Shown: positions 1 to 64,000 of the stretch, one piece after another
How the letters are laid out: each line of letters opens with the position of its first letter
How positions within the stretch are numbered: the stretch's first letter is position 1
Assembly: GCA_036378675.1 (NCBI GenBank)
Contig: DASUWA010000027.1
Location: forward strand, 62,001-126,000
Direction: 5' to 3'
DNA from: Acidimicrobiales bacterium
GTDB lineage: Bacteria; Actinomycetota; Acidimicrobiia; Acidimicrobiales; Palsa-688
Length of the DNA stretch: 64,000 nucleotides
Made by a program: the position numbers and the translations under genes
The notes under the pieces: generated by a model
The model's input: the letters and a program-made list of their open reading frames with translations, nothing else
Database searches by the model: none
Told to the model about the DNA's origin: nothing

Positions 1-2694
1 CCGCAGGCCGGGCCTCGTAGCGGGGCGGCCTTGGCGGAACCCCAGGGCGCTGCGGGTTTGCTTCGTCGTGATCATCTCTTGGCGGCGCTAGATCGCGCCT
101 CCCTGAAGAAGGTGACCGTCATCTCGGCGCCTCCGGGGAGCGGGAAGACGTCCCTTCTGCGTGCGTGGTCTGACCGAGCCATCGGGGATCGCCGGGTCGC
201 CTTCGTGTCGGTATCCTCTGACCAACAGGATGCCCAGCAGTTCTGGCTCGCCGTCTTGGGCGCGATCCGCCAAACGGATTCCACCGATAGGTCACGAGGC
301 CCGGTCCCTACCCCTGTTCCTGACGTCGATGTGTTGGTCGACACGGTCGTATCGGAGCTCACCAACGCGGCGGGAGTCATCGTCTTGGTCATAGACGATC
401 TCCACGAGCTGAGTTCAGCTGAAGCCGTCTCCCAACTCGAACACCTGCTCAGCGTTCTTCCGGAATCTGCGCGTCTGGTGCTGTCGTCCCGCCGCGACCC
501 GCCGATCAGATTGCACCGGCTCAGGCTGGGTGACCAGGTCGCCGAGCTTCGCGCCGCGGATCTGCGGTTCACGGTGAGCGAGACACGCGAACTGCTCGCC
601 GCTTCTCGGATCAGTTTGTCGGATTCTGGAGCGGCAGCGTTGTACGAACGTACGGAGGGCTGGGCCGCGGGACTGCGACTGGCCGTTATCTCACTCATCG
701 GTCACCCGGAACCTGACCGCTTCGTCGATGAGTTCTCCGGGACCGACAGGGCGATCGGGGAATACCTGATGGCTGAGATGTTCGAGCGCCAGCCAGTCGA
801 GGTTCAGAGCATGCTCTTGCGGACCTCGGTGGCCGATCGGTTGAATGGCGAGCTGGCCGACCTCCTGGCTGGCCGCCCGGGCTGTGAACAGGCGCTGCTG
901 GCACTGGAGGACGCCAACGCGTTCGTAGTTTCGCTTGACCCCCAGCGCACCTGGTTCCGCTACCACCAGCTCCTGGCGGATTTCCTCCGGTTGGAACTGC
1001 GCCGGAAGTTGGCGCAGGAAGTTCCTGACCTGCACCGCAAGGCCGCAGCATGGTTCGCTGACCACGGTGAGCTCGTCGAGCCCATTCGCCATACACTCGA
1101 GGCCGGCGACTGGCCCGATGCTGCCCGGCTACTCGGCGACCATTTGTTCGGCCTGACCCTCGACGGTCAGGAAGGCAGCATCGCCGCGCTCTTACGGTCG
1201 TTCCCCCCCGGGGCATCAGCCAACCACCCTGAGTTGGCATTGGCTCAAGCAGCAACTCAGCTAACCCGGGGGCGGCTGGAGGACGCTTCGGCTCAACTGG
1301 CGGTGGCCGAGTCCCACCTCGAGTCAGCTCCTCCTGCCCGCCGCCGTCGCTTGGCGATAGCCACCGCGTCCCTGCGATTGTCAATCGCACAGCGCAGCGG
1401 CCAGTTCGCGAAAGTTGTCGAGCAGGTGAATCTGCTCGATGCGACGACCGCGGATGAGTCGAGCGGCCTGATCGGGATGGACGCCGAGTTGCGCGCAGTC
1501 GCGCTCATGAACCTCGGGATCGTCGAGACATGGTCGGGGCAATTCGCCGATGCCCACCGGCACGTAACCGAAGGAGCGACGCTCGCGGAGGCCATCGGGC
1601 GACCCTATATAGAGGTCGCGTGTCGCGCCTATCAAGCCTTTCCCTCGCCGCTCGTCTCGTTGACGACCGCGCGCCAACGCGGTCGTCACGCGATAGCTCT
1701 GGCCGAGCGCTATGGCCTGAGTGATCGCCCCGTGTTGGCGCCCGCGTTCGCGGCGGTTGCCTCAATAGAGGTGTGGACTGGCGACTTCGAGGAGGGCGAA
1801 CGTTACCTTCGGCGCGGTTGGCAAGTCCTGCAGCCAGACGTCGACCCTGCTCCCGAAGTGCTGCTGCACATGGTGACCGGCATGTTGCATGCCGGTCGCG
1901 GCGAGCATCAACGGGCACGGGAGGCGTTGACCGGCGCGGTAAGGGCGCAGTCACTTCTCACCGGTGTGCACATAGCGGCACCAGTGATCGCCGAATGGCT
2001 CGCTTGCCTCGGGATGCCAGACGAAGCGCGCGCAACCGTCGATGGGTTCTCCACCAAACACGAATGGATTGACGCAGTTGACCTCGCGCGAGCCGCAATT
2101 AGCCTGGCGGAGGGAGACCCGGCCACGGCGCTAGCGTCGCTTGGCGATGTCCAGCGCATGACGCTACCGCCTGGCTTTCCGGCGTACGCTCTCGTGGAAG
2201 CGCATGTGATCGCAGGCCTCGCCCACCTGGCCCTCGGCGATCGGAACGCCGCCGCTGCCGCAACCGAGGCTGCGCTCGCTGCTGCCGAACCAGATCGACT
2301 GGTCTTCCCGTTTGCTCTGTTCAGAGCTCGCGACCTCCTCGACGTCCTTCCACGTCACCAAACGGCGCATAGCGCTTTGCTGGCGGACGTCGTTGACCTC
2401 GTACGAGGCGGACCGATGCCACGCATTGACAGGGAGCGTCTATCGCCAACGGAGGAACTCAGCCCGAGCGAGCTGCGGGTGCTCCGCTTTCTGCCGACGA
2501 ACCTCACCCGGCCCGAGATAGCACGATCTCTCCACGTCTCGGTCAACACGGTCAACACGCACATCCGCAGTATCTACTCCAAGCTCGGCGCGACCGACCG
2601 CACTTCGGCCGTGCAACAAGCACGCGAGCTGCGGCTCCTTGCGATCGGGCGCGCTGAATCACGGCCGCAGGTGAATTCCGCCTCCCCCTGCTAA
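1..2694 (+). CDS. MalT/LuxR-type ATP-binding transcriptional regulator, 5' end outside the window
   Basis: Large regulator of the MalT/LAL kind: an N-terminal NTPase, a long helical repeat region and a C-terminal LuxR helix-turn-helix. Counting from a TTG at 31, the Walker A motif APPGSGKT is at residues 33-40, a Walker B-like stretch VLVIDDLHE is near 118-126, and the last 65 residues (SPSELRVLRF, then EIARSLHVSVNTVNTH) form a standard LuxR DNA-binding domain. The frame is open back to base 1, and relatives usually carry 10-20 residues before the conserved RRDHLLAALD segment, so the true start is probably upstream of the window. It is followed by a small hairpin and no obvious operon partner. 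The effector and targets are unknown. Confidence 0.88.
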   Translation, partial: PQAGPRSGAALAEPQGAAGLLRRDHLLAALDRASLKKVTVISAPPGSGKTSLLRAWSDRAIGDRRVAFVSVSSDQQDAQQFWLAVLGAIRQTDSTDRSRGPVPTPVPDVDVLVDTVVSELTNAAGVIVLVIDDLHELSSAEAVSQLEHLLSVLPESARLVLSSRRDPPIRLHRLRLGDQVAELRAADLRFTVSETRELLAASRISLSDSGAAALYERTEGWAAGLRLAVISLIGHPEPDRFVDEFSGTDRAIGEYLMAEMFERQPVEVQSMLLRTSVADRLNGELADLLAGRPGCEQALLALEDANAFVVSLDPQRTWFRYHQLLADFLRLELRRKLAQEVPDLHRKAAAWFADHGELVEPIRHTLEAGDWPDAARLLGDHLFGLTLDGQEGSIAALLRSFPPGASANHPELALAQAATQLTRGRLEDASAQLAVAESHLESAPPARRRRLAIATASLRLSIAQRSGQFAKVVEQVNLLDATTADESSGLIGMDAELRAVALMNLGIVETWSGQFADAHRHVTEGATLAEAIGRPYIEVACRAYQAFPSPLVSLTTARQRGRHAIALAERYGLSDRPVLAPAFAAVASIEVWTGDFEEGERYLRRGWQVLQPDVDPAPEVLLHMVTGMLHAGRGEHQRAREALTGAVRAQSLLTGVHIAAPVIAEWLACLGMPDEARATVDGFSTKHEWIDAVDLARAAISLAEGDPATALASLGDVQRMTLPPGFPAYALVEAHVIAGLAHLALGDRNAAAAATEAALAAAEPDRLVFPFALFRARDLLDVLPRHQTAHSALLADVVDLVRGGPMPRIDRERLSPTEELSPSELRVLRFLPTNLTRPEIARSLHVSVNTVNTHIRSIYSKLGATDRTSAVQQARELRLLAIGRAESRPQVNSASPC

Positions 2695-2710
2695 GGAATC
2701 ACCGGATTCC
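2695..2710 (+). terminator. Small hairpin directly after the LuxR-type gene
   Basis: GGAATC (2695-2700) and GATTCC (2705-2710) form a 6-bp stem with a 4-base loop immediately after the stop codon. There is no T run, so it would be at best a weak or Rho-assisted terminator. Confidence 0.25.
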
Positions 2711-2777
2711 GGTGGCGACCGCTCACTGGATCGGGACCCAAGATCATCGGGTGGCCACAAATTCGGGGTGTCAGTAC

Positions 2778-2984
2778 ATGATCCGGATAAAGGGGCGACT
2801 CGGAGCCACTGCTCTGTCGGCTTTTCCGACCATGGGTTCGGAGGCGCGGGCCGGCGAGACCGTGCTCACGGGTCCGCTCGAGGATCGGTCAGCGGTGTAC
2901 GGGGTTCTAGCAAAGATCGAAGCGCTTGGGCTCGAGATTCTCGAACTCCGCCAAGTCGGACCGTCGACCGTCCGTGAGCCCTAA
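2778..2984 (+). CDS. Small conserved hypothetical protein (about 68 aa)
   Basis: Small soluble protein starting MIRIKGRLG and containing the segment ETVLTGPLEDRSAVYGVLAKIEALGLEILELR. This pattern (a short beta strand, a GPL-D turn, then an amphipathic helix ending in LELRQV) is one I recall from small unannotated actinobacterial proteins; no function is known to me. The frame extends upstream to a GTG at 2712, but the residues before the ATG at 2778 do not look protein-like, so the ATG is preferred. No clear ribosome site is visible. It stands between the LuxR-type regulator and the MFS gene. Confidence 0.6.
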   Translation: MIRIKGRLGATALSAFPTMGSEARAGETVLTGPLEDRSAVYGVLAKIEALGLEILELRQVGPSTVREP

Positions 2985-3109
2985 CGGAGCGCCAGTTTCG
3001 AGGCCCAGGCCACGACTGGGGTTTTCATGGATGCCATCGGTACAAACGATCGTCATGATGCTCAAAGAGGGCGGAAAATGGTGTTGGCGGCTGGTTCGAA
3101 ACCGAGGAA

Positions 3110-4708
3110 ATGGACGTGACGAACATGACCGAGTTGGAGCCCAACCCGACCAGCCCCGATAGCCGATCCAAGTGGGCTGCTCTGGCCGTCTTGGCCCTGG
3201 CACAGCTCATGGTGGTCCTCGACACGACCATCGTGAACGTGGCCCTGCCATCCATGCAGCGCGCCCTTCACTTCTCCTCGGCGGCCGATCTCCAGTGGGT
3301 CGTCAACGCCTACGTCCTCACATTCGGAGGTTTCCTCCTCCTCGGGGGCCGCGTCGCCGACCGCTATGGCCGGCGCCTGGTCTTCGTGTCGGGCGTCGTA
3401 GTCTTCGCCATGGCCAGCCTGGCCTGCGGCCTAGCCAACTCCTCGGGCCTGCTGGTGGCCTCACGGGCGGTCCAGGGACTAGGGGCAGCGTTCATGGCCC
3501 CTGCCGCGCTCAGCCTGCTGACTGTCATCTTCATCGAGGGAGAAGAGCGCAACCGGGCACTCGGGGTATGGGCGGCTATCGCCGGTGCTGGAGGCGCTAT
3601 TGGGCTGTTAGCGGGGGGCCTACTAACGACGCAACTGTCGTGGCGGTGGGTATTTTTCGTGAACCTGCCGATCGCTGCTTTCGCCGCCGTGGCTCCGTTC
3701 CGGCTGATCGACGAGAGCCGCGACCCCGTCGCTGGTGGGTTCGACGTACCCGGCGCCGTAGCGGCCACGGCCGGGTTGGGGGCGCTGGTCTTCGGACTCG
3801 TGCGAGCGAACGTGTGGGGCTGGGGATCGGCGACGACGATCTTGGTCCTTGCGGCCGCGGTTGTACTTCTGGCCGTCTTTGTCGTCCTCCAGTTGAGGGG
3901 CCGCCATCCGCTCGTGCCGCCGCGGCTGTTTCGCAACCGAACACTGGTCGGGGCCGACGTTGGGATGCTCATCGCAGGTGCCGGGCTGTTCGGCGTGTTC
4001 TTCTTCCTGACCCTGTATATGCAGAACGTCCTGCACTACTCGGCTCTGAAGACGGGCGTCGCCTACCTCCCCCTGACGGTCACGCTCGTCATCAGCGCCG
4101 GCGTTGGCTCGAGAATCCTCGGTCGCCTCGGCCCCCGTCCCATACTCGTGACCGGGTTCCTCCTAGGAGCCGGCGGTCTGGCGTTGCTGGCGCGCATTTC
4201 GCCCACGACGGGTTACCTCGACGTGTTGCCGTCTCTCCTGTTAATCGGAGCAGGCATGGGTGGCGCCTTCGTGAGCGTCACTTCGGCGGCGGTTTCCGGG
4301 GTACCCCAGGAGGACGCTGGGGTTGCGTCGGCTCTCCTCAACGCAGTCCAGCAGATAGGCGGGTCGCTGGGTCTCGCGGTGCTGACGGCAGTTGCGACGG
4401 CTCGTTTCGACGCCGTCCGCCCCGTTCAACCATCCCCCGAGACCCTCGCCGCCGCTAGCACCAGCTCCTGGGCTTATGCCTTCGTTGTCGCTGCCCTGCT
4501 CCTCTTCAGCGCGGCCATCATCGGCGGATGGCTGCTTCGCCCCATCCCTGCCAAATCGCATCCGGAGGAGCTGACCGCCCGCGACGAGGCTACAGACCGT
4601 CCAGCGGAGAAGGCTCTAGTGCCGGCCACGTCGGCGATCCAGCCGGTTGCTGCTTCGAGCCCGGGCTCCGTGGTTCGGGTGATGGTACAGAGCGGGTGCC
4701 ACGGGTGA
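3110..4708 (+). CDS. MFS drug exporter, DHA2 (EmrB/QacA) type, 14 membrane helices
   Basis: Proton-driven multidrug exporter of the inner membrane, 532 aa. The first helix carries the family pattern DTTIVNVALPSMQRAL, followed by motif A (GGRVADRYGRR) between helices 2 and 3 and a glycine-rich helix 5 (AAIAGAGGAIGLLAGG). The length and the paired sets of hydrophobic stretches fit 14 transmembrane segments. Starts at 3110, 3116 (GTG) and 3125 are possible; an AGGA at 3105-3108 fits the GTG at 3116 best. The stop overlaps the GTG of the STAS gene, so the two are probably co-translated. The substrate is unknown. Confidence 0.9.
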   Translation: MDVTNMTELEPNPTSPDSRSKWAALAVLALAQLMVVLDTTIVNVALPSMQRALHFSSAADLQWVVNAYVLTFGGFLLLGGRVADRYGRRLVFVSGVVVFAMASLACGLANSSGLLVASRAVQGLGAAFMAPAALSLLTVIFIEGEERNRALGVWAAIAGAGGAIGLLAGGLLTTQLSWRWVFFVNLPIAAFAAVAPFRLIDESRDPVAGGFDVPGAVAATAGLGALVFGLVRANVWGWGSATTILVLAAAVVLLAVFVVLQLRGRHPLVPPRLFRNRTLVGADVGMLIAGAGLFGVFFFLTLYMQNVLHYSALKTGVAYLPLTVTLVISAGVGSRILGRLGPRPILVTGFLLGAGGLALLARISPTTGYLDVLPSLLLIGAGMGGAFVSVTSAAVSGVPQEDAGVASALLNAVQQIGGSLGLAVLTAVATARFDAVRPVQPSPETLAAASTSSWAYAFVVAALLLFSAAIIGGWLLRPIPAKSHPEELTARDEATDRPAEKALVPATSAIQPVAASSPGSVVRVMVQSGCHG

Positions 4709-5085
4709 AGACGATGCTTCAGGTAGAGATGGTCACCGGGAAAGCCACAGTCGTCTGTGCCGCGAAAGGAAACCTCGACGCGAGCACCGCGACGACCTTC
4801 CGAGGAGCCATCGCATTGTGCCTTGGTGGACCTGGACTGATCATCGACCTTTCAGAGATGCGCTTCATTGACGGCTCTGGGCTGACTGCTCTGGTCGGTG
4901 CCATTAGGCGAGCCCAAGATCAGCGAACTCAAGTTGCGGTGGTTGCCCCGACAGGAAGCATCCGGGACGTGCTTGACGAAGCCGGCTTGGACGCGATCGT
5001 CAGCGTCTTGGAGACAATCGATCAGGCGCTCGCCGAGCTCGACGACGATGTCGGCGCTCTGCTCCTCACTGAAGGTTTTCGATGA
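4705..5085 (+). CDS. STAS-domain anti-sigma factor antagonist
   Basis: Single STAS domain of 126 aa, the fold of SpoIIAA/RsbV anti-anti-sigma factors, which bind and inhibit an anti-sigma kinase. The loop MRFIDGSGLTALVGA carries the serine (D-G-S-G) that is phosphorylated in the family. The GTG at 4705 overlaps the TGA of the MFS gene (GTGA); an ATG at 4714 is an alternative. The frame is open further upstream inside the MFS gene, but that part is an overlap shadow. No kinase partner of the RsbW type is seen in the window. Confidence 0.85.
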   Translation: MKTMLQVEMVTGKATVVCAAKGNLDASTATTFRGAIALCLGGPGLIIDLSEMRFIDGSGLTALVGAIRRAQDQRTQVAVVAPTGSIRDVLDEAGLDAIVSVLETIDQALAELDDDVGALLLTEGFR

Positions 5086-5091
5086 GCAGAG

Positions 5092-5211
5092 CTACGCCCT
5101 GGCCTGATCCGACACAGACGCCGAGGATCCCGTAGCGCGCGTGACGTGGGTGACGCCCTCCGCCTCGACGCAGCGCACTACCAGCTCGGCGACGCTGCCT
5201 GGCTCCCGCAT
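5092..5211 (-). pseudogene. Possible remnant of a thiamine-diphosphate enzyme N-terminus
   Basis: A 39-codon reading frame begins with ATG at 5211. Residues SVAELVVRCVEAEGVTHV resemble the first helix of acetolactate-synthase-like enzymes (usually ...DLLVRCLEAEGVEYVFG). The next conserved step (FGIPGEEN) is absent and the frame stops soon after. This suggests the tail of a gene lost by deletion. The match is short, so it could be chance. Confidence 0.3.
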
Positions 5212-5258
5212 CGTCGGGTCGAACACGAACGCCAATTATTTGCACCAACGAGCGTGGG

Positions 5259-6185
5259 TCAGTCCGAAGGCGCCCAGGGCGGACCGTCCACGTCGATCGG
5301 TGCCAGCGACGAGGTTGGAACAGTGAAGCGTTCGCTTCGAGATGTCCACTCCTGATGGGCCGCCGAGATCTCCTCTCGGGTGCGGGCCACGTAGTTCCAC
5401 CACATCAAGATCGGCTCTTCGAATGGCACCCCACCGACCAGCACAGCTCTCGCCCGGTCCGGGGTTCGCAGTCGGATCTCATCACGGCCAAGCCCGAGAT
5501 AGACCAGATGGCCTGGCTCGGCGACACGTCCCTCAACCTGCACAACGCCCTCGAGCGGAACGACCGCGTACTCGAAGGATCGCTCGGCCGGGAGCTCGAC
5601 ATCCGAGCTCAGCTCAAGATCGACCCCAACGTGATCGCTGTCCCGCCGAGCGCTCGAGCGGGCGCCACCAACCTCGCCGACGAGAACCGTCGCGGTGGAT
5701 CCGCCTCCCAAATCGAGTCTGGGAAGCTCACCGTGATGCTCGAACTCGGGAGGGGCGTTCCGGGTCGCCTCGGGCTGGGCCACCCACAGCTGGGCGATAT
5801 GCACAGGGCCGCCGACGGGATGCTCCTCGGCGTGAACGATCCCACGGCCGGCGGTCATCAGGTTCAGCTCCCCAGGCCTGATCGGCTGCTCGCTGCCGAG
5901 GCTGTCGCGATGCACCAGCTCACCTGCGAGCACCCAGGTGACCGTCTGAAGCCCGATATGGGGATGCGGCCCGATCCCGGACTCACCGCTTGCGGCATCG
6001 ACCGGTCCAGCGTGATCGAAAAAACACCAAGCGCCGACGGTCCGCCGGCCACGTTGGGGCAGCGCACGCCGCACTGCCATCGCGCCGACCGTGGCCGACC
6101 TGCTCTCCATGATCTCGATGTCGCCCACCGGGTCACCGGCAGCAGGCACCGTGTCAGCGTCAAGATCTGTGACAGGTCCACTCAC
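5259..6185 (-). CDS. Pirin family protein
   Basis: Bicupin protein of about 308 aa. The N-terminal cupin has the pirin hallmark: HPHIGLQTVTWVLAGELVHRDS, then a glycine-rich turn and GRGIVHAEEHP. The histidines in HPH and the later His/Glu pair are the metal ligands of the family (iron in human pirin, with quercetinase activity in some members). The C-terminal cupin follows and the protein ends with NYVARTREEI, also typical. The GTG at 6185 is chosen because AGAGAGG lies a few bases upstream; longer frames lack a ribosome site. It lies 28 bases after the GNAT gene on the same strand, so they may share a transcript. Confidence 0.88.
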   Translation of the reverse strand: MSGPVTDLDADTVPAAGDPVGDIEIMESRSATVGAMAVRRALPQRGRRTVGAWCFFDHAGPVDAASGESGIGPHPHIGLQTVTWVLAGELVHRDSLGSEQPIRPGELNLMTAGRGIVHAEEHPVGGPVHIAQLWVAQPEATRNAPPEFEHHGELPRLDLGGGSTATVLVGEVGGARSSARRDSDHVGVDLELSSDVELPAERSFEYAVVPLEGVVQVEGRVAEPGHLVYLGLGRDEIRLRTPDRARAVLVGGVPFEEPILMWWNYVARTREEISAAHQEWTSRSERFTVPTSSLAPIDVDGPPWAPSD

Positions 6186-6213
6186 ACCTGCAACCTCTCT
6201 ATCGGCTCCGCCA

Positions 6214-6516
6214 TCACCCAGGGGGCGGCGTCTTGAAGTCCACGAAGGCATCGCCGATTCGCTCTGGATGCTCTTTCAGCCACCGCCGGGCGTATGGGCA
6301 CCACGGCACGATCGTCAGCTTGTCCTCACCCGCATTCGCCAGCGCCGCTTCGACCAGCCGGGCGGCCACGCCTTGCCCACGAAACACCTCCGGGACTTCG
6401 GTGTGAAGTAGCAACAAGCGGCCACCGTCCACCTCGTACTCCAGCTTGGCGGTGGCCCCGTCCATCGTGACAGCGAACCTTTCAGCAGCGGTGTCATCGA
6501 TCACTGACCGTGCCAT
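6214..6516 (-). CDS. Small GNAT-like N-acyltransferase (YjdJ type)
   Basis: A 100-aa protein starting MARSVIDD. It has the compact acetyl-CoA-binding core of the small YjdJ-type GNAT proteins: LHTEVPEVFRGQGVAARLVEAAL, where RGQGVA is the pyrophosphate-binding loop, followed by the WCPYARRWLKEHPE ending typical of this subfamily. Such proteins are about 95-100 aa, which argues for the ATG at 6516 rather than the longer frame from 6600. The substrate is unknown. It is just upstream of pirin on the same strand. Confidence 0.82.
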   Translation of the reverse strand: MARSVIDDTAAERFAVTMDGATAKLEYEVDGGRLLLLHTEVPEVFRGQGVAARLVEAALANAGEDKLTIVPWCPYARRWLKEHPERIGDAFVDFKTPPPG

Positions 6517-6802
6517 GGCGCATCGTACCGGCAAGACCACCGGAAACCAGAAGACCGAAGCAATGCGTCGACTCGTCGCAAGCGCGGGATGGGTGCGCAC
6601 TACAGGCTCCTCTTAGAGCGGCGAGGAGTGAGATGGCCGGGCGTCGAACAACAGAGGTCCTCAAAAATGAGCTGCCATGGGAAGACCCGGTCGCCCTAGC
6701 TGCCGAGCGCGGCGCCTTCGGTCCGTGCCGCGGCGATTTGGTCATCGGGGAAGGCAGCGACACCCTTCTGATTCATTGGGCCGGGGCGGAGCAAGACGCC
6801 GC

Positions 6803-7405
6803 CTACGACAGCGCCGTGAACGCCACCCGGGCGAAGATCAGGTTGACATACATGGTCCAGCGCCACGACAGGAATTCGGTCAGAACCCCGCCGAGCAGCA
6901 AACCGACCGCTCCGCCGGCCCCGACGATCGCCCCGAAGATGCCGAACGCCTTACCGCGGTCGGCTGGCTCGGTGAAGTTGGTGGTCAAAAGCGACAGAGC
7001 TGAGGGCACCAGCAGCGCCGCGAACGCACCCTGGCAGGCCCGCGCGGTTATCAGCATGGCGAAGTTCACTGAAGCGCCACCGATGGCGGACACTCCGGCG
7101 AAGCCCACCAGGCCGATCAAGAAGGTGACCTTCCGGCCCAGAAGGTCGGCGAGCCGGCCACCGAGAAGCAGCAGGCTCCCGAACGCCAGCCCGTAGGCGG
7201 TGACCACCCATTGGCGGCCGGCGGTGCTGAAGTGGAGGGCTCTCTGCGCCGACGGCAGGGCGACGTTCATCACAGTGAGATCGAGGACCACCATCAACTG
7301 GGCCAGCCCGATGACGCCCAGGATCAGCCAGCGCCGGTCCCGGCGCCAGGGCAGGCGCCACATCGCCCGGCGGGAGACGGAGACGCGACGGCGAGCCACG
7401 ACCAA
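6803..7405 (-). pseudogene. Truncated MFS exporter (DHA2 type), N-terminal half-domain only
   Basis: About 200 aa matching only the first five or six helices of a DHA2-type exporter: LTVMNVALPSAQRALHF in helix 1, motif A GGRLADLLGRK, and GAIVGAGGAVGLLLGG in helix 5. Full-length members, including the one at 3110-4708, have about 500 residues. The family sequence stops after SWRWTMYVNLIFA, and the tail ARVAFTALS leads to a stop at 6803. No remainder of the transporter is recognisable in 6517-6802. The gene therefore lost about 60% of its length and should not make a working transporter. The start may be TTG 7405 or ATG 7363. Confidence 0.75.
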
Positions 7406-7638
7406 CAGAGTTCTGCGAGGGCTCCGGCGAGGACTAGGGGTTTCCTAGATGATCTTTGGGCCAACATTTCAGAGAATGGTGCAGGAGGTGATGCGGCCAT
7501 TGATCGGTGACAGCCGCACTCCCGAGTCTGGACGGGTCGGCCTTGGACATCTGACCAGTTCGCGGATGGCCGCCAGAACATGCTCGGGATCGCACCGCTT
7601 GTTGCACAAGCATCAACCACAAAGGAGTGAGCCGTTCC

Positions 7639-8082
7639 ATGAGTGACACACTGCCGATCGAAAGAAAGGTCGAGGTGGCGCGGGAATTCGTTGCCCGGGT
7701 GTTCAACGAGCACCAGCCAGATCGGGCTTGCGACTACTTCACCGATGATGTCGTATGGCACGGCGGTTCCTTGGGGAAGATCGCCGGTGTCGACAACGTG
7801 GTCAACCTGCTCCGAGCTTTCATCGGTGCACTTCCGGATCTGAACGCCGCTGAACAGGATCTGATCGCCAGCGGAGATCTGGTTGCCATGCGACTGGTCG
7901 TAACCGCTACACACAGCGCCGACCTGTTGGGAATACCCAACACCGGTCGCCGCGTGCAATGGGACGCCGTCGACATCTACAGGGTGAACGACGACGGCAA
8001 GATCAGCGAAGAGTGGGCGCTCGACGATATGGCCTCATTCGCCAGCCAGCTCGGGGCGATATCACTTCCCTGGGCCGGGTAA
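7639..8082 (+). CDS. SnoaL-like / ester cyclase-like protein
   Basis: A 147-aa single-domain protein of the NTF2-like fold. The pattern REFVARVFNEHQPDRACDYFTDDVVWHG, a PDL step in the middle (IGALPDLNAAEQDLIASGDLVAMRL) and WDAVDIYRVNDDGKISEEWALDD are typical of SnoaL-like polyketide cyclases and their many uncharacterised relatives. The ATG at 7639 follows AAAGGAG at 7621-7627. No polyketide genes are nearby, so a cyclase role should not be assumed. It stands alone between divergent or convergent genes. Confidence 0.85.
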   Translation: MSDTLPIERKVEVAREFVARVFNEHQPDRACDYFTDDVVWHGGSLGKIAGVDNVVNLLRAFIGALPDLNAAEQDLIASGDLVAMRLVVTATHSADLLGIPNTGRRVQWDAVDIYRVNDDGKISEEWALDDMASFASQLGAISLPWAG

Positions 8083-8114
8083 TCCCCCCCCCGCTCTTGA
8101 ATGGTCCAGAACTG

Positions 8115-9137
8115 TCAGCTACTGACGAAGATCGCCTGCTCGAGGCTGTAGGTACCGGCGGGCAGGTTGTTCCGCAACGGTACCTTCGCGAAACCGTTGC
8201 CCCTGGGCTGGAGAATCCAGAAGTCGGGGCGGGCCTCGGTGCCGACGATCACATCGCCCGCGTATCTGGCGAGGGAGGCCGCCGGCGCAAGGTAGGTGTA
8301 GCCCGTCGCGTCGTCATTCAGGTATAGGCCCGAAAGCGGTGCGCGAGCTCCCTTGGTGCTCCCGGGAGGGTTCGGGATCGCGGCGATCGGATTCGGGCCT
8401 TCGGCGAAAGTTGCGATCGTCCGTGTCCTCCCGCCGGGGTCGACCGCGACGACGGCGCCGCTCGCGCCAGCGTCGACCGTGAGGAGCGCGTCCCCGGCGG
8501 CCGAACCGAAGCCAGGAGGGGCGATCACGAGCTCGTCGGCGCCCCCCGGCACGGCGTAGCTGCCGACTCGCTGGACCTGTCCGTGCGGGTCGATCGTGTA
8601 CACCAGGCCTCCGGCTGGTTGAGAGCCGCCGGAGCGCCCGGTCGCCGCGACCAGCCGGTAGCCGAAGCGGCCGACCGTATCGAATGCCAGCGCTCCGTCC
8701 GAAGCCGGGGGGAAAGGAGCGGGAAGGCTCGCGAACAGGGTCACGCTCGAGCCGTCAGGGCTGATCTCATAAATCTTGTTGTCCGGCGAATGGCAAAAGA
8801 TCGTGTCGGGCGGGAACCCCTGGATGCCGGGCGAGAGGACGCAGCGGGTCTCCTCGACCAGACTTGGCATCGTCGCGAACCGCGCAAGTGGGTGTCCGGA
8901 GGGCGGTGCGGCCCAGACCGTATTCGTGGTGTTCTCGACGTATAAGAACTGAGTGCCGGTCCAGACGAGGCTGTCCAACTTCTGCGTCGTCTTGGTGATC
9001 ACGCCGAACCTTAGCGTCGGCGTCGCGGGGGCTTGACTCCGCGACGCGCAGCCGAGCGCGAACGCACCCACGAGGAGGAATGCGGCTGTCACAGCCACGA
9101 CGCCGGCTCCCCGAACTCGCCCCAATACGCTCGTCAC
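8115..9137 (-). CDS. Secreted lipoprotein with a predicted beta-propeller fold
   Basis: 340-aa exported protein. The N-terminus has a basic residue cluster, a hydrophobic helix and a cysteine (FALGCASRS) that fits a lipobox, so it is probably anchored to the outer face of the membrane. The mature part has repeated short blades such as NKIYEISPDGSSVTLFASL, LVYTIDPHGQVQRVGSY and AVVAVDPGGRTRTIATF, each 'I-DP-G' followed by a strand. This resembles SMP-30/NHL-like propellers. No catalytic residues can be assigned. It points the same way as the next secreted protein upstream, separated by a hairpin. Confidence 0.7.
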   Translation of the reverse strand: MTSVLGRVRGAGVVAVTAAFLLVGAFALGCASRSQAPATPTLRFGVITKTTQKLDSLVWTGTQFLYVENTTNTVWAAPPSGHPLARFATMPSLVEETRCVLSPGIQGFPPDTIFCHSPDNKIYEISPDGSSVTLFASLPAPFPPASDGALAFDTVGRFGYRLVAATGRSGGSQPAGGLVYTIDPHGQVQRVGSYAVPGGADELVIAPPGFGSAAGDALLTVDAGASGAVVAVDPGGRTRTIATFAEGPNPIAAIPNPPGSTKGARAPLSGLYLNDDATGYTYLAPAASLARYAGDVIVGTEARPDFWILQPRGNGFAKVPLRNNLPAGTYSLEQAIFVSS

Positions 9138-9295
9138 CTTGTGGTCACCGTGCAGCTGACCAATCGCGCAGGTCCATGCCGGACATTCTGTCCCGCGCCC
9201 GCCCGTGACGAGCCCGGCTCCTGTCCCCGAGCCTTGGGGCTATCAGACGACGGTGCCGATTCTCGCGTCGGCGACTCCGGCCTGGCCGGAATTGG

Positions 9296-9339
9296 TTGTC
9301 GGCCCCGCGCTCGCTCAGTGCTAGCTCCGGGGCCGACAA
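9296..9339. terminator. Long perfect inverted repeat between two secreted-protein genes
   Basis: TTGTCGGCCCCG (9296-9307) and CGGGGCCGACAA (9328-9339) are perfect 12-bp arms around a 20-base loop. The repeat lies just after the stop of the gene ending at 9359 and before the start of the lipoprotein gene, so it is well placed to terminate the upstream transcript. There is no T tract; an operator role is not excluded. Confidence 0.5.
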
Positions 9340-9358
9340 ACCGGACGGCTGGATCCCT

Positions 9359-10726
9359 CTACAGGGGAGGGAACTGAGAGTTCGGCACCGGCGCCGCCAG
9401 GTTGGCGGTCGGAGCGTCGTGGGTGAAGCCGATCACCGCACAGTTGATGTCGACACCTGACGCACCATACGCAGCCGGCTGACCGGTGGCGGGATCGACG
9501 CCGGTGATCAGGTCGGGTCGGGTGGCAGCCAGGTTGAACACCTGGTTCTCGTCGATCTGGCGCTTGTTCAGGCCCTCATCGATCGCCTTCTGAGTCCACA
9601 GGCCGAGCTGGGCGTCCCACAGGGGGCTGTATGCGTCGGCGTGGCGAGGATCGGTCAGGGTCGGGAAGTCGCCGAACACGTTGAGCAGGTCCCCTCCGTT
9701 GCGAAGGTCGTTGATCAAACCCGTGTTCGCTGCGGACGCGTCCTCGGCGCCGTGCCCGTCAACTATGAGGTTCCGGAAACCCTGGGCCTGGGGATTGTCC
9801 TCGCCCGTCTGGCCGTTGATGAACCCGAACAGGCGCTCCCTGGCCGAGCCGAGGAAGTCATCGCCGCCGTTGTATGCGGCGGTGTCGAGGGCGGGAACGT
9901 ACGTCGAGCGCTCCAGCACGGCGGTCAGGCGTTGGCCGGCGTCCGTGCTCAGGTAGACGATCGGCTGGCCGGCGTCGAATCCCTTGACGAACAGCAGGTC
10001 CGCGAACGACTGCAGGAACTGGCCCGGCGGCGACGGCGGCGCGATGTGCACGCCGAGGACGCGGTCTTCGGTGTTCGTGTGCGTGGTCACGTCGAACGGA
10101 CCGTCACCCGCCGCGACGATCGGCGCGTTGTACACGACGTCCGACCCGGCGATCTTGATGAAGGGGCTGTACCCCGGGCCTGCGACGGAGCCGGGCTGGA
10201 ACTTGGCGAGAGGGAAGCCGTTGGGGCCGGGTACTGCGATCCGGGTGGGGGTGAAGTCCGGAGCGCCCGCGAAGTGCACGACAGCGGGACCGAACTTGTT
10301 CTCGGTGGGGGTCGGGCTGTCGAGAGTCACTGTCTGCACCGCTGCCGGGTCGCTGATAGCGATGTTCGCCAGTTTGGGTGCGAAGTTGACGCCGAGGTCG
10401 TGCGCGAGTCCCTGGTCGGAGGCGTCCAGGAGGACGAACCACACCTTCTCGGTCCTGGAGGGGTTGGTCGGCACGGGTGCCGTTCCGGGGTAGAGCGGCA
10501 GCCGGACCGTCTCGTGGGTCAGGTCAACCTGGATGGCGCTCTCTTCGGTCAGGTGGTCTCTGGGCAGCAGACCACTGAGTTGGCCGAGTCCCTCCGCGGC
10601 GCCGGGACGGTCAGAGGCGTGACTCACAGGCGCGTACGCGATCTGGCTCAGAATGATCCCGGCCGATCCGCCCAACGTGAGCAAAGCGGCGATGAGTCGG
10701 GATCGGCGGACGGTAGGTCGTCTCAT
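9359..10726 (-). CDS. Secreted protein of unknown function
   Basis: 455-aa exported protein. The start MRRPTVRRSRLIAALLT gives an arginine-rich n-region and a hydrophobic helix, with a likely signal peptidase site near SHASDR. An AGGAGAG lies just upstream of the ATG at 10726, which decides against the longer frame from 11140. The mature part contains KVWFVLLDASDQGLAHDLGVNFAPKL, a repeated N/D-G-P pattern, and near the end RPDLITGVDPATGQPAAYGASG. I do not recognise a catalytic motif. It is divergent from the ECF sigma gene at 11058, which could control it. Confidence 0.7.
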   Translation of the reverse strand: MRRPTVRRSRLIAALLTLGGSAGIILSQIAYAPVSHASDRPGAAEGLGQLSGLLPRDHLTEESAIQVDLTHETVRLPLYPGTAPVPTNPSRTEKVWFVLLDASDQGLAHDLGVNFAPKLANIAISDPAAVQTVTLDSPTPTENKFGPAVVHFAGAPDFTPTRIAVPGPNGFPLAKFQPGSVAGPGYSPFIKIAGSDVVYNAPIVAAGDGPFDVTTHTNTEDRVLGVHIAPPSPPGQFLQSFADLLFVKGFDAGQPIVYLSTDAGQRLTAVLERSTYVPALDTAAYNGGDDFLGSARERLFGFINGQTGEDNPQAQGFRNLIVDGHGAEDASAANTGLINDLRNGGDLLNVFGDFPTLTDPRHADAYSPLWDAQLGLWTQKAIDEGLNKRQIDENQVFNLAATRPDLITGVDPATGQPAAYGASGVDINCAVIGFTHDAPTANLAAPVPNSQFPPL

Positions 10727-11057
10727 GTTCTCTCCTGTTCGGGTGGGGCGATGCAGAGGGCACGCGAGATTGAGCGCGGCGTGCCGACTCCTGCGAGAGC
10801 GGGCATTTGGCAGACTCTCTCCAGCTCCTTGTGCCGGCGTATAGTCCTCGGAGCGAGACGACCCGCTACAGACTTTCTGAGAATCCGCACAGACTTTTCC
10901 CGAAATTTGACAAGGGTTCGGGTCACTAATCTTTCGTGAACGAGCAGTCCTGTCCGTCGTCAAAATGGACCCTGCGAGAAAAGCGCGAACGGCGCCACCC
11001 GCGCGACTCAGGCGACGTTTGATGCTGAAGCACCAGCGTGGGGCCATTCGACAGAAC
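10727..11057. promoter_or_regulatory. Divergent promoter gap between a secreted-protein gene and an ECF sigma gene
   Basis: About 330 bases without a convincing gene. A TTGACA at 10909-10914 lies inside a short inverted repeat (CCCGAA at 10900-10905 with TTCGGG at 10918-10923), giving a plausible promoter/operator pair reading towards the sigma gene. The frame of the sigma gene is open back to 10965, so part of this stretch could be coding if an earlier start is used. Confidence 0.35.
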
Positions 11058-11678
11058 ATGACCACGATTGGCCAAGCGGGCGGCCTCAGTGACGTTGAAC
11101 TGGTCACAATGTTGCTCGACGGGAACCAACTGGCGTTCATGGAGCTGGTCGGCCGGCATCATGCGGCAATGATCCGGTTGGCTCGTTCGTATGTGTGTAG
11201 CGAGCAGATCGCCGAGGACGTGGTTCAGGAGACTTGGCTCGCCGCACTCCGCGCGCTTCCTGGCTTCGAGGGACGTTCCTCGGTCAAGACCTGGCTTTAT
11301 CGGATTCTGATAAATCGGGCTCGAAGCGTAAGGGAGAGAGAGCACAAGCACCTCCCGATCAGCAACCTGGAGCGCGCGGTTCAATCAAACCGCTTCAACA
11401 CCAACGGATCATGGTCATCGGCGCCGGCTCCATGGGTTGACGAGGTAGAGGACCGGGTTCGTGCGGAGAGACTGGCAAAGTCCATACGCACTGCGATAGA
11501 CGACCTTCCTGCTGCCCAACGAGATGTGCTGACCCTGCGGGATGTGCAGGGCATGACCGCGGCCGAAGCCTGCCGCATCCTGGACTTGTGCGACAGCCAC
11601 CAACGAGTGCTGCTGCACCGCGCGAGGAGCCGCCTCCGCAACGCCCTCGAAGCCCAGTTCTGGCAGAGCGACACTTGA
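11058..11678 (+). CDS. ECF RNA polymerase sigma factor
   Basis: About 206 aa with the two ECF domains. Region 2 covers FMELVGRHHAAMIRLARSYV to AEDVVQETWLAALRALPGFEGRSSVKTWLYRILINRAR (core binding and -10 recognition). Region 4 covers LPAAQRDVLTLRDVQGMTAAEACRILDLCDSHQRVLLHRARSRLR (-35 recognition). In-frame starts exist at 10965, 11022 and 11058; the last (MTTIGQAGG) is closest to the usual family start. Its stop overlaps the TTG of the next gene, a zinc-finger protein that should be its anti-sigma factor. The promoter it reads is unknown. Confidence 0.88.
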   Translation: MTTIGQAGGLSDVELVTMLLDGNQLAFMELVGRHHAAMIRLARSYVCSEQIAEDVVQETWLAALRALPGFEGRSSVKTWLYRILINRARSVREREHKHLPISNLERAVQSNRFNTNGSWSSAPAPWVDEVEDRVRAERLAKSIRTAIDDLPAAQRDVLTLRDVQGMTAAEACRILDLCDSHQRVLLHRARSRLRNALEAQFWQSDT

Positions 11679-11941
11679 GGCTCTCACGACGCCGACCGCT
11701 CACCTGCGTGGAGGTCGTTGAACTGGTCACAGAGTATCTGGAGGGCGCGTTGTCCCGAGTTGATCGGCGCCGCTTCGAAGTTCACCTGTCCGGATGTCCT
11801 CATTGCGGCGAGTTTCTCAGGCAGATGCAGATGACGATCGCCATCACCGGAGAACTGAGGGTTGATGATCTCAGCCCCGAACTGCAACAGGATTTCATGG
11901 CGCTGTTTCGGTACTGGAGATCGGAGCGCGTTGATCGGTGA
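11675..11941 (+). CDS. Zinc-finger (zf-HC2) anti-sigma factor
   Basis: 88-aa protein beginning with TTG at 11675, overlapping the stop of the sigma gene (TTGA), so translation is probably coupled. It contains LTCVEVVELVTEYLEGALSRVDRRRFEVHLSGCPHCGEFL: the H-x3-C-x2-C zinc site and preceding helices of the zf-HC2/ZAS anti-sigma family. There is no transmembrane segment, so it should act in the cytoplasm, perhaps as a redox or zinc-sensitive regulator. A longer frame from 11588 lies inside the sigma gene and is not expected to be used. Confidence 0.8.
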   Translation: MRLSRRRPLTCVEVVELVTEYLEGALSRVDRRRFEVHLSGCPHCGEFLRQMQMTIAITGELRVDDLSPELQQDFMALFRYWRSERVDR

Positions 11942-12053
11942 GCGCCAGTAGTCCCACCAGGTGCCTCATCGCGCTCGGGAAGGTTGCCTCGGATCTCCTG
12001 TCAGCCCAACCGGTTGTAGATGAGGGCACGATCGTTGCCATGAAATAGTCGCC

Positions 12054-12776
12054 GTGCCAACTCTGCTCGACCGTGCCGGTTACGCGGTAGTCAAGGTACG
12101 ATCACAGTCTGTGAGCACCGCCGACCGTGCCGCCTCGGTAGGACCGGGAGTCAAGGAAGGGCGAGCAGTCGATGCAGAGACCGCCGAGTGGCTCGCATCG
12201 CTCCGCGGCCAGGAGCCGGAGGAAGCCATCACCCGGCTGCATGACTTGCTCCTCCGTGTAGCCCGCAGTGAACTCAGCCGGCGCAACTCTTCCAGACAGA
12301 TCACCGGGCCCGAACTCGACGACCTGGCCCATCAGGCGGCGGCCGACGCCGTACTCCATATCACCCGGCGGATCGATGACTTCCGAGGCGAGAGCCGCTT
12401 CACCACATGGGCCTGCAAGTTCGTGATCTTCGAAGTATCCAGCAAACTGGGACGCCACTTCTGGACCAACCGGCGGGCGGGCGGTGACGACCTCGATTGG
12501 GACCGACTGCCCGAGCGATTCGGGGCGCTCCCGGCGGAAGTGGCCGAATCCCGCGAGCTCGTGGCCGCCGTGCGCGCCGGGGTGGAGAACTGCCTCACTG
12601 ACAAGCAGCGAGACGTGTTCACCGCCATAGTGGTGCAAGGCATCCCGTTGGATGCTCTCGTGCTCAGGATGGACACCAACCGCAACGCCATCTACAAGCT
12701 CATGTTCGACGCCAGGCAGAAGCTTCGGCAAGAGCTCACGGCCCGTGGCTTCATCGACCTGAGGGAGATGCAATGA
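12054..12776 (+). CDS. ECF-like sigma-70 family factor
   Basis: 240 aa from GTG 12054, or 221 from GTG 12111 (VSTADRAAS), which may be the better start. Region 2 is seen as LDDLAHQAAADAVLHITRRIDDFRGESRFTTWACKFVIFEV, and region 4 as CLTDKQRDVFTAIVVQGIPLDALVLRMDTNRNAIYKLMFDARQKLR. The region-2 signature (F-RGES-FTTW) is that of ECF factors. Its stop codon overlaps the ATG of a small zinc-binding protein (ATGA), forming a second sigma/anti-sigma pair 100 bases after the first one. Confidence 0.82.
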   Translation: MPTLLDRAGYAVVKVRSQSVSTADRAASVGPGVKEGRAVDAETAEWLASLRGQEPEEAITRLHDLLLRVARSELSRRNSSRQITGPELDDLAHQAAADAVLHITRRIDDFRGESRFTTWACKFVIFEVSSKLGRHFWTNRRAGGDDLDWDRLPERFGALPAEVAESRELVAAVRAGVENCLTDKQRDVFTAIVVQGIPLDALVLRMDTNRNAIYKLMFDARQKLRQELTARGFIDLREMQ

Positions 12777-12991
12777 CCGGGCTGCCCGCATTCGAGCGGT
12801 TCCTCAACACTGATCCCGAGGATGTCGGGTGCGACGAGGCGATGGCAGTCCTGCACATTTATGCCGAGATCGTTGCCAACGGCGAAGACCCCGACGTGCT
12901 GTATCCGGGCGTCACTGCTCACCTTCGCGCGTGCGGCCCGTGCGCGGAAGACCTTCAGGGATTGCTCGAAGCCATCCGTTCGACATCCTGA
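12773..12991 (+). CDS. Very small zinc-binding anti-sigma candidate
   Basis: 72-aa protein whose ATG overlaps the stop of the preceding sigma gene. It has a cysteine near residue 20 (DVGCDEAM) and the motif HLRACGPCAEDLQGLL, that is H-x3-C-x2-C, as in zf-HC2 anti-sigma factors. It has no membrane segment. Position, overlap and motif together make it the likely cognate regulator of the 12054 sigma factor, though it is shorter than most family members. Confidence 0.72.
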   Translation: MTGLPAFERFLNTDPEDVGCDEAMAVLHIYAEIVANGEDPDVLYPGVTAHLRACGPCAEDLQGLLEAIRSTS

Positions 12992-13111
12992 TACCTCTTG
13001 CATCGAAGATCGCCCGTTCGGTTGGAACAACGCACGCTCGTCGGCGGTCCGATGTGCTACGGCGGTTTCGGCGGCAACCGGTCACGCGAACGAGGGGTGT
13101 CGCCTCCCGCT

Positions 13112-14455
13112 TTAGCGGCGGACATTTGCTCCAAACGGCTGGTCGAGAACGAACTGGGCGACCTGCTGCCCAAGAGCGCTTCCGGCGTTGACGTCGATGC
13201 TCGTGTGCTGACCGGCGAAGATGCGGCTCATACCGGCTTCGTCGGCGGCGGCCTGGAAGCCGGCGAAGTTCCGGGTCACGCCCGCTAGAGCATCCGAGCT
13301 GACCGTAACTGGGCGGTCAGGTCCGAAGAAGGCTGACAGGACCGTGGCTGCAGCTCCGCTTATGGTGCTGTGCGCAGCAGGGTAGGACGGGTCCGCTGCG
13401 GTGTTCCCGGCCTGGGGCAGCCAGGTGGTATTGGCGGGATCGACGGCCGGGTTGCCGGGGGTGCCGGCGCGTATGGCTGTTACGGGCCTCCACAGCTGAT
13501 AGTGGTACTTGGCGTCGTAGAACGCGATGGCGCTGTCGGCGAAGGTCAGGTTCAGATCGGCCAGCAGGTGAGACGATTCCTCGAGGCTGGTTCTGTTCTC
13601 GGTGATCTGGTTGTCGGCGATCTCGTTCCACGTGTTCCAGATCGGCGGTGCCCAGAACTTCGCAATCGTCGTTTCGTCGGGTGTACGCGTGGTGCTTGTG
13701 TTCTGTCCGAGGCTCTGGACCTGGTTGATTGCATCCGCCCACTGGGGACTCGTGAGAGGGGGCGGTGACGGGGGCCTGAACCGGTTGCCGGCTTCGAGCA
13801 CCCAGGGCGTGATGGTGCCCCAGTTCGTGAACACCGCGGGAGCGAAGTTCGGTGGGGTGAGCTGGTAGCCACCTGGCTGCGGGGGGTTGGAGGGGACGAA
13901 AGGATTTGGAGCGGTTGCCGAACCATCGTTCGCTCGCAAGGCGAGAAGGATGGTTGCTGCCCGACTTCCTACGACTATCCCGGAGTGCTTGGCCGCCGAC
14001 TCGGGTATCGCGGCGAGCTGCGTTGCCAGCAGTTGATTGAGCTCGGGGGCGAAACTGGGGAAGAGAGCGAGCAGGGTGTCGTGGGCGGCCTGGTCGGCCG
14101 CGGCATCTGGTCGTGCGGAATGTGGTGCGACCACGCTGAACTGATAGGGGTTGTCGGCGCGGGTGATCGACACGACGGCGTCATATACGGCGGTGTTCAG
14201 GAGCGCGAAACTTCGAGTGGGGTGGATGGTGGCGGGCTGCGCTCCCGGGGTCAGCTCGATCCTGAGCAGCTCTTTGTTCCAATCGACGGCGATCTGCCCG
14301 CTCCCGGGCTTGAAGGCCGCTAGGGGGCCGCCTCGATCGGCGTTGAAGTTCGCTGACGTCGTCGTGTCGCCGTTGGCCGGCCCGGGAGCCGCAAACGCGC
14401 CAGCGGCGATGAGAGCCGTGCCGAGCGCGGCGAGCGTAATCATTTTCCTCTTCAT
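13112..14455 (-). CDS. Secreted vanadium-dependent haloperoxidase / PAP2-superfamily protein
   Basis: 447-aa exported protein with a signal peptide (MKRKMITLAALGTALIAAGAFA). Three motifs of the PAP2/vanadium haloperoxidase fold are in order: KYHYQLWRPVTAIR (lysine and arginine that bind the phosphate or vanadate), PSYPAAHSTISGAAA (serine and acid-base histidine), and SRIFAGQHTSIDVNAG (arginine and the histidine that holds vanadate). Chemistry could be halide oxidation or phosphatase activity; the motifs do not decide. The ATG at 14455 has AAGGAG upstream. It lies downstream of another secreted-protein gene on the same strand. Confidence 0.85.
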   Translation of the reverse strand: MKRKMITLAALGTALIAAGAFAAPGPANGDTTTSANFNADRGGPLAAFKPGSGQIAVDWNKELLRIELTPGAQPATIHPTRSFALLNTAVYDAVVSITRADNPYQFSVVAPHSARPDAAADQAAHDTLLALFPSFAPELNQLLATQLAAIPESAAKHSGIVVGSRAATILLALRANDGSATAPNPFVPSNPPQPGGYQLTPPNFAPAVFTNWGTITPWVLEAGNRFRPPSPPPLTSPQWADAINQVQSLGQNTSTTRTPDETTIAKFWAPPIWNTWNEIADNQITENRTSLEESSHLLADLNLTFADSAIAFYDAKYHYQLWRPVTAIRAGTPGNPAVDPANTTWLPQAGNTAADPSYPAAHSTISGAAATVLSAFFGPDRPVTVSSDALAGVTRNFAGFQAAADEAGMSRIFAGQHTSIDVNAGSALGQQVAQFVLDQPFGANVRR

Positions 14456-14555
14456 GTTCGAATAGCTCCTTCGTTGTTGCGTTTGTTGTGTCGGCATATA
14501 AGGACGGGCGCAGGGTGCTGGTAGGGAAGGAACCGCACCCAGCGCTCCATCCGGC

Positions 14556-15692
14556 CTAGGAGTTGGGGACTATGTCGCCGAAGATCCCGTCGGCTTCGTG
14601 GTTCGGGCCCGCAGTGAAGTACAGAGCGCCTGCGACGACGTTCAGGGAGCCTGCCGGAAAGCGCAGACCCCAAAGGCCGTCGATCGTGAGAGGACCGTGG
14701 CTGCTTTCGAGCTGCCCGAGAAACTGACCGGTGACAGGGTTGAAGGCGTTGATGCGGCCGTCTCCGAAGTTACCGACGAGGATGTCGCCGGCGAACTGCC
14801 CGAATGTGGACGGCGCAAGTGTTACGGCCCAGGGAGAGTCCAGCTTGCCTTCACTGGCGAAGCGCCGCAGCAGATCTCCGTTCGGAGCGAACACGTCGAC
14901 GAAACCGTTACCAGGGCCGGCGTCGTCATCGTGCTTGAAGGCGTCCTGCTTGGCAAAGGTCACAAACAGCTTGCCCCCTATGTTGTGAATACCAAACGGT
15001 GCGAATCCGGCCGGGATGGTCGGGTCGGTGAAGGTGTTGACCGGCTCGAACTTGGAGTTGAACACCTCGACTGTCCCGAACCGGAAGTTGGTCGCGTAGA
15101 TGAAGCTCGCCGTCGGCGTGCTAACGAGCGCCAGTCCCTTGTAGACCGCCCCGACGTCCCCCGCTGCGTCTCGGGCCCTGGAGCTGTCGACCGCCCTCAC
15201 CGCATGAGTCGGATCGACGCCAGGGTTCCAGCCGGCGATGACGCCGTCTTCGGTCGCCCAGAGGAACTTGCTCGGGCCGGACGCCACACCATTGGAGACG
15301 GCGAATCCCGTGGTCGGATTGAAAACGGTCCCATCCGGGGTGCCGGCCGCGCCAGCGCCAGCCGAAGCGGGAGGGGGGATGGACACGACGAGTTGTTGAT
15401 TTCCAGACCCTGGTTGGGGATTGCCTTGACCGTCGTAGAGGGTCGACACACCGGCTGCGTTGTCGGAAACCCATATCGGCAGTCCAGGCCCTGTCGAGGT
15501 TCCCCACGAGTTCTTCAGGTTGGGATCGGTATGTGTAGCCAGGCCGGGAATGTCGGAAACGAGGTTGGTCTGCGCGTAGGAACGGCTGGTCGAGTTGGCA
15601 AGCGCGCCTGGCGCGCTCACTGTCAACCCGACGGTCGTGGACGTGGCGGCGAGCGCCGCAAACACCGCGGCACGTTTTGCAATTTTCTTCAT
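14556..15692 (-). CDS. Secreted TIGR03118-like propeller protein
   Basis: 378-aa exported protein starting MKKIAKRAAVFAALAAT, with a signal peptide ending near ALANS. The opening YAQTNLVSDIPGLATHTDPNLKNSWGTSTGPGLPIWVSDNAAGVSTLYDG and the later WATEDGVIAGWNP and YATNFRFGTVEVFNSKF are characteristic of the TIGR03118 family, predicted beta-propellers found in secreted or cell-wall proteins. No function is established. It is upstream of the haloperoxidase-like gene on the same strand with about 100 bases between them. Confidence 0.82.
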   Translation of the reverse strand: MKKIAKRAAVFAALAATSTTVGLTVSAPGALANSTSRSYAQTNLVSDIPGLATHTDPNLKNSWGTSTGPGLPIWVSDNAAGVSTLYDGQGNPQPGSGNQQLVVSIPPPASAGAGAAGTPDGTVFNPTTGFAVSNGVASGPSKFLWATEDGVIAGWNPGVDPTHAVRAVDSSRARDAAGDVGAVYKGLALVSTPTASFIYATNFRFGTVEVFNSKFEPVNTFTDPTIPAGFAPFGIHNIGGKLFVTFAKQDAFKHDDDAGPGNGFVDVFAPNGDLLRRFASEGKLDSPWAVTLAPSTFGQFAGDILVGNFGDGRINAFNPVTGQFLGQLESSHGPLTIDGLWGLRFPAGSLNVVAGALYFTAGPNHEADGIFGDIVPNS

Positions 15693-15802
15693 CAGATCTC
15701 TCTCTTGTCAGGGTCGGGGGGAGTCGGCGTATGAACCGCGCTCGGCGACATCCAGGCCGAACGTCGGATTAAGCCGGAGCCGCTAGACGATGGGACGCCA
15801 TG

Positions 15803-15844
15803 GCGTAACCCGGCAACGTCATCAGATAGGACGCCGGGTTACGC
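15803..15844. repeat. Perfect 12-bp inverted repeat carrying the GTAAC motif on both strands
   Basis: GCGTAACCCGGC (15803-15814) and GCCGGGTTACGC (15833-15844) are perfect inverted arms around 18 bases. On the minus strand the right arm reads GTAAC-N7-CCTATC (15842 to 15825), one base from the motif seen before the sigma genes. It lies upstream of the TIGR03118-like gene and could be its operator, or a terminator after the STAS gene. Confidence 0.45.
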
Positions 15845-15889
15845 GGCTCCGACTGAATCCTGCAGATTAGAGAGAGGGACTGAATGACG

Positions 15890-16207
15890 TTAGGCAGCGT
15901 CGCTGGTATCGGCACCGACGAATTGACGCTCGAGTCCGAGCAGCTGCAGGCGTGTTCGAACTGGTGGCGGCATGTTGGAGACTCGAAGATCACCATGAAT
16001 GCTCCGGATGAGACGTGCCGAACCAAGAAGGGCACTTATCCCTACAGCGTCTAACGACACCACATCCCGAAGATCGAGGTCGACACGAACGAACGGCCTG
16101 AGTACCTCGTGTACTGCGTGCCTCAAGGCGGTTGCGCTGCACCAGTCGAGGTCCCCAATTGGACGGATGCACACCGCTCCATCAGGGTAAGTCTCAGTCT
16201 TGATCAT
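15890..16207 (-). CDS. STAS-domain protein lacking the usual phospho-serine
   Basis: 105-aa single STAS domain, MIKTETYPDGAVCIRPIGDLDW to GADTSDAA. The loop that normally reads D-S-S-G is here VSLDAVGISALLG, so the phosphorylated serine is replaced by valine. This suggests binding that is not switched by phosphorylation, if it is an anti-anti-sigma factor at all. The ATG at 16207 has AAAGGA six bases upstream. The promoter gap carries the GTAAC-N7-CGTATC motif, divergent from the one before the UbiB-like gene. Confidence 0.78.
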   Translation of the reverse strand: MIKTETYPDGAVCIRPIGDLDWCSATALRHAVHEVLRPFVRVDLDLRDVVSLDAVGISALLGSARLIRSIHGDLRVSNMPPPVRTRLQLLGLERQFVGADTSDAA

Positions 16208-16280
16208 GATGTTCCTTTCGCGACCAGCGCGATGATGCCGGCCCAAAATCGGTCGTCTCTGGGTGGACGCTTCGGTATCT

Positions 16281-16298
16281 GATACGCAGGCGGGTTAC
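16281..16298 (-). promoter_or_regulatory. GTAAC-N7-CGTATC motif before the STAS gene
   Basis: Minus strand reads GTAAC, 7 bases, CGTATC. It ends 74 bases before the ATG at 16207. Confidence 0.5.
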
Positions 16299-16332
16299 CC
16301 GCAGCAAGACAATCGTCCGGTCGTCGGCCGCG

Positions 16333-16349
16333 GTAACCATCCCCGTATC
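16333..16349 (+). promoter_or_regulatory. GTAAC-N6-CGTATC motif before the UbiB-like gene
   Basis: Plus strand reads GTAAC, 6 bases, CGTATC, about 112 bases before the ATG at 16462. It is divergent from the site before the STAS gene, 35 bases away. Confidence 0.45.
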
Positions 16350-16461
16350 TGTTTGATGACGGACTCACCCGAATTGCTTGCCACTGAGACAGGTTGGTGA
16401 CGACCTCTGCAGCGCATGTCCGGGGGGTTCTCGGTGCTCTAGTGACAGGGAGGAAAAAGGG

Positions 16462-17892
16462 ATGCGAAGTCGACTGCCCACCGGCCGTTTCAGTCGCTCC
16501 GCACGTTTGGCCGGGCTCGCCGGGCGGACCGTGGTCAACCGGGCCGAGACCCGCGTCGGTCGTCGATTTGGAGGCGAGAGAGCACAGGCGGCCGAGCGGG
16601 CCCGCCAGGCCCGGCTCGCAGAGCGCTACCGGCGGGTCATGGGCGACATGAAGGGCGCCACCATGAAGGCCGGCCAGATCCTCTCCTTCGTGGACATGGA
16701 TGCCCTGATCCCGGCTTCGCAGCGCGACATGTTTCAGTCCGCGTTGACCGGCCTGCAAGATGATGTGCCGCCACTGGCGCTCGAAGAGATCTCAGGAGTG
16801 ATCCACAGCGAGCTCGGAGCTCCACCGGAGAGGCTCTTCGCCTTCTTCTCCGCCGAGCCCGTTGCCGCGGCCTCCATCGGTCAGGTACATCTCGCTCGAC
16901 TGGGTGACGGGACAGAAGTAGCGGTCAAGGTCCAGTATCCAGGAGTCGCCGAAGCGGTCCGGGCTGATCTGGCGAACACGGAATTGTTCGCAGGGGCGAT
17001 AGGCACCGCGCTGAGGTTCCTCGGTCCCCGAGCCCCCAGAATCGATCCAAGGGTATTGGCGGAGGAGATACGAGACCGTGTCACCGACGAACTGGACTAC
17101 CGGTTGGAGGCCGCCAGCCAAGAGACGTTCCACGCCCTCTACGAGGGCCACCCGTACATTCACGTCCCCCGGGTGTACGGAGAACTGTCGACCGGCAGGG
17201 TTCTGGTCAGCGATTACGTTCACGGACAACGCTGGACCTCAGCCATCACCGCTCCACCCGACGTTCGCTCCCGGTGGGGGGAGGGCATCTTCCGGTTCGT
17301 GTACACCAGCTTGTACCGCCACGGCCTGTTCAACGCCGACCCGCACCCCGGCAACTTCCTGTTCCACGAGGACGGTGGAGTGACTTTTCTCGACTTCGGC
17401 TCCGTACAAAGGTTCGACGACGAGCAGTTGAAGGCGATGTCCGCCCTACTGGACGCCACCTTTGCATCCAGTGCGACGGACGTCACCAGGGCGTTGAAAT
17501 GTCTGGGAATGCTCAGCGGTGACGACGCCAGCGCGCTCGACCACGAGCGCCTCCTCGACTTCTATCGCGCCGTGCTCGCCGACCGGGTATCGCCACAGCC
17601 GTTCACGTTCACGCCGCAATGGGCCGGTGAGATCGTCGCTCACACCTACCAGCCGCTCGGTCCGTGGTACGACGTCACTCGACGACTCCGCATGCCCAAG
17701 CAGCTGCTGTACCTCAATCGGATCCTGATCGGAGCCAGCTCCGTACTCGGGCACCTCTACGCCACCGCCGACTGGCGAGCGATCGACCACGAGATTCGTC
17801 ACGGGGGCCCGCCGGCCACCAGCCTCGGCCGCGCAGAAGCCAACTGGCGCGCCCGTCGAATGGATAGTCAGGGAGTCCGGGAAACAGCCTAA
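16462..17892 (+). CDS. ABC1/UbiB-family atypical kinase-like ATPase
   Basis: 476-aa protein of the UbiB/ADCK family, linked in other organisms to quinone or lipid metabolism. The family's own motifs are present: KAGQILS (the KxGQ element), AAASIGQVH (the alanine-rich loop replacing the glycine loop), VAVKVQYPG (ATP-binding lysine), DELDYRLEA, NADPHPGNFLF (catalytic loop) and FLDFGSV (the DFG equivalent). The ATG at 16462 follows GGGAGGAAAAAGG. No C-terminal membrane helix is clear. It carries the GTAAC motif in its leader, so it may belong to the regulon of the neighbouring sigma factors rather than to quinone synthesis. Confidence 0.88.
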   Translation: MRSRLPTGRFSRSARLAGLAGRTVVNRAETRVGRRFGGERAQAAERARQARLAERYRRVMGDMKGATMKAGQILSFVDMDALIPASQRDMFQSALTGLQDDVPPLALEEISGVIHSELGAPPERLFAFFSAEPVAAASIGQVHLARLGDGTEVAVKVQYPGVAEAVRADLANTELFAGAIGTALRFLGPRAPRIDPRVLAEEIRDRVTDELDYRLEAASQETFHALYEGHPYIHVPRVYGELSTGRVLVSDYVHGQRWTSAITAPPDVRSRWGEGIFRFVYTSLYRHGLFNADPHPGNFLFHEDGGVTFLDFGSVQRFDDEQLKAMSALLDATFASSATDVTRALKCLGMLSGDDASALDHERLLDFYRAVLADRVSPQPFTFTPQWAGEIVAHTYQPLGPWYDVTRRLRMPKQLLYLNRILIGASSVLGHLYATADWRAIDHEIRHGGPPATSLGRAEANWRARRMDSQGVRETA

Positions 17893-17899
17893 GCCAGTT

Positions 17900-17917
17900 G
17901 TAACTCGAGCCCGTATC
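17900..17917 (+). promoter_or_regulatory. GTAAC-N7-CGTATC motif before the first duplicated sigma operon
   Basis: GTAACTC, five further bases, then CGTATC, directly after the UbiB-like gene and 42 bases before the preferred ATG at 17960. This would allow autoregulation. Confidence 0.5.
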
Positions 17918-17959
17918 TCCTTGTGTGATGACAGCGAACGTTCGTCTGCCGCCGGCGCA

Positions 17960-18559
17960 ATGAGCTCCTCGCCCTGGATACGAGGTGTGTACCGGCGCCC
18001 GGCGTCATACGAGCGGGAACGCGAATCGGATCATGCCACCTTCGTTCCTTTGACCCGGTTGGAGGATTCCGTCTATCCGGACTGGGATTCGGCTTACCTG
18101 GACAACGTCGGCCTCCTATATCGCCTGATGTACTCCAAAGTCGGGAACCGCGCCGACGCTGAAGATCTGACTGCTGAAGTGTTCCGCGCGGCGCTCGGTC
18201 CCCTGCGATTGTCGGCGTCGAAAGGGGAGGTGCGCTCATACCTGCTCGCCACGGCTCGGACTGTCCTGGCATCACACTGGCGCCGCCGATATGGGCTCGA
18301 GATAACGCAAATCGACCCCTATGCCAACCTCGCCTACGAGGTCTCCCCCGCCCCCGATACTGATGCCGGTCCGCGTGTCGCGACGATCCTCGCCGGACTG
18401 CCGGAGCATTACCGGCGAGTCCTCGAGTTGCGGTTCTTGCAGGGCTGCTCGATCAAGGAGGCAGCTAGTGCGTTGGGCATCAGTGTGAACAACACCAAAG
18501 TCCTCCAGCACCGAGCCCTGCGGATGGCGGCTCGAATGGAAGAGGAGCCGGACCGATGA
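17960..18559 (+). CDS. ECF sigma factor, copy A of a tandem duplication
   Basis: About 199 aa. Region 2 includes LYRLMYSKVGNRADAEDLTAEVFRAALGPLRLSASKGEVRSYLLATARTVLASHWR and region 4 includes LPEHYRRVLELRFLQGCSIKEAASALGISVNNTKVLQHRALRMA. It is a close paralogue of the gene at 19689, with long identical runs such as VGNRADAEDLTAEVFRAAL. An in-frame TTG at 17921 gives a longer form; ATG 17960 (MSSSPWIRG) gives an N-terminus like that of the paralogue. The stop overlaps the ATG of the membrane partner gene. Confidence 0.86.
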   Translation: MSSSPWIRGVYRRPASYERERESDHATFVPLTRLEDSVYPDWDSAYLDNVGLLYRLMYSKVGNRADAEDLTAEVFRAALGPLRLSASKGEVRSYLLATARTVLASHWRRRYGLEITQIDPYANLAYEVSPAPDTDAGPRVATILAGLPEHYRRVLELRFLQGCSIKEAASALGISVNNTKVLQHRALRMAARMEEEPDR

Positions 18560-19278
18560 CCGACCACGAGGTCGATACATTCGTGGACGCTCTCCTGAAC
18601 GACCAGACTCCCAAACGGTTCCCGGCCACCCGGGAGGACCGCGACATATTGCGGATAGCAATTGAGTTGCGAACCCGGCAGACCGAACGCATCAGCCCCG
18701 AACCGTCGTTCGTCGAGCAGCTGCATCTACATTTGGCGTCCGCTCTCAGAGGCGGGGCGAAGATCCTCCCGCTTGATAGCAGCGGTCTGTACAGGGGTGA
18801 ACGTCGTCCGATGACAGCACGCCTCGGCACAGACCCTGCTTCGGCCGGGCGTATCTCCCGGAAGTTCCGGGGAGCTGCCAAGGCGGCAGCGGCGGCGCTT
18901 CTGGTGGCAGGAACGTTTACCGCCACACGTCTGACAGATAGTCACTCGCCCGTGCCCGTGGCGCAAAGCGCCGTCAACGCCGGCGGGGTTCGCTCCGGGG
19001 TGCTGGTTGGCGCCGATGGTCGAACCCTGGGACGGGCATACGCCTACACGGGGGACCCGTCGTGGGTGTTCATGGACGTCCATACCAGCGGCCTGAGCGG
19101 CCTCTACGTGTGCCGCCTGCAATTGGCAGACAGCAGCACCATCCTCGCCGGGGTGCTCACCGTCCACAACGGGACCGGCGATTGGGCCCACACCATCAAG
19201 GTTCCGGCGGCCCAGCTGCGAGAGGCGACCCTGGTGGCTCCAAACGGCTCCATCATGGCCCGGGCTACGTTCTCCTAG
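18556..19278 (+). CDS. Membrane-anchored anti-sigma candidate, copy A
   Basis: 240 aa, starting inside the sigma stop codon (ATGA). The N-terminal 100 residues are charged and cytoplasmic (DHEVDTFVDALLNDQTPKRFPATREDRDILRIAIELR), one hydrophobic helix follows (AAKAAAAALLVAGTFTA, about 113-129), and the last 110 residues should lie outside: SGVLVGADGRTLGRAYAYTGDPSWVFMDV to the end MARATFS. This layout fits a single-pass anti-sigma factor with an external sensor domain. It has no zinc-finger motif, so the class is unrecognised. Its paralogue is at 20276. Confidence 0.72.
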   Translation: MTDHEVDTFVDALLNDQTPKRFPATREDRDILRIAIELRTRQTERISPEPSFVEQLHLHLASALRGGAKILPLDSSGLYRGERRPMTARLGTDPASAGRISRKFRGAAKAAAAALLVAGTFTATRLTDSHSPVPVAQSAVNAGGVRSGVLVGADGRTLGRAYAYTGDPSWVFMDVHTSGLSGLYVCRLQLADSSTILAGVLTVHNGTGDWAHTIKVPAAQLREATLVAPNGSIMARATFS

Positions 19279-19511
19279 GGCACGTAGCGCTGGGCCCCAG
19301 GCCGCGAGAAGTGGTCCCAGCGGGGCAGGCGCTCTGCCACGTCTATGACGATCGAGGCCACCACAAGGGCAAAGCCGAGCCTCCACCTTTCGCACAGCGA
19401 GAGCGGGTGGCACTCCTCTTGAACGATCGACAGGTGCTCCGCGGAGCGCCGGTCGACGCCCACTCTCGGCCACCGATTCGTTTCGGTTTCCGTGTCGAGG
19501 CGTGTTGCCAT
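19275..19511 (-). CDS. Small protein of unknown function with one hydrophobic helix
   Basis: 78-aa gene on the opposite strand between the two sigma operons. The ATG at 19511 has a good AAGGAG at 19518-19523, and a GTAAC-type motif lies about 40 bases upstream. The sequence is SLCERWRLGFALVVASIVIDVAERLP with a single possible membrane helix, flanked by polar segments. Its stop overlaps the stop of the copy A partner gene by 4 bases. I do not recognise a family. The promoter and ribosome site make it more than a chance frame. Confidence 0.55.
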   Translation of the reverse strand: MATRLDTETETNRWPRVGVDRRSAEHLSIVQEECHPLSLCERWRLGFALVVASIVIDVAERLPRWDHFSRPGAQRYVP

Positions 19512-19552
19512 CTCATTCTCCTTGTGTTGCCTGCATAGGCTCTCCCAAAGGA

Positions 19553-19569
19553 GATACGCGCCGAGTTAC
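19553..19569 (-). promoter_or_regulatory. GTAAC-N6-CGTATC motif before the small minus-strand gene
   Basis: Minus strand reads GTAAC, 6 bases, CGTATC, about 41 bases before the ATG at 19511. Confidence 0.45.
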
Positions 19570-19659
19570 GGCCGAGAGGCGCCTATTGTTCGCTTGACTA
19601 AACAACTCCGAGCCGACTGGCGCGCCGCCTGTGACGGAGACGGGCGAAACGGCGGCTCT

Positions 19660-19677
19660 GTAACCCCTCTGCGTATC
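19660..19677 (+). promoter_or_regulatory. GTAAC-N7-CGTATC motif before the second duplicated sigma operon
   Basis: Plus strand reads GTAACCC, five bases, CGTATC, only 11 bases before the ATG at 19689. If it is a promoter, the transcript would be nearly leaderless. Confidence 0.5.
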
Positions 19678-19688
19678 TACATCCGACT

Positions 19689-20279
19689 ATGGGTTCTTCA
19701 TATGCACTGACCCCCCTGTCTGGATCAGAATCCGAGCGCCCCCGGACGAGAGCGCACCTTCACTTGCTGGACGCCAACACCTATCCCGACTGGGAAGCGG
19801 TCTACCGAGACAACGTGAGCCGCCTTTATGGGCTCATGTACTCCCGCGTGGGTAACCGCGCCGACGCCGAAGACCTGACTGCCGAGGTGTTCCGTGCAGC
19901 ATTGAAACCTCTACGTCTCGCCGCTTCCAAGGGGGAGGTCCGTTCCTACCTGCTGGTGACCGCCCGGACGGTCCTGGCCTCGCATTGGCGGCGGACCCTC
20001 GGCCAGCCGGTGACCATGATCGATCCCGACGTAGACGTCGAGTGGCTTTCCGATCCCCCTCCAGAAGGAAACCCGACCACCGAGTCAACGGAGCGGGTGG
20101 GACAAATCCTTTCCGCCCTGCCTGACCGTTACCGTCAGATCCTGGAGCTTCGCTTCTTGCATGCATCCTCGCTCAAGGAGGCGGCCGAAGTTATGAACGT
20201 GTCTGTAGGTAACGCCAAAGTCCTCCAGCACCGGGCACTGCAGATGGCCAGTAGCGTGGCGATGGAGATGGACTCATGA
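19689..20279 (+). CDS. ECF sigma factor, copy B of a tandem duplication
   Basis: 196 aa, MGSSYALTPLSG to MEMDS. Region 2 (LYGLMYSRVGNRADAEDLTAEVFRAALKPLRLAASKGEVRSYLL) and region 4 (LPDRYRQILELRFLHASSLKEAAEVMNVSVGNAKVLQHRALQMA) closely match copy A at 17960. No Shine-Dalgarno sequence lies before the ATG, and the GTAAC-CGTATC element is 11 bases upstream, which fits a leaderless message. The stop overlaps the ATG of the membrane partner (ATGA), as in copy A. Confidence 0.87.
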   Translation: MGSSYALTPLSGSESERPRTRAHLHLLDANTYPDWEAVYRDNVSRLYGLMYSRVGNRADAEDLTAEVFRAALKPLRLAASKGEVRSYLLVTARTVLASHWRRTLGQPVTMIDPDVDVEWLSDPPPEGNPTTESTERVGQILSALPDRYRQILELRFLHASSLKEAAEVMNVSVGNAKVLQHRALQMASSVAMEMDS

Positions 20280-20926
20280 CCAAGCGCCACCGTGAGAAGT
20301 ATGTCGACTCGTTGCTCGAAGACCGGCGGCCACCTCGGTTCGACGCCGATCCTGACGACGCCGAGTTCATCCGCACTGCGATTACCCTGCGCGCCGCCCG
20401 TGGTGATCTGGCGGCACCTCGCGATGAGTTCATGTCGGGACTCTTCGACGAGTTGGCTGCTGTCCACGGCGAACATGGAGAGCCGCCCGACACGTCGGTT
20501 GCAATGTTCCATCGGCCGAGACGTGCGGCGATCGTTTCGGCGGCCGCGGCGGCGGTTCTTATCGGCGGGACCTTCGGGGTGACAGAGGCGGTGAATCACG
20601 GCAGGTCGGCGCCGGCCGCCGTCGCCAAGGGCGGCATTCACAGCTCTGTGCTTCTCGACGTCGACCATCGGGCGGTCGGCCGTGTCAACCTCTACGGTGG
20701 CAGTCCCGCCTGGGTGTTCATGAACCTGAACGACCCCGGACATGACGGGACCGTCGTCTGTCAGCTCAGAGGTGCCAATGGGAACGTCGAGGTTGCCGGC
20801 GCCTTCCAGCTCACGGGCGGCGAAGGCGAGTTTGCGCGAACGATCAAGGTCAACCTCACCGACGTCAGGTCCGCGAGCATCGTCACTTCGACCGGCATCA
20901 CCCTCGCGACGGCGACCTTTTCGTAG
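20276..20926 (+). CDS. Membrane-anchored anti-sigma candidate, copy B
   Basis: 216 aa with the same architecture as copy A: an N-terminal charged domain (KYVDSLLEDRRPPRFDADPDDAEFIRTAITLR, aligned with the copy A segment), one transmembrane helix (IVSAAAAAVLIGGTFGVTEAV, about 82-102) and an external C-terminal domain (SSVLLDVDHRAVGRVNLYGGSPAWVFMNL) ending in TATFS as copy A ends in RATFS. Both copies keep the xGxxWVFM core and a single cysteine (VVCQL / YVCRL) in the external domain. The ligand is unknown. Confidence 0.72.
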   Translation: MTKRHREKYVDSLLEDRRPPRFDADPDDAEFIRTAITLRAARGDLAAPRDEFMSGLFDELAAVHGEHGEPPDTSVAMFHRPRRAAIVSAAAAAVLIGGTFGVTEAVNHGRSAPAAVAKGGIHSSVLLDVDHRAVGRVNLYGGSPAWVFMNLNDPGHDGTVVCQLRGANGNVEVAGAFQLTGGEGEFARTIKVNLTDVRSASIVTSTGITLATATFS

Positions 20927-20985
20927 GCCTGAGGGCGGCCGGACAGGGCGTGGAACTCGGCCAACCGGCCGCATCCCGCCAGCCC

Positions 20986-21882
20986 TCAGATGAGCGAAAG
21001 CCGCCTGATGGCCTCCCAGTCCAGGTGAACCTCGGATACAGCGACATTCTCCACGAGGTGGCTGAGCGACGACGTGCCAGGAATCAGCAGCACGTTCGGA
21101 GAAATGCGCAGGGTCCAGGCCAGGACCACCTGCGCCGCCGTGATGCTCAGGCGCGCGGCCTCGCGGAGCACCTCGGGCCTTCCGAGTACAGACCGAGGAT
21201 CGGAGCCACCCGATCCGAGCGGCGCGGACGGCACGAACGCGATGTGCCGTCGGGCGCATTCGTTCAACTGCGGCTGGGACCGGCGGTTCCCCAAGTGGAA
21301 GGCGTTCTGTACGCAGGCCAGGTCCGTGAACTGGAGGGCGTGGAGCAGCTGGGGAAGTGTGACATTGCTGAGCCCAATCGATTTGACCAATCCGTCGTCA
21401 CGGGCTGACACCATCGCGTCAAGCTGATCGTCGAAGAACAGGTTCGGTTCCCCCCGCCGCATCACCTGGAGGTTGACGACACCCAGGGCGTCCACCCCGA
21501 GCTTTCGGAGGTTGTCCTCGATGCTCCGGCGCAGGTCTCTGGGATCATCGTCGGCGAGGAAGCCCCCGTGGCGGTCTCGTCGCGCCCCGACCTTGGTGAC
21601 CAGGACGAGGTCCTCGGGGTAGGGATACAGGGCCTCACGAATGAGCTCGTTCACGATATCCGGCCCGTAGAACTGGGCGGTGTCGATGTGATTCACACCC
21701 GCGCGGACCGCTTCTCGCAGCACTGCGAGCGCCTCTCGGCGATCCCTGGGTGGTCCGAACGCGTTCGGCCCCGCGAGCCGCATTGCGCCGAGACCGAGAG
21801 GCGAGACCGAGAACGGGCCCAACGCGCGCTGATCCCCGTGAACTTCGAATTGTTCAGTTGCTGTGGAACGAGATGGGCGCAT
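20986..21882 (-). CDS. Aldo/keto reductase
   Basis: 298-aa TIM-barrel oxidoreductase using NAD(P)H. Visible family motifs are LGLGAMRL at the first strand, GVNHIDTAQFYG (the aspartate and tyrosine of the catalytic tetrad) and LVLVTKVG (the lysine). The loop that usually holds the fourth residue, a histidine (LYQLH), reads VVNLQVM here, so His is not conserved; some oxidoreductase-type members share this. The C-terminus has the cofactor-binding LLIPGTSS. It is 2 bases after the membrane protein gene at 21885, on the same strand, so they are probably one operon. Confidence 0.85.
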   Translation of the reverse strand: MRPSRSTATEQFEVHGDQRALGPFSVSPLGLGAMRLAGPNAFGPPRDRREALAVLREAVRAGVNHIDTAQFYGPDIVNELIREALYPYPEDLVLVTKVGARRDRHGGFLADDDPRDLRRSIEDNLRKLGVDALGVVNLQVMRRGEPNLFFDDQLDAMVSARDDGLVKSIGLSNVTLPQLLHALQFTDLACVQNAFHLGNRRSQPQLNECARRHIAFVPSAPLGSGGSDPRSVLGRPEVLREAARLSITAAQVVLAWTLRISPNVLLIPGTSSLSHLVENVAVSEVHLDWEAIRRLSLI

Positions 21883-21884
21883 GG

Positions 21885-22439
21885 CTAGTTCTCAATGTTG
21901 GCGTGCGGGCGGCTGACGAAGGTGGTGATCACGCGCCCTCCTACGTCAGGCGATGTGCGCGGGTCCTCCCAAAAGCGGCGCCACAGTCGCGACTCCTGGA
22001 ACAGATCCAGCCCGATCCACGCTGCCAGACTGAGAGCGCCGACCGCCTCCAGAACGATTGATTCGACGGCGAAAGGGGCGCTTAACGACTCGGTGAACCC
22101 GAACAGGCCGGCGTTGACGCTCACGACCAGCCCCCCGAGTATTCCCGCGAGCAAAGCGATCCCCAGGAAGCCGAGCAGACGGCTGGGCCGAAGCAGCAGG
22201 CCGGCTGCAAGGACGAAGGCACCTATGGTTGTGGCAAGGAACAAAGGCCCGATGGTGGCGATGTGGCGGTAGCCGACCTCCCACAAATGCAGATGAATCC
22301 ATCCAACAGCGGCCAGGAGCCCGACGGAAACTAGTCGGATGACCAGGACGCCAACCTCAACGGCGTCACCTCGAGCTCGGATCTTTCTGTGGTGTGCTGA
22401 TGCAACCGACCCAGCTGCCAACAGGTCTCTCGTTCTCAT
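21885..22439 (-). CDS. Integral membrane protein, four helices, unknown function
   Basis: 184 aa with four hydrophobic segments (ISO: VLVIRLVSVGLLAAVGWIHL, then PLFLATTIGAFVLAAGLLL, LLGFLGIALLAGILGGLVV and ESIVLEAVGALSLAAWIGL). The ATG at 22439 has GAGGAG upstream, and the leader carries the GTAAC-type motif at 22472-22489. The pattern of helices and the GxIH motif in the first helix recur in the divergent gene at 22577, suggesting paralogues. It is followed directly by the aldo/keto reductase gene. Confidence 0.65.
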   Translation of the reverse strand: MRTRDLLAAGSVASAHHRKIRARGDAVEVGVLVIRLVSVGLLAAVGWIHLHLWEVGYRHIATIGPLFLATTIGAFVLAAGLLLRPSRLLGFLGIALLAGILGGLVVSVNAGLFGFTESLSAPFAVESIVLEAVGALSLAAWIGLDLFQESRLWRRFWEDPRTSPDVGGRVITTFVSRPHANIEN

Positions 22440-22471
22440 CGTTGATACTCCTCTACTAACTGTCGGGTGGA

Positions 22472-22489
22472 ATTACGCCGATCAGTTAC
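22472..22489 (-). promoter_or_regulatory. GTAAC-N7-CGTAAT motif before the minus-strand membrane protein gene
   Basis: Minus strand reads GTAAC, 7 bases, CGTAAT (one base from CGTATC), 32 bases before the ATG at 22439. Confidence 0.4.
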
Positions 22490-22525
22490 AGGGATCAAGG
22501 GGCAGCGGCGGAGAGACACCTTGAC

Positions 22526-22543
22526 GTAACCCGGCGTCGTATC
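22526..22543 (+). promoter_or_regulatory. GTAAC-N7-CGTATC motif before the plus-strand membrane protein gene
   Basis: Plus strand reads GTAAC, 7 bases, CGTATC, 33 bases before the GTG at 22577. It is divergent from the site at 22472. Confidence 0.5.
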
Positions 22544-22576
22544 GATCAGCCAAGAAGACAGAACACGGAGGTAACC

Positions 22577-23068
22577 GTGAGAAATGCTGCTGGCAACCCC
22601 GCCGCCCAGTCGATCGACACGAACGACGCCGTGCTGCGCGCCACGGGGGTACTAATGCTCCTCGCTATCGGCACGATCCACTTCTTGCAGATCGTTCCGA
22701 CGACAGAGCAGACACCGCTACTCGGCGTGGCGTTCTTGGGGATCATCGCAGCTTCCCTCGCCGTCGCCGTGTGGCTAGCCCACCAGGGGAGCCGCCTCGT
22801 GTGGACCGCTGGCGCGACGGTCTGCGCTGCAGCGATAGGGGGCTACGCCTTTACCCGCATTTTCAGCACGCCCATCGACAACCAAGACGTCGGCAACTGG
22901 TCATGCATGCTTGGTATGGCTGCCCTCTTCGTGGAGACGACCCTCCTCGGTCTCAGCGTTTACAGGGCCAGAGCCCAACGACTGGTGCTCACCGCAGTAG
23001 CCGAGCTCCCACGCAGTCAACGTAGTCAACGAAGGCGCGCAACCCGTGGAGACCCGAACGCCGCCTGA
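22577..23068 (+). CDS. Integral membrane protein, four helices, unknown function
   Basis: 163 aa starting with GTG after a clear GGAGG. There are four hydrophobic segments: GVLMLLAIGTIHFLQI, LLGVAFLGIIAASLAVAVWL, LVWTAGATVCAAAIGGYAF and MLGMAALFVETTLLGLSVY. The C-terminus is basic (RSQRSQRRRATRG). It shares the GxIH motif in helix 1 and the overall layout with the divergent gene at 21885-22439. The leader carries the GTAAC-CGTATC motif, so both should respond to the same regulator. No known family is assigned. Confidence 0.66.
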   Translation: MRNAAGNPAAQSIDTNDAVLRATGVLMLLAIGTIHFLQIVPTTEQTPLLGVAFLGIIAASLAVAVWLAHQGSRLVWTAGATVCAAAIGGYAFTRIFSTPIDNQDVGNWSCMLGMAALFVETTLLGLSVYRARAQRLVLTAVAELPRSQRSQRRRATRGDPNAA

Positions 23069-23122
23069 GTCGGCGACCGGCCGCTTCAGTGGGTAGCGCA
23101 ATGCACGAACTAGCGTCGCTTC

Positions 23123-24274
23123 GTGAGCGACGTTTTCATCCAGGCGGAGCAGCGGGTATCTCCGGTCGAGCTGTTTTTCGATCTGGTCTTCGGGTTCGCC
23201 TTCACGCAGGTGACGACCTTCTGGGTTGAGCATGACTCATGGTCAGGGGTGGGCCAAGGTTTGTTGGTCCTCGCCACACTGTGGTGGGTGTGGGCGAGTT
23301 TCGCCTGGCTGACAAACACTGCCAACACGGAGGCGGACCTTGTCTTGGCCGTGGTCGTCGTGGCCACCGCCGGCGTGTTCGTGGCCGCCCTTGCCGTCCC
23401 CGAGACTTTTACCGGGCACCGCCTCATCTTCGGTATCTCGATTCTCGCGGTGCTCGTCGCCTTCGTCGGACTCTACGCCGAGGTGAGCAGGGGGCTTCCA
23501 GACCAACTCGCGGCCGTGTTGCGGATGGCCCGCACTGCGCTGCCAGCTGCCGCCCTGATCCTCGGCGCGGCATTTGTTCCAACAGGTGTTCGATCCGCTC
23601 TTTGGGGGGTCGCCATCGTCGTCGGGTTCGTCGGTCCGAACCAGGGCGGGCTCGGCGGCTGGCGGATCTTTCCGGCTCACTTCGCCGAACGGCACGGTTT
23701 GATTCTGATCATCGCCATTGGGGAGTCGCTGTCCGCGGTCGGCTTCGCGGCGCGGGGGACGCATCTCGACGCTGCTGAGGTCGGAGCCGCTGTCCTCGGC
23801 CTGGCTGTGGCCGCGGCGTTCTGGCTGGCCTACTTCGATTTCGCCTCGGGCGGGATCCGCAGCCTTCTCGAAAAGAGCCACGGAACCGAGCGGGTCGCCT
23901 TGGCTCGGGACGCGTATACCTACATGCACCTACCGATGGTGGCAGGCATCCTTCTGTTCGCCTTTGCCGTGCGCACCGCGCTTGTGCATCCCGGCTCAGA
24001 CCTCGAAATCGTCCCCGCCGTGGCGCTTTGTTGCGGCAGTGCACTCTACCTGCTTGCCTTCGTAGGGCTTCGGTGGCGGGCGTCCCGAAGGCTTGGCATA
24101 GGTCGCCCGATCGCGGCCGTTACCTTTGTTTTGGTCACGCCGGCGGCAAGGTTTCTCCCCGCAGTCGCTGGACTTGGACTTATCGCCTCCGTGTGGCTGG
24201 GGCTTCACGCCTATGAACTCGTCCATTGGCGGGAAGCTCGCGCGCTAAGAAGGTCGCTCGAAGCGCCCAGCTAG
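23123..24274 (+). CDS. Low-temperature-requirement A (LtrA) family membrane protein
   Basis: 383-aa polytopic membrane protein, about ten hydrophobic segments. It begins with the LtrA signature VSPVELFFDLVFGFAFTQVT and contains the second conserved block HFAERHGLILIIAIGESL. LtrA was named from a Listeria cold-growth mutant; its biochemical activity is not known. The GTG at 23123 gives the expected N-terminus (VSDVFIQAEQ), though no strong ribosome site precedes it. It is on the same strand as the four-helix protein, 54 bases later, without a visible GTAAC motif. Confidence 0.88.
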   Translation: MSDVFIQAEQRVSPVELFFDLVFGFAFTQVTTFWVEHDSWSGVGQGLLVLATLWWVWASFAWLTNTANTEADLVLAVVVVATAGVFVAALAVPETFTGHRLIFGISILAVLVAFVGLYAEVSRGLPDQLAAVLRMARTALPAAALILGAAFVPTGVRSALWGVAIVVGFVGPNQGGLGGWRIFPAHFAERHGLILIIAIGESLSAVGFAARGTHLDAAEVGAAVLGLAVAAAFWLAYFDFASGGIRSLLEKSHGTERVALARDAYTYMHLPMVAGILLFAFAVRTALVHPGSDLEIVPAVALCCGSALYLLAFVGLRWRASRRLGIGRPIAAVTFVLVTPAARFLPAVAGLGLIASVWLGLHAYELVHWREARALRRSLEAPS

Positions 24275-24325
24275 CGACCTTCGACTCGGTTCCCGTTGAA
24301 GTTGCGGGTGTTCGTCGACTCGCCC

Positions 24326-25081
24326 TCAGCGCGGTATTTGACAGTCATCGACTTTGATGATGGTTCCCGTGACAAACTCCGAGTTGGGCGACAACAGGTA
24401 CAGCAAAGTGCTGTCAAGCTGCTCGGGACTCCCCATCCGTCCCCGGGGGAACATGGCGGTCATATCCCCCTGACGGCTTATCATCCCGTCCATCATCTCC
24501 GACTTGAACGAGCCAGGCGCAATTGCATTCACATTGATACCGAACGGAGCCCATTCCACCGCCAGGGTTTCCGTCATCCGATTGAGTCCCGCCTTGGTGA
24601 TTGAATACAGCGCCGAGCCGCTGACCACGTAGCAGTAGGCGGCCATCGACGAGATGTTCACGATATGCCCAGGGGACTTACGGTCGATCCAGCGCCGGGC
24701 CACTTCGCATGAGAGCAGGAAAGGCGCTCTGAGATTCGTGGCCAAAACCGAATCGATGAGCTCTAACGACATCTTCGTGGCGTACTTAGCATCAGGTACG
24801 CCGGCGTTGTTCACGAGGATGTCGATCGGCCCCAGCTCGGTCTCAGCGACGTCGACCGCGCTTCTTATGGCCGTCGCATCGGTTACGTCCAAAGGGACGG
24901 GCGAACATATCCCCCCGGATGCCTCGACCTCGGCCGCCAGTTCCTTCAGCCGATCCGTCCGGCGACCCATCGCTGCGACCCTCGCTCCTGCCGTCGCCAA
25001 CGTGATCGCGAAGCGGCGTCCGAGTCCCGACGAGGCTGCGGTTACGAGGGCGACTCGGTCGGTTAGTTCGGAATTGGGCAT
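24326..25081 (-). CDS. Short-chain dehydrogenase/reductase
   Basis: 251-aa Rossmann-fold oxidoreductase. TAASSGLGR near residue 14 is the NAD(P)-binding glycine motif (Thr-Ala-Ala variant), LVNNAG is present, the catalytic serine is in NISSM, and the YxxxK pair is in ALYSITKAG. The ending FVTGTIIKVDD is typical. The substrate is unknown. Its leader carries a sequence almost identical to one before the HAD/acyl-CoA dehydrogenase operon, and the upstream neighbour is a GntR repressor on the same strand. Confidence 0.87.
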   Translation of the reverse strand: MPNSELTDRVALVTAASSGLGRRFAITLATAGARVAAMGRRTDRLKELAAEVEASGGICSPVPLDVTDATAIRSAVDVAETELGPIDILVNNAGVPDAKYATKMSLELIDSVLATNLRAPFLLSCEVARRWIDRKSPGHIVNISSMAAYCYVVSGSALYSITKAGLNRMTETLAVEWAPFGINVNAIAPGSFKSEMMDGMISRQGDMTAMFPRGRMGSPEQLDSTLLYLLSPNSEFVTGTIIKVDDCQIPR

Positions 25082-25148
25082 GTTCGGTCTACCGGTTCGA
25101 ACCGGCCGGGGTCACCACCCAGCCATCGTAGTGGGGTCACGAATAAAC

Positions 25149-25175
25149 CGTCAATACTATAATCGAATAGATCGA
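25149..25175 (-). promoter_or_regulatory. Putative GntR-type operator/promoter before the SDR gene
   Basis: The minus strand reads CGATTATAGTATTGACG (25165 to 25149), 16 of 17 bases identical to 26092-26108. The adjoining ATAGATCGA (25167-25175) also occurs at 30375-30383 before the second GntR gene. Confidence 0.5.
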
Positions 25176-25184
25176 TTCATGCGC

Positions 25185-25991
25185 TCAGATCATCAAGTCG
25201 AGAACGGTCGCGTCCGTCCTTGCGACTGTCACCTGCCGCACGTGCTCGAGGTGTGCTCGCCAGAACCGCTCGGCTTCGACCGCATCGCCAGCCTCGATCA
25301 GGCTCAGGGCCTTCTCGTGCTCGGCGAGCATCCTCGGTGTTTGCCGTTCGCCGCCACGCTCAGCTCTGTCGATCTGGGATCGAGCTGTGTGACGATCGAT
25401 TATGTCGTGGAGCATGGCTGAAAACACGATCACCGTTTGGTTGCCAGCCAACTCGACTATCTGGGAGTGGAACCGCTCACCGATGGACCTCACCAGCTCC
25501 GCGTCGTCCATCGCCGCCTGGTGCTCGGCCACGGTCTGCCTGAGGGCGGCGATGTCGGCTGGATCCCGACGCTCGGCCAGGACGGCCACCGCCGGCGGTT
25601 CGATGAGGATACGCGCACGGTGCACGTCATCGACCGTGGCGCGGTGGTACTGGAGGAAGGCCCCCGCCCGCTGAGCGGTTACGTCGACGGAAGGCTCCCT
25701 CACGATGGTGCCCCCCCGAGAACCGCGTCGCATCTCTACGAGAGCTTCGGTCTCGAGTATGTGCAGGGCCGCCCTTAACGTGGGAAGCGAGACACCGAAG
25801 CGCTTCATCATCTCCGGAGGAGGAGCGAGAGGCTCGCCCACCGGCAACTCTCCGCGCAGGATGGCGCCCCGCAGCTGCCTGGCGATCAACTGCGCCGCCT
25901 TCGGCACCTGCGCGATCGTTTCCTCTTCGTCGTCGGATACAGGCATCGCGTCGATACCGACGATCCTAGAGGTTGGCACCAAGTTGACCAC
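25185..25991 (-). CDS. FadR/GntR-family transcriptional repressor (FCD domain)
   Basis: 268 aa. The N-terminal winged helix (AAQLIARQLRGAILRGELPVGEPLAPPPEMMKRFGVSLPTLRAALHILETEALVEMRRG) is a GntR DNA-binding domain, and the C-terminal helical part (VDDVHRARILIEPPAV ... FHSQIVELAGN ... EHEKALSLIEAGD) is an FCD ligand domain with likely metal-binding histidines. Such proteins bind acyl or carboxylate effectors. GTG 25991 follows AGGAGGA, supporting this start. It is divergent from the HAD/acyl-CoA dehydrogenase operon. A close relative is at 29575. Confidence 0.87.
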   Translation of the reverse strand: MVNLVPTSRIVGIDAMPVSDDEEETIAQVPKAAQLIARQLRGAILRGELPVGEPLAPPPEMMKRFGVSLPTLRAALHILETEALVEMRRGSRGGTIVREPSVDVTAQRAGAFLQYHRATVDDVHRARILIEPPAVAVLAERRDPADIAALRQTVAEHQAAMDDAELVRSIGERFHSQIVELAGNQTVIVFSAMLHDIIDRHTARSQIDRAERGGERQTPRMLAEHEKALSLIEAGDAVEAERFWRAHLEHVRQVTVARTDATVLDLMI

Positions 25992-26081
25992 GGTCTCTCC
26001 TCCTCTGCCTGGGCCCGAACCGGGATATCCGCTTCCGTGGCGAGCGCCGGTCTGGTCGCCGGATCCCGCCTCGAGGTAGAT

Positions 26082-26108
26082 TCGATGAATCCGATTAAAG
26101 TATTGACG
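26082..26108 (+). promoter_or_regulatory. Putative operator/promoter before the HAD-acyl-CoA dehydrogenase operon
   Basis: TCGATGAAT (26082-26090) is half of the 19-bp catabolic operator seen elsewhere, followed by CGATTAAAGTATTGACG (26092-26108), shared with the site before the SDR at 25081. It lies 30 bases before the GTG at 26138 and divergent from the GntR gene. Confidence 0.5.
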
Positions 26109-26137
26109 ATTTGGGGCGGGACGTCTACCCTTCGGGG

Positions 26138-26752
26138 GTGGCCGTGGCCGCAGTGGTCTTCGACATGGGAGGGGTCCTCACCGATCCGCCGTTCCTCGGC
26201 TTGGAGCACTACGCCGGGCGCCTGGGTCTGCCCCCCGATGCACTGAAACAGTTCTTTCGGGGCGACCCCACGATGGCTCGGTTCGAGACCGGGACCATCA
26301 GCTCCCGAGAGTTCTTCAAGTACGTCTGCGTCTCCTGCCGGGACCGATACGGCGTACGCGTCGACATCCACGAGCTTGCAAGGGCCGCAGAAATGGGCGA
26401 GCGCCTCCAGCCAGCAACCCTGCGCTTGGTGGCGGAGGTGCACCGTCGGGTTAAGACGGCACTGCTCACCAACAACGTCAAGACCGCGGGATGGCGGGAG
26501 AGCTTCCCCTTCGACGAGTTCGATGTGGTCGTCGACTCATCGCAGGTGGGGGTCCGCAAGCCGAATCCGGCGATCTACCGGCATCTAGTCGAAGCGCTGG
26601 CCATCGACCCGGATGCAATCGTCTTCTTCGACGACTTCGAGGAGAACGTGGAGGCGGCGCTCCACCTCGGAATCCAGGCGTTCGTCTTCACCAACGTGGC
26701 CGATTGCCGCGCTCAACTGAGCGAACTAGGCGTGCTGGAACGGCCGGCGTGA
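26138..26752 (+). CDS. HAD-superfamily hydrolase (ACAD10/epoxide-hydrolase N-domain type)
   Basis: 204 aa. All four HAD motifs are visible: VVFDMGGVLTD (nucleophile aspartate), LLTNN, the lysine in VRKPNPAIY, and IVFFDDFEENV (metal-binding aspartates). This subtype resembles the HAD domain fused to acyl-CoA dehydrogenases in ACAD10 proteins. Here it is a separate gene whose stop overlaps the GTG of an acyl-CoA dehydrogenase (GTGA), so a linked role in acyl-CoA breakdown is likely. The GTG at 26138 is chosen over the frame start at 26111, which falls near the operator. Confidence 0.84.
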   Translation: MAVAAVVFDMGGVLTDPPFLGLEHYAGRLGLPPDALKQFFRGDPTMARFETGTISSREFFKYVCVSCRDRYGVRVDIHELARAAEMGERLQPATLRLVAEVHRRVKTALLTNNVKTAGWRESFPFDEFDVVVDSSQVGVRKPNPAIYRHLVEALAIDPDAIVFFDDFEENVEAALHLGIQAFVFTNVADCRAQLSELGVLERPA

Positions 26753-27945
26753 TCGACGAGGTGACGTTCTCACGTGAGGCGATCTGCTTCCTGAGCCGCC
26801 ACAGCGAAACCCGGCCGCCCGAGGTTGTGCGATGGGGTGAGGGTCCCGAGGAGCTCGCCATCTTCCACGAAACGAGCGGGCCGGAGGAGCAGCGCGAGGT
26901 CGCGGATGCGAAGCGATGGCAGGCCACCCGTTGGGGCGCCGGGTTCGGTTGGATCTGCGGGCCGACCAAATACGGCGGAAGGGGGCTCCCGGCGTCCTTC
27001 GACCGGCTCTACCGTCGGCTCGAAGCGGGCTACACAGTCCCGGACCTCGGCCCGCTTCGAATCGGGATATCCACGGTTGGTCCCTCCCTGGTGGCGAACG
27101 GGAGCGAGGCCCAAGTTCGCCGATTCGCGGTCGGAATCCAAGCCGGCGAGATCGTCGCCTGCCAGCTGTTCTCAGAACCCGACGCAGGATCGGACCTCGC
27201 GAACGTCAAGACCCGAGCCGTGCGCGACGGAGACACGTGGATCTTGAGTGGGCAGAAGGTGTGGACGTCGAACGCGCAGTTCGCCGATATCGGTCTGGCC
27301 TTGACGCGAACCGACCCCGAGTCCCCGAAGCACCGGGGCCTGACTGCGTTCGTGGTGCCAATGCATTCCCCCGGCGTCGAAGTAAGGCCCATCCGCCAAC
27401 TCACCGGTGGGGCCAGTTTCAACGAAGTGTTTCTCGACGGCGTCGAGGTTCCGGATCACCTTCGGGTGGGTGCCGCCGGCGACGGTTGGCGGGTCGCCCT
27501 CAGCACGTTGTCCGCCGAGCGGGCTGCGACCGGCGATCGCAGCCACGGCATGACCAGCCGGGCTCTGCGGCTGCTGATCGCGATCGCGCGCCAGTACGGC
27601 AAGAGTGACGATGCTCTCGTCAGGCAATCGCTCGCCGAGATACACGCCAGACTCGAAGTTGCCCGGTTCCACCAGCTGCGAGTCCAGTCCTCAGCAGAAG
27701 GTGGCGCCGACGGGCCCCGGCGGGCAGCGGACAAACTCATGCTGTCGGGCAACCTGCAAGCGATAGGAGAAGCGGCGGCGCTCGTTCTGGGACCGCGGGT
27801 CGCGGCCGACATCGGAGAATGGGGAACGTTCGCTTGGAGCAGTTGGATCCTGGGTGCAACCGGCTATCGCTTGGGGGGCGGCACGGACGAGGTGCTGAAA
27901 ACGATGCTTGCGGAGAAGGTGCTCCACCTGCCGAGGGCGTCATGA
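26749..27945 (+). CDS. Acyl-CoA dehydrogenase
   Basis: 398-aa flavoenzyme. Motifs in order are CQLFSEPDAGSDLA (FAD and substrate contact), VWTSNAQFADIGLAL, and the C-terminal GGGTDEVLKTMLAEKVLHLP. The length and the SEP-AGSD signature place it in the medium/long-chain family used in fatty-acid, steroid-like or aromatic acyl-CoA oxidation; the electron acceptor would be ETF. The GTG at 26749 overlaps the stop of the HAD gene. Two enoyl-CoA hydratase genes follow, giving a short beta-oxidation operon. Confidence 0.9.
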   Translation: MIDEVTFSREAICFLSRHSETRPPEVVRWGEGPEELAIFHETSGPEEQREVADAKRWQATRWGAGFGWICGPTKYGGRGLPASFDRLYRRLEAGYTVPDLGPLRIGISTVGPSLVANGSEAQVRRFAVGIQAGEIVACQLFSEPDAGSDLANVKTRAVRDGDTWILSGQKVWTSNAQFADIGLALTRTDPESPKHRGLTAFVVPMHSPGVEVRPIRQLTGGASFNEVFLDGVEVPDHLRVGAAGDGWRVALSTLSAERAATGDRSHGMTSRALRLLIAIARQYGKSDDALVRQSLAEIHARLEVARFHQLRVQSSAEGGADGPRRAADKLMLSGNLQAIGEAAALVLGPRVAADIGEWGTFAWSSWILGATGYRLGGGTDEVLKTMLAEKVLHLPRAS

Positions 27946-27967
27946 CCGCCCTGCCGAAGGCGTCACG

Positions 27968-28759
27968 ATGACGGAGTCGGGATCGACTAGCGAGCCGTAC
28001 CGGACGATTTGTGTCGAGGTGGACGCGCACATCGCGACGATCACGCTGAACCGCCCGGAGGCGCTCAACGCGTTCAACCAGACCATGCTCGACGAGTTCG
28101 CGCGGCTTTGGCGTACCTGCCGGATGGAGGACGACATCAGGGTCGTGGTTCTCCAGGCTGAGGGCGACACGGCGTTCTCGACCGGGGTCGACCGCAAGCA
28201 AGGCCGGTTCCGACACCCGAACCCCTGGAGCGAGGACGACCCGGGCTTTTTCCTGGGGGCAAAGCAGAATCGGGTCTGGAAGCCGCTGGTGTGCGCCGTG
28301 CACGGGATGGTGGCCGGCGGCGCGTTCTACTGGCTGAACGAGGCAGACGTGATCATCTGTTCGGACGACGCCACGTTCTTCGATCCCCACACGACCTACG
28401 GGATGACCTCGGCGCTCGAACCGCTCGGCCTTCTCCGACGGATTCCGATGGGCGAAGTCCTCCGACTGGCTCTATTCGGGCTCGACGAGCGCATGTCTTC
28501 GCCGAGGGCGCTTCAGATCGGCCTGGTGAGCGAGGTCCTCCCCCGCGCGGAGCTTCGGCCCCGCGCCCGAGTCCTCGCCGAGCGCCTGGCGGCGAAGCCC
28601 CCGCTTGCAGTCCAGGGGACCGTCAAGTCGATCTGGGATGGCTATCACATGACCGTGCAGGGCCAACGGGAGGTCCCCTTGTTGTACCCGCGGCTGGCGA
28701 ACCCGGTTTCGAAACTGGAGATGGACGAGGTCGAAGTTCCCTCCTTCGAGATCAGATGA
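27968..28759 (+). CDS. Enoyl-CoA hydratase/isomerase family protein (1)
   Basis: 263-aa crotonase-fold protein, MTESGSTSEPYRT. It has the opening strand HIATITLNRPEALNAFNQTML, a CoA-binding AFSTGVDRKQ and the oxyanion-hole loop CAVHGMVAGGAFYWLNEADVII, where the usual GGG is GGA. The usual catalytic glutamates are not obvious, so hydration is not certain. It starts 22 bases after the acyl-CoA dehydrogenase and its stop overlaps the next hydratase gene (ATGA). Confidence 0.86.
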   Translation: MTESGSTSEPYRTICVEVDAHIATITLNRPEALNAFNQTMLDEFARLWRTCRMEDDIRVVVLQAEGDTAFSTGVDRKQGRFRHPNPWSEDDPGFFLGAKQNRVWKPLVCAVHGMVAGGAFYWLNEADVIICSDDATFFDPHTTYGMTSALEPLGLLRRIPMGEVLRLALFGLDERMSSPRALQIGLVSEVLPRAELRPRARVLAERLAAKPPLAVQGTVKSIWDGYHMTVQGQREVPLLYPRLANPVSKLEMDEVEVPSFEIR

Positions 28760-29580
28760 ACCCTTCTCAGTTCCGAGATATCCGCTACGAAGTCGACTCT
28801 GGTGTGGGCATCATCACCCTGAACCGCCCGGACCGGCGCAACGCATGGACCGGTTCTATGGCGGTCGAATACCGCTGGGCCTTGCACCACGCCGATGTCG
28901 ATCCGGGTGTCCGGGTGGTGATCCTCGCCGGGGAGGGTCGCGACTTCTGTGTCGGGGCCGAGCCGGGGTCGTTGCGCGAGATCAGCGTTGATGGCGGCAG
29001 CTACACCCGGGCGTCCGCTCCCCTGCCGCCCTACCCCGATGGGACCCCGGAATGGCTGCGCCACAACCACTGCGCAACACTCGCGATCGGCGTGCCGGTC
29101 ATCGCCGTGGTCACGGGCGCGTGCGCGGGAGCCGGCTTCGTCCTGGCGACGTACTCGGACCTTCGCTGGGTGGCCGACGACGCCAAGGTGACCAGCGCCT
29201 TCGCCCGGCTCGGTTTGCCGGCCGAGTACGGCACAGCCTGGTTGCTCGCCCGGCAGGTCGGCCTTTCCAACGCCATGCAACTCCTGTACAGCGCCGATGT
29301 GGTCGACGGTCCTAACTCGCTGAGGCTGGGGTGGGCGCAGAGGACCGGACCGGCCGGCGAAGTCCTCGAGAACGCGAAGAGTTACGCCCGGCGACTCGCC
29401 CTGCACAGCTCGCCGCAGTCGCTCCGTTCGATGAAGCGGGCGTTGGTCGTTGATGCGGCAGGAAGCCTCGACACTGCCTACAGGAAGTCGGTGCAAGACA
29501 TGGAGGAGGCGCTGCGCCACCCGGACTTCCGGCGCGGGCTCGATGCCCAGGCGGGCCGGGTGCTGCCGAACTTCCTATGA
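28756..29580 (+). CDS. Enoyl-CoA hydratase/isomerase family protein (2)
   Basis: 274-aa crotonase-fold protein, MNPSQFRDIRYEVD. Motifs are GIITLNRPDRRNAWTGSM, DFCVGAE and the oxyanion loop AVVTGACAGAGFVLATYSDLRWV. The C-terminal part LRSMKRALVVDAAGSLDTAYRKS is typical of the trimerisation region. It is the last gene of the HAD-dehydrogenase-hydratase operon, and its 3' end overlaps the stop of the convergent GntR gene by 6 bases. Confidence 0.86.
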   Translation: MNPSQFRDIRYEVDSGVGIITLNRPDRRNAWTGSMAVEYRWALHHADVDPGVRVVILAGEGRDFCVGAEPGSLREISVDGGSYTRASAPLPPYPDGTPEWLRHNHCATLAIGVPVIAVVTGACAGAGFVLATYSDLRWVADDAKVTSAFARLGLPAEYGTAWLLARQVGLSNAMQLLYSADVVDGPNSLRLGWAQRTGPAGEVLENAKSYARRLALHSSPQSLRSMKRALVVDAAGSLDTAYRKSVQDMEEALRHPDFRRGLDAQAGRVLPNFL

Positions 29581-30348
29581 CAGGAGCTCGATAACGGTAC
29601 GGGCTGTTCCCGGGGAACTCAGCAACTGCTGGAGAGCGCCCTCCAAGTGTCGCCGCCACAACGCTTCGGCTTGCGCAGCGGATCCAGCATCGATCAGGTC
29701 CACCAACCGCTCGTGCGCTGCGTGAGCCTCCCGGTGGCGGGCGATCGTCTCGTCTCCCGTCTGGCGAGTGGCCGCGTTCTTGACCACCTGTTGGGCGATT
29801 ATCCGGTTTGTCACCGCGCTCAGCATCGAGATGGTCGGGCTGTCTGCCAGTTCGATCAGGCGGAGGTGAAACCGTCCTTCGGCGCGAGGAAGTTCGACGG
29901 GATCGGCTATAGACGCCTCCTCCTCGGCGAGCGCCTCCCTCAGCTCCCGCACGATCCTCTTCCTGGCCTTCCTCGAGGCCAGCATCCCCGCCACGGGTAC
30001 CTCGACCATCAAGCGGCCCTGGTGGACATCTTCGAGAGTGGCACCCCGATACTGCAGCAGCACGCTGGCGTTGTCGGACACCATGCTCACCGAAGGCACC
30101 CGCACCCTTCCACCGCCGTTGGCGCCACGCCGGACAACCACCAGTCCCTCGGATTCCAGCACCCGGAAAGCGTCCCGGACCGTCGTGCGGGCGACGTTGA
30201 AGCTCGACATCAGTGCTCCCTCGGGAGGCAGCAGCTCGTCGGGTTTGTACTCGCCGGTGATGATCCGGCGGCGCAGGGTGTTGGCGACCAGCTCCGCTGC
30301 TTTTGGGATCCGGATCCGCTCATCGGTGGCGGCGCGGAGGTCGCTCAT
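29575..30348 (-). CDS. FadR/GntR-family transcriptional repressor (FCD domain), second copy
   Basis: 257 aa from ATG 30348 (MSDLRAATDER). The winged-helix part (AAELVANTLRRRIITGEYKPDELLPPEGALMSSFNVARTTVRDAFRVLESEGLVVVRRG) and FCD part (LEDVHQGRLMVEVPVAGML ... FHLRLIELADSPTISML ... AHERLVDLIDAG) closely follow the copy at 25185. An alternative start at 30372 would place the putative operator inside the gene, so the shorter form is preferred. Upstream on the same strand are an SDR and an amidohydrolase. Confidence 0.86.
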   Translation of the reverse strand: MSDLRAATDERIRIPKAAELVANTLRRRIITGEYKPDELLPPEGALMSSFNVARTTVRDAFRVLESEGLVVVRRGANGGGRVRVPSVSMVSDNASVLLQYRGATLEDVHQGRLMVEVPVAGMLASRKARKRIVRELREALAEEEASIADPVELPRAEGRFHLRLIELADSPTISMLSAVTNRIIAQQVVKNAATRQTGDETIARHREAHAAHERLVDLIDAGSAAQAEALWRRHLEGALQQLLSSPGTARTVIELLS

Positions 30349-30366
30349 CGCATCATGTCCTGAATA

Positions 30367-30385
30367 GGCCAATTATAGATCGACC
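30367..30385 (-). promoter_or_regulatory. Putative autoregulatory site of the second GntR gene
   Basis: The segment holds ATAGATCGA (30375-30383), also found at 25167-25175, in an A/T-rich patch 27 bases before the start codon. Confidence 0.35.
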
Positions 30386-30434
30386 AAGCCCGATCCAGAA
30401 GGATCTCGACCGATTCACGGGGAACCCGCCAAGG

Positions 30435-31238
30435 TCAGCCGATCCCGGCGAGCAACGCGTCGTTCATTCGGCTCGGCAACTCTCGCAGCAGGTGCAAGCC
30501 GCCGAGCCGGGCGGGCACCACGACGTGAGATCGGCCCGAGGCCACGGAGTCGATCACCTTGGCGGCCACAGAGTCCGGGGTGAGCTTCGGCAGTGCGTGG
30601 GTGCGCGCCAGGCGCCGCGACACCGCCGCGACCGTGGGCGACCGGCGGGCCTGTTCCATCATGTCGGTCCCCGCGACCTCACCGAGTTGCACGATGGTCA
30701 CCCTCACCGGGGTGCGCCGCAGCTCCCGCTGGAGCGCTGCCGAGAAGTGCACCAGCGCCGCCTTGGTCGCCCCGTAGGTCGCGAGCGTCGGAAAGGCGGT
30801 GATGGCCGCGAGCGATGACACGTTGGCGATGCGGCCGGTGCCGCGCGCGACCATCCCCTCGACCGCCTGCCGGCACAGCTCTATCGGAGCGACGCAGTTG
30901 ACGGCGAAACTGGACCGGATACCGTCGGCGGGCTGGTCCACCAGACGGTCGACCAGTGCGACGCCGGCGTTGTTGACGAGGACGTCGACCGGGCCGGCCT
31001 CCGCCTCGATCCGGTCAATCAGGCCCGCGACCTGCGACGGGTCGGCCAGATCGGCGGGAAACGCCCTCGCCCCGGTCAGGTCGGCGACCTCGGCCAGGGC
31101 GTCGGACTGGCGTGCTACCCCGGTCACCCTCGCTCCACGACTGGCCAAGTTGATGACCATGGCCCGACCGATGCCTCGTGATGCGCCGGTCACGATGCAA
31201 TGAGCGCCCTCAATTGACAGGAGCGCCGGGCGCATCAT
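30435..31238 (-). CDS. Short-chain dehydrogenase/reductase
   Basis: 267 aa. The glycine motif is TGASRGIGR, LVNNAG follows, the catalytic serine is in NVSSLA and the YxxxK pair is in TYGATKAAL. The C-terminus is longer than in the other SDRs here (HVVVPARLGGLHLLRELPSRMNDALLAG), a pattern seen in SDRs that act on lipid or hydrophobic substrates. The ATG at 31238 lies 10 bases after the amidohydrolase gene, so both probably share a transcript. Confidence 0.86.
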   Translation of the reverse strand: MMRPALLSIEGAHCIVTGASRGIGRAMVINLASRGARVTGVARQSDALAEVADLTGARAFPADLADPSQVAGLIDRIEAEAGPVDVLVNNAGVALVDRLVDQPADGIRSSFAVNCVAPIELCRQAVEGMVARGTGRIANVSSLAAITAFPTLATYGATKAALVHFSAALQRELRRTPVRVTIVQLGEVAGTDMMEQARRSPTVAAVSRRLARTHALPKLTPDSVAAKVIDSVASGRSHVVVPARLGGLHLLRELPSRMNDALLAGIG

Positions 31239-31248
31239 GCGTCCCTGC

Positions 31249-32430
31249 TCATGCGCCTATCTGCTGACGGTCCAAGTCGGCCGTGAAGCGGAGCAGCTTC
31301 CGAGCGTTCAACTCCACCATCTGGTGGACTTCCTCGTCGGGTACGTCCGCCAGGACCTCAGCGGCGCGCTTCCGGCTCTTGGGCCAGTTGGAGTCGGAGT
31401 GGGGGTAGTCGCTCTCCCACGTGATTCGGTCGATACCGATTTCGTGCCGATTTTGCAGCCCTGCCACGTCGTCGATGAAGCATCCCCACATGTTGCGGCG
31501 GAACAGGTCGGACGGGCGCGTATCGATGTCGATTCCCGTGTAGTAGCGGTGACGCTCCCAGGTGTAGTCGATCCGTTCGAGCATGTAGGGAATCCAACCG
31601 ATCCCTCCTTCGGCCAGTGCCACCTTCAAGCGGTCGAACTTGTGGAATACCCGGGAAAAAAGGAGGTCGGCCGTGGCAGACATCGAGTTGCACCCGAAGA
31701 GGGATATCGCTACGGCGAACGGGGCGTCGGGGGCGGTCGACGGCGGCTGACCGGAGCTACCGAAGTGCATGCACAAAGGCAGACCCGTCTCCTGGGCGGC
31801 GGCGAACACCGGGTCCCAGTGGTCGGTGTGGAACGACGGCATCCCGAGCGCTGCGGTGTTCTCCGGAAAGGACACCGCCCTGGCACCTTTCGCCGCGCAC
31901 CGCTCGATCTCGGCCGCTGCCAAAGCGGGATCCCAGAGCGGAACGATGACAAGCGGTATCAGACGGTCCGGGGCGTAGGCACACCATTCGTCGAGCATGA
32001 AGTCGTTGTACGCCCGAACGCAGAGGCCCGCGAGTCTCTTGTCGTCGGCTCCCAAGAAGACGGTGCCGGCGAACTTCGGGAACGACGGGAAGCAGAGCTG
32101 GGCCTGCACTCCGTCGGCATCCATGTCCGCCACCCGGGCCTTGGGGTCGTAACTGCCGGGAAGGATGTCGTCGAACCGATTAGGTTCCAGCCCGAACTCC
32201 TCCCGTTTGCGCCCGGCCACCGCGTTGAGAGCGATCTGGGGATAGAGGCGCCCCTCGAACAGCCAGATGTGGGCGGCGCGCGCCCCTTCGGGGGCGCCGG
32301 CGGGCACCATCTCGACTATGCGCGGGCCCGCCTCACGGTCGTCGCGGGGCAGGCGATCCTCCCAGACTCTGGGGTGCTCGATGACGTGGTCGTCAGTAGA
32401 GATCAACTTCATGTGGTCTTGGAGGGGCAC
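31249..32430 (-). CDS. Metal-dependent amidohydrolase (COG2159/ACMSD-like)
   Basis: 393-aa TIM-barrel hydrolase or decarboxylase. ISTDDHVIEHP carries the metal-binding DxH pair (a D-x-H variant of the usual DxHxH), CMHFGSSG the next histidine and RITWESDYPHSDSNWP the aspartate and histidine of the last strand. The ACMSD-like group includes decarboxylases such as gamma-resorcylate decarboxylase; the substrate is unknown. Starts at 32430 (GTG) or 32412 (ATG, MKLISTDDH) are possible. The divergent gap upstream has a 19-bp operator, and an SDR follows in the same operon. Confidence 0.85.
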   Translation of the reverse strand: MPLQDHMKLISTDDHVIEHPRVWEDRLPRDDREAGPRIVEMVPAGAPEGARAAHIWLFEGRLYPQIALNAVAGRKREEFGLEPNRFDDILPGSYDPKARVADMDADGVQAQLCFPSFPKFAGTVFLGADDKRLAGLCVRAYNDFMLDEWCAYAPDRLIPLVIVPLWDPALAAAEIERCAAKGARAVSFPENTAALGMPSFHTDHWDPVFAAAQETGLPLCMHFGSSGQPPSTAPDAPFAVAISLFGCNSMSATADLLFSRVFHKFDRLKVALAEGGIGWIPYMLERIDYTWERHRYYTGIDIDTRPSDLFRRNMWGCFIDDVAGLQNRHEIGIDRITWESDYPHSDSNWPKSRKRAAEVLADVPDEEVHQMVELNARKLLRFTADLDRQQIGA

Positions 32431-32449
32431 AAATAGAGCTTGCCATATA

Positions 32450-32468
32450 TAGACGAATTATGCAACGA
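32450..32468 (-). promoter_or_regulatory. 19-bp catabolic operator (site 1)
   Basis: Minus strand reads TCGTTGCATAATTCGTCTA, 16 of 19 bases like the consensus TCGTTGCATAATTCATCGA. It lies in the divergent gap between the amidohydrolase and the mycofactocin-type SDR. Confidence 0.6.
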
Positions 32469-32533
32469 TTAGAACGAATGGACGCTGACGAGGTCCGGCG
32501 AATCGAAGGACCGTGGGAAGGCGGTGGTCGCGG

Positions 32534-33373
32534 ATGACTCACCCGGGGCGCCTCGCCGGCAGGGTGGCCATGGTCACCGGGGCCGCCCGAGGCCAAGGGC
32601 GTTCGCATGCGGTTCGCCTCGCCGCGGAGGGAGCGGACGTCGTTGCGATCGACCTCCTGGAGGACATCGCCTCGGTGCCCTACCGCCTGGCGACAAAAGC
32701 CGATCTCGACGAGACGGCCCGGCTGGTTGAGGAGGCCGGGGGGAAGGTCTTGTGCTCCCGGGCCGATGTCCGGGATTTCGATGAAGTTGATGCAGTCGCC
32801 GCCGAGGCTGCGGAACGGTTCGGTCGGTTGGACATCGTCTGCGCCAACGCCGGCATCATCTCGTACGCGTCGGGCCAAGCGTTGAGCGAGCAGGCGTGGT
32901 CGGACGTCATCGGCGTCAACTTGACGGGGGTCTGGCACACCCTCAAGGCTTGCGTTCCGCACATGCTGTCCGCGGGCCACGGCGGGTCGATCGTGATCAC
33001 CAGCTCCATGGCAGGGCTGAAGGGACTGGCCAACACGGCTCACTACACCGCCGCCAAGCACGGCGTGGTCGGGCTGATGAAGGTCTTCGCCGCCGAACTG
33101 GCAACGCAGGGGATCCGGGTGAACTGCGTGCACCCCACGTCGGTCAACACCGACATGCTGCACAACGAGGCGACCTACAACGTCTTCCGTCCCGGATTCG
33201 AGCACGCCACGCTGGAGGACGCCATGGACGGTTTCCATTTCGTCAACTCCATGCCGACTCCGTGGGTCGAACCGTCTGACGTGTCCGACGCGGTGGCCTG
33301 GTTGGCGTCCGACGAATCCCGGTTTGTTACCGGGATATCTCTTCCGGTCGACGCCGGGTTCCTTCTGCGTTGA
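32534..33373 (+). CDS. Mycofactocin-type NAD-binding short-chain dehydrogenase
   Basis: 279 aa. The cofactor loop reads TGAARGQGRSHAVRLAAEGADVVAIDL, the form characteristic of the mycofactocin-coupled SDR family (TIGR03971), and the following ASVPYRLATKADLDETARLVEEAGGKVL insertion is equally typical. The YxxxK pair is in HYTAAKHGVVGLMK. In this family the nicotinamide is thought to stay bound and to be reoxidised through mycofactocin; the mycofactocin genes are not in the window. Its 3' end overlaps the convergent LivF gene by 47 bases. Confidence 0.88.
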   Translation: MTHPGRLAGRVAMVTGAARGQGRSHAVRLAAEGADVVAIDLLEDIASVPYRLATKADLDETARLVEEAGGKVLCSRADVRDFDEVDAVAAEAAERFGRLDIVCANAGIISYASGQALSEQAWSDVIGVNLTGVWHTLKACVPHMLSAGHGGSIVITSSMAGLKGLANTAHYTAAKHGVVGLMKVFAAELATQGIRVNCVHPTSVNTDMLHNEATYNVFRPGFEHATLEDAMDGFHFVNSMPTPWVEPSDVSDAVAWLASDESRFVTGISLPVDAGFLLR

Positions 33374-34058
33374 AGTAGTGGTCCATGATCTGGGTGGAGC
33401 CGCGCAGCTCGGCCGGCTCCCCGGCGTAGACGATTCGGCCCTTGGCCAGGATGTAGACCACGTCGGCTATGGCGAGCGCTTTGGCGACGTATTGCTCCAC
33501 GACGAGCAGGCTGCGTCCGAAGGTCCGTAGATGGTCGAGGAACTCGAATATCTGGTCGACGACAACCGGGGCTAGGCCCATCGATATTTCGTCGAAGAGC
33601 ACAAGTGGGGCATCGCTGAGATAGGCGCGGAGCAGTGCGAGCATCTGCTGTTGGCCGCCACTCAGAGAGCCTGCCGGGCGCGGCATGCACGGGCGCAGGG
33701 CGGGAAAACAGTCGAGAGCCTCCTCGACTGACGCCGCGGGCTTGCCTCGCGGGGTGAAGAGGCGGACGTTGTCGCGGACCGTCAGGTCCGGGAAGACGCT
33801 GCGTCCCTCGGTGATGTGGCACACGCCCATGCGGGCGCGGGAGTCCGACCCCAGTGCCGACACATCCTGATCATCCAGAAGGACGCGTCCGGCGCGCGGG
33901 CGGAGCAGCCCGGACACCACCTTCAGCAACGAGGTCTTCCCGGCTCCGTTGGCACCCAGGAGCGCGACGACCTGGCCTGCGGGGACCGACATGGACAGGT
34001 CTCTGAGTACGACGGCCGACCCGTATGCAGCACTGACGTCTTCGAGGTCGAGCCTCAC
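33327..34058 (-). CDS. livF: Branched-chain-type ABC transporter ATPase (LivF), importer 1
   Basis: 243-aa ATPase. Walker A is GANGAGKTS, the signature LSGGQQQMLALLRAYL, Walker B LVLFDEISMGLAP and the switch histidine region VVEQYVAKAL. The 'E-Q-Y-V' and 'SMGLAP' are typical of LivF. It is the last of seven minus-strand genes overlapping end to end, and overlaps the convergent SDR gene. The substrate is not predictable; Liv-type systems in catabolic islands often import aromatic or short-chain carboxylates as well as amino acids. Confidence 0.92.
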   Translation of the reverse strand: MRLDLEDVSAAYGSAVVLRDLSMSVPAGQVVALLGANGAGKTSLLKVVSGLLRPRAGRVLLDDQDVSALGSDSRARMGVCHITEGRSVFPDLTVRDNVRLFTPRGKPAASVEEALDCFPALRPCMPRPAGSLSGGQQQMLALLRAYLSDAPLVLFDEISMGLAPVVVDQIFEFLDHLRTFGRSLLVVEQYVAKALAIADVVYILAKGRIVYAGEPAELRGSTQIMDHYFNAEGTRRRPEEISR

Positions 34059-34837
34059 GTGTGGACCCCCAGGTAGGCGTCACGGACCTCCGGGCTGGCC
34101 CGCACTTCACCGGGGGTTCCCTCGAATATCGGCTGCCCGAAGTCCAGCACGTAGATGTAGGAACAGATGCGCATCACCAGCTGCATGTCGTGTTCGACCA
34201 GCAGCACCCCGACCCCGCGCTGGGCGACGATCTCGCAGAGGATGTCCCCGATCCTCTCGCTCTCGGCGCTGTCGAGCCCGCTGGTGGGCTCGTCGAGGAG
34301 CAAGAGCCGGAAGCCCCCCGCCACGACTCGCGCCAGTTCCACCAGTCGCCTCTGACCGGTGCTCAATGAAGCCACGGGCTGCGATTCCAAATCGGTTATC
34401 CCGCAGGTATCCAAGGCTTGCCGGGTCTTCTCCTCGAGAGCCCGGCGTTCTGAACGGCTTACCCTCAGGTGACGGATGGCGCTGCTCCCGACCAGTAGCG
34501 CTTCGACGCCGAGGGCGACGTTCTCGCGGACGGTCATCTGGTTGCAAACCTCGACGATCTGAAACGTCCTGCCCAGACCCAACCGGGCCCGACGGGAGGG
34601 AGAGAGGTGGGTGGCGTCGACACCGAACACCGTTATCGAGCCGGCGGAGGGGCGGACCAGGCCGCTGACCGCGTTGAACACGGTGGTCTTGCCGGCACCG
34701 TTGGGTCCGATGAGGCCGGTGATGCAGCCGAGCGGGGCGGCTAGTTGAACGCCCGCAGCCGCCGGGACACCCTGGTACGCAACCGAGATATCGTGCACGA
34801 CCAAACCGTCTTCCAACGGAGTCGGCCGCTCTTTCAT
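34055..34837 (-). CDS. livG: Branched-chain-type ABC transporter ATPase (LivG), importer 1
   Basis: 260-aa ATPase with Walker A GPNGAGKTT, signature LSTGQRRLVELARVV, Walker B LLLLDEPTSGLD and VLLVEHDMQLVMRI, which is typical of LivG. The ATG at 34837 overlaps the stop of the permease gene (ATGA), and its own stop overlaps the LivF start. The longer frame to 34879 lies within the permease gene. It would pair with LivF under the fused permease. Confidence 0.92.
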   Translation of the reverse strand: MKERPTPLEDGLVVHDISVAYQGVPAAAGVQLAAPLGCITGLIGPNGAGKTTVFNAVSGLVRPSAGSITVFGVDATHLSPSRRARLGLGRTFQIVEVCNQMTVRENVALGVEALLVGSSAIRHLRVSRSERRALEEKTRQALDTCGITDLESQPVASLSTGQRRLVELARVVAGGFRLLLLDEPTSGLDSAESERIGDILCEIVAQRGVGVLLVEHDMQLVMRICSYIYVLDFGQPIFEGTPGEVRASPEVRDAYLGVHT

Positions 34838-36726
34838 CCGTAGGTCTCCACCCTGGATCGCAGCGGGCTGTGCTGCCACCGCCAGGACGACTCTGCGGCG
34901 AGGCGGGCGACCCAGGAGGCAAGCTCGGAGCGCGACGCCAAGACCAGCGAGGCGATCACCGCGGCGAGCCCGAACAGCAGGGTTTGCTGGTCACTCGTGA
35001 ACTTGGTGAGATACCCGGGCACCACCGCAATGAGAAGTGCGGCCAGCACGCTGGAGCGGAACAGTCGCGTCCCGCAGACAGCGAGGACTGCGACCAACAC
35101 GAGCGATTGGACGGGCCCGTACGCGGAGCCGCTCGCCGCCGAGAACTGCGAGATCATCAGTGCCCCGCCGATCCCGGCGAAGAACGACGAAATGCAGAAC
35201 ACGATCAGACGGGTGAGGTTCACCTCGAGCCCGTGGGTCGCCAGCATCGTCGGCGTCTCGGACAGCCCGCGCAGCAGACGCCCCAGCCGGCTGCGCTGGA
35301 CGGCGACCATCGCCGCCAACGATGCGGCCGCGATGGCGAGGCACGCGTAGAAGAACCACGTGTCGCTCGCTCCGTGCACGAACCACAGTCGGGGCCGGGT
35401 CGCTCTGACCGTGAGGCCGCCACCGAACATCAGGAACGACGGGAACACCACTTCTTGCATCAGCACCCCGAAACCGAGTGTTGCCAAAGCCAGATAGATC
35501 CCAGATACGCGCATCGCGGGAAGGACGATCAGCGCCCCGACCGGGACGGTCACCAGCCCGGCCACGAGCAGGGCGATCAGCCAAGGCACCCCGTCGGACG
35601 TGAGGTGTCCCATGGTGGTGGACCCGATCGCCACGAATGCCATCTGACACAGCGAGACCTGCCCCGACGTCCAGGTGAGCAGGCCGAGAGACCCGAAGAT
35701 CACCGCGTAGGTCAGCGCCGCCGTCCACACCGGCAGGTGGGCGCCGACCAGCCGCGGCATCGCCAACAGTAAGGCCGCGGCCGGCACCCAGACCACCGCT
35801 GCGTGCCTGGGGTTGAAGGGGCGGGCCGGTTGGGCGATACCTCGCACGATCGACGGGCCGCCCGGCAGCCGGCGGGGCGGGACCACCAGGAGAACCGCTA
35901 TTAAAACGAGGAACGGTATTGCAGGGGGAAGGCCGCCGAGCGGCCCGTGAGTCGCGTATTTCGTGGCGACCGAAGCGAGAACCCCGACCAGGATCCCGCC
36001 GAGATAGGTGAGTGGCAGACTCGAAAAAAGTCCGATCGCGCACGCCCCGAACGCCTGAATGACCAACAGTGTGAGCAGGGTCGCGTCCAGGCCGAGCGTC
36101 GGGGCCAGCAACATCCCGGAGAGCGCGGCGAACACCGAGCCCAAGCTCCACGCGGCTGCACGTACCCGGTTGGGTCGCTCCCCGGTCAGGCCCACCAACG
36201 ACGGCACGTCCACCGCGGCCCGCATAGCAACGCCGAGGCGGCTTAGCCGCATGAACAGGTACAACCCAACGGACAGCGCCAGCACCAAGCCGGCGGTGAT
36301 GACCTCGCCCCAGCTGATCAGGACGCCGTCGACGTTGAACCCGGTCTGAGGCAGAAACGACGGGAAGTTCCGGGTCACGTCTCCGAACACCACCAAGAGC
36401 AGGCCGTCGACAGCTAGAAACAAGCCGACGGTGAGAGCGACGACGAGGCTGGGCGGGGCGTCCATGACCACCCTTGTCAACGGCTCGAGGACCGTCGCAC
36501 CCAACAGCGCAAACCCGGCTAGCACTACCACGGCTGCCACCGGCCAAGGCCAGCCGTCGAGAACGTGGAGCTCGTAGAAGACGAACGCGGCCGCCGCAGC
36601 CAGGGCGCCGTGCCCGAAGTTGAAAACCCCCGAAGTCCGGTATGTCAGCACGAGGCCAACTCCGGCCAGGCCGTAGAGCGATCCGGTGACAACGCCGACG
36701 ACGAGGAACGGAAGAAGCGAGCTCAC
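34834..36726 (-). CDS. Fused LivH-LivM permease, importer 1
   Basis: 630-aa membrane protein. The first half (LPFLVVGVVTGSLYGLAGVGLVLTYRTSGVFNFGHGALA) is a LivH-type permease; the second half begins near residue 310 and has the LivM core TWTSGQVSLCQMAFVAIG and a later EVNLTRLIVFCISSFFAGIGGAL. The two permeases are usually separate genes. GTG 36726 (VSSLLPFLV) overlaps the stop of the preceding gene (GTGA); the frame can start 3 codons earlier. It should form the whole membrane part of the importer. Confidence 0.88.
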   Translation of the reverse strand: MSSLLPFLVVGVVTGSLYGLAGVGLVLTYRTSGVFNFGHGALAAAAAFVFYELHVLDGWPWPVAAVVVLAGFALLGATVLEPLTRVVMDAPPSLVVALTVGLFLAVDGLLLVVFGDVTRNFPSFLPQTGFNVDGVLISWGEVITAGLVLALSVGLYLFMRLSRLGVAMRAAVDVPSLVGLTGERPNRVRAAAWSLGSVFAALSGMLLAPTLGLDATLLTLLVIQAFGACAIGLFSSLPLTYLGGILVGVLASVATKYATHGPLGGLPPAIPFLVLIAVLLVVPPRRLPGGPSIVRGIAQPARPFNPRHAAVVWVPAAALLLAMPRLVGAHLPVWTAALTYAVIFGSLGLLTWTSGQVSLCQMAFVAIGSTTMGHLTSDGVPWLIALLVAGLVTVPVGALIVLPAMRVSGIYLALATLGFGVLMQEVVFPSFLMFGGGLTVRATRPRLWFVHGASDTWFFYACLAIAAASLAAMVAVQRSRLGRLLRGLSETPTMLATHGLEVNLTRLIVFCISSFFAGIGGALMISQFSAASGSAYGPVQSLVLVAVLAVCGTRLFRSSVLAALLIAVVPGYLTKFTSDQQTLLFGLAAVIASLVLASRSELASWVARLAAESSWRWQHSPLRSRVETYG

Positions 36727-37181
36727 GCCTGGCACACCTGACAGGGCACCCGATCCTTGCGGGCGCCGCTCGCGACGGTCGGCTTACCTTTGACCAGCGG
36801 GCATCCGGGACGGTGGAACATCGTCACCCCGGGGGCCTTGACAGCCACTCGGACATCCGAAGCTGACGTGCGGAGCCGCTCCGCGGACGGTGTAGCGCGG
36901 TCCGGAAGTAGGAGGACTCGCGCAGTGCCCACGTTGCGTCGACCTTGCAGCAACCACAACGCGTTGCTTAGCCCGCAGACGATCAGCCCGACCAGTCCCA
37001 AGTTCAGCCAGGTGAGCTCTCCGCGCACCGTCAACTGGCCGCTCGCCTCGAACCACGAGGCGATCATCAGCGCCGCCCCGACCACCTGGCCGAGTACCGC
37101 ACGCGTGACGTCGTCTCCTTTCCAGGGGTGCCACTTCGTCTGGTCACGACGACCGAGGGCACTCGGGTTCAGCTCATCCAT
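36723..37181 (-). CDS. Small membrane protein with a C-terminal cysteine motif, Liv operon
   Basis: 152 aa. Two hydrophobic helices (VLGQVVGAALMIASWF and LGLVGLIVCGLSNALWLL) are followed by a soluble tail, MFHRPGCPLVKGKPTVASGARKDRVPCQVCQA, with cysteines spaced C-x17-C-x2-C or similar, and H close to the first cysteine. This could bind zinc or serve as an Ada-like/ZZ-like fold. I do not recognise a named family. The gene overlaps its neighbours on both sides, so it is co-translated with the permease. Confidence 0.68.
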   Translation of the reverse strand: MDELNPSALGRRDQTKWHPWKGDDVTRAVLGQVVGAALMIASWFEASGQLTVRGELTWLNLGLVGLIVCGLSNALWLLQGRRNVGTARVLLLPDRATPSAERLRTSASDVRVAVKAPGVTMFHRPGCPLVKGKPTVASGARKDRVPCQVCQA

Positions 37182-37518
37182 GCGAACCGCTTCGGGTCCG
37201 CGACGCTCTTTGCTTCGCAGGGACGACGGGGTCGGCGCCGTTGGTGAGGTTCGCCTGGTCGCGCTTCAGCTCTTGATGGATGCGATCCAGCTTTCGCCAC
37301 TCGTCACGCAGGTCGGCCGACAGCCACAAGGTCGCCCCCAGGCCCAGAGCGAACAGGCCGGCCAGACCTCCTGACGCGAGATAGGGGATCTGCTGGGTCG
37401 CCAGCGTCGACCGGCTGACCCCCAAGTAGCCGAGGATTAGGGCCACCACCCCGAACACCACGACAGCGACCGCCGCTGAACGGTCCCACTGGTTTCTCAA
37501 CCACTTGAAGATGTCCAT
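37174..37518 (-). CDS. Small two-helix membrane protein, Liv operon
   Basis: 114 aa. Two helices (SAAVAVVVFGVVALILGYLG and YLASGGLAGLFALGLGATLWL) then a charged coiled tail (DLRDEWRKLDRIHQELKRDQANL) that may face the cytoplasm. It overlaps the preceding anchored protein gene by 22 bases and the following gene by 8 bases. The function is unknown; the tail suggests protein contacts, possibly with the importer or the anchored protein. Confidence 0.66.
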   Translation of the reverse strand: MDIFKWLRNQWDRSAAVAVVVFGVVALILGYLGVSRSTLATQQIPYLASGGLAGLFALGLGATLWLSADLRDEWRKLDRIHQELKRDQANLTNGADPVVPAKQRASRTRSGSHG

Positions 37519-38825
37519 GGTCCCCTCACTCCCAAGCTGCGCATCAGCTGCGCGGCGACGACAGCAACAAGCGCCGCGGCGGCAAACACCAGATAGAGGC
37601 TCCGGATGTCGAAGCCAACCGGATTCCCTACAAGACTGATCGACCTCCCCGACAACGAGCCAACAGGCGCCGGCTGCCTGACACGCGAGCCGCCAGCAAG
37701 CAGGCCGCCGCTCGGCGCCGCCGAAGCGTCACCGGCCGCAGCAGAGATCGACGGACCAGCCGAGTTCGTCGACGTCGCGTCGGACGTTCCTGAGCCAGTT
37801 CCGGTGCCCGACAGGTCAGATGCACCGCCCGAGGTCGAAGCCGTCGTGTCGGGAGGTCCCGCTCCGACCTGCATGGCCGCGTCGGCGCCTCCGAGAATGA
37901 GCGTGAAAGTGCCCGGGCCGGTTCCCGCGCCCAGGTCGTTGACCGGTCCGGTGAGCTCCACCGCCGGCGCGAGCACTTCGCCGTTGTAGTGCTGCGGCCC
38001 GACGACCGTGGCGGTCAGCCCGGAGCCGGCGAGTATCGAGTGCAGCGTCGGGTTTATCGGCAGTGGAACACTCGGGCCGGCCAGGTTCAGACCAGTCCCC
38101 GAAAGCGACACCGGCACCCCCCCGACTTGCACGCCTGTGATGACCAGCTTGGTCGAGGGCGTCACGCTGCCGTCAGCCGACGCCGTCTCGATGGCGGTTG
38201 AGACCACGTCGCCGATGGCAAGCGGCCCCACCTTCAGGCCCTGGATCTCCGAGGTCGCCTGAGCCACCACGCTGCCGTCGTCCTGGATCTTGACGCTAGA
38301 GGCGGAGGTGACCAGCGCAACGTTGCCGATCAGCCCGTCCTGCAGTCCGCCGCTCGCGCTCGACTCAGTCCCGGTGTCGGTGCTGGTCGTGCGGAGCGAA
38401 TAGGGGCCGGCGCCGACCTGGTCGCTCGGCTGGGTGCCCGCCTCGGACTGCGCGTAGAACGGATACGACGGCGGCTGAGGAATGCTGACCGGAGGCAACC
38501 CCGACAAACCGGTGCTCAGCAGCCCCTGAAGCAAGGTCGGCGCAGACACGACGGTGTCGCCGGGATCGGGGAAGGCCGCGTACCCGATGCTCGTGCCGAA
38601 CGACGTGAGCTCCGACTGGGCGGTCGGTCCCCCGCCGTTGACCGGTGTGCTCGTGATGGGCCCGCCGGGCACCGTGACCGTCAGGTTCACCCCGAACGCG
38701 TCCGACGAGCCCGCAAACGATGCCGGACCGCTATTCGCGTACGCGGAAGCCGGCACCAACACCAGCCCGACTGCTCCCGCCGCCATCGCGGCCGCCCACC
38801 ATCGCGAACTTGGAAGGATGATCAC
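37497..38825 (-). CDS. Secreted protein with C-terminal membrane anchor, Liv operon
   Basis: About 442 aa. The N-terminus has a signal peptide (WWAAAMAAGAVGLVLVPASAYA); the middle is rich in beta strands, threonine, serine and glycine (FGVNLTVTVPGG, TLLQGLLSTGLSGLPPVSI, VVSTAIETASADGSVTPSTKLVITGVQVGGVPVSL); a Ser/Thr/Ala-rich linker follows and a C-terminal helix (YLVFAAAALVAVVAAQLM) anchors it. GTG 38825 is 2 bases after the binding-protein stop. No enzyme motif is visible. It may be a cell-surface partner of the importer. Confidence 0.7.
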   Translation of the reverse strand: MIILPSSRWWAAAMAAGAVGLVLVPASAYANSGPASFAGSSDAFGVNLTVTVPGGPITSTPVNGGGPTAQSELTSFGTSIGYAAFPDPGDTVVSAPTLLQGLLSTGLSGLPPVSIPQPPSYPFYAQSEAGTQPSDQVGAGPYSLRTTSTDTGTESSASGGLQDGLIGNVALVTSASSVKIQDDGSVVAQATSEIQGLKVGPLAIGDVVSTAIETASADGSVTPSTKLVITGVQVGGVPVSLSGTGLNLAGPSVPLPINPTLHSILAGSGLTATVVGPQHYNGEVLAPAVELTGPVNDLGAGTGPGTFTLILGGADAAMQVGAGPPDTTASTSGGASDLSGTGTGSGTSDATSTNSAGPSISAAAGDASAAPSGGLLAGGSRVRQPAPVGSLSGRSISLVGNPVGFDIRSLYLVFAAAALVAVVAAQLMRSLGVRGPWTSSSG

Positions 38826-38827
38826 CT

Positions 38828-40309
38828 TCAGGACTCGCACGTGCGGTGACCGCCATTTGGGCTCACGAAGGTGCCGTTCTCCAGCTTGACCTGGAACCAG
38901 CAGATGCCGACCGGGGCGTTCTGCCCTGCGGTGAACGTCAGCGGGTTGGTGATCCCACCGAGGTCGTTGTTCTTGATGCTGTCCATCCCGGCCAGGATCT
39001 GCGCCGAGGTGATGTTCCCGGGCGGAAGATTCGACTCCCCCGCCAGGAACATCTGCGCGGTCACCCACCCCTGGATCGACGAACCGTCGAGCGGAACCCC
39101 GGCGCCGTACTGGCTCATCACCTTCTGGAACAGAGCAACCGACGGAATATTGGTAGCCGTCCACGGCACGTAACCCAGCTCGGTGTCGAGACCGTTGAGG
39201 TTCGCATCACCCGCCATGTCCGGCGTCGTCGTCTGGGCGGCGGTCGCCAGTTGCGGATGGAAGTTGATCCCGGCACACGACGATGCGGCCCGGTGAATGC
39301 TGTTCGGGTCGAGTGCCACCAGCAGGGCGGTCACACCGGCCTGCTCTGCCGCCTGACACTGCGAGGTGAAGTTCGGGGCACTCAGCGAACCGGTGCCGTT
39401 GTACACGAGTGTCAAGCCGATCTTTTGGGTGTCTGCCGGGGCCTGCTGCGCGTACACGGAGCACTCGGCGGCTTCAACGCACGAGAGGACCCCTACGTGG
39501 GCCTTCTGGCTAGGGGTGAGCTCCTGCGCCATCCCTGCGAACACCGAGTACACGAGCGCGTCGCCACTGGCCGACTCGGGAAAGAAGTTGGGGTGGTCGT
39601 AGTAGAACTGCTCCGCTCCCTCGCTCCCGATGACCGGGATCTTGTGGGACGCGAGGAACTGTTCGCTGCCGGCAGCGGCCAGGGGTGCATCGTTCTGAAC
39701 GAAGGCGACGACGTGATCCTGGTCGACCAGTTGTTCGGTGAGTGCCTGGTTCTGCGAAGGGCTGCCGCCGTCGTCGGCGATGACGTACTTCAGCGGATGG
39801 CAGGCCACGCCGCCTTGAGCGTTGATGTAAGCGACCCATGCGGCGACTGCCCGCGGCCCCGCCGCAACGGCGGCTCCGGCGATTCCGGACTGCTCGCCGA
39901 CGCTGCCGATCACGATCGTAGGTTGCGAAGAACTGCAAGCGTGCGAAGCGGTCGGCTGTCCCGCGCCGATCGAACCGGATCGGGCCCCGCTCGCAGTAGG
40001 CCCGCCTCCACCTCCTGACGCTGATTGCGACGTGCCGGCTCCTCCCGCAGACGTGACCGGTGACCCGGGCGCGGCCTGGGACTGCGACGCGCCGCTCCCG
40101 CCGGCATCTGTGCTCGGAGCGCCACTCGAAGGTCCCGCGGCGCCCTGCCCGCCGGCCACAGGGGTGCCCGCCTGGGCCTTCAGCAACTTCGAGTAAGGCT
40201 CCCGGGTACCGCAGCCGGACACGGTCAGCGCGGACAACGCGACGACCACCGCTGTTGCCGCCACCATCGTGGTTCGAGCACTAGTCCTGAAGCATTCCCC
40301 CAGCTTCAC
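38828..40309 (-). CDS. LivJ-type substrate-binding lipoprotein with a long tether, importer 1
   Basis: 493 aa. The signal peptide ends in a lipobox (ALTVSGCG) near residue 33. Residues 45-125 are a low-complexity tether of Gly, Ser, Ala, Thr and Pro, and then a type-I periplasmic-binding fold begins (QPTIVIGSVGEQSGIAGAAVAAGPRAVAAWVAYINAQGG). The ligand pocket residues cannot be assigned to a substrate. It is the first gene of the seven-gene Liv operon, with a 19-bp operator in its promoter gap at 40330-40348. Confidence 0.86.
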   Translation of the reverse strand: MKLGECFRTSARTTMVAATAVVVALSALTVSGCGTREPYSKLLKAQAGTPVAGGQGAAGPSSGAPSTDAGGSGASQSQAAPGSPVTSAGGAGTSQSASGGGGGPTASGARSGSIGAGQPTASHACSSSQPTIVIGSVGEQSGIAGAAVAAGPRAVAAWVAYINAQGGVACHPLKYVIADDGGSPSQNQALTEQLVDQDHVVAFVQNDAPLAAAGSEQFLASHKIPVIGSEGAEQFYYDHPNFFPESASGDALVYSVFAGMAQELTPSQKAHVGVLSCVEAAECSVYAQQAPADTQKIGLTLVYNGTGSLSAPNFTSQCQAAEQAGVTALLVALDPNSIHRAASSCAGINFHPQLATAAQTTTPDMAGDANLNGLDTELGYVPWTATNIPSVALFQKVMSQYGAGVPLDGSSIQGWVTAQMFLAGESNLPPGNITSAQILAGMDSIKNNDLGGITNPLTFTAGQNAPVGICWFQVKLENGTFVSPNGGHRTCES

Positions 40310-40329
40310 GCACGTTAGTGTGGCACAAA

Positions 40330-40348
40330 TCGCTTAATCCTGCAACGA
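40330..40348 (-). promoter_or_regulatory. 19-bp catabolic operator (site 2), before importer 1
   Basis: Minus strand reads TCGTTGCAGGATTAAGCGA; the left half matches the consensus, the right half is weaker. Further CGATTT at 40355-40360 lies next to it. It is 20 bases before the ATG at 40309. Confidence 0.5.
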
Positions 40349-40406
40349 TTTCTACGATTTAACCCTCGTTGCCCAGCGTTCGATCCCGGGAGCGCATCCA
40401 GTCCGC

Positions 40407-42446
40407 CTACGCTCCTCCGGCATGCACCTCGAGCTGGGGTTCGAGGTTGACCGGGACGCCGGACTGGCGAACCATCCCGGTAAGCGGGTCGACGTCGACC
40501 GACGAGATAAGAGCGCTGACGAGCGGACCGGAGGGAGGATCGAAGCCGTGGGGAAACGACACATGCCCACGGGCAACCCCGCCATCGATCGAAACGGTCG
40601 CCACCAGCGTCCCAGCCGCACTCTTTACACGGGCTCGGCCTCCGTCGCTCAACCCCGCTTCCGCCGCGTCGCTGGGATGGATCAGCAGAAAGGGATCGTC
40701 CTGGCGTAGCCCAGCCGGGGGGAACCACGAGTTGAGGTGACGTCCTTGCCGTCGAGGTATCAGCATTAGCGGAGCGGGAGGCTCAGCACGGGACAGCTCC
40801 CCTACGAGCTCCGATGGGGCGAGTTGAAAGCGCGGCCGGTTTGCCCGCTCGAGCAGCCAACCGAAGCGGCGGGTCGGAGCGGTCACGCCGCTCGGAACGG
40901 CGCGCAACGTGTTGACGCCGCCGGCGCCCACCACGGCATCGAGAACAGCGTCGTCATCCACGGCCGGATCATCGACATCAAGCGCCCCCGGCATCACGTC
41001 GTGACCGAGGCGCAGCCCGAGCTGACCGATGATCCACCACAACGGGCGCCGCGCCGCTTTCAGGCGCACTACCGCGCTGACGTACTGCCCGGCGACGAGT
41101 GGCTGGTAAAGCTCGACGCCGGAGGTCACGTCAGCTCGTTCGAGCGGGTCGGCGCAGGGCATGACGTGTGTGGCCAGGTCGGTGGTCGCGGTGTGGCGGA
41201 TGTCGGCGACCGCAAGGACTTCAAGGCTGCGGAACGCGGCAGTCACACGGGCAGAGTCGGCAAACGCGACGGCGGGGTTGCCTGCGAGCGAGAGCAAAGC
41301 ACGGAGGTGTCCGCTCTCGATCTCGTCCGCCATCGCCGCGCACGGGTATTGGCCGAATCGCCTAGGCAGTTCGGGACGGCTCGGCGGTCCGGGCTGGGGC
41401 GGTTTGCTCTTGTGCGTCCCGATTCCGGACTCGTCGAGGCGGGCGAGCAGTCCGGGATTGCACCACACCCCACCGGGACGATCGAACGAACCGGTCACGA
41501 GCGTGAGCGCGGCCGCGAACCATTCGGTCAGGTTCGCGTTGGCGCCCATGGTGGCTCCAGTGCCAGTAACAACGGAGATCCGCCCGGCGCGCCGGATCGC
41601 AGCCACTAGCTCGGCGAGCTCGGACGGTTGCAGGCCCGTCACGTCGGCCGTGAAAGGAGCATCGAACCGTTCGACCGCAGCGCGAAGCTCGTCGACCCCC
41701 ATGCAGTAGGCATCGAGGTAGCTCCGGTCGCAACCACTGGCTAGCAGCTCTCGCATCAGGTGCCCCAGAAGGGCGTGATCCGTTCCGGCGCGGCACGCGA
41801 GGTGGCGGCTGGCAAGACGCGCAGTTTCGGTGGTGCGAGGGTCGACCACCCACACCTCGCCGCGTCGTCGAACTGTTCGGATTGCAACGACAGGATCCGG
41901 CAGGGCCCAGGTGTGCCCATGTGAAACGACCGGATTGGTGCCGATCAGGAGGAGCAGCGCAGTGGACTCGAGGTCGGGTAGCGGCGTGATCGCGCCGTGA
42001 CCGAGCACCGCCTGGGCCACAAGCGGCTTCGCGGGACAGTCCGTCGTCGTGGACGTATAGCGGCTGCGCGACCCGAGCGCGCGGTGGAGTGTCTCCGCTA
42101 CGGCCCGGCCAGCCGGGTCCCACCCAGAAAGTGACCCGAAGTAGGTGCCGACGGCATCCGGTCCGGACTCCTCTACGACGCGCAAGAGCCTGGCGGCCAG
42201 ATCGGCGAAGAATTCGTCCCACGACACCGGGATCAGCCGGTCACCATGCCGGACCAGTGGCTCGTTCAGCCTGTCGGGTGCGTGGTGCATTGCGCCCAGG
42301 GCACGGCCTTTGGCGCACGTGTAGCCGTGGGTCACGGGATGTTCAGGGTCACCTCGCACGGCGACGATCTGGTCACCTTCGACGGTGAGGATGAGCCCGC
42401 ACACCGCCAGGCACTGGCGGCAGTAGCTGTGGACGGATCGAGTCAT
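40407..42446 (-). CDS. Molybdopterin-dependent oxidoreductase (DMSO-reductase/formate-dehydrogenase family)
   Basis: 679-aa enzyme. An N-terminal [4Fe-4S] site is formed by C9-x2-C12-x3-C16-x27-C44 (HSYCRQCLAVC ... YTCAKG). Molybdopterin-binding segments follow: LLIGTNPVVSHG, VVDPRTTETARLA, VTGTGATMGANA and, near the end, RHLNSWFPPAGLRQDDPFLLIHPSDAAE. A cysteine in TTTDCPAKP (near 137) may ligate the metal. The substrate is unknown. It is encoded directly after an acyl-CoA dehydrogenase with a 4-base overlap, between two importers, so it may oxidise a pathway intermediate. Confidence 0.85.
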   Translation of the reverse strand: MTRSVHSYCRQCLAVCGLILTVEGDQIVAVRGDPEHPVTHGYTCAKGRALGAMHHAPDRLNEPLVRHGDRLIPVSWDEFFADLAARLLRVVEESGPDAVGTYFGSLSGWDPAGRAVAETLHRALGSRSRYTSTTTDCPAKPLVAQAVLGHGAITPLPDLESTALLLLIGTNPVVSHGHTWALPDPVVAIRTVRRRGEVWVVDPRTTETARLASRHLACRAGTDHALLGHLMRELLASGCDRSYLDAYCMGVDELRAAVERFDAPFTADVTGLQPSELAELVAAIRRAGRISVVTGTGATMGANANLTEWFAAALTLVTGSFDRPGGVWCNPGLLARLDESGIGTHKSKPPQPGPPSRPELPRRFGQYPCAAMADEIESGHLRALLSLAGNPAVAFADSARVTAAFRSLEVLAVADIRHTATTDLATHVMPCADPLERADVTSGVELYQPLVAGQYVSAVVRLKAARRPLWWIIGQLGLRLGHDVMPGALDVDDPAVDDDAVLDAVVGAGGVNTLRAVPSGVTAPTRRFGWLLERANRPRFQLAPSELVGELSRAEPPAPLMLIPRRQGRHLNSWFPPAGLRQDDPFLLIHPSDAAEAGLSDGGRARVKSAAGTLVATVSIDGGVARGHVSFPHGFDPPSGPLVSALISSVDVDPLTGMVRQSGVPVNLEPQLEVHAGGA

Positions 42447-43699
42447 CCGTCGCGCACTCCCGGATGTACAACCGTCTCCGGAACACCGCCGGCGCGGGGC
42501 AGACCTAGAACCTGCTCCGCGAGGTGGTTGCGCTGGATCTCGTCGGTACCGCCACCGATGCTCACGCCGAAGCTCCCGAGTCCAACCCGCTGAAGGTCGC
42601 CCCCGAACGGCGCGTCTATACCGTCCAGCATGCCCGCAGCTCCAAGGACCGCGTACGAGACCTCTCGCGAGGTGTGGCAGATCCTGGACACGAGAAGCTT
42701 GGTGATCGATGGGTGCGGCGACGGCCGGGGCCGCTGGCCGAACCGATTGACCTCGGTGAGTATCAGGTAGCCACCGATGCGTTCACGAATCTCGGGGTCG
42801 TCAGCACAGCCTCGATCGCGAGCGAGCTGCGCCAGTCGCCGGGCAGGTACCGCGCGGCCCGTGAACGTCCCAGCCCTGTGGCGTTCCGCGGCGATCACCT
42901 CCTTCACGCGACGGTCCAGGAAACCGGCGATCTCGCCCGAGGGGACGAAGGTGAGGCCACGCGCCGAACGGCCGGCCGCGTTGGCCCGTTCATAGGCCAG
43001 CGTCGTTCGCGCCACCTCCCAGCCGCGGTGCAGCTCGCCGATCAGATCGCCGCCGGGGACCCGGGCGCCGTCGAGGAAGACCTCGCAGAACCGTGAGATG
43101 CCGTCCATCTGCTTGATGGGTCGGACCTCGACCCCGGGTTGGCCCATGTCCAACACGAAGTAGCTGATGCCGGTGCGCCCGCTCGTCGGATGAAGGGTCC
43201 GCGCCAGGAGCAGGCCGCGTCGAGCGAGGTGAGCATTCGAGCTCCACAGCTTCTGCCCGGTTACCACCCAGCCGTGACGGTCGCGAACCGCCCTGGTCGC
43301 AAGACTGGGCAGGTCCGACCCTGCCCCGGGCTCGCTGAACAGCTGACACCACGATTCGAGACCCCTGGCGATGGACGGCAGGTACCGGTCCCGCTGGTCG
43401 GGCGACCCGTGGGCGAGCAGGGTCGGCGCAGCGAGAGTCGCCGCAACACCTCCCTCGGGCGGCGCGATCGTGCCCAACGCAGCGAGTTCCTCGATGACGA
43501 CGCGCGCCTCGGCGCTCGACCATCCAAGGCCGTGGGGTGCAGGCCACTGGGGCTGGGACAGGCCCGCTTCAGCCAGCCGGCGCCACCATTCACGCACCGT
43601 CGTCGCGTTCGACCACGCCTCCCTGCTCCATGCCCGAACGTCGTGACGGTTGGGCGCAACGAGCTCCTCGGTGCAGCGGGGCTCGATCGGCGGGCTCAA
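42443..43699 (-). CDS. Acyl-CoA dehydrogenase
   Basis: 418-aa flavoenzyme. Motifs are CQLFSEPGAGSDLP, LWSSNAHLARRGLLLAR, and the C-terminal SIGGGTDEIQRNHLAEQVLGLPR. The best start is TTG 43699, 4 bases after the stop of the substrate-binding gene; no ATG or GTG is available in the conserved N-terminal region and the frame upstream is inside that gene. Its stop overlaps the molybdopterin oxidoreductase ATG. The order transporter protein, dehydrogenase, oxidoreductase suggests one transcript. Confidence 0.86.
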   Translation of the reverse strand: MSPPIEPRCTEELVAPNRHDVRAWSREAWSNATTVREWWRRLAEAGLSQPQWPAPHGLGWSSAEARVVIEELAALGTIAPPEGGVAATLAAPTLLAHGSPDQRDRYLPSIARGLESWCQLFSEPGAGSDLPSLATRAVRDRHGWVVTGQKLWSSNAHLARRGLLLARTLHPTSGRTGISYFVLDMGQPGVEVRPIKQMDGISRFCEVFLDGARVPGGDLIGELHRGWEVARTTLAYERANAAGRSARGLTFVPSGEIAGFLDRRVKEVIAAERHRAGTFTGRAVPARRLAQLARDRGCADDPEIRERIGGYLILTEVNRFGQRPRPSPHPSITKLLVSRICHTSREVSYAVLGAAGMLDGIDAPFGGDLQRVGLGSFGVSIGGGTDEIQRNHLAEQVLGLPRAGGVPETVVHPGVRDG

Positions 43700-43703
43700 C
43701 GGA

Positions 43704-44975
43704 TTAGCCGAGCTTCGTAAGATCCGAGGTGTCCAGGACCTGGAAGTTCGAACTGTTCCCCTGCGCGTCGAGAACTCCTTGGAGGACCTTGGCCGCGCAC
43801 ACGTTGGGGACGAACGCCACGGGCTTCGTCCCGCATTGGAAGGTCGTCCCGCCTCCCATCTGGAACGCAACGGGACTGGACATCGACGAGAAGGTGCTCA
43901 TCACGTTCGCTGGCGTGACATCGCCCGTCGTCTGGCCCATGACATCGGCGAATGCCCGAACAACCATGTACCCGCCCGGGGCGACTCCGCCCTTTGGCGA
44001 ACCGTTGGCATAGGTGTCCATGACAGCCGAGTACAGCTTGTAGTCCGGGGTCGTGTGGTCCGTAGAGGTGTTCCACGATGAGACCGTGATGCCTGCGTAT
44101 CCACCAGGGATCGACGCGGCTGTGTTGGTGTCGATGCACTCGGGGTTTATGACGATGGGACCGCTGAATCCAAGGGTCTTGATGGCTTTGAGCGCGCTGG
44201 TGCAGAAGCCTTGGTCGCCGACGATGGCGAACTGGCCAGGGTTCTTGGCTAGCTCAGCCTGGATCTGGGGGGTCATGTCTGCTGTGCCAGGGGGGACCGT
44301 GACCACGTCTAGAGAGACGCCGGCGTTCTTGTAGAAAGCCCCGCCGAGTGCCTTGACCGGACCGCTGGCAGCGGGCACGTCGATGACGACGACGGCAGCG
44401 TGCTTGACTCCTTTTGCGCGGGCAACACCCGCGGGACCGGCGATGACGCTGGACACGAGGTTCGCCAAGGCAAATGCACCCGGCTTGAGCAACGTGTCCT
44501 GATCAATGGTGCCTAGCGCGATCAGCGGGATGTTCGAGCCCTGAAGTCCCTTGAAGATGCTGCCACCCTGGCCGCTCACGCCGTACAGGACGGCGACGAC
44601 TTTGTTGTTGACCATCTGGGTAGCGCAGTCGGTAGCGCCGGCCGGAGTCTGATGGGTTTGGCACACGAGGAGATCGATCGGGTGGCCATTGACGCCGCCC
44701 CGGTAGGCGTTGATGTACGTGGTGCTTGCCTGCGCGGCGGTGATCTCGGGCGTGTCGTCGATGGTGTCGCTCTTACCATCGCTGATGAGGCCCACCTTGA
44801 CGGGTGTGCCGGTGGCCTTGTCCGGCCTGCCGAGCGCGCTCGCGCCGCTACTCGCGGACGTCGACTTGGCGACTCCGGTCGAGGATGACTTGGTCGAAGA
44901 GCCGCACGCGGTGCTGACAAAGGCGGCCACCACGAGCACTGCACTGGCTCGACCTAGTCGGGTGTGGAATGACAT
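43704..44975 (-). CDS. LivJ-type substrate-binding lipoprotein, importer 2
   Basis: 423 aa. Signal peptide MSFHTRLGRASAVLVVAAFVSTACGSS with the lipobox STAC, then a short Ser/Thr tether and a type-I binding fold (TPVKVGLISDGKSDTIDDTPEITAAQASTTYINAYRGGVNGHPIDLLVCQ). It lies between the ATPase gene of importer 2 and the acyl-CoA dehydrogenase, all on the minus strand. The ligand is unknown. Its sequence is clearly different from the binding protein of importer 1. Confidence 0.86.
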   Translation of the reverse strand: MSFHTRLGRASAVLVVAAFVSTACGSSTKSSSTGVAKSTSASSGASALGRPDKATGTPVKVGLISDGKSDTIDDTPEITAAQASTTYINAYRGGVNGHPIDLLVCQTHQTPAGATDCATQMVNNKVVAVLYGVSGQGGSIFKGLQGSNIPLIALGTIDQDTLLKPGAFALANLVSSVIAGPAGVARAKGVKHAAVVVIDVPAASGPVKALGGAFYKNAGVSLDVVTVPPGTADMTPQIQAELAKNPGQFAIVGDQGFCTSALKAIKTLGFSGPIVINPECIDTNTAASIPGGYAGITVSSWNTSTDHTTPDYKLYSAVMDTYANGSPKGGVAPGGYMVVRAFADVMGQTTGDVTPANVMSTFSSMSSPVAFQMGGGTTFQCGTKPVAFVPNVCAAKVLQGVLDAQGNSSNFQVLDTSDLTKLG

Positions 44976-44996
44976 GGGTTCCCTTTCGTTGCTTGA

Positions 44997-45719
44997 TCAG
45001 TTGGCTGCGGTGGATAGGGCAACGCCGAGATAGGCGGATTCGAGACGGGATCTGTCTGCGCGCAGGTTCTCCGCCGAGTCCCTGAGCATCACTTCGCCGT
45101 GCACGAGCACGACGGCTTGGTCTGCAAGGTCGAGCGCCAGGCCAACGTGCTGTTCCACGAGGATCACGACCGCATCGAATTCGTCCGCGACACGGCGCAC
45201 GACCGGCAAGAGGCTCTCGACAATCACTGGCGCCAGGCCCATGCTCATCTCGTCAAGGAGGAGGACCCGAGGCGCCTGCACCAGCGCACGGGCGATCGCG
45301 AGCATCTGTTGCTCGCCGCCCGATAGCTGTCCCGCGGTGAGCCGCCACCTCGCGCGGAGCGACGGGAAAAGTTCGACGACAGTGTCGATAGCTCGGCCGC
45401 GCCTGGCTGCAACCCGGAGGTTCTCCTTTACGGTAAGGCCTGCGAAGAGCGCTCGGTCGTCCGGAACGAGAACGATGCCCGCCCGGGATGCCGCATCGGG
45501 ACGGCCGGATTTGATCGTCTCGCCGGCGACGACTACGGAGCCGGCACGGCTCGGCAGCAGCCCGGCGACGGTGGCAAGCAGCGTGGTCTTCCCGGCGCCG
45601 TTCGGGCCGAGGACGGCGAGGACCGTCCCTGCGTCGACCGAGAGGTCCGTCGGTTGGACGACGGTGACACGCCCGTACCCGGCGGCGAGGCCGCGTGTCT
45701 CGAGCAGCGGCGTGCTCAT
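44997..45719 (-). CDS. livF: Branched-chain-type ABC transporter ATPase (LivF), importer 2
   Basis: 240-aa ATPase with Walker A GPNGAGKTT, signature LSGGEQQMLAIARAL, Walker B VLLLDEMSMGLAP and the VEQHVGLAL element typical of LivF. Its ATG overlaps the stop of the triple-fusion gene (45716-45719). It should pair with the ATPase domain in that fusion. Confidence 0.92.
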   Translation of the reverse strand: MSTPLLETRGLAAGYGRVTVVQPTDLSVDAGTVLAVLGPNGAGKTTLLATVAGLLPSRAGSVVVAGETIKSGRPDAASRAGIVLVPDDRALFAGLTVKENLRVAARRGRAIDTVVELFPSLRARWRLTAGQLSGGEQQMLAIARALVQAPRVLLLDEMSMGLAPVIVESLLPVVRRVADEFDAVVILVEQHVGLALDLADQAVVLVHGEVMLRDSAENLRADRSRLESAYLGVALSTAAN

Positions 45720-48424
45720 GCCGCGCCCGTCGGCTGAGCGGCATGGGTCTCTCCGAGGTACGCAGCCGCGACGTCGGCGTCCGCGCTGATCACATGCGGC
45801 GGTCCGCTGGCCACGAGCTTGCCGAAGACCAGGACGTGGACCTCGTCGCAGAGGCTCAGCACGAGATGCATGTCGTGGTCCACGAGCACGATGGTCGTGC
45901 CAGCGTCGCGGATCCCGCGCAGGCGCGTCCCCAGCCAGACGCTCTCGGAGCTGTCCAGCCCCGCGGCTGGCTCGTCGAGAAGGAGCACGTCCGGGTTCGA
46001 TGCGAGCGCGCGGGCGATCGAGACCAGCTGGCGGCGCCCTTGCGACAACTCGCCTGCGGGGCAGTTGGCGACGTCGGCCAGATCGACGACGTTGAGCAAC
46101 GAGGCGAGCTCGCGGTCGCCGCGCCGGGCCCGGCCCACGGCAACGTTTTCGGATACAGACAGATCGTCATACAGCTCGACGTGCTGGAAGGTTCGAGCAA
46201 GTCCGGACCGGACGCGTTCGTAAGGAGCGCGGCCGTCCAGAGCAGTTCCGCCCAACGCGATTGAGCCCAAGGCCGGCGCGAACCCGGTGATGGCGTCGAG
46301 CAGAGTCGTCTTGCCCGCGCCGTTCGGCCCGATGACGCCGACTATCGCCCCCGGGCGCACATCGAAGCTGACGTTGTCGACTGCGACCACGCCTCCGTAG
46401 TGCACCGAGACATTCCGCACCGACAGCGACGACGATTCGACGCTCGCTGCCTCCGGCCGGACGACCTTGAGCTGCGCACGGGATGCACTGATGGACGATC
46501 GCCGTGGAGCCCACCGGTCGAGCAGCGAGTGAACGGGACCCACGATCCCCTCCGGGTTGCGGATCACGGTGAACACGAGCAGCACGCTGGTCAAGGTCGT
46601 GTACCAGTTGCCCAGGGACAGCCAGCGCTGGATCGCCGTGTCGATGAGTCCGTTGCTCACCAGGAGTCCAGCGAGGACACCACCCGCGACCGAGGTGATC
46701 CCGGCTAGGTATGCGACAGCGAAGAGCGCGATCCCGACGAAGACCGTGAAGGAGTCGAAGGTGACGTTGCTCTGCTCGTAGGCCAGCAGGGCACCGCCGA
46801 GTCCGGCTACGAACGCGCTGATGCCGAACGCCAGGATCTTGACCCGCACGACATTGATGCCCGAACCTGCGGCGGATCTCTCATTTGCTCGCACGGCCAG
46901 CATTTCCGAGCCGAGGCTGCTGGTTCTGAGCTTGGCGACGCCGACGGCGACGACTACGAGGGTGCCCAGCACGATGAGGGAGAACGACAACCGTGGAAAG
47001 TCCGTCCCCACGTGGGCTCGGAGGTCCAGGCCGAGCAATGTGGGGCCGGCGATGTCTTTGCCGTTGGCCGGCACCAGGTCGGTGTTGTGGAACCACAACG
47101 CCTCGACCGCGACGGCGAGACTGAGCGTGACGACAGCGAGCGGCAGTCCGCGCACCCTCAGCGCCGGGAGCCCGACGATCACGCCAATTCCGGCGGCGGC
47201 GAGCGCCGCCATCAGGGGTGCGATCGGGAACGGAACATGCCAGCTGGTGGTGAGGGGGCCAAGCAGGAACCCGGCCACGCCTGCGAGGGTGAGCTGGGCG
47301 AGCGAAATCTGCCCGGCGTATCCCGTGACCACCACGAGCGAGAGCGAGATCACGCTGAAGACCAAGCTGGTAACCAGAGCGGCCCGCCACGAGCCATGGA
47401 GGGCGGCGAGAACGCCGGCGCCGGCGACGGCCCACATCACAGCGCTGAGGGTGATGCGGCGGGGCCGAGGCGCGCGTCCGAGCGAGCGCTGGATCAACGC
47501 TCCTCGGGCCGGCAGCGGCCGCGCCCGCACCACGAGAACCGCCAGGATCAACGCCAGCGGCACGAGCTCGGGAAGCCCGGAGGACGGGAGCCAGCTGTGC
47601 CGGCTGTGCAGGTAGGTGACCTCCGACTGCAGCATCCCGATCGCCAGCCCCGCACACACAGCTGGCAGCAGCCGCTGGAACCCACCAAGGATCGCGGCCG
47701 CCAGCGCCGGGACGATGAAGAGCGTGTACGACAAAGGGGCCAACGGGACGATCGGCGCAATCAAGATGCCGGAGATGCCCGCCACTACCGCGCTGATCAT
47801 CCAGTTCACCGCGGCGAGCCGGTCGGGGTGGATCCCGCTCAGGTACGCCCCGCGCTCGTTGTCGGCCGCGGCCCTTGTCCGCAACCCGAACGGGGTGAAG
47901 CGATAGGCGGCCGCCAGAGCAGCGGCGAAAGCAAGGATCACCGCCGCAAACCACACCCGGTCGCTCGACAGGCGGACTCCTCCGACAGTCCAGATCCGTG
48001 TCGGCAGGATCGGGCCGACGGTGACCGGGTTGACGCCCACGCGCTGGGTCATGAGGCTCGTGAGAATCACCATCACGCCGATCGACGCCACTGCGCGCGC
48101 CATCGCCGGTGCAGTACGTAGGGGCCGAAAGATCAACACGTACAAGAGCAACCCGAGCAGTGCGGCCGCGCCTAGCGCCAACGTCGCGGCCGGCCAGAAC
48201 CCGTGGACCCCGACGTCCACGGACTGAGGGAGCCCGGGCAGGAGCACGAGCAATTTGCCCTGCCTCAGAAACGCGTACGTGTACGCGGTAACTAGGGCGA
48301 CGGCGCCGGTGGCGAAGTTGACCACGCCGCTGCTCCGGTAGGTCACGACGAGGGACAACGCGAGAGCCGCGAAAACGGCGCCGTTCGCTAGCCCGAGCAG
48401 CAGGAAAATGACGTATTGATCCAC
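45716..48424 (-). CDS. Fused LivH-LivM-LivG: two permeases and an ATPase in one chain, importer 2
   Basis: 902-aa protein. Residues 1-300 are a LivH-type permease (FLLLGLANGAVFAALALSLVVTYRSSGVVNFATGA), about 320-625 a LivM-type permease (GYAGQISLAQLTLAGVAGFLLGP, then ISAFVAGLGGALLAYEQ), and about 665-895 a LivG ATPase (Walker A GPNGAGKTT near 700, signature LSQGRRQLVSIARAL, Walker B VLLLDEPAAGLD, VDHDMHLVLSL). All elements look intact. Fusion of both permeases with an ATPase is uncommon. It is the first gene of the importer 2 operon; the gap upstream holds two 19-bp operators. Confidence 0.88.
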   Translation of the reverse strand: MDQYVIFLLLGLANGAVFAALALSLVVTYRSSGVVNFATGAVALVTAYTYAFLRQGKLLVLLPGLPQSVDVGVHGFWPAATLALGAAALLGLLLYVLIFRPLRTAPAMARAVASIGVMVILTSLMTQRVGVNPVTVGPILPTRIWTVGGVRLSSDRVWFAAVILAFAAALAAAYRFTPFGLRTRAAADNERGAYLSGIHPDRLAAVNWMISAVVAGISGILIAPIVPLAPLSYTLFIVPALAAAILGGFQRLLPAVCAGLAIGMLQSEVTYLHSRHSWLPSSGLPELVPLALILAVLVVRARPLPARGALIQRSLGRAPRPRRITLSAVMWAVAGAGVLAALHGSWRAALVTSLVFSVISLSLVVVTGYAGQISLAQLTLAGVAGFLLGPLTTSWHVPFPIAPLMAALAAAGIGVIVGLPALRVRGLPLAVVTLSLAVAVEALWFHNTDLVPANGKDIAGPTLLGLDLRAHVGTDFPRLSFSLIVLGTLVVVAVGVAKLRTSSLGSEMLAVRANERSAAGSGINVVRVKILAFGISAFVAGLGGALLAYEQSNVTFDSFTVFVGIALFAVAYLAGITSVAGGVLAGLLVSNGLIDTAIQRWLSLGNWYTTLTSVLLVFTVIRNPEGIVGPVHSLLDRWAPRRSSISASRAQLKVVRPEAASVESSSLSVRNVSVHYGGVVAVDNVSFDVRPGAIVGVIGPNGAGKTTLLDAITGFAPALGSIALGGTALDGRAPYERVRSGLARTFQHVELYDDLSVSENVAVGRARRGDRELASLLNVVDLADVANCPAGELSQGRRQLVSIARALASNPDVLLLDEPAAGLDSSESVWLGTRLRGIRDAGTTIVLVDHDMHLVLSLCDEVHVLVFGKLVASGPPHVISADADVAAAYLGETHAAQPTGAA

Positions 48425-48523
48425 GGTCCCCCCCGGGCGCGGACGGGATCCCCCTCCGCGTCGAGCAAGTGCACGATGTCCGACTCGACGTCCCCCGGAA
48501 ACACGGGGTTACCTTGGCATAAA

Positions 48524-48542
48524 CCGATGAAATATGCAACGA
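48524..48542 (-). promoter_or_regulatory. 19-bp catabolic operator (site 3)
   Basis: Minus strand reads TCGTTGCATATTTCATCGG, 17 of 19 bases like the consensus. It is in the divergent gap between importer 2 and the MaoC-like gene. Confidence 0.6.
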
Positions 48543-48556
48543 TTTTCTTGCCAATA

Positions 48557-48575
48557 GCGATGAATCATGAAACGA
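48557..48575 (-). promoter_or_regulatory. 19-bp catabolic operator (site 4)
   Basis: Minus strand reads TCGTTTCATGATTCATCGC, 16 of 19 bases like the consensus. It is 33 bp from site 3 (three helical turns), ending 7 bases before the MaoC-like ATG. Confidence 0.58.
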
Positions 48576-48582
48576 TCTAGCT

Positions 48583-49833
48583 ATGGCGCTGGCAGCTGAT
48601 CCCCAGGCCGGCCGACTGACCGACGACGGCATCGAGAGGTTCCGCGAGAAGGTCGGTGTCGACTGGCCGTATACAAGGTGGACAACGTGGAACGAAGAGG
48701 CCACCCGCGACGGGATCCGGCATTACGCATACGGGTTCGGCGATGACAACCCCTTGTACTGCGACCCCGATCACGCCGTCGGTACGCGGTGGGGTGGCAT
48801 CATCGCCCCCCCAGGGTTCCTCGAGGGGGCGGGTCTCACGCCGAGACTTCCGGACGCTCCCGAGTTGCGTGGTCGAGGGCGGGGGGCGCTTAGCGGGGTA
48901 CACATGTTCTGGGCGGGCGACCACATACGCTTCTTCAACGCGGTCCACGAAGGTGACCGGATCTGGGTGCGGCGCTTTTACGTCAACATCACCGGAAAGC
49001 TGCATTCGAGCTTCGGCGGGCGGTCAGCCGTTTCTGTTCGGCGCCGCGTCTACTGGAATCAACGGGGCGAGTTGATTGCCATCTGGGACGCCGACTTCGT
49101 CCACACCGAACGCGACACGGCCGCCAAACGAGACACGCTCAAGGCCGCCAAGGAACAACACCTTTACACCGACGACGAACTACGGCTCGTCGACGAGCAT
49201 TATGCGGCCGAGAGCGTCCGCGGCGCCGAACCTCGCTACGTCGAGGACGTGCGAATAGGGGACGAACTCGGCCAACGCTACCGTGGCCCGCTCGTCGTAG
49301 GCGACGTCATCGCCTGGCTCATGGGAAACGGTCGCCACGAGATCTTTCCTTACCGGCTCAACTGGAAGAACCGCCAGCGCATGGGTGGCTTCTACGCCCG
49401 CAACGAGTTCGGCGCATGGGATTCGGCCATGCGGGTCCACTGGGACGACGGTTTTGCCCAGTCTGTCGGCGCGCCACGAGCCTACGACTACGGCATGCTG
49501 CGCAACGCGTGGCTGATGCAGGCCGTGACCGACTGGATGGGCGACGACGCTCTCCTCGTGAGTGTCGACGACCGCATCAAGGGTTTCAACACCATCGGAG
49601 ACCTCACCCGCCTGACAGCGTCGGTAACGGACATCTACCACGACGGCGCTTGGCCCGAGGTGACCGTTACCGTCACCTGCACTAACCAGCGCGACGAGAC
49701 GACAGCGACCGGCTCGTTGCGCGTCCGCCTGCCGTCACGATCCGGCGGCCTCCCGACGTTCCCCGACCCGCCCGATGATCACGGCGTACTCGAGGGAATG
49801 CTCGTCCCCGAGGACGGACCGTGGGCACGCTGA
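48583..49833 (+). CDS. MaoC-like / FAS1-like acyl dehydratase (double hot-dog)
   Basis: 416-aa protein with two hot-dog domains. The N-terminal one has GDDNPLYCDPDHAVGTRWGGIIAPPGFLEG, the FAS1-like dehydratase pattern; the C-terminal one has YRGPLVVGDVIAWLMGNGRHEIFPY and IKGFNTIGDLTRLTASVTDIY. Such proteins hydrate or dehydrate acyl-CoA esters. The ATG at 48583 has no ribosome site and a putative operator lies 7 bases upstream, suggesting a short or leaderless transcript. It begins a five-gene plus-strand operon with ALDH, CoA ligase, SDR and LLM genes. Confidence 0.83.
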   Translation: MALAADPQAGRLTDDGIERFREKVGVDWPYTRWTTWNEEATRDGIRHYAYGFGDDNPLYCDPDHAVGTRWGGIIAPPGFLEGAGLTPRLPDAPELRGRGRGALSGVHMFWAGDHIRFFNAVHEGDRIWVRRFYVNITGKLHSSFGGRSAVSVRRRVYWNQRGELIAIWDADFVHTERDTAAKRDTLKAAKEQHLYTDDELRLVDEHYAAESVRGAEPRYVEDVRIGDELGQRYRGPLVVGDVIAWLMGNGRHEIFPYRLNWKNRQRMGGFYARNEFGAWDSAMRVHWDDGFAQSVGAPRAYDYGMLRNAWLMQAVTDWMGDDALLVSVDDRIKGFNTIGDLTRLTASVTDIYHDGAWPEVTVTVTCTNQRDETTATGSLRVRLPSRSGGLPTFPDPPDDHGVLEGMLVPEDGPWAR

Positions 49834-51305
49834 CCCTTCCCCGCACCGACACGTTCGTCGGCGGGGACTGGAGCGCGACGACCGGCGACGGCGAGGACGA
49901 GGTCGTGAACCCCGCGACCGAGGCGCTCCTCGCCAGCGTGCCCCGCGGCGGTGTCGCGGATGGCAACGCGGCGATTGCTGCCGCGCGTCGGGCTTTCGAT
50001 GAAGGGCCCTGGCCCGCAATGTCCGGTACGGAACGAGCCTTCCACCTCCGCCGCCTGCGGGACGAGCTCGCGGCCCGTTCCATACAGCTGACCGATCTTG
50101 TGATTTCGGAGGTCGGCTCGACGCACGCCGTGGCCGTAAGCCACCAGGTGTGTCTGCCCATTGAGCAGCTTGACTTCTGGGCCACAGCGGCGGCGAAGCC
50201 GGATCTCATACCGCACGAGCCCCGGGTGACCCGCCGGAGCGGTGGTGGCAGCTGGCTCGGAAGCTGGGTCGTGCGGCGCGAGCCAATCGGGGTCGCCGCC
50301 GCAATCGTTGCCTACAACTTCCCGTTCCTGCTGGCCGTGATGAAGATCGGGCCGGCGCTGGCCGCCGGCAACACGCTTGTCCTCAAGCCTTCTCCGTACA
50401 CGCCTCTCACTGCTTTCGTGATCGCCGAAGCGGTGGCCGCGGCAGGTCTTCCGCCCGGCGTCGTCAACGTGCTTACGGGCGACTCCGAGGTCGGTCACCA
50501 GTTGACCACGAGCCCCCACGTGGACCTGGTGACCTTCACGGGATCGGACGCCGTCGGGGCTGCTATCGCGGCCCAGGCGGCGCCGACCTTGAAGCGCGTG
50601 CTGCTGGAACTAGGCGGGAAGTCGGCCATGATCGTCCGTGCCGACGCAGATCTCGACCAGGCGGCACAACTCGGACTCCAGAGTTTCACGTTCAACGCTG
50701 GCCAGGGGTGTGCGCTCACAACGCGGCATCTCGTCCACCGTTCCGTCATAGACGATTACCATCGCCGCCTAGCCGCTCTGTCCCAAGAGGTACGGGTGGG
50801 CGACCCGGCGGACCCCGGTACCCAGATGGGCCCGCTCATCCGGCCGGCTGCTGTCGAGCGCACGGCCCGGTACGTCCATCAGGCCCTCGATGCTGGAGCC
50901 TCGCTCCTCGCCGGCGGCAAGCCACCTAACGAGCCGTCCAAGGGCTACTTCTTCGAACCGACAGTGCTCGCGGACGTCGACAACGCCTGGCCCGTGGCCC
51001 AGGACGAGATCTTCGGTCCGGTCGCGGTGACCATCGCGTTCGACGACGACGACCACGCCGTCCGGATCGCGAACGACTCGCGGTACGGCCTCGACGCCGC
51101 GGTGGTGTCACGCGATACCGGCGCCGCCTTTGAACTCGCGTGCCGCTTGCGCGCCGGGGGGGTGTCGATAAACGGCGGCGCCGGTTGGACTAATCCCGGA
51201 GTGCCTTTCGGCGGCTACAAGCGATCGGGGATCGGGCGGGAGAACGGCGACGAGGGACTCGAGCATTACACCGAACTCAAGACCATCAAGTACCACGCCG
51301 GATGA
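49821..51305 (+). CDS. Aldehyde dehydrogenase
   Basis: 494-aa NAD(P)-dependent enzyme. The general-base glutamate is E263 in LELGGKS and the nucleophile C297 in GQGCALTTR; the cofactor/catalytic asparagine is in VAYNFPF and FGPVAVTIAF is the expected late motif. GTG 49821 overlaps the end of the MaoC-like gene by 13 bases. It would oxidise an aldehyde to the acid that the following CoA ligase can activate. The substrate is unknown. Confidence 0.9.
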   Translation: MGTLTLPRTDTFVGGDWSATTGDGEDEVVNPATEALLASVPRGGVADGNAAIAAARRAFDEGPWPAMSGTERAFHLRRLRDELAARSIQLTDLVISEVGSTHAVAVSHQVCLPIEQLDFWATAAAKPDLIPHEPRVTRRSGGGSWLGSWVVRREPIGVAAAIVAYNFPFLLAVMKIGPALAAGNTLVLKPSPYTPLTAFVIAEAVAAAGLPPGVVNVLTGDSEVGHQLTTSPHVDLVTFTGSDAVGAAIAAQAAPTLKRVLLELGGKSAMIVRADADLDQAAQLGLQSFTFNAGQGCALTTRHLVHRSVIDDYHRRLAALSQEVRVGDPADPGTQMGPLIRPAAVERTARYVHQALDAGASLLAGGKPPNEPSKGYFFEPTVLADVDNAWPVAQDEIFGPVAVTIAFDDDDHAVRIANDSRYGLDAAVVSRDTGAAFELACRLRAGGVSINGGAGWTNPGVPFGGYKRSGIGRENGDEGLEHYTELKTIKYHAG

Positions 51306-52816
51306 CCGCTGAGCACCGCGCGAGCGGATCGCTCGCCAACCTGCTCGCGTGGCGGGCAACCGAACGCCCGGACTTCCCGTTCTTGTACGTCGAACAGCTC
51401 GGACCCTGGACGGCTGGGGGACTCGCCGACGCTGCTTCCGAGCTCAGCACCACGCTTGACCGCCACGGCGTCGGCAGTGGGGACCGGGTATTGATCCGTC
51501 TCGGCAACGACGAGCGGTTTCTCCCTGCGCTGACAGCCGTGTGGCTGCTCGGCGCGTCAGCCATCGCGATGCACCCTGCCGCCTCCGCCGGCGACGCCAA
51601 ACGGACAGTCCAGGCAATGGACGCTCGCGCCGTCGTCGGTGATCCCTACGACCCCTCGAGTTCGCAGGCGGGTGCCCCGTTCGTTGGGGTCTCAAAAGTG
51701 CCGCAGCACAGCGAGCCGGGACCTCTCTCCGTTCCAGACGCGGCGGACCACGAGGAAGCTCTCGTTCTCTTGACTTCGGGCTCGACGGGAGCGCCCAAAG
51801 GCGTCGTGCTTACCCACGGGAACGCCTGGTCGAACCTTGCTGCCACTGTGTCCGCCTTCCGACGCGAGACCCGCATCACACGGATCCCCGACGACCCCAA
51901 GCCGCCGAACCTCATCGCCAACCCCGTGTCGCACACCGCTGGCGTCGTACGGTTGCTGTTCGCCCTCTACGTGGGACGCAGCGTCGTACTGCTGCGCAAG
52001 TTTGACGCCATCGCGGCAAAGGCTGCGATTGACGCGCACGGCATTGACAACCTCACGATTAATCCGACCATGATGCGCATGCTGCTCGAGGGCCTGCCAC
52101 CCGACGCTGACCTCGGTCCGGTCCGCTACGCGTCCTCCGGGACAGCGCCGCTGCCGCAGGCGCTGCGCGAGGCGTTTGAGGCCCGATTCCAGATCCCGGT
52201 GCTCCAGGCCTACGGGCAGACGGAGGCGTTCGGAGGGATTGCGATCGAGAACGTCAAGGAGGTGCTTGCGGGCCGCCGTCGTCCTGGCTCGGTTGGTCGG
52301 CCGCTCCCGGGTGTCGAACTGCGGATCGTCGCCGATGGGCGCGATGCGCCACCCGGCGAACAGGGAGAGATCCAGGTCCGGACCAAGTCGGCGTCCCGGA
52401 GCTACGTCGGGGATACCGGCGACGACTCCCCTACAGGCGACGACGGCTGGCTCCGCACAGGTGACCTCGGCTACGTCGACGAGGACGGCTACCTCTACGT
52501 CACAGGCCGGATCAAGAACGTGATCATCTGCGGGGGATTCAACGTGGTCCCCGAGGAACTGCAGTCGGCTTTGATGTCTCACCCGGCCGTTCGAGAGGCG
52601 GCCGTCCTCGGAGTACCCGACGACCGTCTCGGCGAGGTACCGGTCGCAGTCATCGAGTCGGACGTCACCGGGGACGAGATCCTCGCGAGCGTCGCCTCAA
52701 TGTTGGCGCCCTACAAGCGGCCTCGCTGGGTCGTCGTCGTCGGCACGCTTCCACGCGTGCCGAACGGCAAGGTGGACCTGCGGGCCTGCGCGGCCCTCCT
52801 GACCAAGCCCTGTTGA
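51302..52816 (+). CDS. AMP-dependent acyl-CoA ligase
   Basis: 504-aa adenylate-forming enzyme. Motifs in order are LTSGSTGAPKGVVLTHGN (AMP-binding P-loop), YGQTEAFGG, TGDLGYVDEDGYLYVTGRIKNVI and the C-terminal lysine region LPRVPNGKVDLR. It should convert a carboxylate, probably the product of the overlapping ALDH, to its CoA thioester. The ATG overlaps the ALDH stop (ATGA). The acid cannot be inferred. Confidence 0.9.
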   Translation: MTAEHRASGSLANLLAWRATERPDFPFLYVEQLGPWTAGGLADAASELSTTLDRHGVGSGDRVLIRLGNDERFLPALTAVWLLGASAIAMHPAASAGDAKRTVQAMDARAVVGDPYDPSSSQAGAPFVGVSKVPQHSEPGPLSVPDAADHEEALVLLTSGSTGAPKGVVLTHGNAWSNLAATVSAFRRETRITRIPDDPKPPNLIANPVSHTAGVVRLLFALYVGRSVVLLRKFDAIAAKAAIDAHGIDNLTINPTMMRMLLEGLPPDADLGPVRYASSGTAPLPQALREAFEARFQIPVLQAYGQTEAFGGIAIENVKEVLAGRRRPGSVGRPLPGVELRIVADGRDAPPGEQGEIQVRTKSASRSYVGDTGDDSPTGDDGWLRTGDLGYVDEDGYLYVTGRIKNVIICGGFNVVPEELQSALMSHPAVREAAVLGVPDDRLGEVPVAVIESDVTGDEILASVASMLAPYKRPRWVVVVGTLPRVPNGKVDLRACAALLTKPC

Positions 52817-52819
52817 GCA

Positions 52820-53608
52820 GTGGACTTGGGTGTCCGCGACCGCGGGTTCCTCGTTGTCGGCGGCACCGCCGGAATCGGGCGAGAGGTCGCGCGGTTGCTC
52901 GTCGAGGAGGGCGCACGGGTCGCTATCACGGGGCGCGACGTCGGCCGCGCTCACGATGTCGCCGCGGCGATCGGTGCGGTGGCCGTTCCCGGAGACGCTG
53001 CCACCGACGAATCGACCTGTGAAGCCATCGTCAACGCCGCTGAACTCGCCGTTAGCGGGCTATCGGGTGTCGCGATCACGGCCGGGAGCAATCGCAGCGC
53101 CCATTCCTCCCTCGACGAGGCCAACGACGAGATCTGGCTGGAGACGTTTCAGCACCAACTCATGGCGACCGTCCGCATCGTCCGCGCCGCGCTCCCCTAT
53201 CTGGTCACCAACGGCGGAGGCTCCATCGTGACCACGGCGGCGTACTCCATTCGTGCTCCGCACGCCAACCGGGTGCCGTACGCCACCTGCAAGAGCGCAG
53301 TTGCCACCTTCACCAAGGACGTCGCCAAAGCGTACGGTCCGGCCGGCATCCGCGCCAACTGTGTCTGCCCCGGGATCATCGAGACAGGCCAGCTCGCTGC
53401 CCGCCGTGTGAGTCTGGCTGCCAGCCGCGGCGTACCCGAGGCGGGACTGCTCGAGTCCATGCTGAGCAGCGAGTGGCACATGGACGTGGCGTTGGGCCGA
53501 CTCGGTCGCCCCGACGAGGTGGGTGACCTCATCGCATTCCTGCTGTCGGAGCGCGCCGGCTATCTCAACGGTGCGCTCATCAACATCGACGGGGGGACGG
53601 ACTTCTGA
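52820..53608 (+). CDS. Short-chain dehydrogenase/reductase
   Basis: 262 aa, starting GTG 52820, 3 bases after the CoA ligase. The cofactor loop is VGGTAGIGR, a Gly-Gly-Thr variant of the usual TGGxxGIG. The catalytic serine falls in IVTTAAYS and the YxxxK pair in VPYATCKSAVATF. It could oxidise a hydroxyacyl-CoA made by the MaoC-like hydratase. The stop overlaps the ATG of the LLM gene by one base. Confidence 0.86.
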   Translation: MDLGVRDRGFLVVGGTAGIGREVARLLVEEGARVAITGRDVGRAHDVAAAIGAVAVPGDAATDESTCEAIVNAAELAVSGLSGVAITAGSNRSAHSSLDEANDEIWLETFQHQLMATVRIVRAALPYLVTNGGGSIVTTAAYSIRAPHANRVPYATCKSAVATFTKDVAKAYGPAGIRANCVCPGIIETGQLAARRVSLAASRGVPEAGLLESMLSSEWHMDVALGRLGRPDEVGDLIAFLLSERAGYLNGALINIDGGTDF

Positions 53609-54624
53609 TGCTGCTCGATGCCAGGCTGCCGAAGGGCATCTCCGACACGAAGGCACGGGCCGCGGCCAGGGAGGTGGACGGATACGACGGTCTGTGGGTC
53701 AGCGAGACGGGCTATGACCCCTTCCTCCAGGCCCTCCAGGCCATCGAGGCGACCACCTGGCCCACAATCGGAACCGCGATCGCGGTTGCTTTCGCCCGAT
53801 CACCTCTCACGGTGGCGCACAGCGCCTACGACCTCGCACGATACGCCGAGGGCCGGTTCGTGCTCGGTCTCGGCACCCAGGTTAAGCCGCACGTCGAGCG
53901 CAGGTTCGGTATGCCGTGGTCCAGCCCGGCTGCCCGCATGCGCGAGTACGTTCTTGCGCTGCAGGCCATCTGGAGGGCGTGGAACGGCGACACTGCCCTG
54001 AAGTTCGAAGGAGAGTTCTACAAACACACGTTGATGACCCCGGCCTTCTCGCCCAGAACGCATCCGTACGGAGCGCCTCGGGTGTACCTCGCCGGGGTCG
54101 GCGAGCGCATGACCGAGGTCGCCGGCGAGGTCGCGGACGGTTTCTTCATACATCCGTTCACCTCCAGGGCGTACTTCGACAATGTGACCCGGCCTGCGTT
54201 GATGCGCGGGCGTAAGGCGGCCGGGGTGGCTGACCTCGACGACTTCACCATCGCGGGAGCTACGTTCGTGGTCACGGGGCGCGACGAATACGAACTGGCC
54301 CGCGCCGTCCAGGGCACGAAGGACCAGATCGCCTTCTACGCATCGACACCCTCCTACCGCGGCGTCCTCGAGCTGCACGGCCGGAGCGAGCTCGGGCCGG
54401 AATTGACCCGCCGCACGAAGCAGGGCCGCTGGGGCGACCTGGCCGAGCTCATCGACGACGAGCTTCTGAGAGAGCTAGCAATAGTCGGCGAGCCTGCAGC
54501 CGTCGGCGCGGATGTCGCTGCCCGCTGGGGCGACGTCTACGACCGCCTGAGTCTGTACACCAACTACCGGATCGGCCACGACGTTGCAATACAGGTGGTC
54601 GCGGCGATTAGAGCAGCGACGTGA
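53608..54624 (+). CDS. LLM-class F420-dependent oxidoreductase
   Basis: 338-aa luciferase-like TIM-barrel protein of the TIGR03617-like group. The pattern GYDGLWVSETGYDPFLQALQAIEAT, then LGLGTQVKPHVERRFGMPWSSPAARMREYVLALQAIWRAW, is typical of the actinobacterial F420 members, which use reduced deazaflavin rather than FMN. It ends the operon that begins at 48583. A hydride or oxygen transfer on the pathway intermediate is possible but not shown. Confidence 0.85.
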   Translation: MLLDARLPKGISDTKARAAAREVDGYDGLWVSETGYDPFLQALQAIEATTWPTIGTAIAVAFARSPLTVAHSAYDLARYAEGRFVLGLGTQVKPHVERRFGMPWSSPAARMREYVLALQAIWRAWNGDTALKFEGEFYKHTLMTPAFSPRTHPYGAPRVYLAGVGERMTEVAGEVADGFFIHPFTSRAYFDNVTRPALMRGRKAAGVADLDDFTIAGATFVVTGRDEYELARAVQGTKDQIAFYASTPSYRGVLELHGRSELGPELTRRTKQGRWGDLAELIDDELLRELAIVGEPAAVGADVAARWGDVYDRLSLYTNYRIGHDVAIQVVAAIRAAT

Positions 54625-54690
54625 CGGCTCGTCAGGGCAGCGAACGGGGTCCCTTCCGGCGGTCGGCCCTCCACTCGTCAACTGCCGGGC

Positions 54691-55866
54691 TTATCGAGTG
54701 AGCAACAGGCACCCGGCAAAGGGGCCGCCCCCGGCGGATACGACGGCGACCTCTGGGCGCTGACGCACCTGCCGCGGCCCGCCGTGACCCCGGAGCTGCA
54801 CGACGGCCTCGTGGAGCATTCCGTAGCCGTGGAGACGACCGCCTGAGAGCTGTCCGCCCTGCGTGTTCAACGGCAGCTTTCCGTCTAGGGCGATCGCCTC
54901 ACCGCCCTCGACGAACCGACCGCCATCCCCGAAGTCGCAGAATCCAAGCGCCTCCAGCCATGCCAGAGCCAGGACGCTGAATCCGTCGTACAACTCGGCG
55001 ACGTCTACGTCCCCAGGACCCAAGGCGGTCCGGCGCCACATGGTCTCTGCCGCGGCAGTAGCGGCCATACCAGTAAGCCCGTCGATCTGATCCCACGAGA
55101 ATGGACCGGTTAATCCGCACCCCACCGCTTCGAGATACACGGGATCGTGGGGTCGATCGGAAGAGCGATCGCGGGCGGAGACGATGACAGCGGTTGACCC
55201 GTCGATGGGGACGTCACAGTCGTACAGACACAACGGCGTCGAGATCATCCGTGAGGCAAGGTAGTCCTCGATGCTCAAGGGCTCCCGGAAGACCGCCGCG
55301 GGATTCAACATGGCGTTTGCCCGCGCGTTGCGCGCTATGGCACCGAGCTGCTCGCGGGTCGTGCCGTAATCGTCAAAATGCCGCTGCGCGTACAGGGCGA
55401 TCCAGTTTGCCGCCGATGGCGCACCGAAAGGTGCCAGCCACCTTCGCCAGTCGCTGACTGCAAACTGGCTACCAACCACCTCGCCACGACCGCCCGAACG
55501 TTGTGCGCTCGCCTCGCACACGGTACGAAAGCACAGCACATGTGTCGCCAGCCCGCACGCCACTGCCATGCACGCATCGATGAACGGGCCGAGTTGGCCC
55601 GAGGTCTGAGGGCTTCCCTGAAACCACCGGAGCCGGAGGTCGAGCGCGTCTCGCAACTCCCACACGCCGCAGCCGGCAAGGCCTGGGTCGACGGCCTCAC
55701 CGGGGAAGGTGGCAAGACCATCGAGTTCGGAGACGGCCAAGCCCGCGTCGTTGATGGATGCGAGGGCCGCCTCCACCGTGAGGGACAGACCGCTTCGCCC
55801 TAGACGTCTGCCGATAGCTGACTGGCCTATGCCGGTGACCGCAACAGCCTCTTCAAAGCGTTTCAC
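54691..55866 (-). CDS. Thiolase-family protein (lipid-transfer/SCP2-thiolase type)
   Basis: 391 aa. It starts VTGIGQSAIGRRLGRSGLSLTVEAALASINDAGL and contains LYDCDVPIDGSTAVIVSARDR and the C-terminal NTQGGQLSGGRLHGYGMLHEAVVQLRGHGG, the pattern of SCP2-like thiolases found with DUF35 proteins. The usual N-terminal nucleophilic cysteine is not evident in the FIDACMAVACGLATHVL region at the classical spacing, though a cysteine is present. In steroid and hydrocarbon pathways such pairs cleave branched acyl-CoAs by retro-aldol. The DUF35 partner is immediately upstream. Confidence 0.85.
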   Translation of the reverse strand: MKRFEEAVAVTGIGQSAIGRRLGRSGLSLTVEAALASINDAGLAVSELDGLATFPGEAVDPGLAGCGVWELRDALDLRLRWFQGSPQTSGQLGPFIDACMAVACGLATHVLCFRTVCEASAQRSGGRGEVVGSQFAVSDWRRWLAPFGAPSAANWIALYAQRHFDDYGTTREQLGAIARNARANAMLNPAAVFREPLSIEDYLASRMISTPLCLYDCDVPIDGSTAVIVSARDRSSDRPHDPVYLEAVGCGLTGPFSWDQIDGLTGMAATAAAETMWRRTALGPGDVDVAELYDGFSVLALAWLEALGFCDFGDGGRFVEGGEAIALDGKLPLNTQGGQLSGGRLHGYGMLHEAVVQLRGHGGPRQVRQRPEVAVVSAGGGPFAGCLLLTR

Positions 55867-56363
55867 GGTCGCGAGACCTTGGGTCGGAACACTGGGAGCC
55901 AGAGATCGTCCGCCAGCAGTTCGAAAGCCACGTCCACGACCATCCCCGAGCGCACCACCTCGGGTTCACAACCGACGACGTTCGTGAGCATCCGCAGTCC
56001 CGGTTGCTCCGCGAGTTCCACGATGGCGACCACGTATGGAGGAGGAAGAGACGCGAACCACTGCTGATGGTTGACAGTCACTGCCCACACGGTCGCTCGC
56101 CCGCTGACCGGCCGCGGCGCGACCTCCAGTGAGTGGCAGGCGGGGCATACCGGCCCCGGGGGGTGGAACCATCTGCCGCAAGTGGCACAACGGTAGATCA
56201 GCAGAACGCCGTCGGCGCCCCCGGTCCAGAAGGCTCGCTCCTCATCGGTCGGTACGGGAAACGGTCGGATCACCGCCCGGTCGTCCGAGCTCGGGTTTCG
56301 CGACGCCGCCCGACAGAGGTGCGTGCTCGCTTGTCTCTCGGAGGCTCCGCCAATCGCGGTCAC
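55863..56363 (-). CDS. DUF35 OB-fold zinc-ribbon partner of the thiolase
   Basis: 166 aa from GTG 56363 or about 136 from GTG 56273 (VIRPFPVP), which matches the usual family start and length. It has a rubredoxin-like zinc ribbon (CATCGRWFHPPGPVCPACHS, C-x2-C-x10-C-x2-C) and an OB fold (GRATVWAVTVNHQQWF ... PYVVAIVELAEQPGLRMLTNVVG). Proteins of this type bind SCP2-like thiolases, which lie next to it with a 4-base overlap. It overlaps the SDR upstream as well. Confidence 0.86.
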   Translation of the reverse strand: MTAIGGASERQASTHLCRAASRNPSSDDRAVIRPFPVPTDEERAFWTGGADGVLLIYRCATCGRWFHPPGPVCPACHSLEVAPRPVSGRATVWAVTVNHQQWFASLPPPYVVAIVELAEQPGLRMLTNVVGCEPEVVRSGMVVDVAFELLADDLWLPVFRPKVSRP

Positions 56364-57145
56364 ACGCGTACGGTGATGCCACCGTCCACAACGAAGGTCT
56401 GGGCGGTCACCCAGGAGGCTGAGTCTGAGCAGAGGAACAGCAATGTCCCGACCAGATCGTCAACAGTGCCGACCCGCTTTATGCTCGCTGTGGCCACCAG
56501 CGCGTCGATGCGGTCCTTCGGAACCGTCACGGCAGTCGCCTCGGTGCTGATCGGACCCGGCGCGATGGCGTTGACCGTGATGCCATCGGAGCCCAGTTCC
56601 CTCGCGAATCCCCTCGTCAGGGAGTGCAGCGCCAGCTTGGCGGTCCCGTAGGCGCCGCCGTTGCCGTATGCCGCGGTGGAGGACTGCATAACTACGCGTC
56701 CCCAACCGGCATCGATCAGCATGGGCGCGAGGGCCTGAGTCACCAGCAGTGGGCCGTCGAGGTTCACCGAGAAGACCTTGCGCCAGTAGTTGATATCGAC
56801 CGTGAGCTGTGGGTCGAACCGCATCGAATGGTAGATCGCGGCGTTGTTCACCACGATGTGGCACGCACCGAACCGAGCCCGAACGGCTTCGGCGAGACTG
56901 AGTGTGCTGTCACGGCTGCTTACGTCGACCGGCGCCGCGTGCGACATGCCACCATCGTCTGCGATCTCGTCGGCAACCTGCTTGGCGGCCGGCTCGTTGA
57001 TGTCGGCCACGACAACCGAGGCGCCGCAGCGCGCGAGCGCTCGCACATATGCCTCGCCGATGCCCTGGCCTGCTCCGGTTACGACCGCGACTCGGCCGGT
57101 GAGGTCGGGCATGGTCGTATCCGGCCCGGAACGAGGGGTGGTCAT
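56360..57145 (-). CDS. Short-chain dehydrogenase/reductase
   Basis: 261 aa. The cofactor loop is TGAGQGIGEAYVR, followed by DINEPAAKQVADEIADDGG, VNNAAIYH, the serine MQSSTAAYG and the catalytic YxxxK in AYGTAKLAL, where the tyrosine follows the glycine directly. The ending WVTAQTFVVDGG is standard. It is the third gene of a minus-strand operon (phosphotransferase, DUF6285-like, SDR, DUF35, thiolase), each overlapping the next by 4 bases. Confidence 0.87.
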   Translation of the reverse strand: MTTPRSGPDTTMPDLTGRVAVVTGAGQGIGEAYVRALARCGASVVVADINEPAAKQVADEIADDGGMSHAAPVDVSSRDSTLSLAEAVRARFGACHIVVNNAAIYHSMRFDPQLTVDINYWRKVFSVNLDGPLLVTQALAPMLIDAGWGRVVMQSSTAAYGNGGAYGTAKLALHSLTRGFARELGSDGITVNAIAPGPISTEATAVTVPKDRIDALVATASIKRVGTVDDLVGTLLFLCSDSASWVTAQTFVVDGGITVRV

Positions 57146-57600
57146 GTTCGGCCAACTAGCTGGAATTGGCCGATGATTTCGAGCTCGTGTCCGAGACGAT
57201 GATCGAATGCTTCTTCGATCTGAGGCCGCAGTGGCGAGTCGTTAGGTGTGTGCTCGTAGGCGGATGAGAGGATCTCGCTCGCCAGGCCGTAGCGTCGGGC
57301 GACGTCGTCGTAGTGCAGGGATTCTTGATTCTGAGCCTCGGCTTCGGCGAGCGCGGTAGCAACGGCACTGGCTTCCGGGTGCGCTGCCACTATGTCCCGG
57401 CCGAGCCGGCGGAGCATCTTGGTCTCCTCCACCATCCAGGCGATCTCGTGTTGAGCGCGTACGGCCAGCGTTGAGAGGATGTGATCGATCATCTGCAAGC
57501 TGGTCTGCAGTTGAGGGTCTGTGACGGCGGGAGTGACGTGTTCGGAAAGCTCCTTGCGGACCACTTCGATCAGGCGGGCAGTCGTCGGCTGGGTGATCAC
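57142..57600 (-). CDS. DUF6285-like protein, partner of the phosphotransferase-like gene
   Basis: 152 aa from GTG 57600, which overlaps the stop of the upstream gene (GTGA). Mostly helical: TTARLIEVVRKELSEHVTPAV, LQTSLQMIDHILSTLAVRAQHEIAW, then a C-terminal helix. The first part resembles DUF6285 proteins that accompany acyl-CoA dehydrogenase and aminoglycoside-phosphotransferase-like genes. Function unknown. The frame extends to 57669, but the GTG overlap fits the other junctions of the operon. Confidence 0.68.
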   Translation of the reverse strand: MITQPTTARLIEVVRKELSEHVTPAVTDPQLQTSLQMIDHILSTLAVRAQHEIAWMVEETKMLRRLGRDIVAAHPEASAVATALAEAEAQNQESLHYDDVARRYGLASEILSSAYEHTPNDSPLRPQIEEAFDHRLGHELEIIGQFQLVGRT

Positions 57601-58643
57601 GACACGACCTCCATCCCCGACTCGATGCCGGTCATTGCTGCTTCCAGACCGCGGACGCTGTCCCGCCACAGCCGATGGCTAAACGGCATCGCCGAAACCA
57701 GATAGGCCGACGTCACGAGATGGTTGGAACCAGCGGCCAGGGCAGCCATCCCTTCAAGCAGGCCACCGAAGGCTTTGAATCCGGCAGCGACCGCGAACCA
57801 CGCGACGGTTGCCGGGTTCACGATCTCGTCGCCAAGACCGGTCACCTCGCAGTAGCGATGACAGAAACCAACAGGGTCCAAGGCGATCGGATCGGGCGGA
57901 GAGAACGCCGCTACCGCCTGGACCCAACCCAAATCGATACGCGGGTCGCCAATATGGGCGTACTCCCAGTCGATCACGCGCATCCCGCCCGCCGCGTCGA
58001 GCATCACGTTCGCGGTCTGGAACTCGCCGTGCACCAGAGTCAGAGGCGCGGGTACTGGCCGGTGGGAATCCAACCAAGCCGCCACCCACCTGATGAAGGG
58101 GTTGTGCTCAGGGTAGGCAGCCTCCAGACCCCGCCAGCTCTCGACAAACGAATCGATGTAGGCGTCCCACGACGCCGGCCGGTTCATCGACGCCGGCGCA
58201 GCACCCCCCTCGACATGCACCACGGCAATCGTCTCAGCCAACTTGAGGGCAAGGCTTCGCTGCTCATCCTCGCCCACCCCGCGAAGCTGGCTGAGCAACT
58301 GCGGGCCATCTACGTAATCACTAATCAGCGCCGGAGCACCCAAAACCGCGCCCGACAGGTCCGACCAGCGCAGGGCGGGAATCGGAACCGTGCCCGCTCT
58401 TGTCAGCGCAGCCAGCAGCTCGCCCTCCGCCACACGATCGGTACGTGAGAGAGCCGCATCCCCCGGCGGGTCGATTCGGAGGACATAGCGCTGCGACCCT
58501 CCGGCCATCGTCGCCGTGAACGCTACGGTCACCAGGCTGTAACCGCCTGTGAGCACCGACAAGTCCTCAACCCGCACCGGCCCAGGTTCACGGGAAGAAA
58601 GAAGCGCCTCCAACCGGCGCCCCAGGTCATCCAGGTCAACCAT
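57597..58643 (-). CDS. Aminoglycoside-phosphotransferase-like kinase (ACAD10/11-type)
   Basis: 348 aa with a kinase-like fold. LVHGEFQTANVML carries the Brenner motif (His-Gly-Glu-Phe instead of HGDF), and VIDWEYAHIGDPRIDLGWV the metal-binding DWE. In animals the ACAD10/11 kinase domains phosphorylate 4-hydroxyacyl-CoAs before elimination of phosphate; bacterial homologues lie beside acyl-CoA dehydrogenases. It is the first gene of a five-gene operon with a 19-bp operator at 58677-58695. Confidence 0.86.
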   Translation of the reverse strand: MVDLDDLGRRLEALLSSREPGPVRVEDLSVLTGGYSLVTVAFTATMAGGSQRYVLRIDPPGDAALSRTDRVAEGELLAALTRAGTVPIPALRWSDLSGAVLGAPALISDYVDGPQLLSQLRGVGEDEQRSLALKLAETIAVVHVEGGAAPASMNRPASWDAYIDSFVESWRGLEAAYPEHNPFIRWVAAWLDSHRPVPAPLTLVHGEFQTANVMLDAAGGMRVIDWEYAHIGDPRIDLGWVQAVAAFSPPDPIALDPVGFCHRYCEVTGLGDEIVNPATVAWFAVAAGFKAFGGLLEGMAALAAGSNHLVTSAYLVSAMPFSHRLWRDSVRGLEAAMTGIESGMEVVS

Positions 58644-58676
58644 CCCTCCCCCCTTTGGGCGATAGTCTCTATCAAG

Positions 58677-58695
58677 TCGTTATACTATTCATCGA
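58677..58695 (+). promoter_or_regulatory. 19-bp catabolic operator (site 5)
   Basis: TCGTTATACTATTCATCGA, inside a 24-bp stretch (58675-58698) identical to 61518-61541. It is 33 bases before the phosphotransferase start on the minus strand. Confidence 0.62.
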
Positions 58696-58758
58696 TTCAG
58701 GCGCTGGCAAGCAACCCCTCCCACGCGCACGGAAACAACCGTGCCAGAGCCGTGCGAG

Positions 58759-60228
58759 TCATCCAAGCGAGACGCACACGTTCTTGAGTCGCACGAACTC
58801 GTGCACTCCCCACCGGCCGCCCTCGACACCATGCCCGCTGCCCCGCCACCCTCCAAATGGGGCGGCAGGAGGGAGCGCCGCCATACCGTTCACCGATACA
58901 TAGCCGGCGTCAAGCGCAGCCGCCACCCGGTGGGCTCGCCGCAGGTCGTTCGTCCACACGTAGCCAGCCAGGCCGTACTTCGTGCCGTTCGCTATCGCCA
59001 ACGCCTCGTCCTCATCGTCGAAAGGCATCACCGCCAGCACCGGGCCGAAGATCTCCTCCTGTGCCAGCGGACTAGCCGGGTCCACATCGCCGAAGACCGT
59101 GGGCTGCACGAAGGCGCCCGCCGCAAGCGCCCCGCCCGCGCGTTGGCCGCCGGTGAGCAGCACCCCGTCGCCGCGGTGGCGGGCGTCCTCCACTACTGAA
59201 AGGACGCGTTCGCAGGCCGCCTCGCCCGCGAGGGGGCCCATCGTCGTCGATGGTTCGAAGGGGTCGCCGAGCCGCGCCTTCTCTGCAGTGGCGACGACCG
59301 CAGCGACCACCTCGTCGTGAATGGCGCGGTCGACCAGCAGCCGCGTCGGCAAGAAGCAACCCTGCCCGCTGTTCTGGATCGTGCCGAGTAAAGCCCCGAG
59401 CTTTCCGACGACGGTCGGCTCAGTGTCGGCGAAGACAATCGACGCCGACTTGCCACCAAGTTCAAGTACAACCGGGGTGTGGTTCTCCGCGGCGGCACGG
59501 GCAACCGCGCGGGCTGCAGAACTACCTCCGGTAAAGCTGATCTTGTCGACACCGGGGTGCGCGCACAAGGCATGACCTGCCCCAGGACCGCCCGGCATGA
59601 CATTGATGACCCCCGGTGGGACAACTTCCTCACAAATACGTGCGAACCTCAGAGCGGAGAACGGAGCCAGCTCCGAGGGCTTGACCACGACCGCGTTTCC
59701 AGCGGCTATGGCCGGTGCCACCTTCAAGGCAATCGAGACGACCGGGCCGTTCCAGGGCGTTATTGCGGCGACCACCCCGTACGGGTTCGCAACCACGTAG
59801 TCGAGCACCGCGCCCCCGGCAGGGACCACGGTCCCGTCGAGCTTGTCAGCCCACCCCGCGAAGTACCGGAACCACTCCGCCGCGAGAGCGACACCGGCAC
59901 GCGTCGCCCGTATCGGTTGCCCCATCTCCAGCGTCTGCAAGGCCGCCAGGTCTCCGGCGGCTGCGACGATCGCGTCGGCCAGCGACGAAAGGAGCAAGCG
60001 ACGCCGCACTGGATCGGCCAGCTCACCGCGCTGGAGCGCGTCGCGCGCGGCTTTTACTGCGAAATCAACTTCGACACTGCCAGCCAATTGGTGCTTGCCG
60101 ACAACCTCCCCCGTTGCCGGATCGTGGTGGGTTCTCTCGCCACCCGTCGAGCCCTCGAGCCACAATCCGTCAACGAAGAGCCGGCCGTCCGGGACCTGCC
60201 GAAGCGCGTCATCGCGCGTGATCGTCAC
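58759..60228 (-). CDS. Aldehyde dehydrogenase
   Basis: 489-aa NAD(P)-dependent enzyme: the asparagine N160 in TPWNGPV, glutamate E256 in LELGGKS, cysteine C291 in GQGCFLPTR and GPVLAVMPFDDEDEAL late in the chain. It is 40 bases after the P450 gene on the same strand, which points to oxidation of an alcohol or aldehyde formed by the P450. The substrate is unknown. Confidence 0.9.
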   Translation of the reverse strand: MTITRDDALRQVPDGRLFVDGLWLEGSTGGERTHHDPATGEVVGKHQLAGSVEVDFAVKAARDALQRGELADPVRRRLLLSSLADAIVAAAGDLAALQTLEMGQPIRATRAGVALAAEWFRYFAGWADKLDGTVVPAGGAVLDYVVANPYGVVAAITPWNGPVVSIALKVAPAIAAGNAVVVKPSELAPFSALRFARICEEVVPPGVINVMPGGPGAGHALCAHPGVDKISFTGGSSAARAVARAAAENHTPVVLELGGKSASIVFADTEPTVVGKLGALLGTIQNSGQGCFLPTRLLVDRAIHDEVVAAVVATAEKARLGDPFEPSTTMGPLAGEAACERVLSVVEDARHRGDGVLLTGGQRAGGALAAGAFVQPTVFGDVDPASPLAQEEIFGPVLAVMPFDDEDEALAIANGTKYGLAGYVWTNDLRRAHRVAAALDAGYVSVNGMAALPPAAPFGGWRGSGHGVEGGRWGVHEFVRLKNVCVSLG

Positions 60229-60268
60229 GGGCCGTAGGTCGCCCCGTTGGCAAGCACCCGGGCGCCCA

Positions 60269-61486
60269 TCAGAAGACCAGATTCAAGTGGTCCGGCCCGG
60301 CCACGCCGCCGCCGTGGAACTGAACGGCAGCCCCGTCCTCGAGCCGGTAATCCGGGATTCGGCGATGCCACTCCTCCATGGCGATAGTCATTTCCAGGCG
60401 CGCCAGATGGGATCCGAGGCAGCGGTGTGGCCCGGCGGCGAACGCCAGGTGCCGGTTCGGCGTCCGGCGGAAATCGATGATGTCGGAGTGGGGGAACTGC
60501 CGGGGATCGCGACCGGCGGCAGCCGTGGGAAGCATGATCCGTTCCCCTGCCTTCATCGAGACGCCGGCGAACTCGATATCGCGCGTGATGTACCTGCCGT
60601 CGGCCACGAACGAGTGATAGCGAAGCAATTCCTCGATCGCTGACGGGATCAGTCCCGGCTCTGTCACAACCTGGCGGCGGTGATCCGGATTGCTGGCAAG
60701 GAACGCCCAGCAGAATCCCAACGCCGACGTGACAGTATCGAGCCCCGCCATGAACAGCAGAACGGCGAACGCAAGGACGTCTTCTTCGGGGAGCTGTGCA
60801 CCATCCAGCTCGGCGGCGAGCAGCGTGCTGATGAGGTCGTCGCCGGGTTTGTTCCTCCGCTTGGCGATGTGCTGCCGTAGGTACGACGTGAGTTGGGTGC
60901 TGGCCAGGTCCTTCGCTGCCTTGCCGTCTGCGTCATCCTGGACGTGAAGAATCGTGTCATTCCAGTCAAGGAATCGCTTCGTGTCATCGGGCGGTAGTCC
61001 CATGAAGCGGAGAAAGATGCTCGTCGGGAGCGGTCTGGCGAAATCCTCGATTAAGTCGCACCTCCCTTCGCCGCACACTTCCCCGATGAGTGATCGGCAC
61101 AAGGACCGAATGTCGCCCTCCCAAGCCCGAACGTTCGCCGGGCCGAACGGGCGGTTGAGCAGATGGCGGTACTTCGTGTGCTCGGGCGGATCCAGGGTGA
61201 TCGGCAGCATTCGCACCTCGCGACCGGGGATCGCCTGCATGCGGCTGGAGAACAGGTCGCTTCGCTGGAAGGCCTCGTGGATGTCCTCGTATCGGGTCAG
61301 GCACCAGAACCCACCGTGGAAGGGACTCCAGAACACCCGACGGCGGTCGCGCAACTCGTCCCAGAACCCGACCGGGTTTCGGAGGAAGGCTTCTGAGTTG
61401 TAGTGCTCCAGCGGATACGTCAGATCCCTTGGGACGTGGGAAGGCCGGGTGGTCACAGCCATACCTGCCGACGACTTGTACGACAC
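60269..61486 (-). CDS. Cytochrome P450
   Basis: 405-aa soluble P450. The I-helix oxygen groove is FMAGLDTVTSALG, the K-helix ExxR is in EELLRYHSFV, and the heme-binding loop FAAGPHRCLGSHLAR holds the cysteine ligand. GTG 61486 has GGAGGG 9 bases upstream. It is divergent from a CoA transferase gene and followed by an ALDH. It should hydroxylate a hydrophobic substrate with electrons from ferredoxin, not encoded in the window. Confidence 0.91.
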   Translation of the reverse strand: MSYKSSAGMAVTTRPSHVPRDLTYPLEHYNSEAFLRNPVGFWDELRDRRRVFWSPFHGGFWCLTRYEDIHEAFQRSDLFSSRMQAIPGREVRMLPITLDPPEHTKYRHLLNRPFGPANVRAWEGDIRSLCRSLIGEVCGEGRCDLIEDFARPLPTSIFLRFMGLPPDDTKRFLDWNDTILHVQDDADGKAAKDLASTQLTSYLRQHIAKRRNKPGDDLISTLLAAELDGAQLPEEDVLAFAVLLFMAGLDTVTSALGFCWAFLASNPDHRRQVVTEPGLIPSAIEELLRYHSFVADGRYITRDIEFAGVSMKAGERIMLPTAAAGRDPRQFPHSDIIDFRRTPNRHLAFAAGPHRCLGSHLARLEMTIAMEEWHRRIPDYRLEDGAAVQFHGGGVAGPDHLNLVF

Positions 61487-61519
61487 CGACGGTCCCTCCT
61501 TTTTCGGGCCTCGCTTAAG

Positions 61520-61538
61520 TCGTTATACTATTCATCGA
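61520..61538 (+). promoter_or_regulatory. 19-bp catabolic operator (site 6)
   Basis: TCGTTATACTATTCATCGA, identical to site 5, in the divergent gap between the P450 and the CaiB-like gene. Confidence 0.62.
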
Positions 61539-61568
61539 TTTAGCGCCACGGCAACCACGGAGACCGAC

Positions 61569-62771
61569 GTGACGAAACCCTTCAACGGCGTGCGGGTCAT
61601 CGAGGTAGCGGCCTGGACCTTCGTGCCGGCCGCCGCCGCCATCCTTGCGGACCTCGGGGCTGACGTAATCAAGGTCGAGCCGCCGAGCGGCGACCCACAA
61701 CGGGCGCTACGCAACCGCCTGCAGTCCGAAGATCCCGATGCGCCGAACCCATTCCTCGAGATCCCGAACCGGGGAAAGCGAAGCATCACGCTGGACCTGG
61801 GGACGACGAACGGCCGGAGCGTGCTGCTCGAGCTAGCAGCGACCGCAGACGTGTTCCTGACGAGCTACCTGGAGCCCGTACGACGGAAACTCGCCATCGA
61901 CGTCGATGACCTCCGCGCCGTCAACGACCGATTGGTATACGTGCGCGGCAGTGGCTGGGGCCCAACGGGACCGATGGCCGAGCGCGGCGGATTCGACCTC
62001 GCCGCGGCGTGGGCGACGGCATCCATGGCGACACGCATGAGCCGCGGCGGGGATGAACCGATGTGGCAGCCCTCGGCGTTCTACGACCTGCTCGGCGCCA
62101 ACACACTCGCCGGCGCGATCGGGACCGCGCTCTTCCATCGCGCCCACACCGAAGAGGCCACGGTTGTCGATGTATCGCTGCTCAACGTCGGCGTGTGGTC
62201 GCTCGGTCCCGACCTCATGGCTGCGCCGAGCGCAGGGGCTCAACCCGACCGCGACCGCAGCGGAGTGAGCAACCCCATCGCCAACTCGTACCGGACGTCA
62301 GACGGCCGTTGGTTGTATCTCGTCTGCCTGCAAGCAGACCGTTTCTGGAGCGAGCTGTGCCAGCTCATTGGGCGTGAGGACCTTGCGGACGACGTTCGCT
62401 TCCGTGATTCGCGCAACCGCGCCACAAACGCTGTCGAATGCATCCGCGAACTCGACGAGACGTTCTCACAACGCACCCTGTCCGAATGGGATGACGTGCT
62501 CGCCCCCTTCTCAGGCGTTTGGGCTCCCGCGCTCGAGCCCATAGAACTACAAAGCCACCTCCAGGTCGATGCGAACGGTTACCTCGCGACAGGTCACACG
62601 ATCACGGGTCGCGAGTACCGCCTCCCGGCGCCGCCAATGCAGTTCGGCGGTCCCGTGCGACCCGCCGGTCCCGCACCGGAAGCTGGCCAGCATACCGAAG
62701 AGGTGCTCCTCGAGCTCGGGCGATCCTGGGACGAGATCTCCGAGCTGCGCACCACGGGGGCTCTCGGCTAA
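61569..62771 (+). CDS. CaiB/BaiF-type CoA transferase
   Basis: 400-aa family III CoA transferase. It starts GVRVIEVAAWTFVPAAAAILADLGADVIKVEPPSGD, has RGSGWGPTGPMAERGGFDLAAAW with the likely catalytic aspartate D143, and ends with the PPMQFGG region. GTG 61569 follows CGGAGA at a proper distance; the earlier frame start lies in the divergent promoter. It would move CoA between a pathway acid and another acyl-CoA, an alternative to the ligase at 51302. Confidence 0.87.
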   Translation: MTKPFNGVRVIEVAAWTFVPAAAAILADLGADVIKVEPPSGDPQRALRNRLQSEDPDAPNPFLEIPNRGKRSITLDLGTTNGRSVLLELAATADVFLTSYLEPVRRKLAIDVDDLRAVNDRLVYVRGSGWGPTGPMAERGGFDLAAAWATASMATRMSRGGDEPMWQPSAFYDLLGANTLAGAIGTALFHRAHTEEATVVDVSLLNVGVWSLGPDLMAAPSAGAQPDRDRSGVSNPIANSYRTSDGRWLYLVCLQADRFWSELCQLIGREDLADDVRFRDSRNRATNAVECIRELDETFSQRTLSEWDDVLAPFSGVWAPALEPIELQSHLQVDANGYLATGHTITGREYRLPAPPMQFGGPVRPAGPAPEAGQHTEEVLLELGRSWDEISELRTTGALG

Positions 62772-62826
62772 GCCAGCGACGCGGGACCCGCGTCGGGGGC
62801 ACGACCCATCAACCCGCGCTGAAGTG

Positions 62827-63642
62827 CTACCGCCATTGGTACCTCACTCGTTCCTTGGTGAAGACCGTCGCTCGCTGCGCACGGGCGTCCTCGAGCTGGC
62901 TGGCGAGGACTTGTGTCCGGTTCTCGAGGTCGATGGCGGCCTGCTGACCGGGTATCTCGAGCGCCGACCACATAACCTCCTTCGTCATCCAGACGCCGAA
63001 GGGGCTGTTGGTGGCGATCTCTGCTGCAAGGTCGGTAGCGACGTCGATGAGTTGGTCGTCCGGCACGACATCGACCACGAGCTGCATCTCCCGTGCCGCC
63101 TGGGAGTCGATCAGTCTCCCGGTGAGCATCAGCAGGTGAGCGTTGCCTGCGCCGACGATGCGAGGCAGGAGCCAGCTCGTCGAGATATCCGCACCCGACA
63201 CGCCGACCTTTATGAAGCTGGCGGCGAACCGCGCGCTGGTCGCCGCCAAGCGAACATCAGCAGCCAGCACCAGGGCCAGCCCTCCGCCGGCAGCAGGCCC
63301 ATTGACAGCGGCGATGATCGGTTTGCGCAGGCGCCGCATGCTTGTCACCAATCCGGCTATGTGCTGCTGAAGGAGGAAGTTGGCCGGGATGTCCCCGAGC
63401 GATTCGCTGTGGGGGGCGTCCCCCATACCTGTCAGGTCGGCCCCGGAGCAGAAACCGCGGCCTGAGCCGGTCAGGATGACGCATCTCACCGACGGGTCCG
63501 CATCTGCCTCGGCGAGAGCAGCTGTCAGCGCCGAGATCAGCTCGACGTTGAGAGCGTTCAACCGCTCCGGGCGGTGCATGGTCAGGAGGCGCACCCCGCC
63601 CGACTGAGCCTCCACGAGGACCGTAGGCGCCTGCGGGTTCAC
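62827..63642 (-). CDS. Enoyl-CoA hydratase/isomerase family protein (3)
   Basis: 271-aa crotonase-fold protein. The motifs are VRLLTMHRPERLNALNVELI, GFCSGADL and the oxyanion loop IIAAVNGPAAGGGLALVLAADVRLA, followed by GADISTSWLLPRIVGAG. The usual glutamates are not both recognisable, so activity is uncertain. It is divergent from a P450 gene with a 19-bp operator between them. Confidence 0.87.
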   Translation of the reverse strand: MNPQAPTVLVEAQSGGVRLLTMHRPERLNALNVELISALTAALAEADADPSVRCVILTGSGRGFCSGADLTGMGDAPHSESLGDIPANFLLQQHIAGLVTSMRRLRKPIIAAVNGPAAGGGLALVLAADVRLAATSARFAASFIKVGVSGADISTSWLLPRIVGAGNAHLLMLTGRLIDSQAAREMQLVVDVVPDDQLIDVATDLAAEIATNSPFGVWMTKEVMWSALEIPGQQAAIDLENRTQVLASQLEDARAQRATVFTKERVRYQWR

Positions 63643-63649
63643 CGAGATA

Positions 63650-63668
63650 TCGTTGCATAATTCATCGA
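63650..63668 (+). promoter_or_regulatory. 19-bp catabolic operator (site 7)
   Basis: TCGTTGCATAATTCATCGA, the most symmetric copy: TCGTTGCAT, one base, ATTCATCGA. It is in the divergent gap between the hydratase gene (start 63642) and the P450 gene (start 63688). Confidence 0.65.
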
Positions 63669-63687
63669 CTTATGGCAAGATCGAGCG

Positions 63688-64000
63688 GTGCAGCTGGCCG
63701 AACACGTCGATCCGGCGCTGGTCCGCGACTTCGACTACCACGGTGGCGCCGCGTTCCTGGTTGACCCCTTCCAGGCACTTGACCGCACTCGCGGCGACCG
63801 CGCATTCTTCTCCTCGTCCTACGGCGGTTACTGGGTTCTGACGCGGTCCGCAGACATCCGCGAAGCCTTCCAGCGCCCAGATCTCTTCTCGAGCGAGCAA
63901 TTCTCGATCCCCGCCGGGGTCTACCCGCGAACCATGCGGCCACTAGCGCTCGACCCGCCCGACCACACACGGTATCGGCAGCCGCTGGCGCCACTCTTCG
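63688..64000 (+). CDS. Cytochrome P450, N-terminal part (3' end outside the window)
   Basis: Open frame from GTG 63688 to the window edge, about 104 residues. It starts VQLAEHVDPALVRDF and contains YWVLTRSADIREAFQRPDLFSSEQ and ALDPPDHTRYRQPLAPLF, the N-terminal beta-sheet and the C-helix region (DPPDHTRYR) of bacterial P450s. The heme loop lies outside the window. No strong ribosome site is visible; the operator ends 19 bases upstream. It is distinct from the P450 at 60269. Confidence 0.8.
   Translation, partial: MQLAEHVDPALVRDFDYHGGAAFLVDPFQALDRTRGDRAFFSSSYGGYWVLTRSADIREAFQRPDLFSSEQFSIPAGVYPRTMRPLALDPPDHTRYRQPLAPLF

Follow-up and report, generated by a model that had tools for sequence, protein, structure and literature searches.

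A two-part motif with a fixed 7-bp spacer as the probable autoregulated promoter of an actinobacterial ECF σ factor clade

ECF σ factors are taken to need promoter boxes 16–17 bp apart, a distance set by the RNA polymerase (RNAP) scaffold, and promoter predictions usually assume this type of spacing. What, then, is the role of a signal whose two conserved parts stand much closer together and which recurs around ECF σ factor genes? The 64,000-nucleotide stretch of Acidimicrobiales DNA analysed here (the window) contains such a signal, GTAAC-N6/7-CGTATC, around a duplicated ECF σ/anti-σ pair. The original prediction regarded its spacing as too short for a standard ECF −35/−10 pair and proposed an operator or an unusual promoter belonging to an undescribed local regulon. 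The analysis described below points to the second of these: the motif is probably the cognate autoregulated promoter of an ECF clade, with a non-canonical −25/−11 geometry, which suggests that the clade starts transcription from a promoter type outside the textbook arrangement.

The cluster in the window holds six exact copies of the motif and two variants, each found in the window letters where it had been predicted. With one mismatch allowed, the N7 form has six matches in the window, against 0.29 expected and with none of 100 shuffles reaching six, and the N6 form has two. When compared by computation with the list of open reading frames (ORFs), all eight sites are intergenic and of constant polarity: of the two halves it is always CGTATC that lies nearer to the start codon at which the copy points, with GTAAC on the far side. 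The genes behind them are those originally proposed, namely both σ operons, a STAS gene, a UbiB-like gene, a small gene and two membrane protein genes, together with the operon behind the 15825 variant.

Exact N7 copies on the plus strand precede both σ genes, one at 17900–17917 before σ copy 1 (17960–18559, +) and the other at 19660–19677, 11 nt before the ATG of σ copy 2 (19689–20279, +), whose region 4 is of the SigD/BldN type; the two σ proteins are about 56–60% identical to each other. Each is followed by a gene for a probable membrane anti-σ factor (18556–19278 and 20276–20926, both +), which overlaps the σ stop codon, has no Pfam match and has a homologue after σ in 76 of 80 loci; one transmembrane stretch is predicted by reading in the first copy. 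An exact N6 copy at 19553–19569 (−) precedes a small gene (19275–19511, −) whose product has no assigned function. Further upstream, an exact N7 copy at 16281–16298 (−) stands before the gene for a STAS domain protein (15890–16207, −) and an exact N6 copy at 16333–16349 (+) before that for an ABC1/UbiB atypical kinase-like protein (16462–17892, +). The most likely starts of these two genes, 16207 and 16462, both have a Shine-Dalgarno sequence, on which the choice of the STAS start was based. At the other end of the cluster, a CGTAAT form with N7 spacing (22472–22489, −) faces the gene for a small membrane protein (21885–22439, −), a relative of which is found in the conserved gene cluster of Antrihabitans, and an exact N7 copy (22526–22543, +) precedes the gene for a membrane protein without assigned function (22577–23068, +). 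No motif was seen before the aldo/keto reductase gene (20986–21882, −), which is also present at the C51 locus described below. A further σ70-like gene followed by a small gene lies at 12054–12776, with no motif copy nearby.

The remaining copy, at 15825–15842 (−), has the CCTATC form (GTAACCCGGCGTCCTATC) and lies before an operon whose likely first gene encodes a TIGR03118 family secreted protein (14556–15692, −), followed by a vanadium-dependent haloperoxidase of the PAP2 superfamily (13112–14497, −; PDB 4cit, E = 1.7e-19). The haloperoxidase is 52% identical to an Amycolatopsis protein encoded divergently from a σ gene, behind a divergent motif. Originally listed as a near copy, the 15825 site is a genuine variant: C(C/G)TAT is a form met frequently across the clade. 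The site also belongs to an inverted repeat at 15803–15844, of which it makes up one of the two perfectly matching 12-bp arms (GCGTAACCCGGC / GCCGGGTTACGC, with a loop of 18 nt). As single-stranded DNA this repeat has a folding z of −4.4; it may be a leader hairpin, another weak motif in the divergent direction or a product of chance.

Genome-wide occurrence at the random rate had been named as one outcome that would speak against the motif. Across the genome containing the window (4.1 Mb in 75 contigs), the exact motif has 10 matches compared with 2 for a reversed control, and the refined consensus 12 compared with 2, so the motif withstands this check. Six of the 10 exact copies belong to the window cluster, three lie at 94–98 kb of another contig, C51, and one is at C27:157965. 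The C51 copies stand beside a third σ/anti-σ pair, absent from the original prediction, whose σ is 75% identical to the protein encoded at 19689 and whose anti-σ is 69% identical to that encoded at 20276. One C51 motif precedes the σ gene; another points in the opposite direction, toward a gene for a protein that looks, on visual inspection, like the product of the small gene at 19511; and the third precedes a Lipoprotein_15 secreted-repeat gene, the 18 bases of the window copy at 22526–22543 being found identically before the lipoprotein gene on C51. In both the 19689 and the C51 σ loci, 11 nt separate the CGTATC half from the ATG. The exact match at C27:157965 falls within a gene, at its 3′ end, and probably arose by chance, and neither it nor the matches at C53:7562 and C55:36135 precede a correctly stranded gene, so all three were treated as chance. 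Within positions 5683–17295 of the C51 stretch, the third σ locus is flanked by genes for cytochrome bc1- and cytochrome c oxidase-like subunits, as judged by reading ORF translations.

Relatives of the σ factor carry the same signal. Among 80 homologous σ genes from Acidimicrobiia, Mycobacterium, Nocardia, Amycolatopsis, Actinokineospora, Kutzneria, Frankia, Kribbella, Streptomyces and others, GTAAC-N9-TA(T/C) is found before the σ factor’s own operon in 75 loci when 260 bp upstream are searched, with a 76th (L113) just beyond that limit, and in 17 of 19 loci of a second set, which was drawn from other genomes and shares some members with the first. The computed spacing is fixed: none of the 80 loci has these elements at distances of 0–8, 10, 11 or 14–22, two have them at 12, and a minor class of 15 loci has them at 13. 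When the spacer is left free (GTAACCC-N(1-24)-CGTAT, 12 genomes), 35 of 58 matches fall at the GTAAC-N7-CGTAT spacing and the remainder are scattered. The general consensus is TGTAACCC-N5-(C/G)NTAT(C/T), with a GATAT form at Mycobacterium σ promoters, and the spacer is 7 (rarely 6) bp rather than the canonical ECF distance of 15–18 bp. On this sequence evidence, the motif is a signature of the whole ECF clade across several actinobacterial orders and much of the phylum Actinomycetota. Since it marks the clade so widely and a third locus is present in the same genome, the regulon is not the local one that had been proposed.

The presence of the motif also follows that of the σ factor. In 249 genomes of Mycobacteriales, the order around Amycolatopsis, a genome-by-genome computation found GTAACCC-N5-C(C/G)TATC in 11 of 19 σ-positive genomes versus 4 of 230 σ-negative ones (Fisher P = 2e-11, a value that overstates independence because the genomes are related). 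An over-strict pattern, TGTAACCC-N5-CGTATC, was found in only 3 of the 249 genomes and has low power. In the window’s own family (32 genomes), the GTAAC(C/T)C form is found in exactly the three that have the σ factor.

The likely position of the transcription start is indicated by a gene that follows σ and anti-σ in most loci and encodes a conserved cupredoxin-like lipoprotein (a name given from sequence, with no Pfam match in the single stretch tested). About 38 such loci, belonging to several genera, were compared, and in most of them the ATG of this gene is computed to lie 8 nt (sometimes 7) after TAT, leaving no room for a Shine-Dalgarno sequence between the two, and in two loci (L095 and L148) it is the sole possible start ahead of the lipobox. 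In Actinocrispum, the haloperoxidase gene is read from a divergent motif and a GTG stands at the same distance of 8 nt. With the cupredoxin ATG so near to TAT, the transcript cannot begin any later than that codon, and at this leaderless distance TAT behaves as a −10 element (about −11 to −9), which places GTAACCC at about −25 to −19. We infer a start about 7–9 nt after TAT. The leaderless evidence comes mostly from one gene family, as these are cupredoxin genes downstream of σ in the same direction, and the leaderless form is not general, as leaders at other targets are longer and include a Shine-Dalgarno sequence. GTAACCC is thus placed about one helical turn closer than the 16–17 bp ECF spacing, and no conservation was found at the canonical −35 place, 10 bp upstream of GTAAC (information near zero across 66 sites). 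The fixed spacing and this empty −35 place bear out the initial view that the motif is too short for a standard ECF pair.

The σ protein matches the Pfam families Sigma70_r2, r4 and r4_2 above cut-off and, having regions 2 and 4 only, is an ECF (group IV) factor. Its AlphaFold model (mean pLDDT 85) shows nothing unusual in region 2, the linker or region 4, the solved structures closest to the model are ECF factors, and no extra conserved domain was found in either the sequence alignment or the model. Region 4 matches that of Mycobacterium SigD (35% identity, 1.1 Å), while a search with the whole σ profile has BldN (PDB 6dxo) as its best match by sequence; a score of 76.6 bits against the BldN family model TIGR02952, whose cut-off is 206, marks the protein as related to that family and not a member. 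The Corynebacterium glutamicum SigD box is GTAAC(A/G), and in the modelled SigD a Val contacts the T of GTAAC (PMC6338062); the BldN promoter is CGTAAC-N16-CGTTGA (PMC2375139). Val178 (numbering of the 19689 protein) aligns with the SigD contact Val in our own alignment and is invariant in 43 sequences. The likeness to SigD and BldN, the GTAAC contained in both of their boxes and the shared Val favour recognition of GTAAC by region 4, which probably reads it, this being the least certain part of the explanation. ECF structure and assays have established a rigid spacer with an optimum of 17 bp (PMC6411747), and region 4 docked on the β flap should therefore not reach −25.

Two versions of the promoter reading differ in how they deal with this difficulty. 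One, which we put forward tentatively, is that the whole ECF clade directly recognises −35-type and −10 boxes 7 bp apart, with region 4 at about −25. The other, which we consider rather unlikely, has σ reading the TAT −10 element only, with an activator encoded elsewhere that sits on GTAACCC, at about −25, and from there keeps hold of region 4 in the manner of PafBC. There is a precedent in the PafBC promoters, where the box is at −26 and PafBC is inserted between SigA region 4 and DNA (PMC11804915); without an adaptor a 17-bp spacer is required (PMC6411747), and the adaptor geometry calls for no new σ structure. Against it, the genes conserved around σ in the 80 loci encode the anti-σ, the cupredoxin, a metallophosphoesterase and a membrane protein, and no DNA-binding protein was noticed among them in a non-exhaustive scan whose ORFs are partly out of frame, so that an adaptor, if any, would be encoded elsewhere. 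It would also need to be common to several actinobacterial orders while leaving few sites in σ-less genomes, and region 4 already looks suited to GTAAC. Direct reading by region 4 is ranked slightly ahead.

Readings that dispense with this geometry fare worse. A separate regulator could bind the motif as an operator and control the gene group, with no promoter role for the motif itself. This was part of the initial proposal, and some divergent pairs do look palindromic, but we regard it as improbable given the constant polarity, the fixed leaderless distances, the co-occurrence with σ and the failure to find a linked transcription factor. The specific form of a palindromic dimer operator (GGTTAC-N2/3/4-GTAACC in abutting divergent pairs) was rejected, as the gap between divergent copies can be anything between 2 and 53 bp and many sites have no partner. 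The fixed distance to leaderless starts, together with the absence of a conserved linked transcription factor from the scan, makes a promoter more likely than a plain operator, and of the two original options it is the unusual promoter that gains from the fixed spacing, the constant polarity and the frequent start codons at leaderless distance. A canonical ECF promoter, with GTAACCC as the −35, a weak GRTGR 17 bp downstream as the −10 and CGTAT as a second signal within the spacer, is less probable still. SigD and BldN are known to use GTAAC as their −35, and purines are mildly enriched 17–22 bp after it; yet a −10 placed at 16–18 bp amounts to this weak bias, in contrast to the nearly invariant TAT, and the start would fall downstream of the cupredoxin ATG, which in L095 and L148 is obligatory. 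The converse assignment, CGTAT as the −10 with a −35 at 16–17 bp upstream, finds no conservation at that place, and a SigA −10 (TANNNT) was ruled out, its final T being present in 5% of sites only.

Under the preferred reading, in which the motif is the promoter of the clade itself, TAT(C/T) would be the −10 element recognised by σ region 2, with transcription starting about 7–9 nt downstream, and GTAACCC the box recognised upstream of it, which would lie at about −25 to −19 and not at −35; with region 4 at GTAAC, the arrangement would resemble an ECF promoter from which roughly one helical turn has been removed. Release of σ by the membrane anti-σ would allow the holoenzyme to transcribe the σ/anti-σ operon itself and, in addition, envelope and redox genes, including those for vanadium haloperoxidase, cupredoxin, secreted repeat lipoproteins and small membrane proteins, joined in the window genome by the UbiB-type kinase and STAS genes. 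The candidate regulon in the window consists of TIGR03118 plus the vanadium haloperoxidase, STAS, the UbiB-type kinase, the two σ/anti-σ operons, the small gene and the two membrane proteins, and envelope and redox functions are the common theme of the predicted targets. Actinocrispum has nine sites, several of them before secreted proteins.

Other arrangements of the signal were observed along the way. In Actinocrispum and Amycolatopsis stretches (L164, L165, L169 and L171), several motifs precede paralogous secreted proteins with a shared N-terminus, VKRRLI...HPNVD...AAYDAYKSF. In six loci (L090, L092, L098, L100, L105 and L116), divergent σ and haloperoxidase copies upstream of σ have their GTAAC boxes 2–4 bp apart, so that two RNAPs could hardly bind there together. 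In two Pseudonocardia MAGs (L102:317 and L154:1730), GTAACTACTAC(G/T)CGTATTAGTAGAC-ATG stands before another σ-like gene, 8 nt from the ATG; it contains the palindrome CTACTA/TAGTAG and may or may not be related to the motif.

A literature search, outside which lay the motif predictions of the ECF re-classification (doi 10.1093/nar/gkaa1229), found no ECF promoter with such a spacer. It also found no functional study of the σ clade and no paper joining an ECF σ, a haloperoxidase and a cupredoxin. The analysis provides this widespread clade with a promoter signature and a likely role in the control of envelope and redox genes, including those for vanadium haloperoxidase and cupredoxin. The retention of a 7-bp spacer across several orders would mean either that region 4 can act from a different position or that an ECF σ is aided, as SigA is by PafBC, by an adaptor so far unrecognised.

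Direct reading of boxes 7 bp apart, with region 4 at about −25, would be a holoenzyme geometry that we know of for no other σ70-family factor. The promoters of σ54 have −24/−12 boxes, and the distance between boxes and start is similar here; the likeness is one of geometry only, as the protein family and the box sequences are unrelated. PafBC-dependent (RecA-NDp) promoters likewise cannot do without a box at about −26, which is closely followed by a −10 (PMC11804915), but PafBC works with SigA, whereas the −10 described here lacks TANNNT and the gene group belongs to an ECF σ. Autoregulation of the SigD/BldN type has the most in common with the present system, sharing a σ with regions 2 and 4, a neighbouring gene for a putative membrane anti-σ, a motif before the σ factor’s own operon, a GTAAC box and a similar region 4. 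It differs in the −10 element, which is GAT or CGTTGA in those promoters and NNTAT(C/T) here, and in the distance between the boxes, about 16 bp there and 7 bp in this clade.

Follow-up and report, generated by a model that had tools for sequence, protein, structure and literature searches.

A 19-bp palindrome shared by the promoter gaps of a transport and catabolic gene cluster in an Acidimicrobiales bacterium, with a GntR/FCD protein as its candidate regulator

The window analysed here, a stretch of 64,000 nucleotides from an Acidimicrobiales bacterium, carries a cluster of transport and catabolic genes together with a gene for a GntR-type regulator, GntR1.

29575..30348, minus strand: GntR1, with a GntR winged helix-turn-helix (wHTH) and an FCD domain, the proposed repressor reading the palindrome
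31249..32430, minus strand: amidohydrolase (Amidohydrolase_2 family), nearest solved proteins DitZ (8uyr) and PtmU3 (diiron monooxygenase)
32534..33373, plus strand: SDR oxidoreductase
33327..40309, minus strand: importer-1 operon (two LIV-type ATPases, fused permease, three small or unknown genes, substrate-binding protein)
40407..48424, minus strand: importer-2 operon (permease-ATPase fusion, ATPase, substrate-binding protein, acyl-CoA dehydrogenase, molybdopterin oxidoreductase)
48583..54624, plus strand: operon of MaoC hydratase, aldehyde dehydrogenase, AMP ligase, SDR and LLM oxidoreductase
54691..58643, minus strand: operon of Ltp2-like thiolase, ChsH2-type OB/zinc protein, SDR, an unknown protein and an APH-family phosphotransferase
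58759..61486, minus strand: aldehyde dehydrogenase and P450, the latter nearest among solved proteins to P450cam, CYP101 and P450cin
61569..62771, plus strand: CaiB-type CoA-transferase (family III)
62827..63642, minus strand: enoyl-CoA hydratase
63688..64000, plus strand: second P450 (400 codons), which runs beyond the window to position 126887 of contig C27

The amidohydrolase-fold protein is related in sequence to PtmU3/DitZ-like oxygenases, with matches of 6e-72 over 374 residues to DitZ and 1.6e-34 to PtmU3, and an activity of that kind is predicted for it. Together with the relatives of P450cam and P450cin and the Ltp2-type aldolase relative, this oxygenase type suggests that the substrate may be a cyclic isoprenoid (terpenoid-like) compound, and cyclic isoprenoids are substrates worth trying.

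The gaps between these genes hold copies of one 19-bp palindrome:

30365..30383, minus strand: O1, a weak eighth copy absent from the first-pass annotation of this DNA, 16 nt upstream of the GntR1 start
32450..32468, minus strand: O2 (TCGTTGCATAATTCGTCTA on the minus strand), between amidohydrolase (minus) and SDR (plus)
40330..40348, minus strand: O3, upstream of the importer-1 operon (minus)
48524..48542, minus strand: O4, in tandem with O5, between importer 2 (minus) and MaoC (plus)
48557..48575, minus strand: O5, its end 7 nt before the MaoC ATG (48583)
58677..58695, plus strand: O6 (class B), before the phosphotransferase (APH) operon (minus)
61520..61538, plus strand: O7 (class B, identical to O6), between P450 (minus) and CaiB (plus)
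63650..63668, plus strand: O8 (best consensus), between enoyl-CoA hydratase (minus) and P450 (plus)

The first-pass annotation had reported the seven 19-mers O2 to O8, and all were recovered at the positions listed here. It had called them copies of a palindrome, which holds for the shared consensus, each individual site being an imperfect one. The 24-bp identity it had described around O6 and O7 is real but lies one base away, 58674-58697 being equal to 61517-61540; bases 58675-58698 match the partner stretch that it had named at 23 of 24 positions. Its placement of the copies in promoter gaps is borne out, all seven lying wholly inside gaps between called genes, which account for 4.4% of 19-mer positions between 29.5 and 64 kb and 7.6% in the whole window. 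The consensus TCGwTGmATnATkCAwCGA is common to the seven sites, while the exact consensus is present once (63650); four sites fall within three mismatches of this single exact consensus, against 0.03 expected. The sequence TCGNTGNATNATNCANCGA at up to two mismatches has exactly seven matches in the window and none in 20 shuffles.

Genome-wide tests were pattern searches. The motif scan of the genome that the annotation had proposed gave 14 matches at up to two mismatches in 4.1 Mb, against one for the reversed control. Seven of these are the cluster sites; four fall within genes, contig C38 has a pair, and one, on C33, is the only match without an explanation. The twin palindrome C38:4608/4634 belongs to an unrelated MarR gene, whose divergent promoter holds it, and for this reason was not counted as part of the regulon. 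Within the 4.1-Mb genome, the motif is almost restricted to the gene cluster.

The Acidimicrobiaceae MAG palsa_693, a related genome, has the cluster in rearranged form, with four sites. Three of these sites precede orthologues of target genes (amidohydrolase/MaoC, importer 1 and aldehyde dehydrogenase), and the fourth lies between a 78%-identical GntR1 orthologue and the phosphotransferase (APH) operon. O2 and O3 are identical at 17 of 19 positions each to L029:19258 and L022:9916, respectively, while the flanks 40-60 bp off the amidohydrolase and importer-1 sites show about 2-8 matches per 20, except for one 14/20 block. With up to one mismatch, the motif is found in 6 of 61 genomes (G000, the G012 cluster, G001, G057, G043 and G050), and the context was inspected in the first five of these. 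The matches in G001 and G057 were rejected as regulon sites because they lie inside called genes, as was a near-perfect match in G043, which occupies a short gap between genes running in the same direction, where no cluster of this kind is present. No convincing site of this motif was seen in the regions examined of G557, which has a 55%-identical GntR protein in a cluster with similar genes, or of G700, with a 48% GntR homologue; given its absence at the G557 protein, the pairing of GntR and motif is not seen beyond two genomes. A de novo search for repeated strict palindromes near GntR homologues of 30-42% identity returned nothing useful, its criterion being too strict even for the known sites.

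The first-pass annotation had proposed a single regulator over roughly 30 kb. One operator shared across some 34 kb (30.4-63.7 kb) of transport and catabolic genes has good support in the promoter position of the sites, their near-confinement within the genome and their cross-species conservation in a rearranged cluster; co-expression of these genes and a single substrate class, as the annotation implied, are inferred. The annotation gave no name for the regulator, for which GntR1, a GntR/FCD protein with a site at its own gene, is the strongest candidate.

Between 24.3 kb and the end of the P450, just two of the annotated genes encode classical regulators, and GntR1 is one of them. It has an N-terminal winged helix-turn-helix (PF00392, E 1.1e-16) and a C-terminal FCD ligand domain (PF07729, E 9.3e-14), both above cut-off. 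The predicted model is all-helical after the wing, with NanR, LldR and Atu1419 as the best PDB folds, and its nearest solved relatives are LldR (2di3), PdhR and NanR (6on4); it is not a NanR, scoring 97 bits with NCBIfam PRK03837 against a curated cut-off of 260. What links it to the regulon is a site of its own in both genomes, 16 nt before the start in the window (O1, weak) and 27 nt before it in palsa_693 (20 bits). O1 itself scores 11 bits and is identical at 14 of 19 positions to this orthologous site; in shuffled sequence, roughly one score of at least 11 bits is seen per 64 kb, but not at a position fixed beforehand. The 78% orthologue was found only in palsa_693, which is also the one further genome in which the motif cluster was found. 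The palindrome is therefore assigned, as the likely reading, to GntR1. It may be added that the site at the palsa_693 GntR1 promoter could serve the divergent APH operon alone.

An unlinked regulator, such as one of the TetR-type proteins or an IclR-type protein, would equally give one regulon. Operators of 19 bp with 9-bp half-sites are also usual for the TetR family, the genome has 48 TetR_N matches, and the canonical operator of the FadR subfamily is shorter. However, the contig has a single TetR gene, over 90 kb off at position 500, the window's genome lacks an orthologue of the TetR gene that adjoins the palsa_693 cluster, and it is the GntR1 promoter that carries a conserved site in both genomes. 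A binder other than GntR1 is thus considered unlikely.

To the left of GntR1 lies a second regulator with a palindrome family of its own, which the first-pass annotation did not contain:

25148..25166, plus strand: second palindrome family (CCGTCAATACTATAATCGA), upstream of the SDR gene 24326-25081
25185..25991, minus strand: GntR2, a paralogous GntR/FCD regulator, 38-39% identical to GntR1
26091..26109, minus strand: second palindrome family, between GntR2 (minus) and the HAD/acyl-CoA dehydrogenase/hydratase operon (plus), with an orthologue at L029:10269

This second palindrome has the same 19-bp architecture and only two copies genome-wide, both adjoining GntR2. It is to GntR2 and its palindrome that the genes at 24.3-29.6 kb seem to belong, which limits the single-regulator reading to the block at 30.4-63.7 kb. 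In G557 a similar element, TTGTCAAAAGTTTAGGCGA (17.9 bits), directly precedes a 45% paralogue, and G567 has a weaker copy; this is noted as a lead only. The paralogous pair opens operator evolution in FCD regulators to study.

The two proteins might instead form one network in which both bind both palindromes and control of the two blocks overlaps. They are paralogues with adjoining target blocks and same-length operators ending in TCG/CGA, and ATACTAT occurs both in the class-B sites O6 and O7 and in the second motif. Against this, the inner bases differ between the palindromes, each of which has its own promoter set, and the recognition-helix arginine before TT in GntR1 (VARTTVRDAF) is absent in GntR2 (VSLPTLRAAL). 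Such cross-binding has about one chance in five of being right.

Most class-A sites stand at fixed distances from starts. The palindrome is 7 nt from the starts of the enoyl-CoA hydratase (GTG 63642), MaoC and the palsa_693 aldehyde dehydrogenase, and 19-20 nt from those of the second P450 (GTG 63688, 19 nt) and, in both genomes, of the amidohydrolase and importer 1, with 20 nt from O3 to the importer-1 GTG in the window and in palsa_693 alike; the importer-2 start falls outside these distances. Such spacing is in keeping with leaderless promoters that overlap back to back and are blocked by a repressor. A TGSCAA flank follows five of the seven sites after 3-4 nt, four times exactly (chance 0.8%). 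O6 holds the -10 TAGTAT of a promoter-like match, TTGCCA-17-TAGTAT, on the minus strand, the single sigma-70-like match within 58.6-64.0 kb. The putative promoter hexamers are weak except at O6.

It is probable that the regulon as a whole works through GntR1 as a repressor on shared 19-bp operators, released by a pathway intermediate. GntR1 would most likely bind each site with one dimer or two, on promoters, often two overlapping back-to-back promoters at once, and would thereby shut off the two LIV-type ABC importers and the genes for CoA activation and oxidation together, along with its own gene. The inducer, probably an acid or CoA ester of a cyclic isoprenoid, would release the repressor by binding to its FCD domain. 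A more far-reaching proposal is put forward tentatively and may well prove wrong: that a single bound site, placed within leaderless promoters that overlap back to back, silences both of two divergent operons, neither having a 5′ leader, that the 19-bp site is an enlarged GntR/FCD operator (two overlapping inverted GntR boxes, probably for a pair of dimers), and that GntR1 and GntR2 are a duplicated repressor-operator pair, diverged in sequence with the geometry kept.

The weak hexamers at most sites are what promoters in need of an activator might show, but the sites overlap the predicted -10 or spacer and end 7 nt from start codons, which is the position of a repressor, and FCD proteins that have been characterised, Atu1419 for one, act as repressors at sites that overlap the -10 (PMC7797058); an activator is accordingly quite improbable. 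Short palindromes are common in genomes, but chance or a non-regulatory dispersed repeat (REP-like element or terminator) is scarcely credible for a motif that is absent from shuffles and has almost no copies elsewhere in genome gaps without another regulator, and the gene-relative position kept across rearranged clusters already contradicts it.

Among known systems, the local regulons of the GntR FadR subfamily (NanR, LldR, Atu1419/VanR) are alike in the combination of wHTH and FCD domains, in local control of catabolism and transport and in a site at the regulator's own promoter, and Atu1419 also in sites that overlap promoters. In this subfamily, the TKGT-n3(2)-ACMA operator is typical but not universal, NanR and BioR being different. 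FadR-subfamily operators are typically TKGT-n3-ACMA (PMC4494728). The seven sites do not fit this type: they are 19-bp palindromes with TCG/CGA outer boxes 11 nt apart, and only O6 and O7 contain TnGTnnnACnA. There is a partial likeness in that the operator also allows a reading as a pair of overlapping, inverted TnGTnnnA(C/T)nA boxes.

The dit (diterpenoid resin acid) clusters of Pseudomonas and Paraburkholderia share genes for P450, CoA ligase, SDR, thiolase-like protein and hydratase, and the amidohydrolase-fold protein is closest to solved DitZ, which we take to be a dit gene product. They differ in that the window has LIV-type ABC importers and a different regulator; no Rieske dioxygenase (ditA1-type) was found among the Pfam-scanned cluster genes, and a literature search on DitZ gave nothing usable. 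Plasmid clusters of Rhodococcus (pDK3) and Streptomyces (NBC_00080 plasmid) have an amidohydrolase 63-68% identical, CoA-transferase, thiolase with OB-fold protein, acyl-CoA dehydrogenase and SDR, and pDK3 also an ABC importer with substrate-binding proteins, phosphotransferase, aldehyde dehydrogenase and ligase. The regulators annotated there are others (LysR, TetR, IclR and a 490-aa FCD protein), and no copy of the palindrome above background was found in the Rhodococcus and Streptomyces clusters. Among the papers searched, none dealt with GntR/FCD regulators in Acidimicrobiia. The regulon is new and local and of a known kind, a local repressor with a shared operator being standard biology, and it yields a candidate regulator-operator pair with a bounded regulon, of about 30 genes, for a pathway of uptake and oxidation, so far uncharacterised, in uncultured soil Acidimicrobiia.

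Seven copies of one 19-bp palindrome (motif 1), proposed in the first-pass annotation to occupy promoter gaps, are indeed present at 32450, 40330, 48524, 48557, 58677, 61520, and 63650, and all fit the form TCGwTGmATnATkCAwCGA. Allowing up to two mismatches, TCGNTGNATNATNCANCGA matches the window at exactly these seven sites and nowhere in 20 shuffles. All seven lie wholly outside called genes, as do only 4.4% of 19-mer positions between 29.5 and 64 kb. The 24-bp identity described around sites 58677 and 61520 is real, but its correct coordinates are 58674-58697 and 61517-61540. A weight matrix built from the sites reveals an additional, weaker copy (11 bits), missed at first reading:

30365-30383, weaker motif 1 copy, 16 nt upstream of the GntR/FCD gene 29575-30348 (minus strand; GntR1)

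Across the 75 contigs of the genome (4.1 Mb, including the window at C27:62001-126000), the pattern at up to two mismatches gives 14 matches versus one for the reversed pattern: seven in the window, four inside genes, two on contig C38, and one on contig C33. The promoter-gap enrichment anticipated for a shared regulator is present, and, with the matches so distributed, the regulon is essentially local. On C38, a MarR gene and its divergent neighbour are separated by a tandem pair of TCGTTGG...CCAACGA palindromes (L026:4608-4652), probably a MarR operator separate from this regulon. The C33 match (C33:61066-61084, locus L013), palindromic TCGAAGGATGATTCTTCGA outside called genes, fits none of the explanations considered here.

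A search of 60 related genomes with the motif pattern led to contig C20 (PMHH01000154.1) of palsa_693, a related Acidimicrobiaceae MAG (G012), where orthologues of many cluster genes (70-81% DNA identity) stand in a different order, with four motif 1 sites:

before the aldehyde dehydrogenase gene
between the amidohydrolase and MaoC genes
before importer 1, a LIV-type ABC importer operon
between the GntR1 orthologue (78% identical protein) and the phosphotransferase operon

The amidohydrolase and importer-1 promoter sites are identical to those of the window at 17 of 19 positions, with both flanks less conserved, and the GntR1 promoter site at 14 of 19. Across the whole palsa_693 genome, the pattern has eight matches versus five for the control, and three of the eight, including the best, are cluster sites. 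That motif 1 arose by chance or is a passive repeat is very unlikely, because sites and genes have relocated jointly.

Between 24.3 kb and the end of the P450 gene (~64.9 kb), the annotated genes include only two classical regulators, GntR1 and its paralogue GntR2 (25185-25991, minus strand). A PemK/MazF-type toxin and a ribbon-helix-helix antitoxin (L016:1041-1609) lie just past the right end of the cluster. The only TetR-type gene on contig C27 is at contig position 500, and no orthologue of the TetR adjoining the palsa_693 cluster was found in this genome. GntR1 contains both GntR and FCD domains, and its predicted fold (four-sequence alignment, mean pLDDT 78) best matches NanR, LldR, and Atu1419. 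A scan of 84,980 species for near relatives found a close orthologue in palsa_693 only; homologues elsewhere show 55% identity or less.

We consider it likely that GntR1 reads motif 1. Against this counts the difference of the 19-mer as a whole from the FadR-subfamily operator consensus, TKGT-n3-ACMA (PMC4494728). One possible reading of the sequence is a pair of overlapping inverted TnGTnnnA(C/T)nA boxes, and the identical sites 58677 and 61520 (class B) each carry a perfect TCGTTATACTA. In genome G557, no motif 1 site was found in a cluster with similar genes and a 55% GntR homologue; this absence is not decisive, because even proteins with 60-70% identity may bind distinct motifs (PMC4494728). 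Two promoters adjoining that homologue have AGCAAAT-ATAC-AGC elements in common (L071:2026-2045 and L071:6610-6635), which may be its own, different operator.

An internal parallel for the pairing of GntR1 with motif 1 is provided by GntR2 and its private palindrome of the same architecture. This related 19-bp motif 2, TCGTCAATACTATAATCGA, probably GntR2's own operator, has only two genome copies at up to three mismatches, and the GntR2 promoter site is 16/19 identical in palsa_693:

25148-25166, motif 2 copy before an SDR gene, flanking GntR2
26091-26109, motif 2 copy in the divergent promoter of GntR2 and a HAD/acyl-CoA dehydrogenase/enoyl-CoA hydratase operon
L029:10269-10287, orthologous motif 2 site in palsa_693

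In genomes of another family of the same class, a GntR/FCD homologue (45% identity) has a TTGTCAAAAGTTTAGGCGA-type element, resembling motif 2, immediately before its start codon (L071:10267-10285 in G557; L074:4942-4960 in G567).

With the sites oriented TCGTTGCAT first, TGSCAA follows 3-4 nt beyond five of the seven, exactly in four (chance of an exact match, 0.8% per site). Start codons keep fixed distances from the palindrome. On this side, GTG 63688 (P450) and GTG 32430 (amidohydrolase) are 19 nt away, and the starts of importer 1 in both genomes and of the palsa_693 amidohydrolase 20 nt; on the opposite side, the distance is 7 nt (hydratase GTG 63642, MaoC ATG 48583, palsa_693 aldehyde dehydrogenase) or 10 nt (palsa_693 MaoC). 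Importer 2, a second LIV-type operon, starts ~100 nt from its site and departs from this rule. Such spacing fits two overlapping back-to-back leaderless promoters, which would read TTGCAT-17-CAAGAT-n6-start in one direction and TTGCCA-17/18-AACGAT-n6-start in the other, with weak hexamers in both. The class-B palindromes themselves contain TAGTAT, spaced 17-18 nt from a preceding TTGCCA or TTGCCG, and lie 33 nt from the starts of their minus-strand genes; a neutral scan of 58.6-64.0 kb gives site 58677 as the only sigma-70-like match. Repression is the likeliest mode of action, since a regulator on promoter-overlapping sites would be expected to block RNA polymerase. Atu1419, an FCD protein, represses from sites over the -10 (PMC7797058).

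The predicted regulon comprises genes for two LIV-type ABC importers, CoA ligase, and CaiB CoA-transferase. It also takes in acyl-CoA dehydrogenase, hydratases of the MaoC and ECH types, SDRs, and aldehyde dehydrogenases, together with two P450s, an LLM oxidoreductase of the F420 type, and an Ltp2-like thiolase accompanied by a ChsH2-type OB protein. The thiolase is closest to the 6ok1 chain deposited as a lipid-transfer protein, which we take to be an Ltp2-type aldolase, and the P450s to P450cam/CYP101, P450cin, and CYP143 among solved proteins. The amidohydrolase-fold protein is closest to DitZ (6e-72) and PtmU3, a member of the amidohydrolase-related dinuclear oxygenases (PMC10811679). Together, these relatives suggest a cyclic isoprenoid, degraded in a CoA-dependent way, as the candidate substrate class. 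Three uncharacterised genes of the importer-1 operon (36723-38840) are kept in palsa_693, and two of them have weak relatives in G700, where a GntR homologue (48%) and an importer operon lie alongside; the three are possibly accessory importer parts.

Overall, motif 1 defines a real, local, and conserved predicted regulon with a good regulator candidate, the most interesting points being the putative unusual operator and the putative overlapping leaderless promoters. On the Streptomyces sp. NBC_00080 plasmid, in a cluster encoding a 490-aa FCD protein, the divergent promoter of the SDR and amidohydrolase genes has a palindrome TCGATGATCTCTTGATCGA (L064:14868-14886) at the place homologous to site 32450; it may be a chance occurrence or an analogous operator. 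Amidohydrolase relatives (63-68%) occur in comparable gene clusters on plasmids of Rhodococcus and Streptomyces, which have other annotated regulators and no motif 1 palindrome above background; the pathway is therefore wider than the motif 1 switch.
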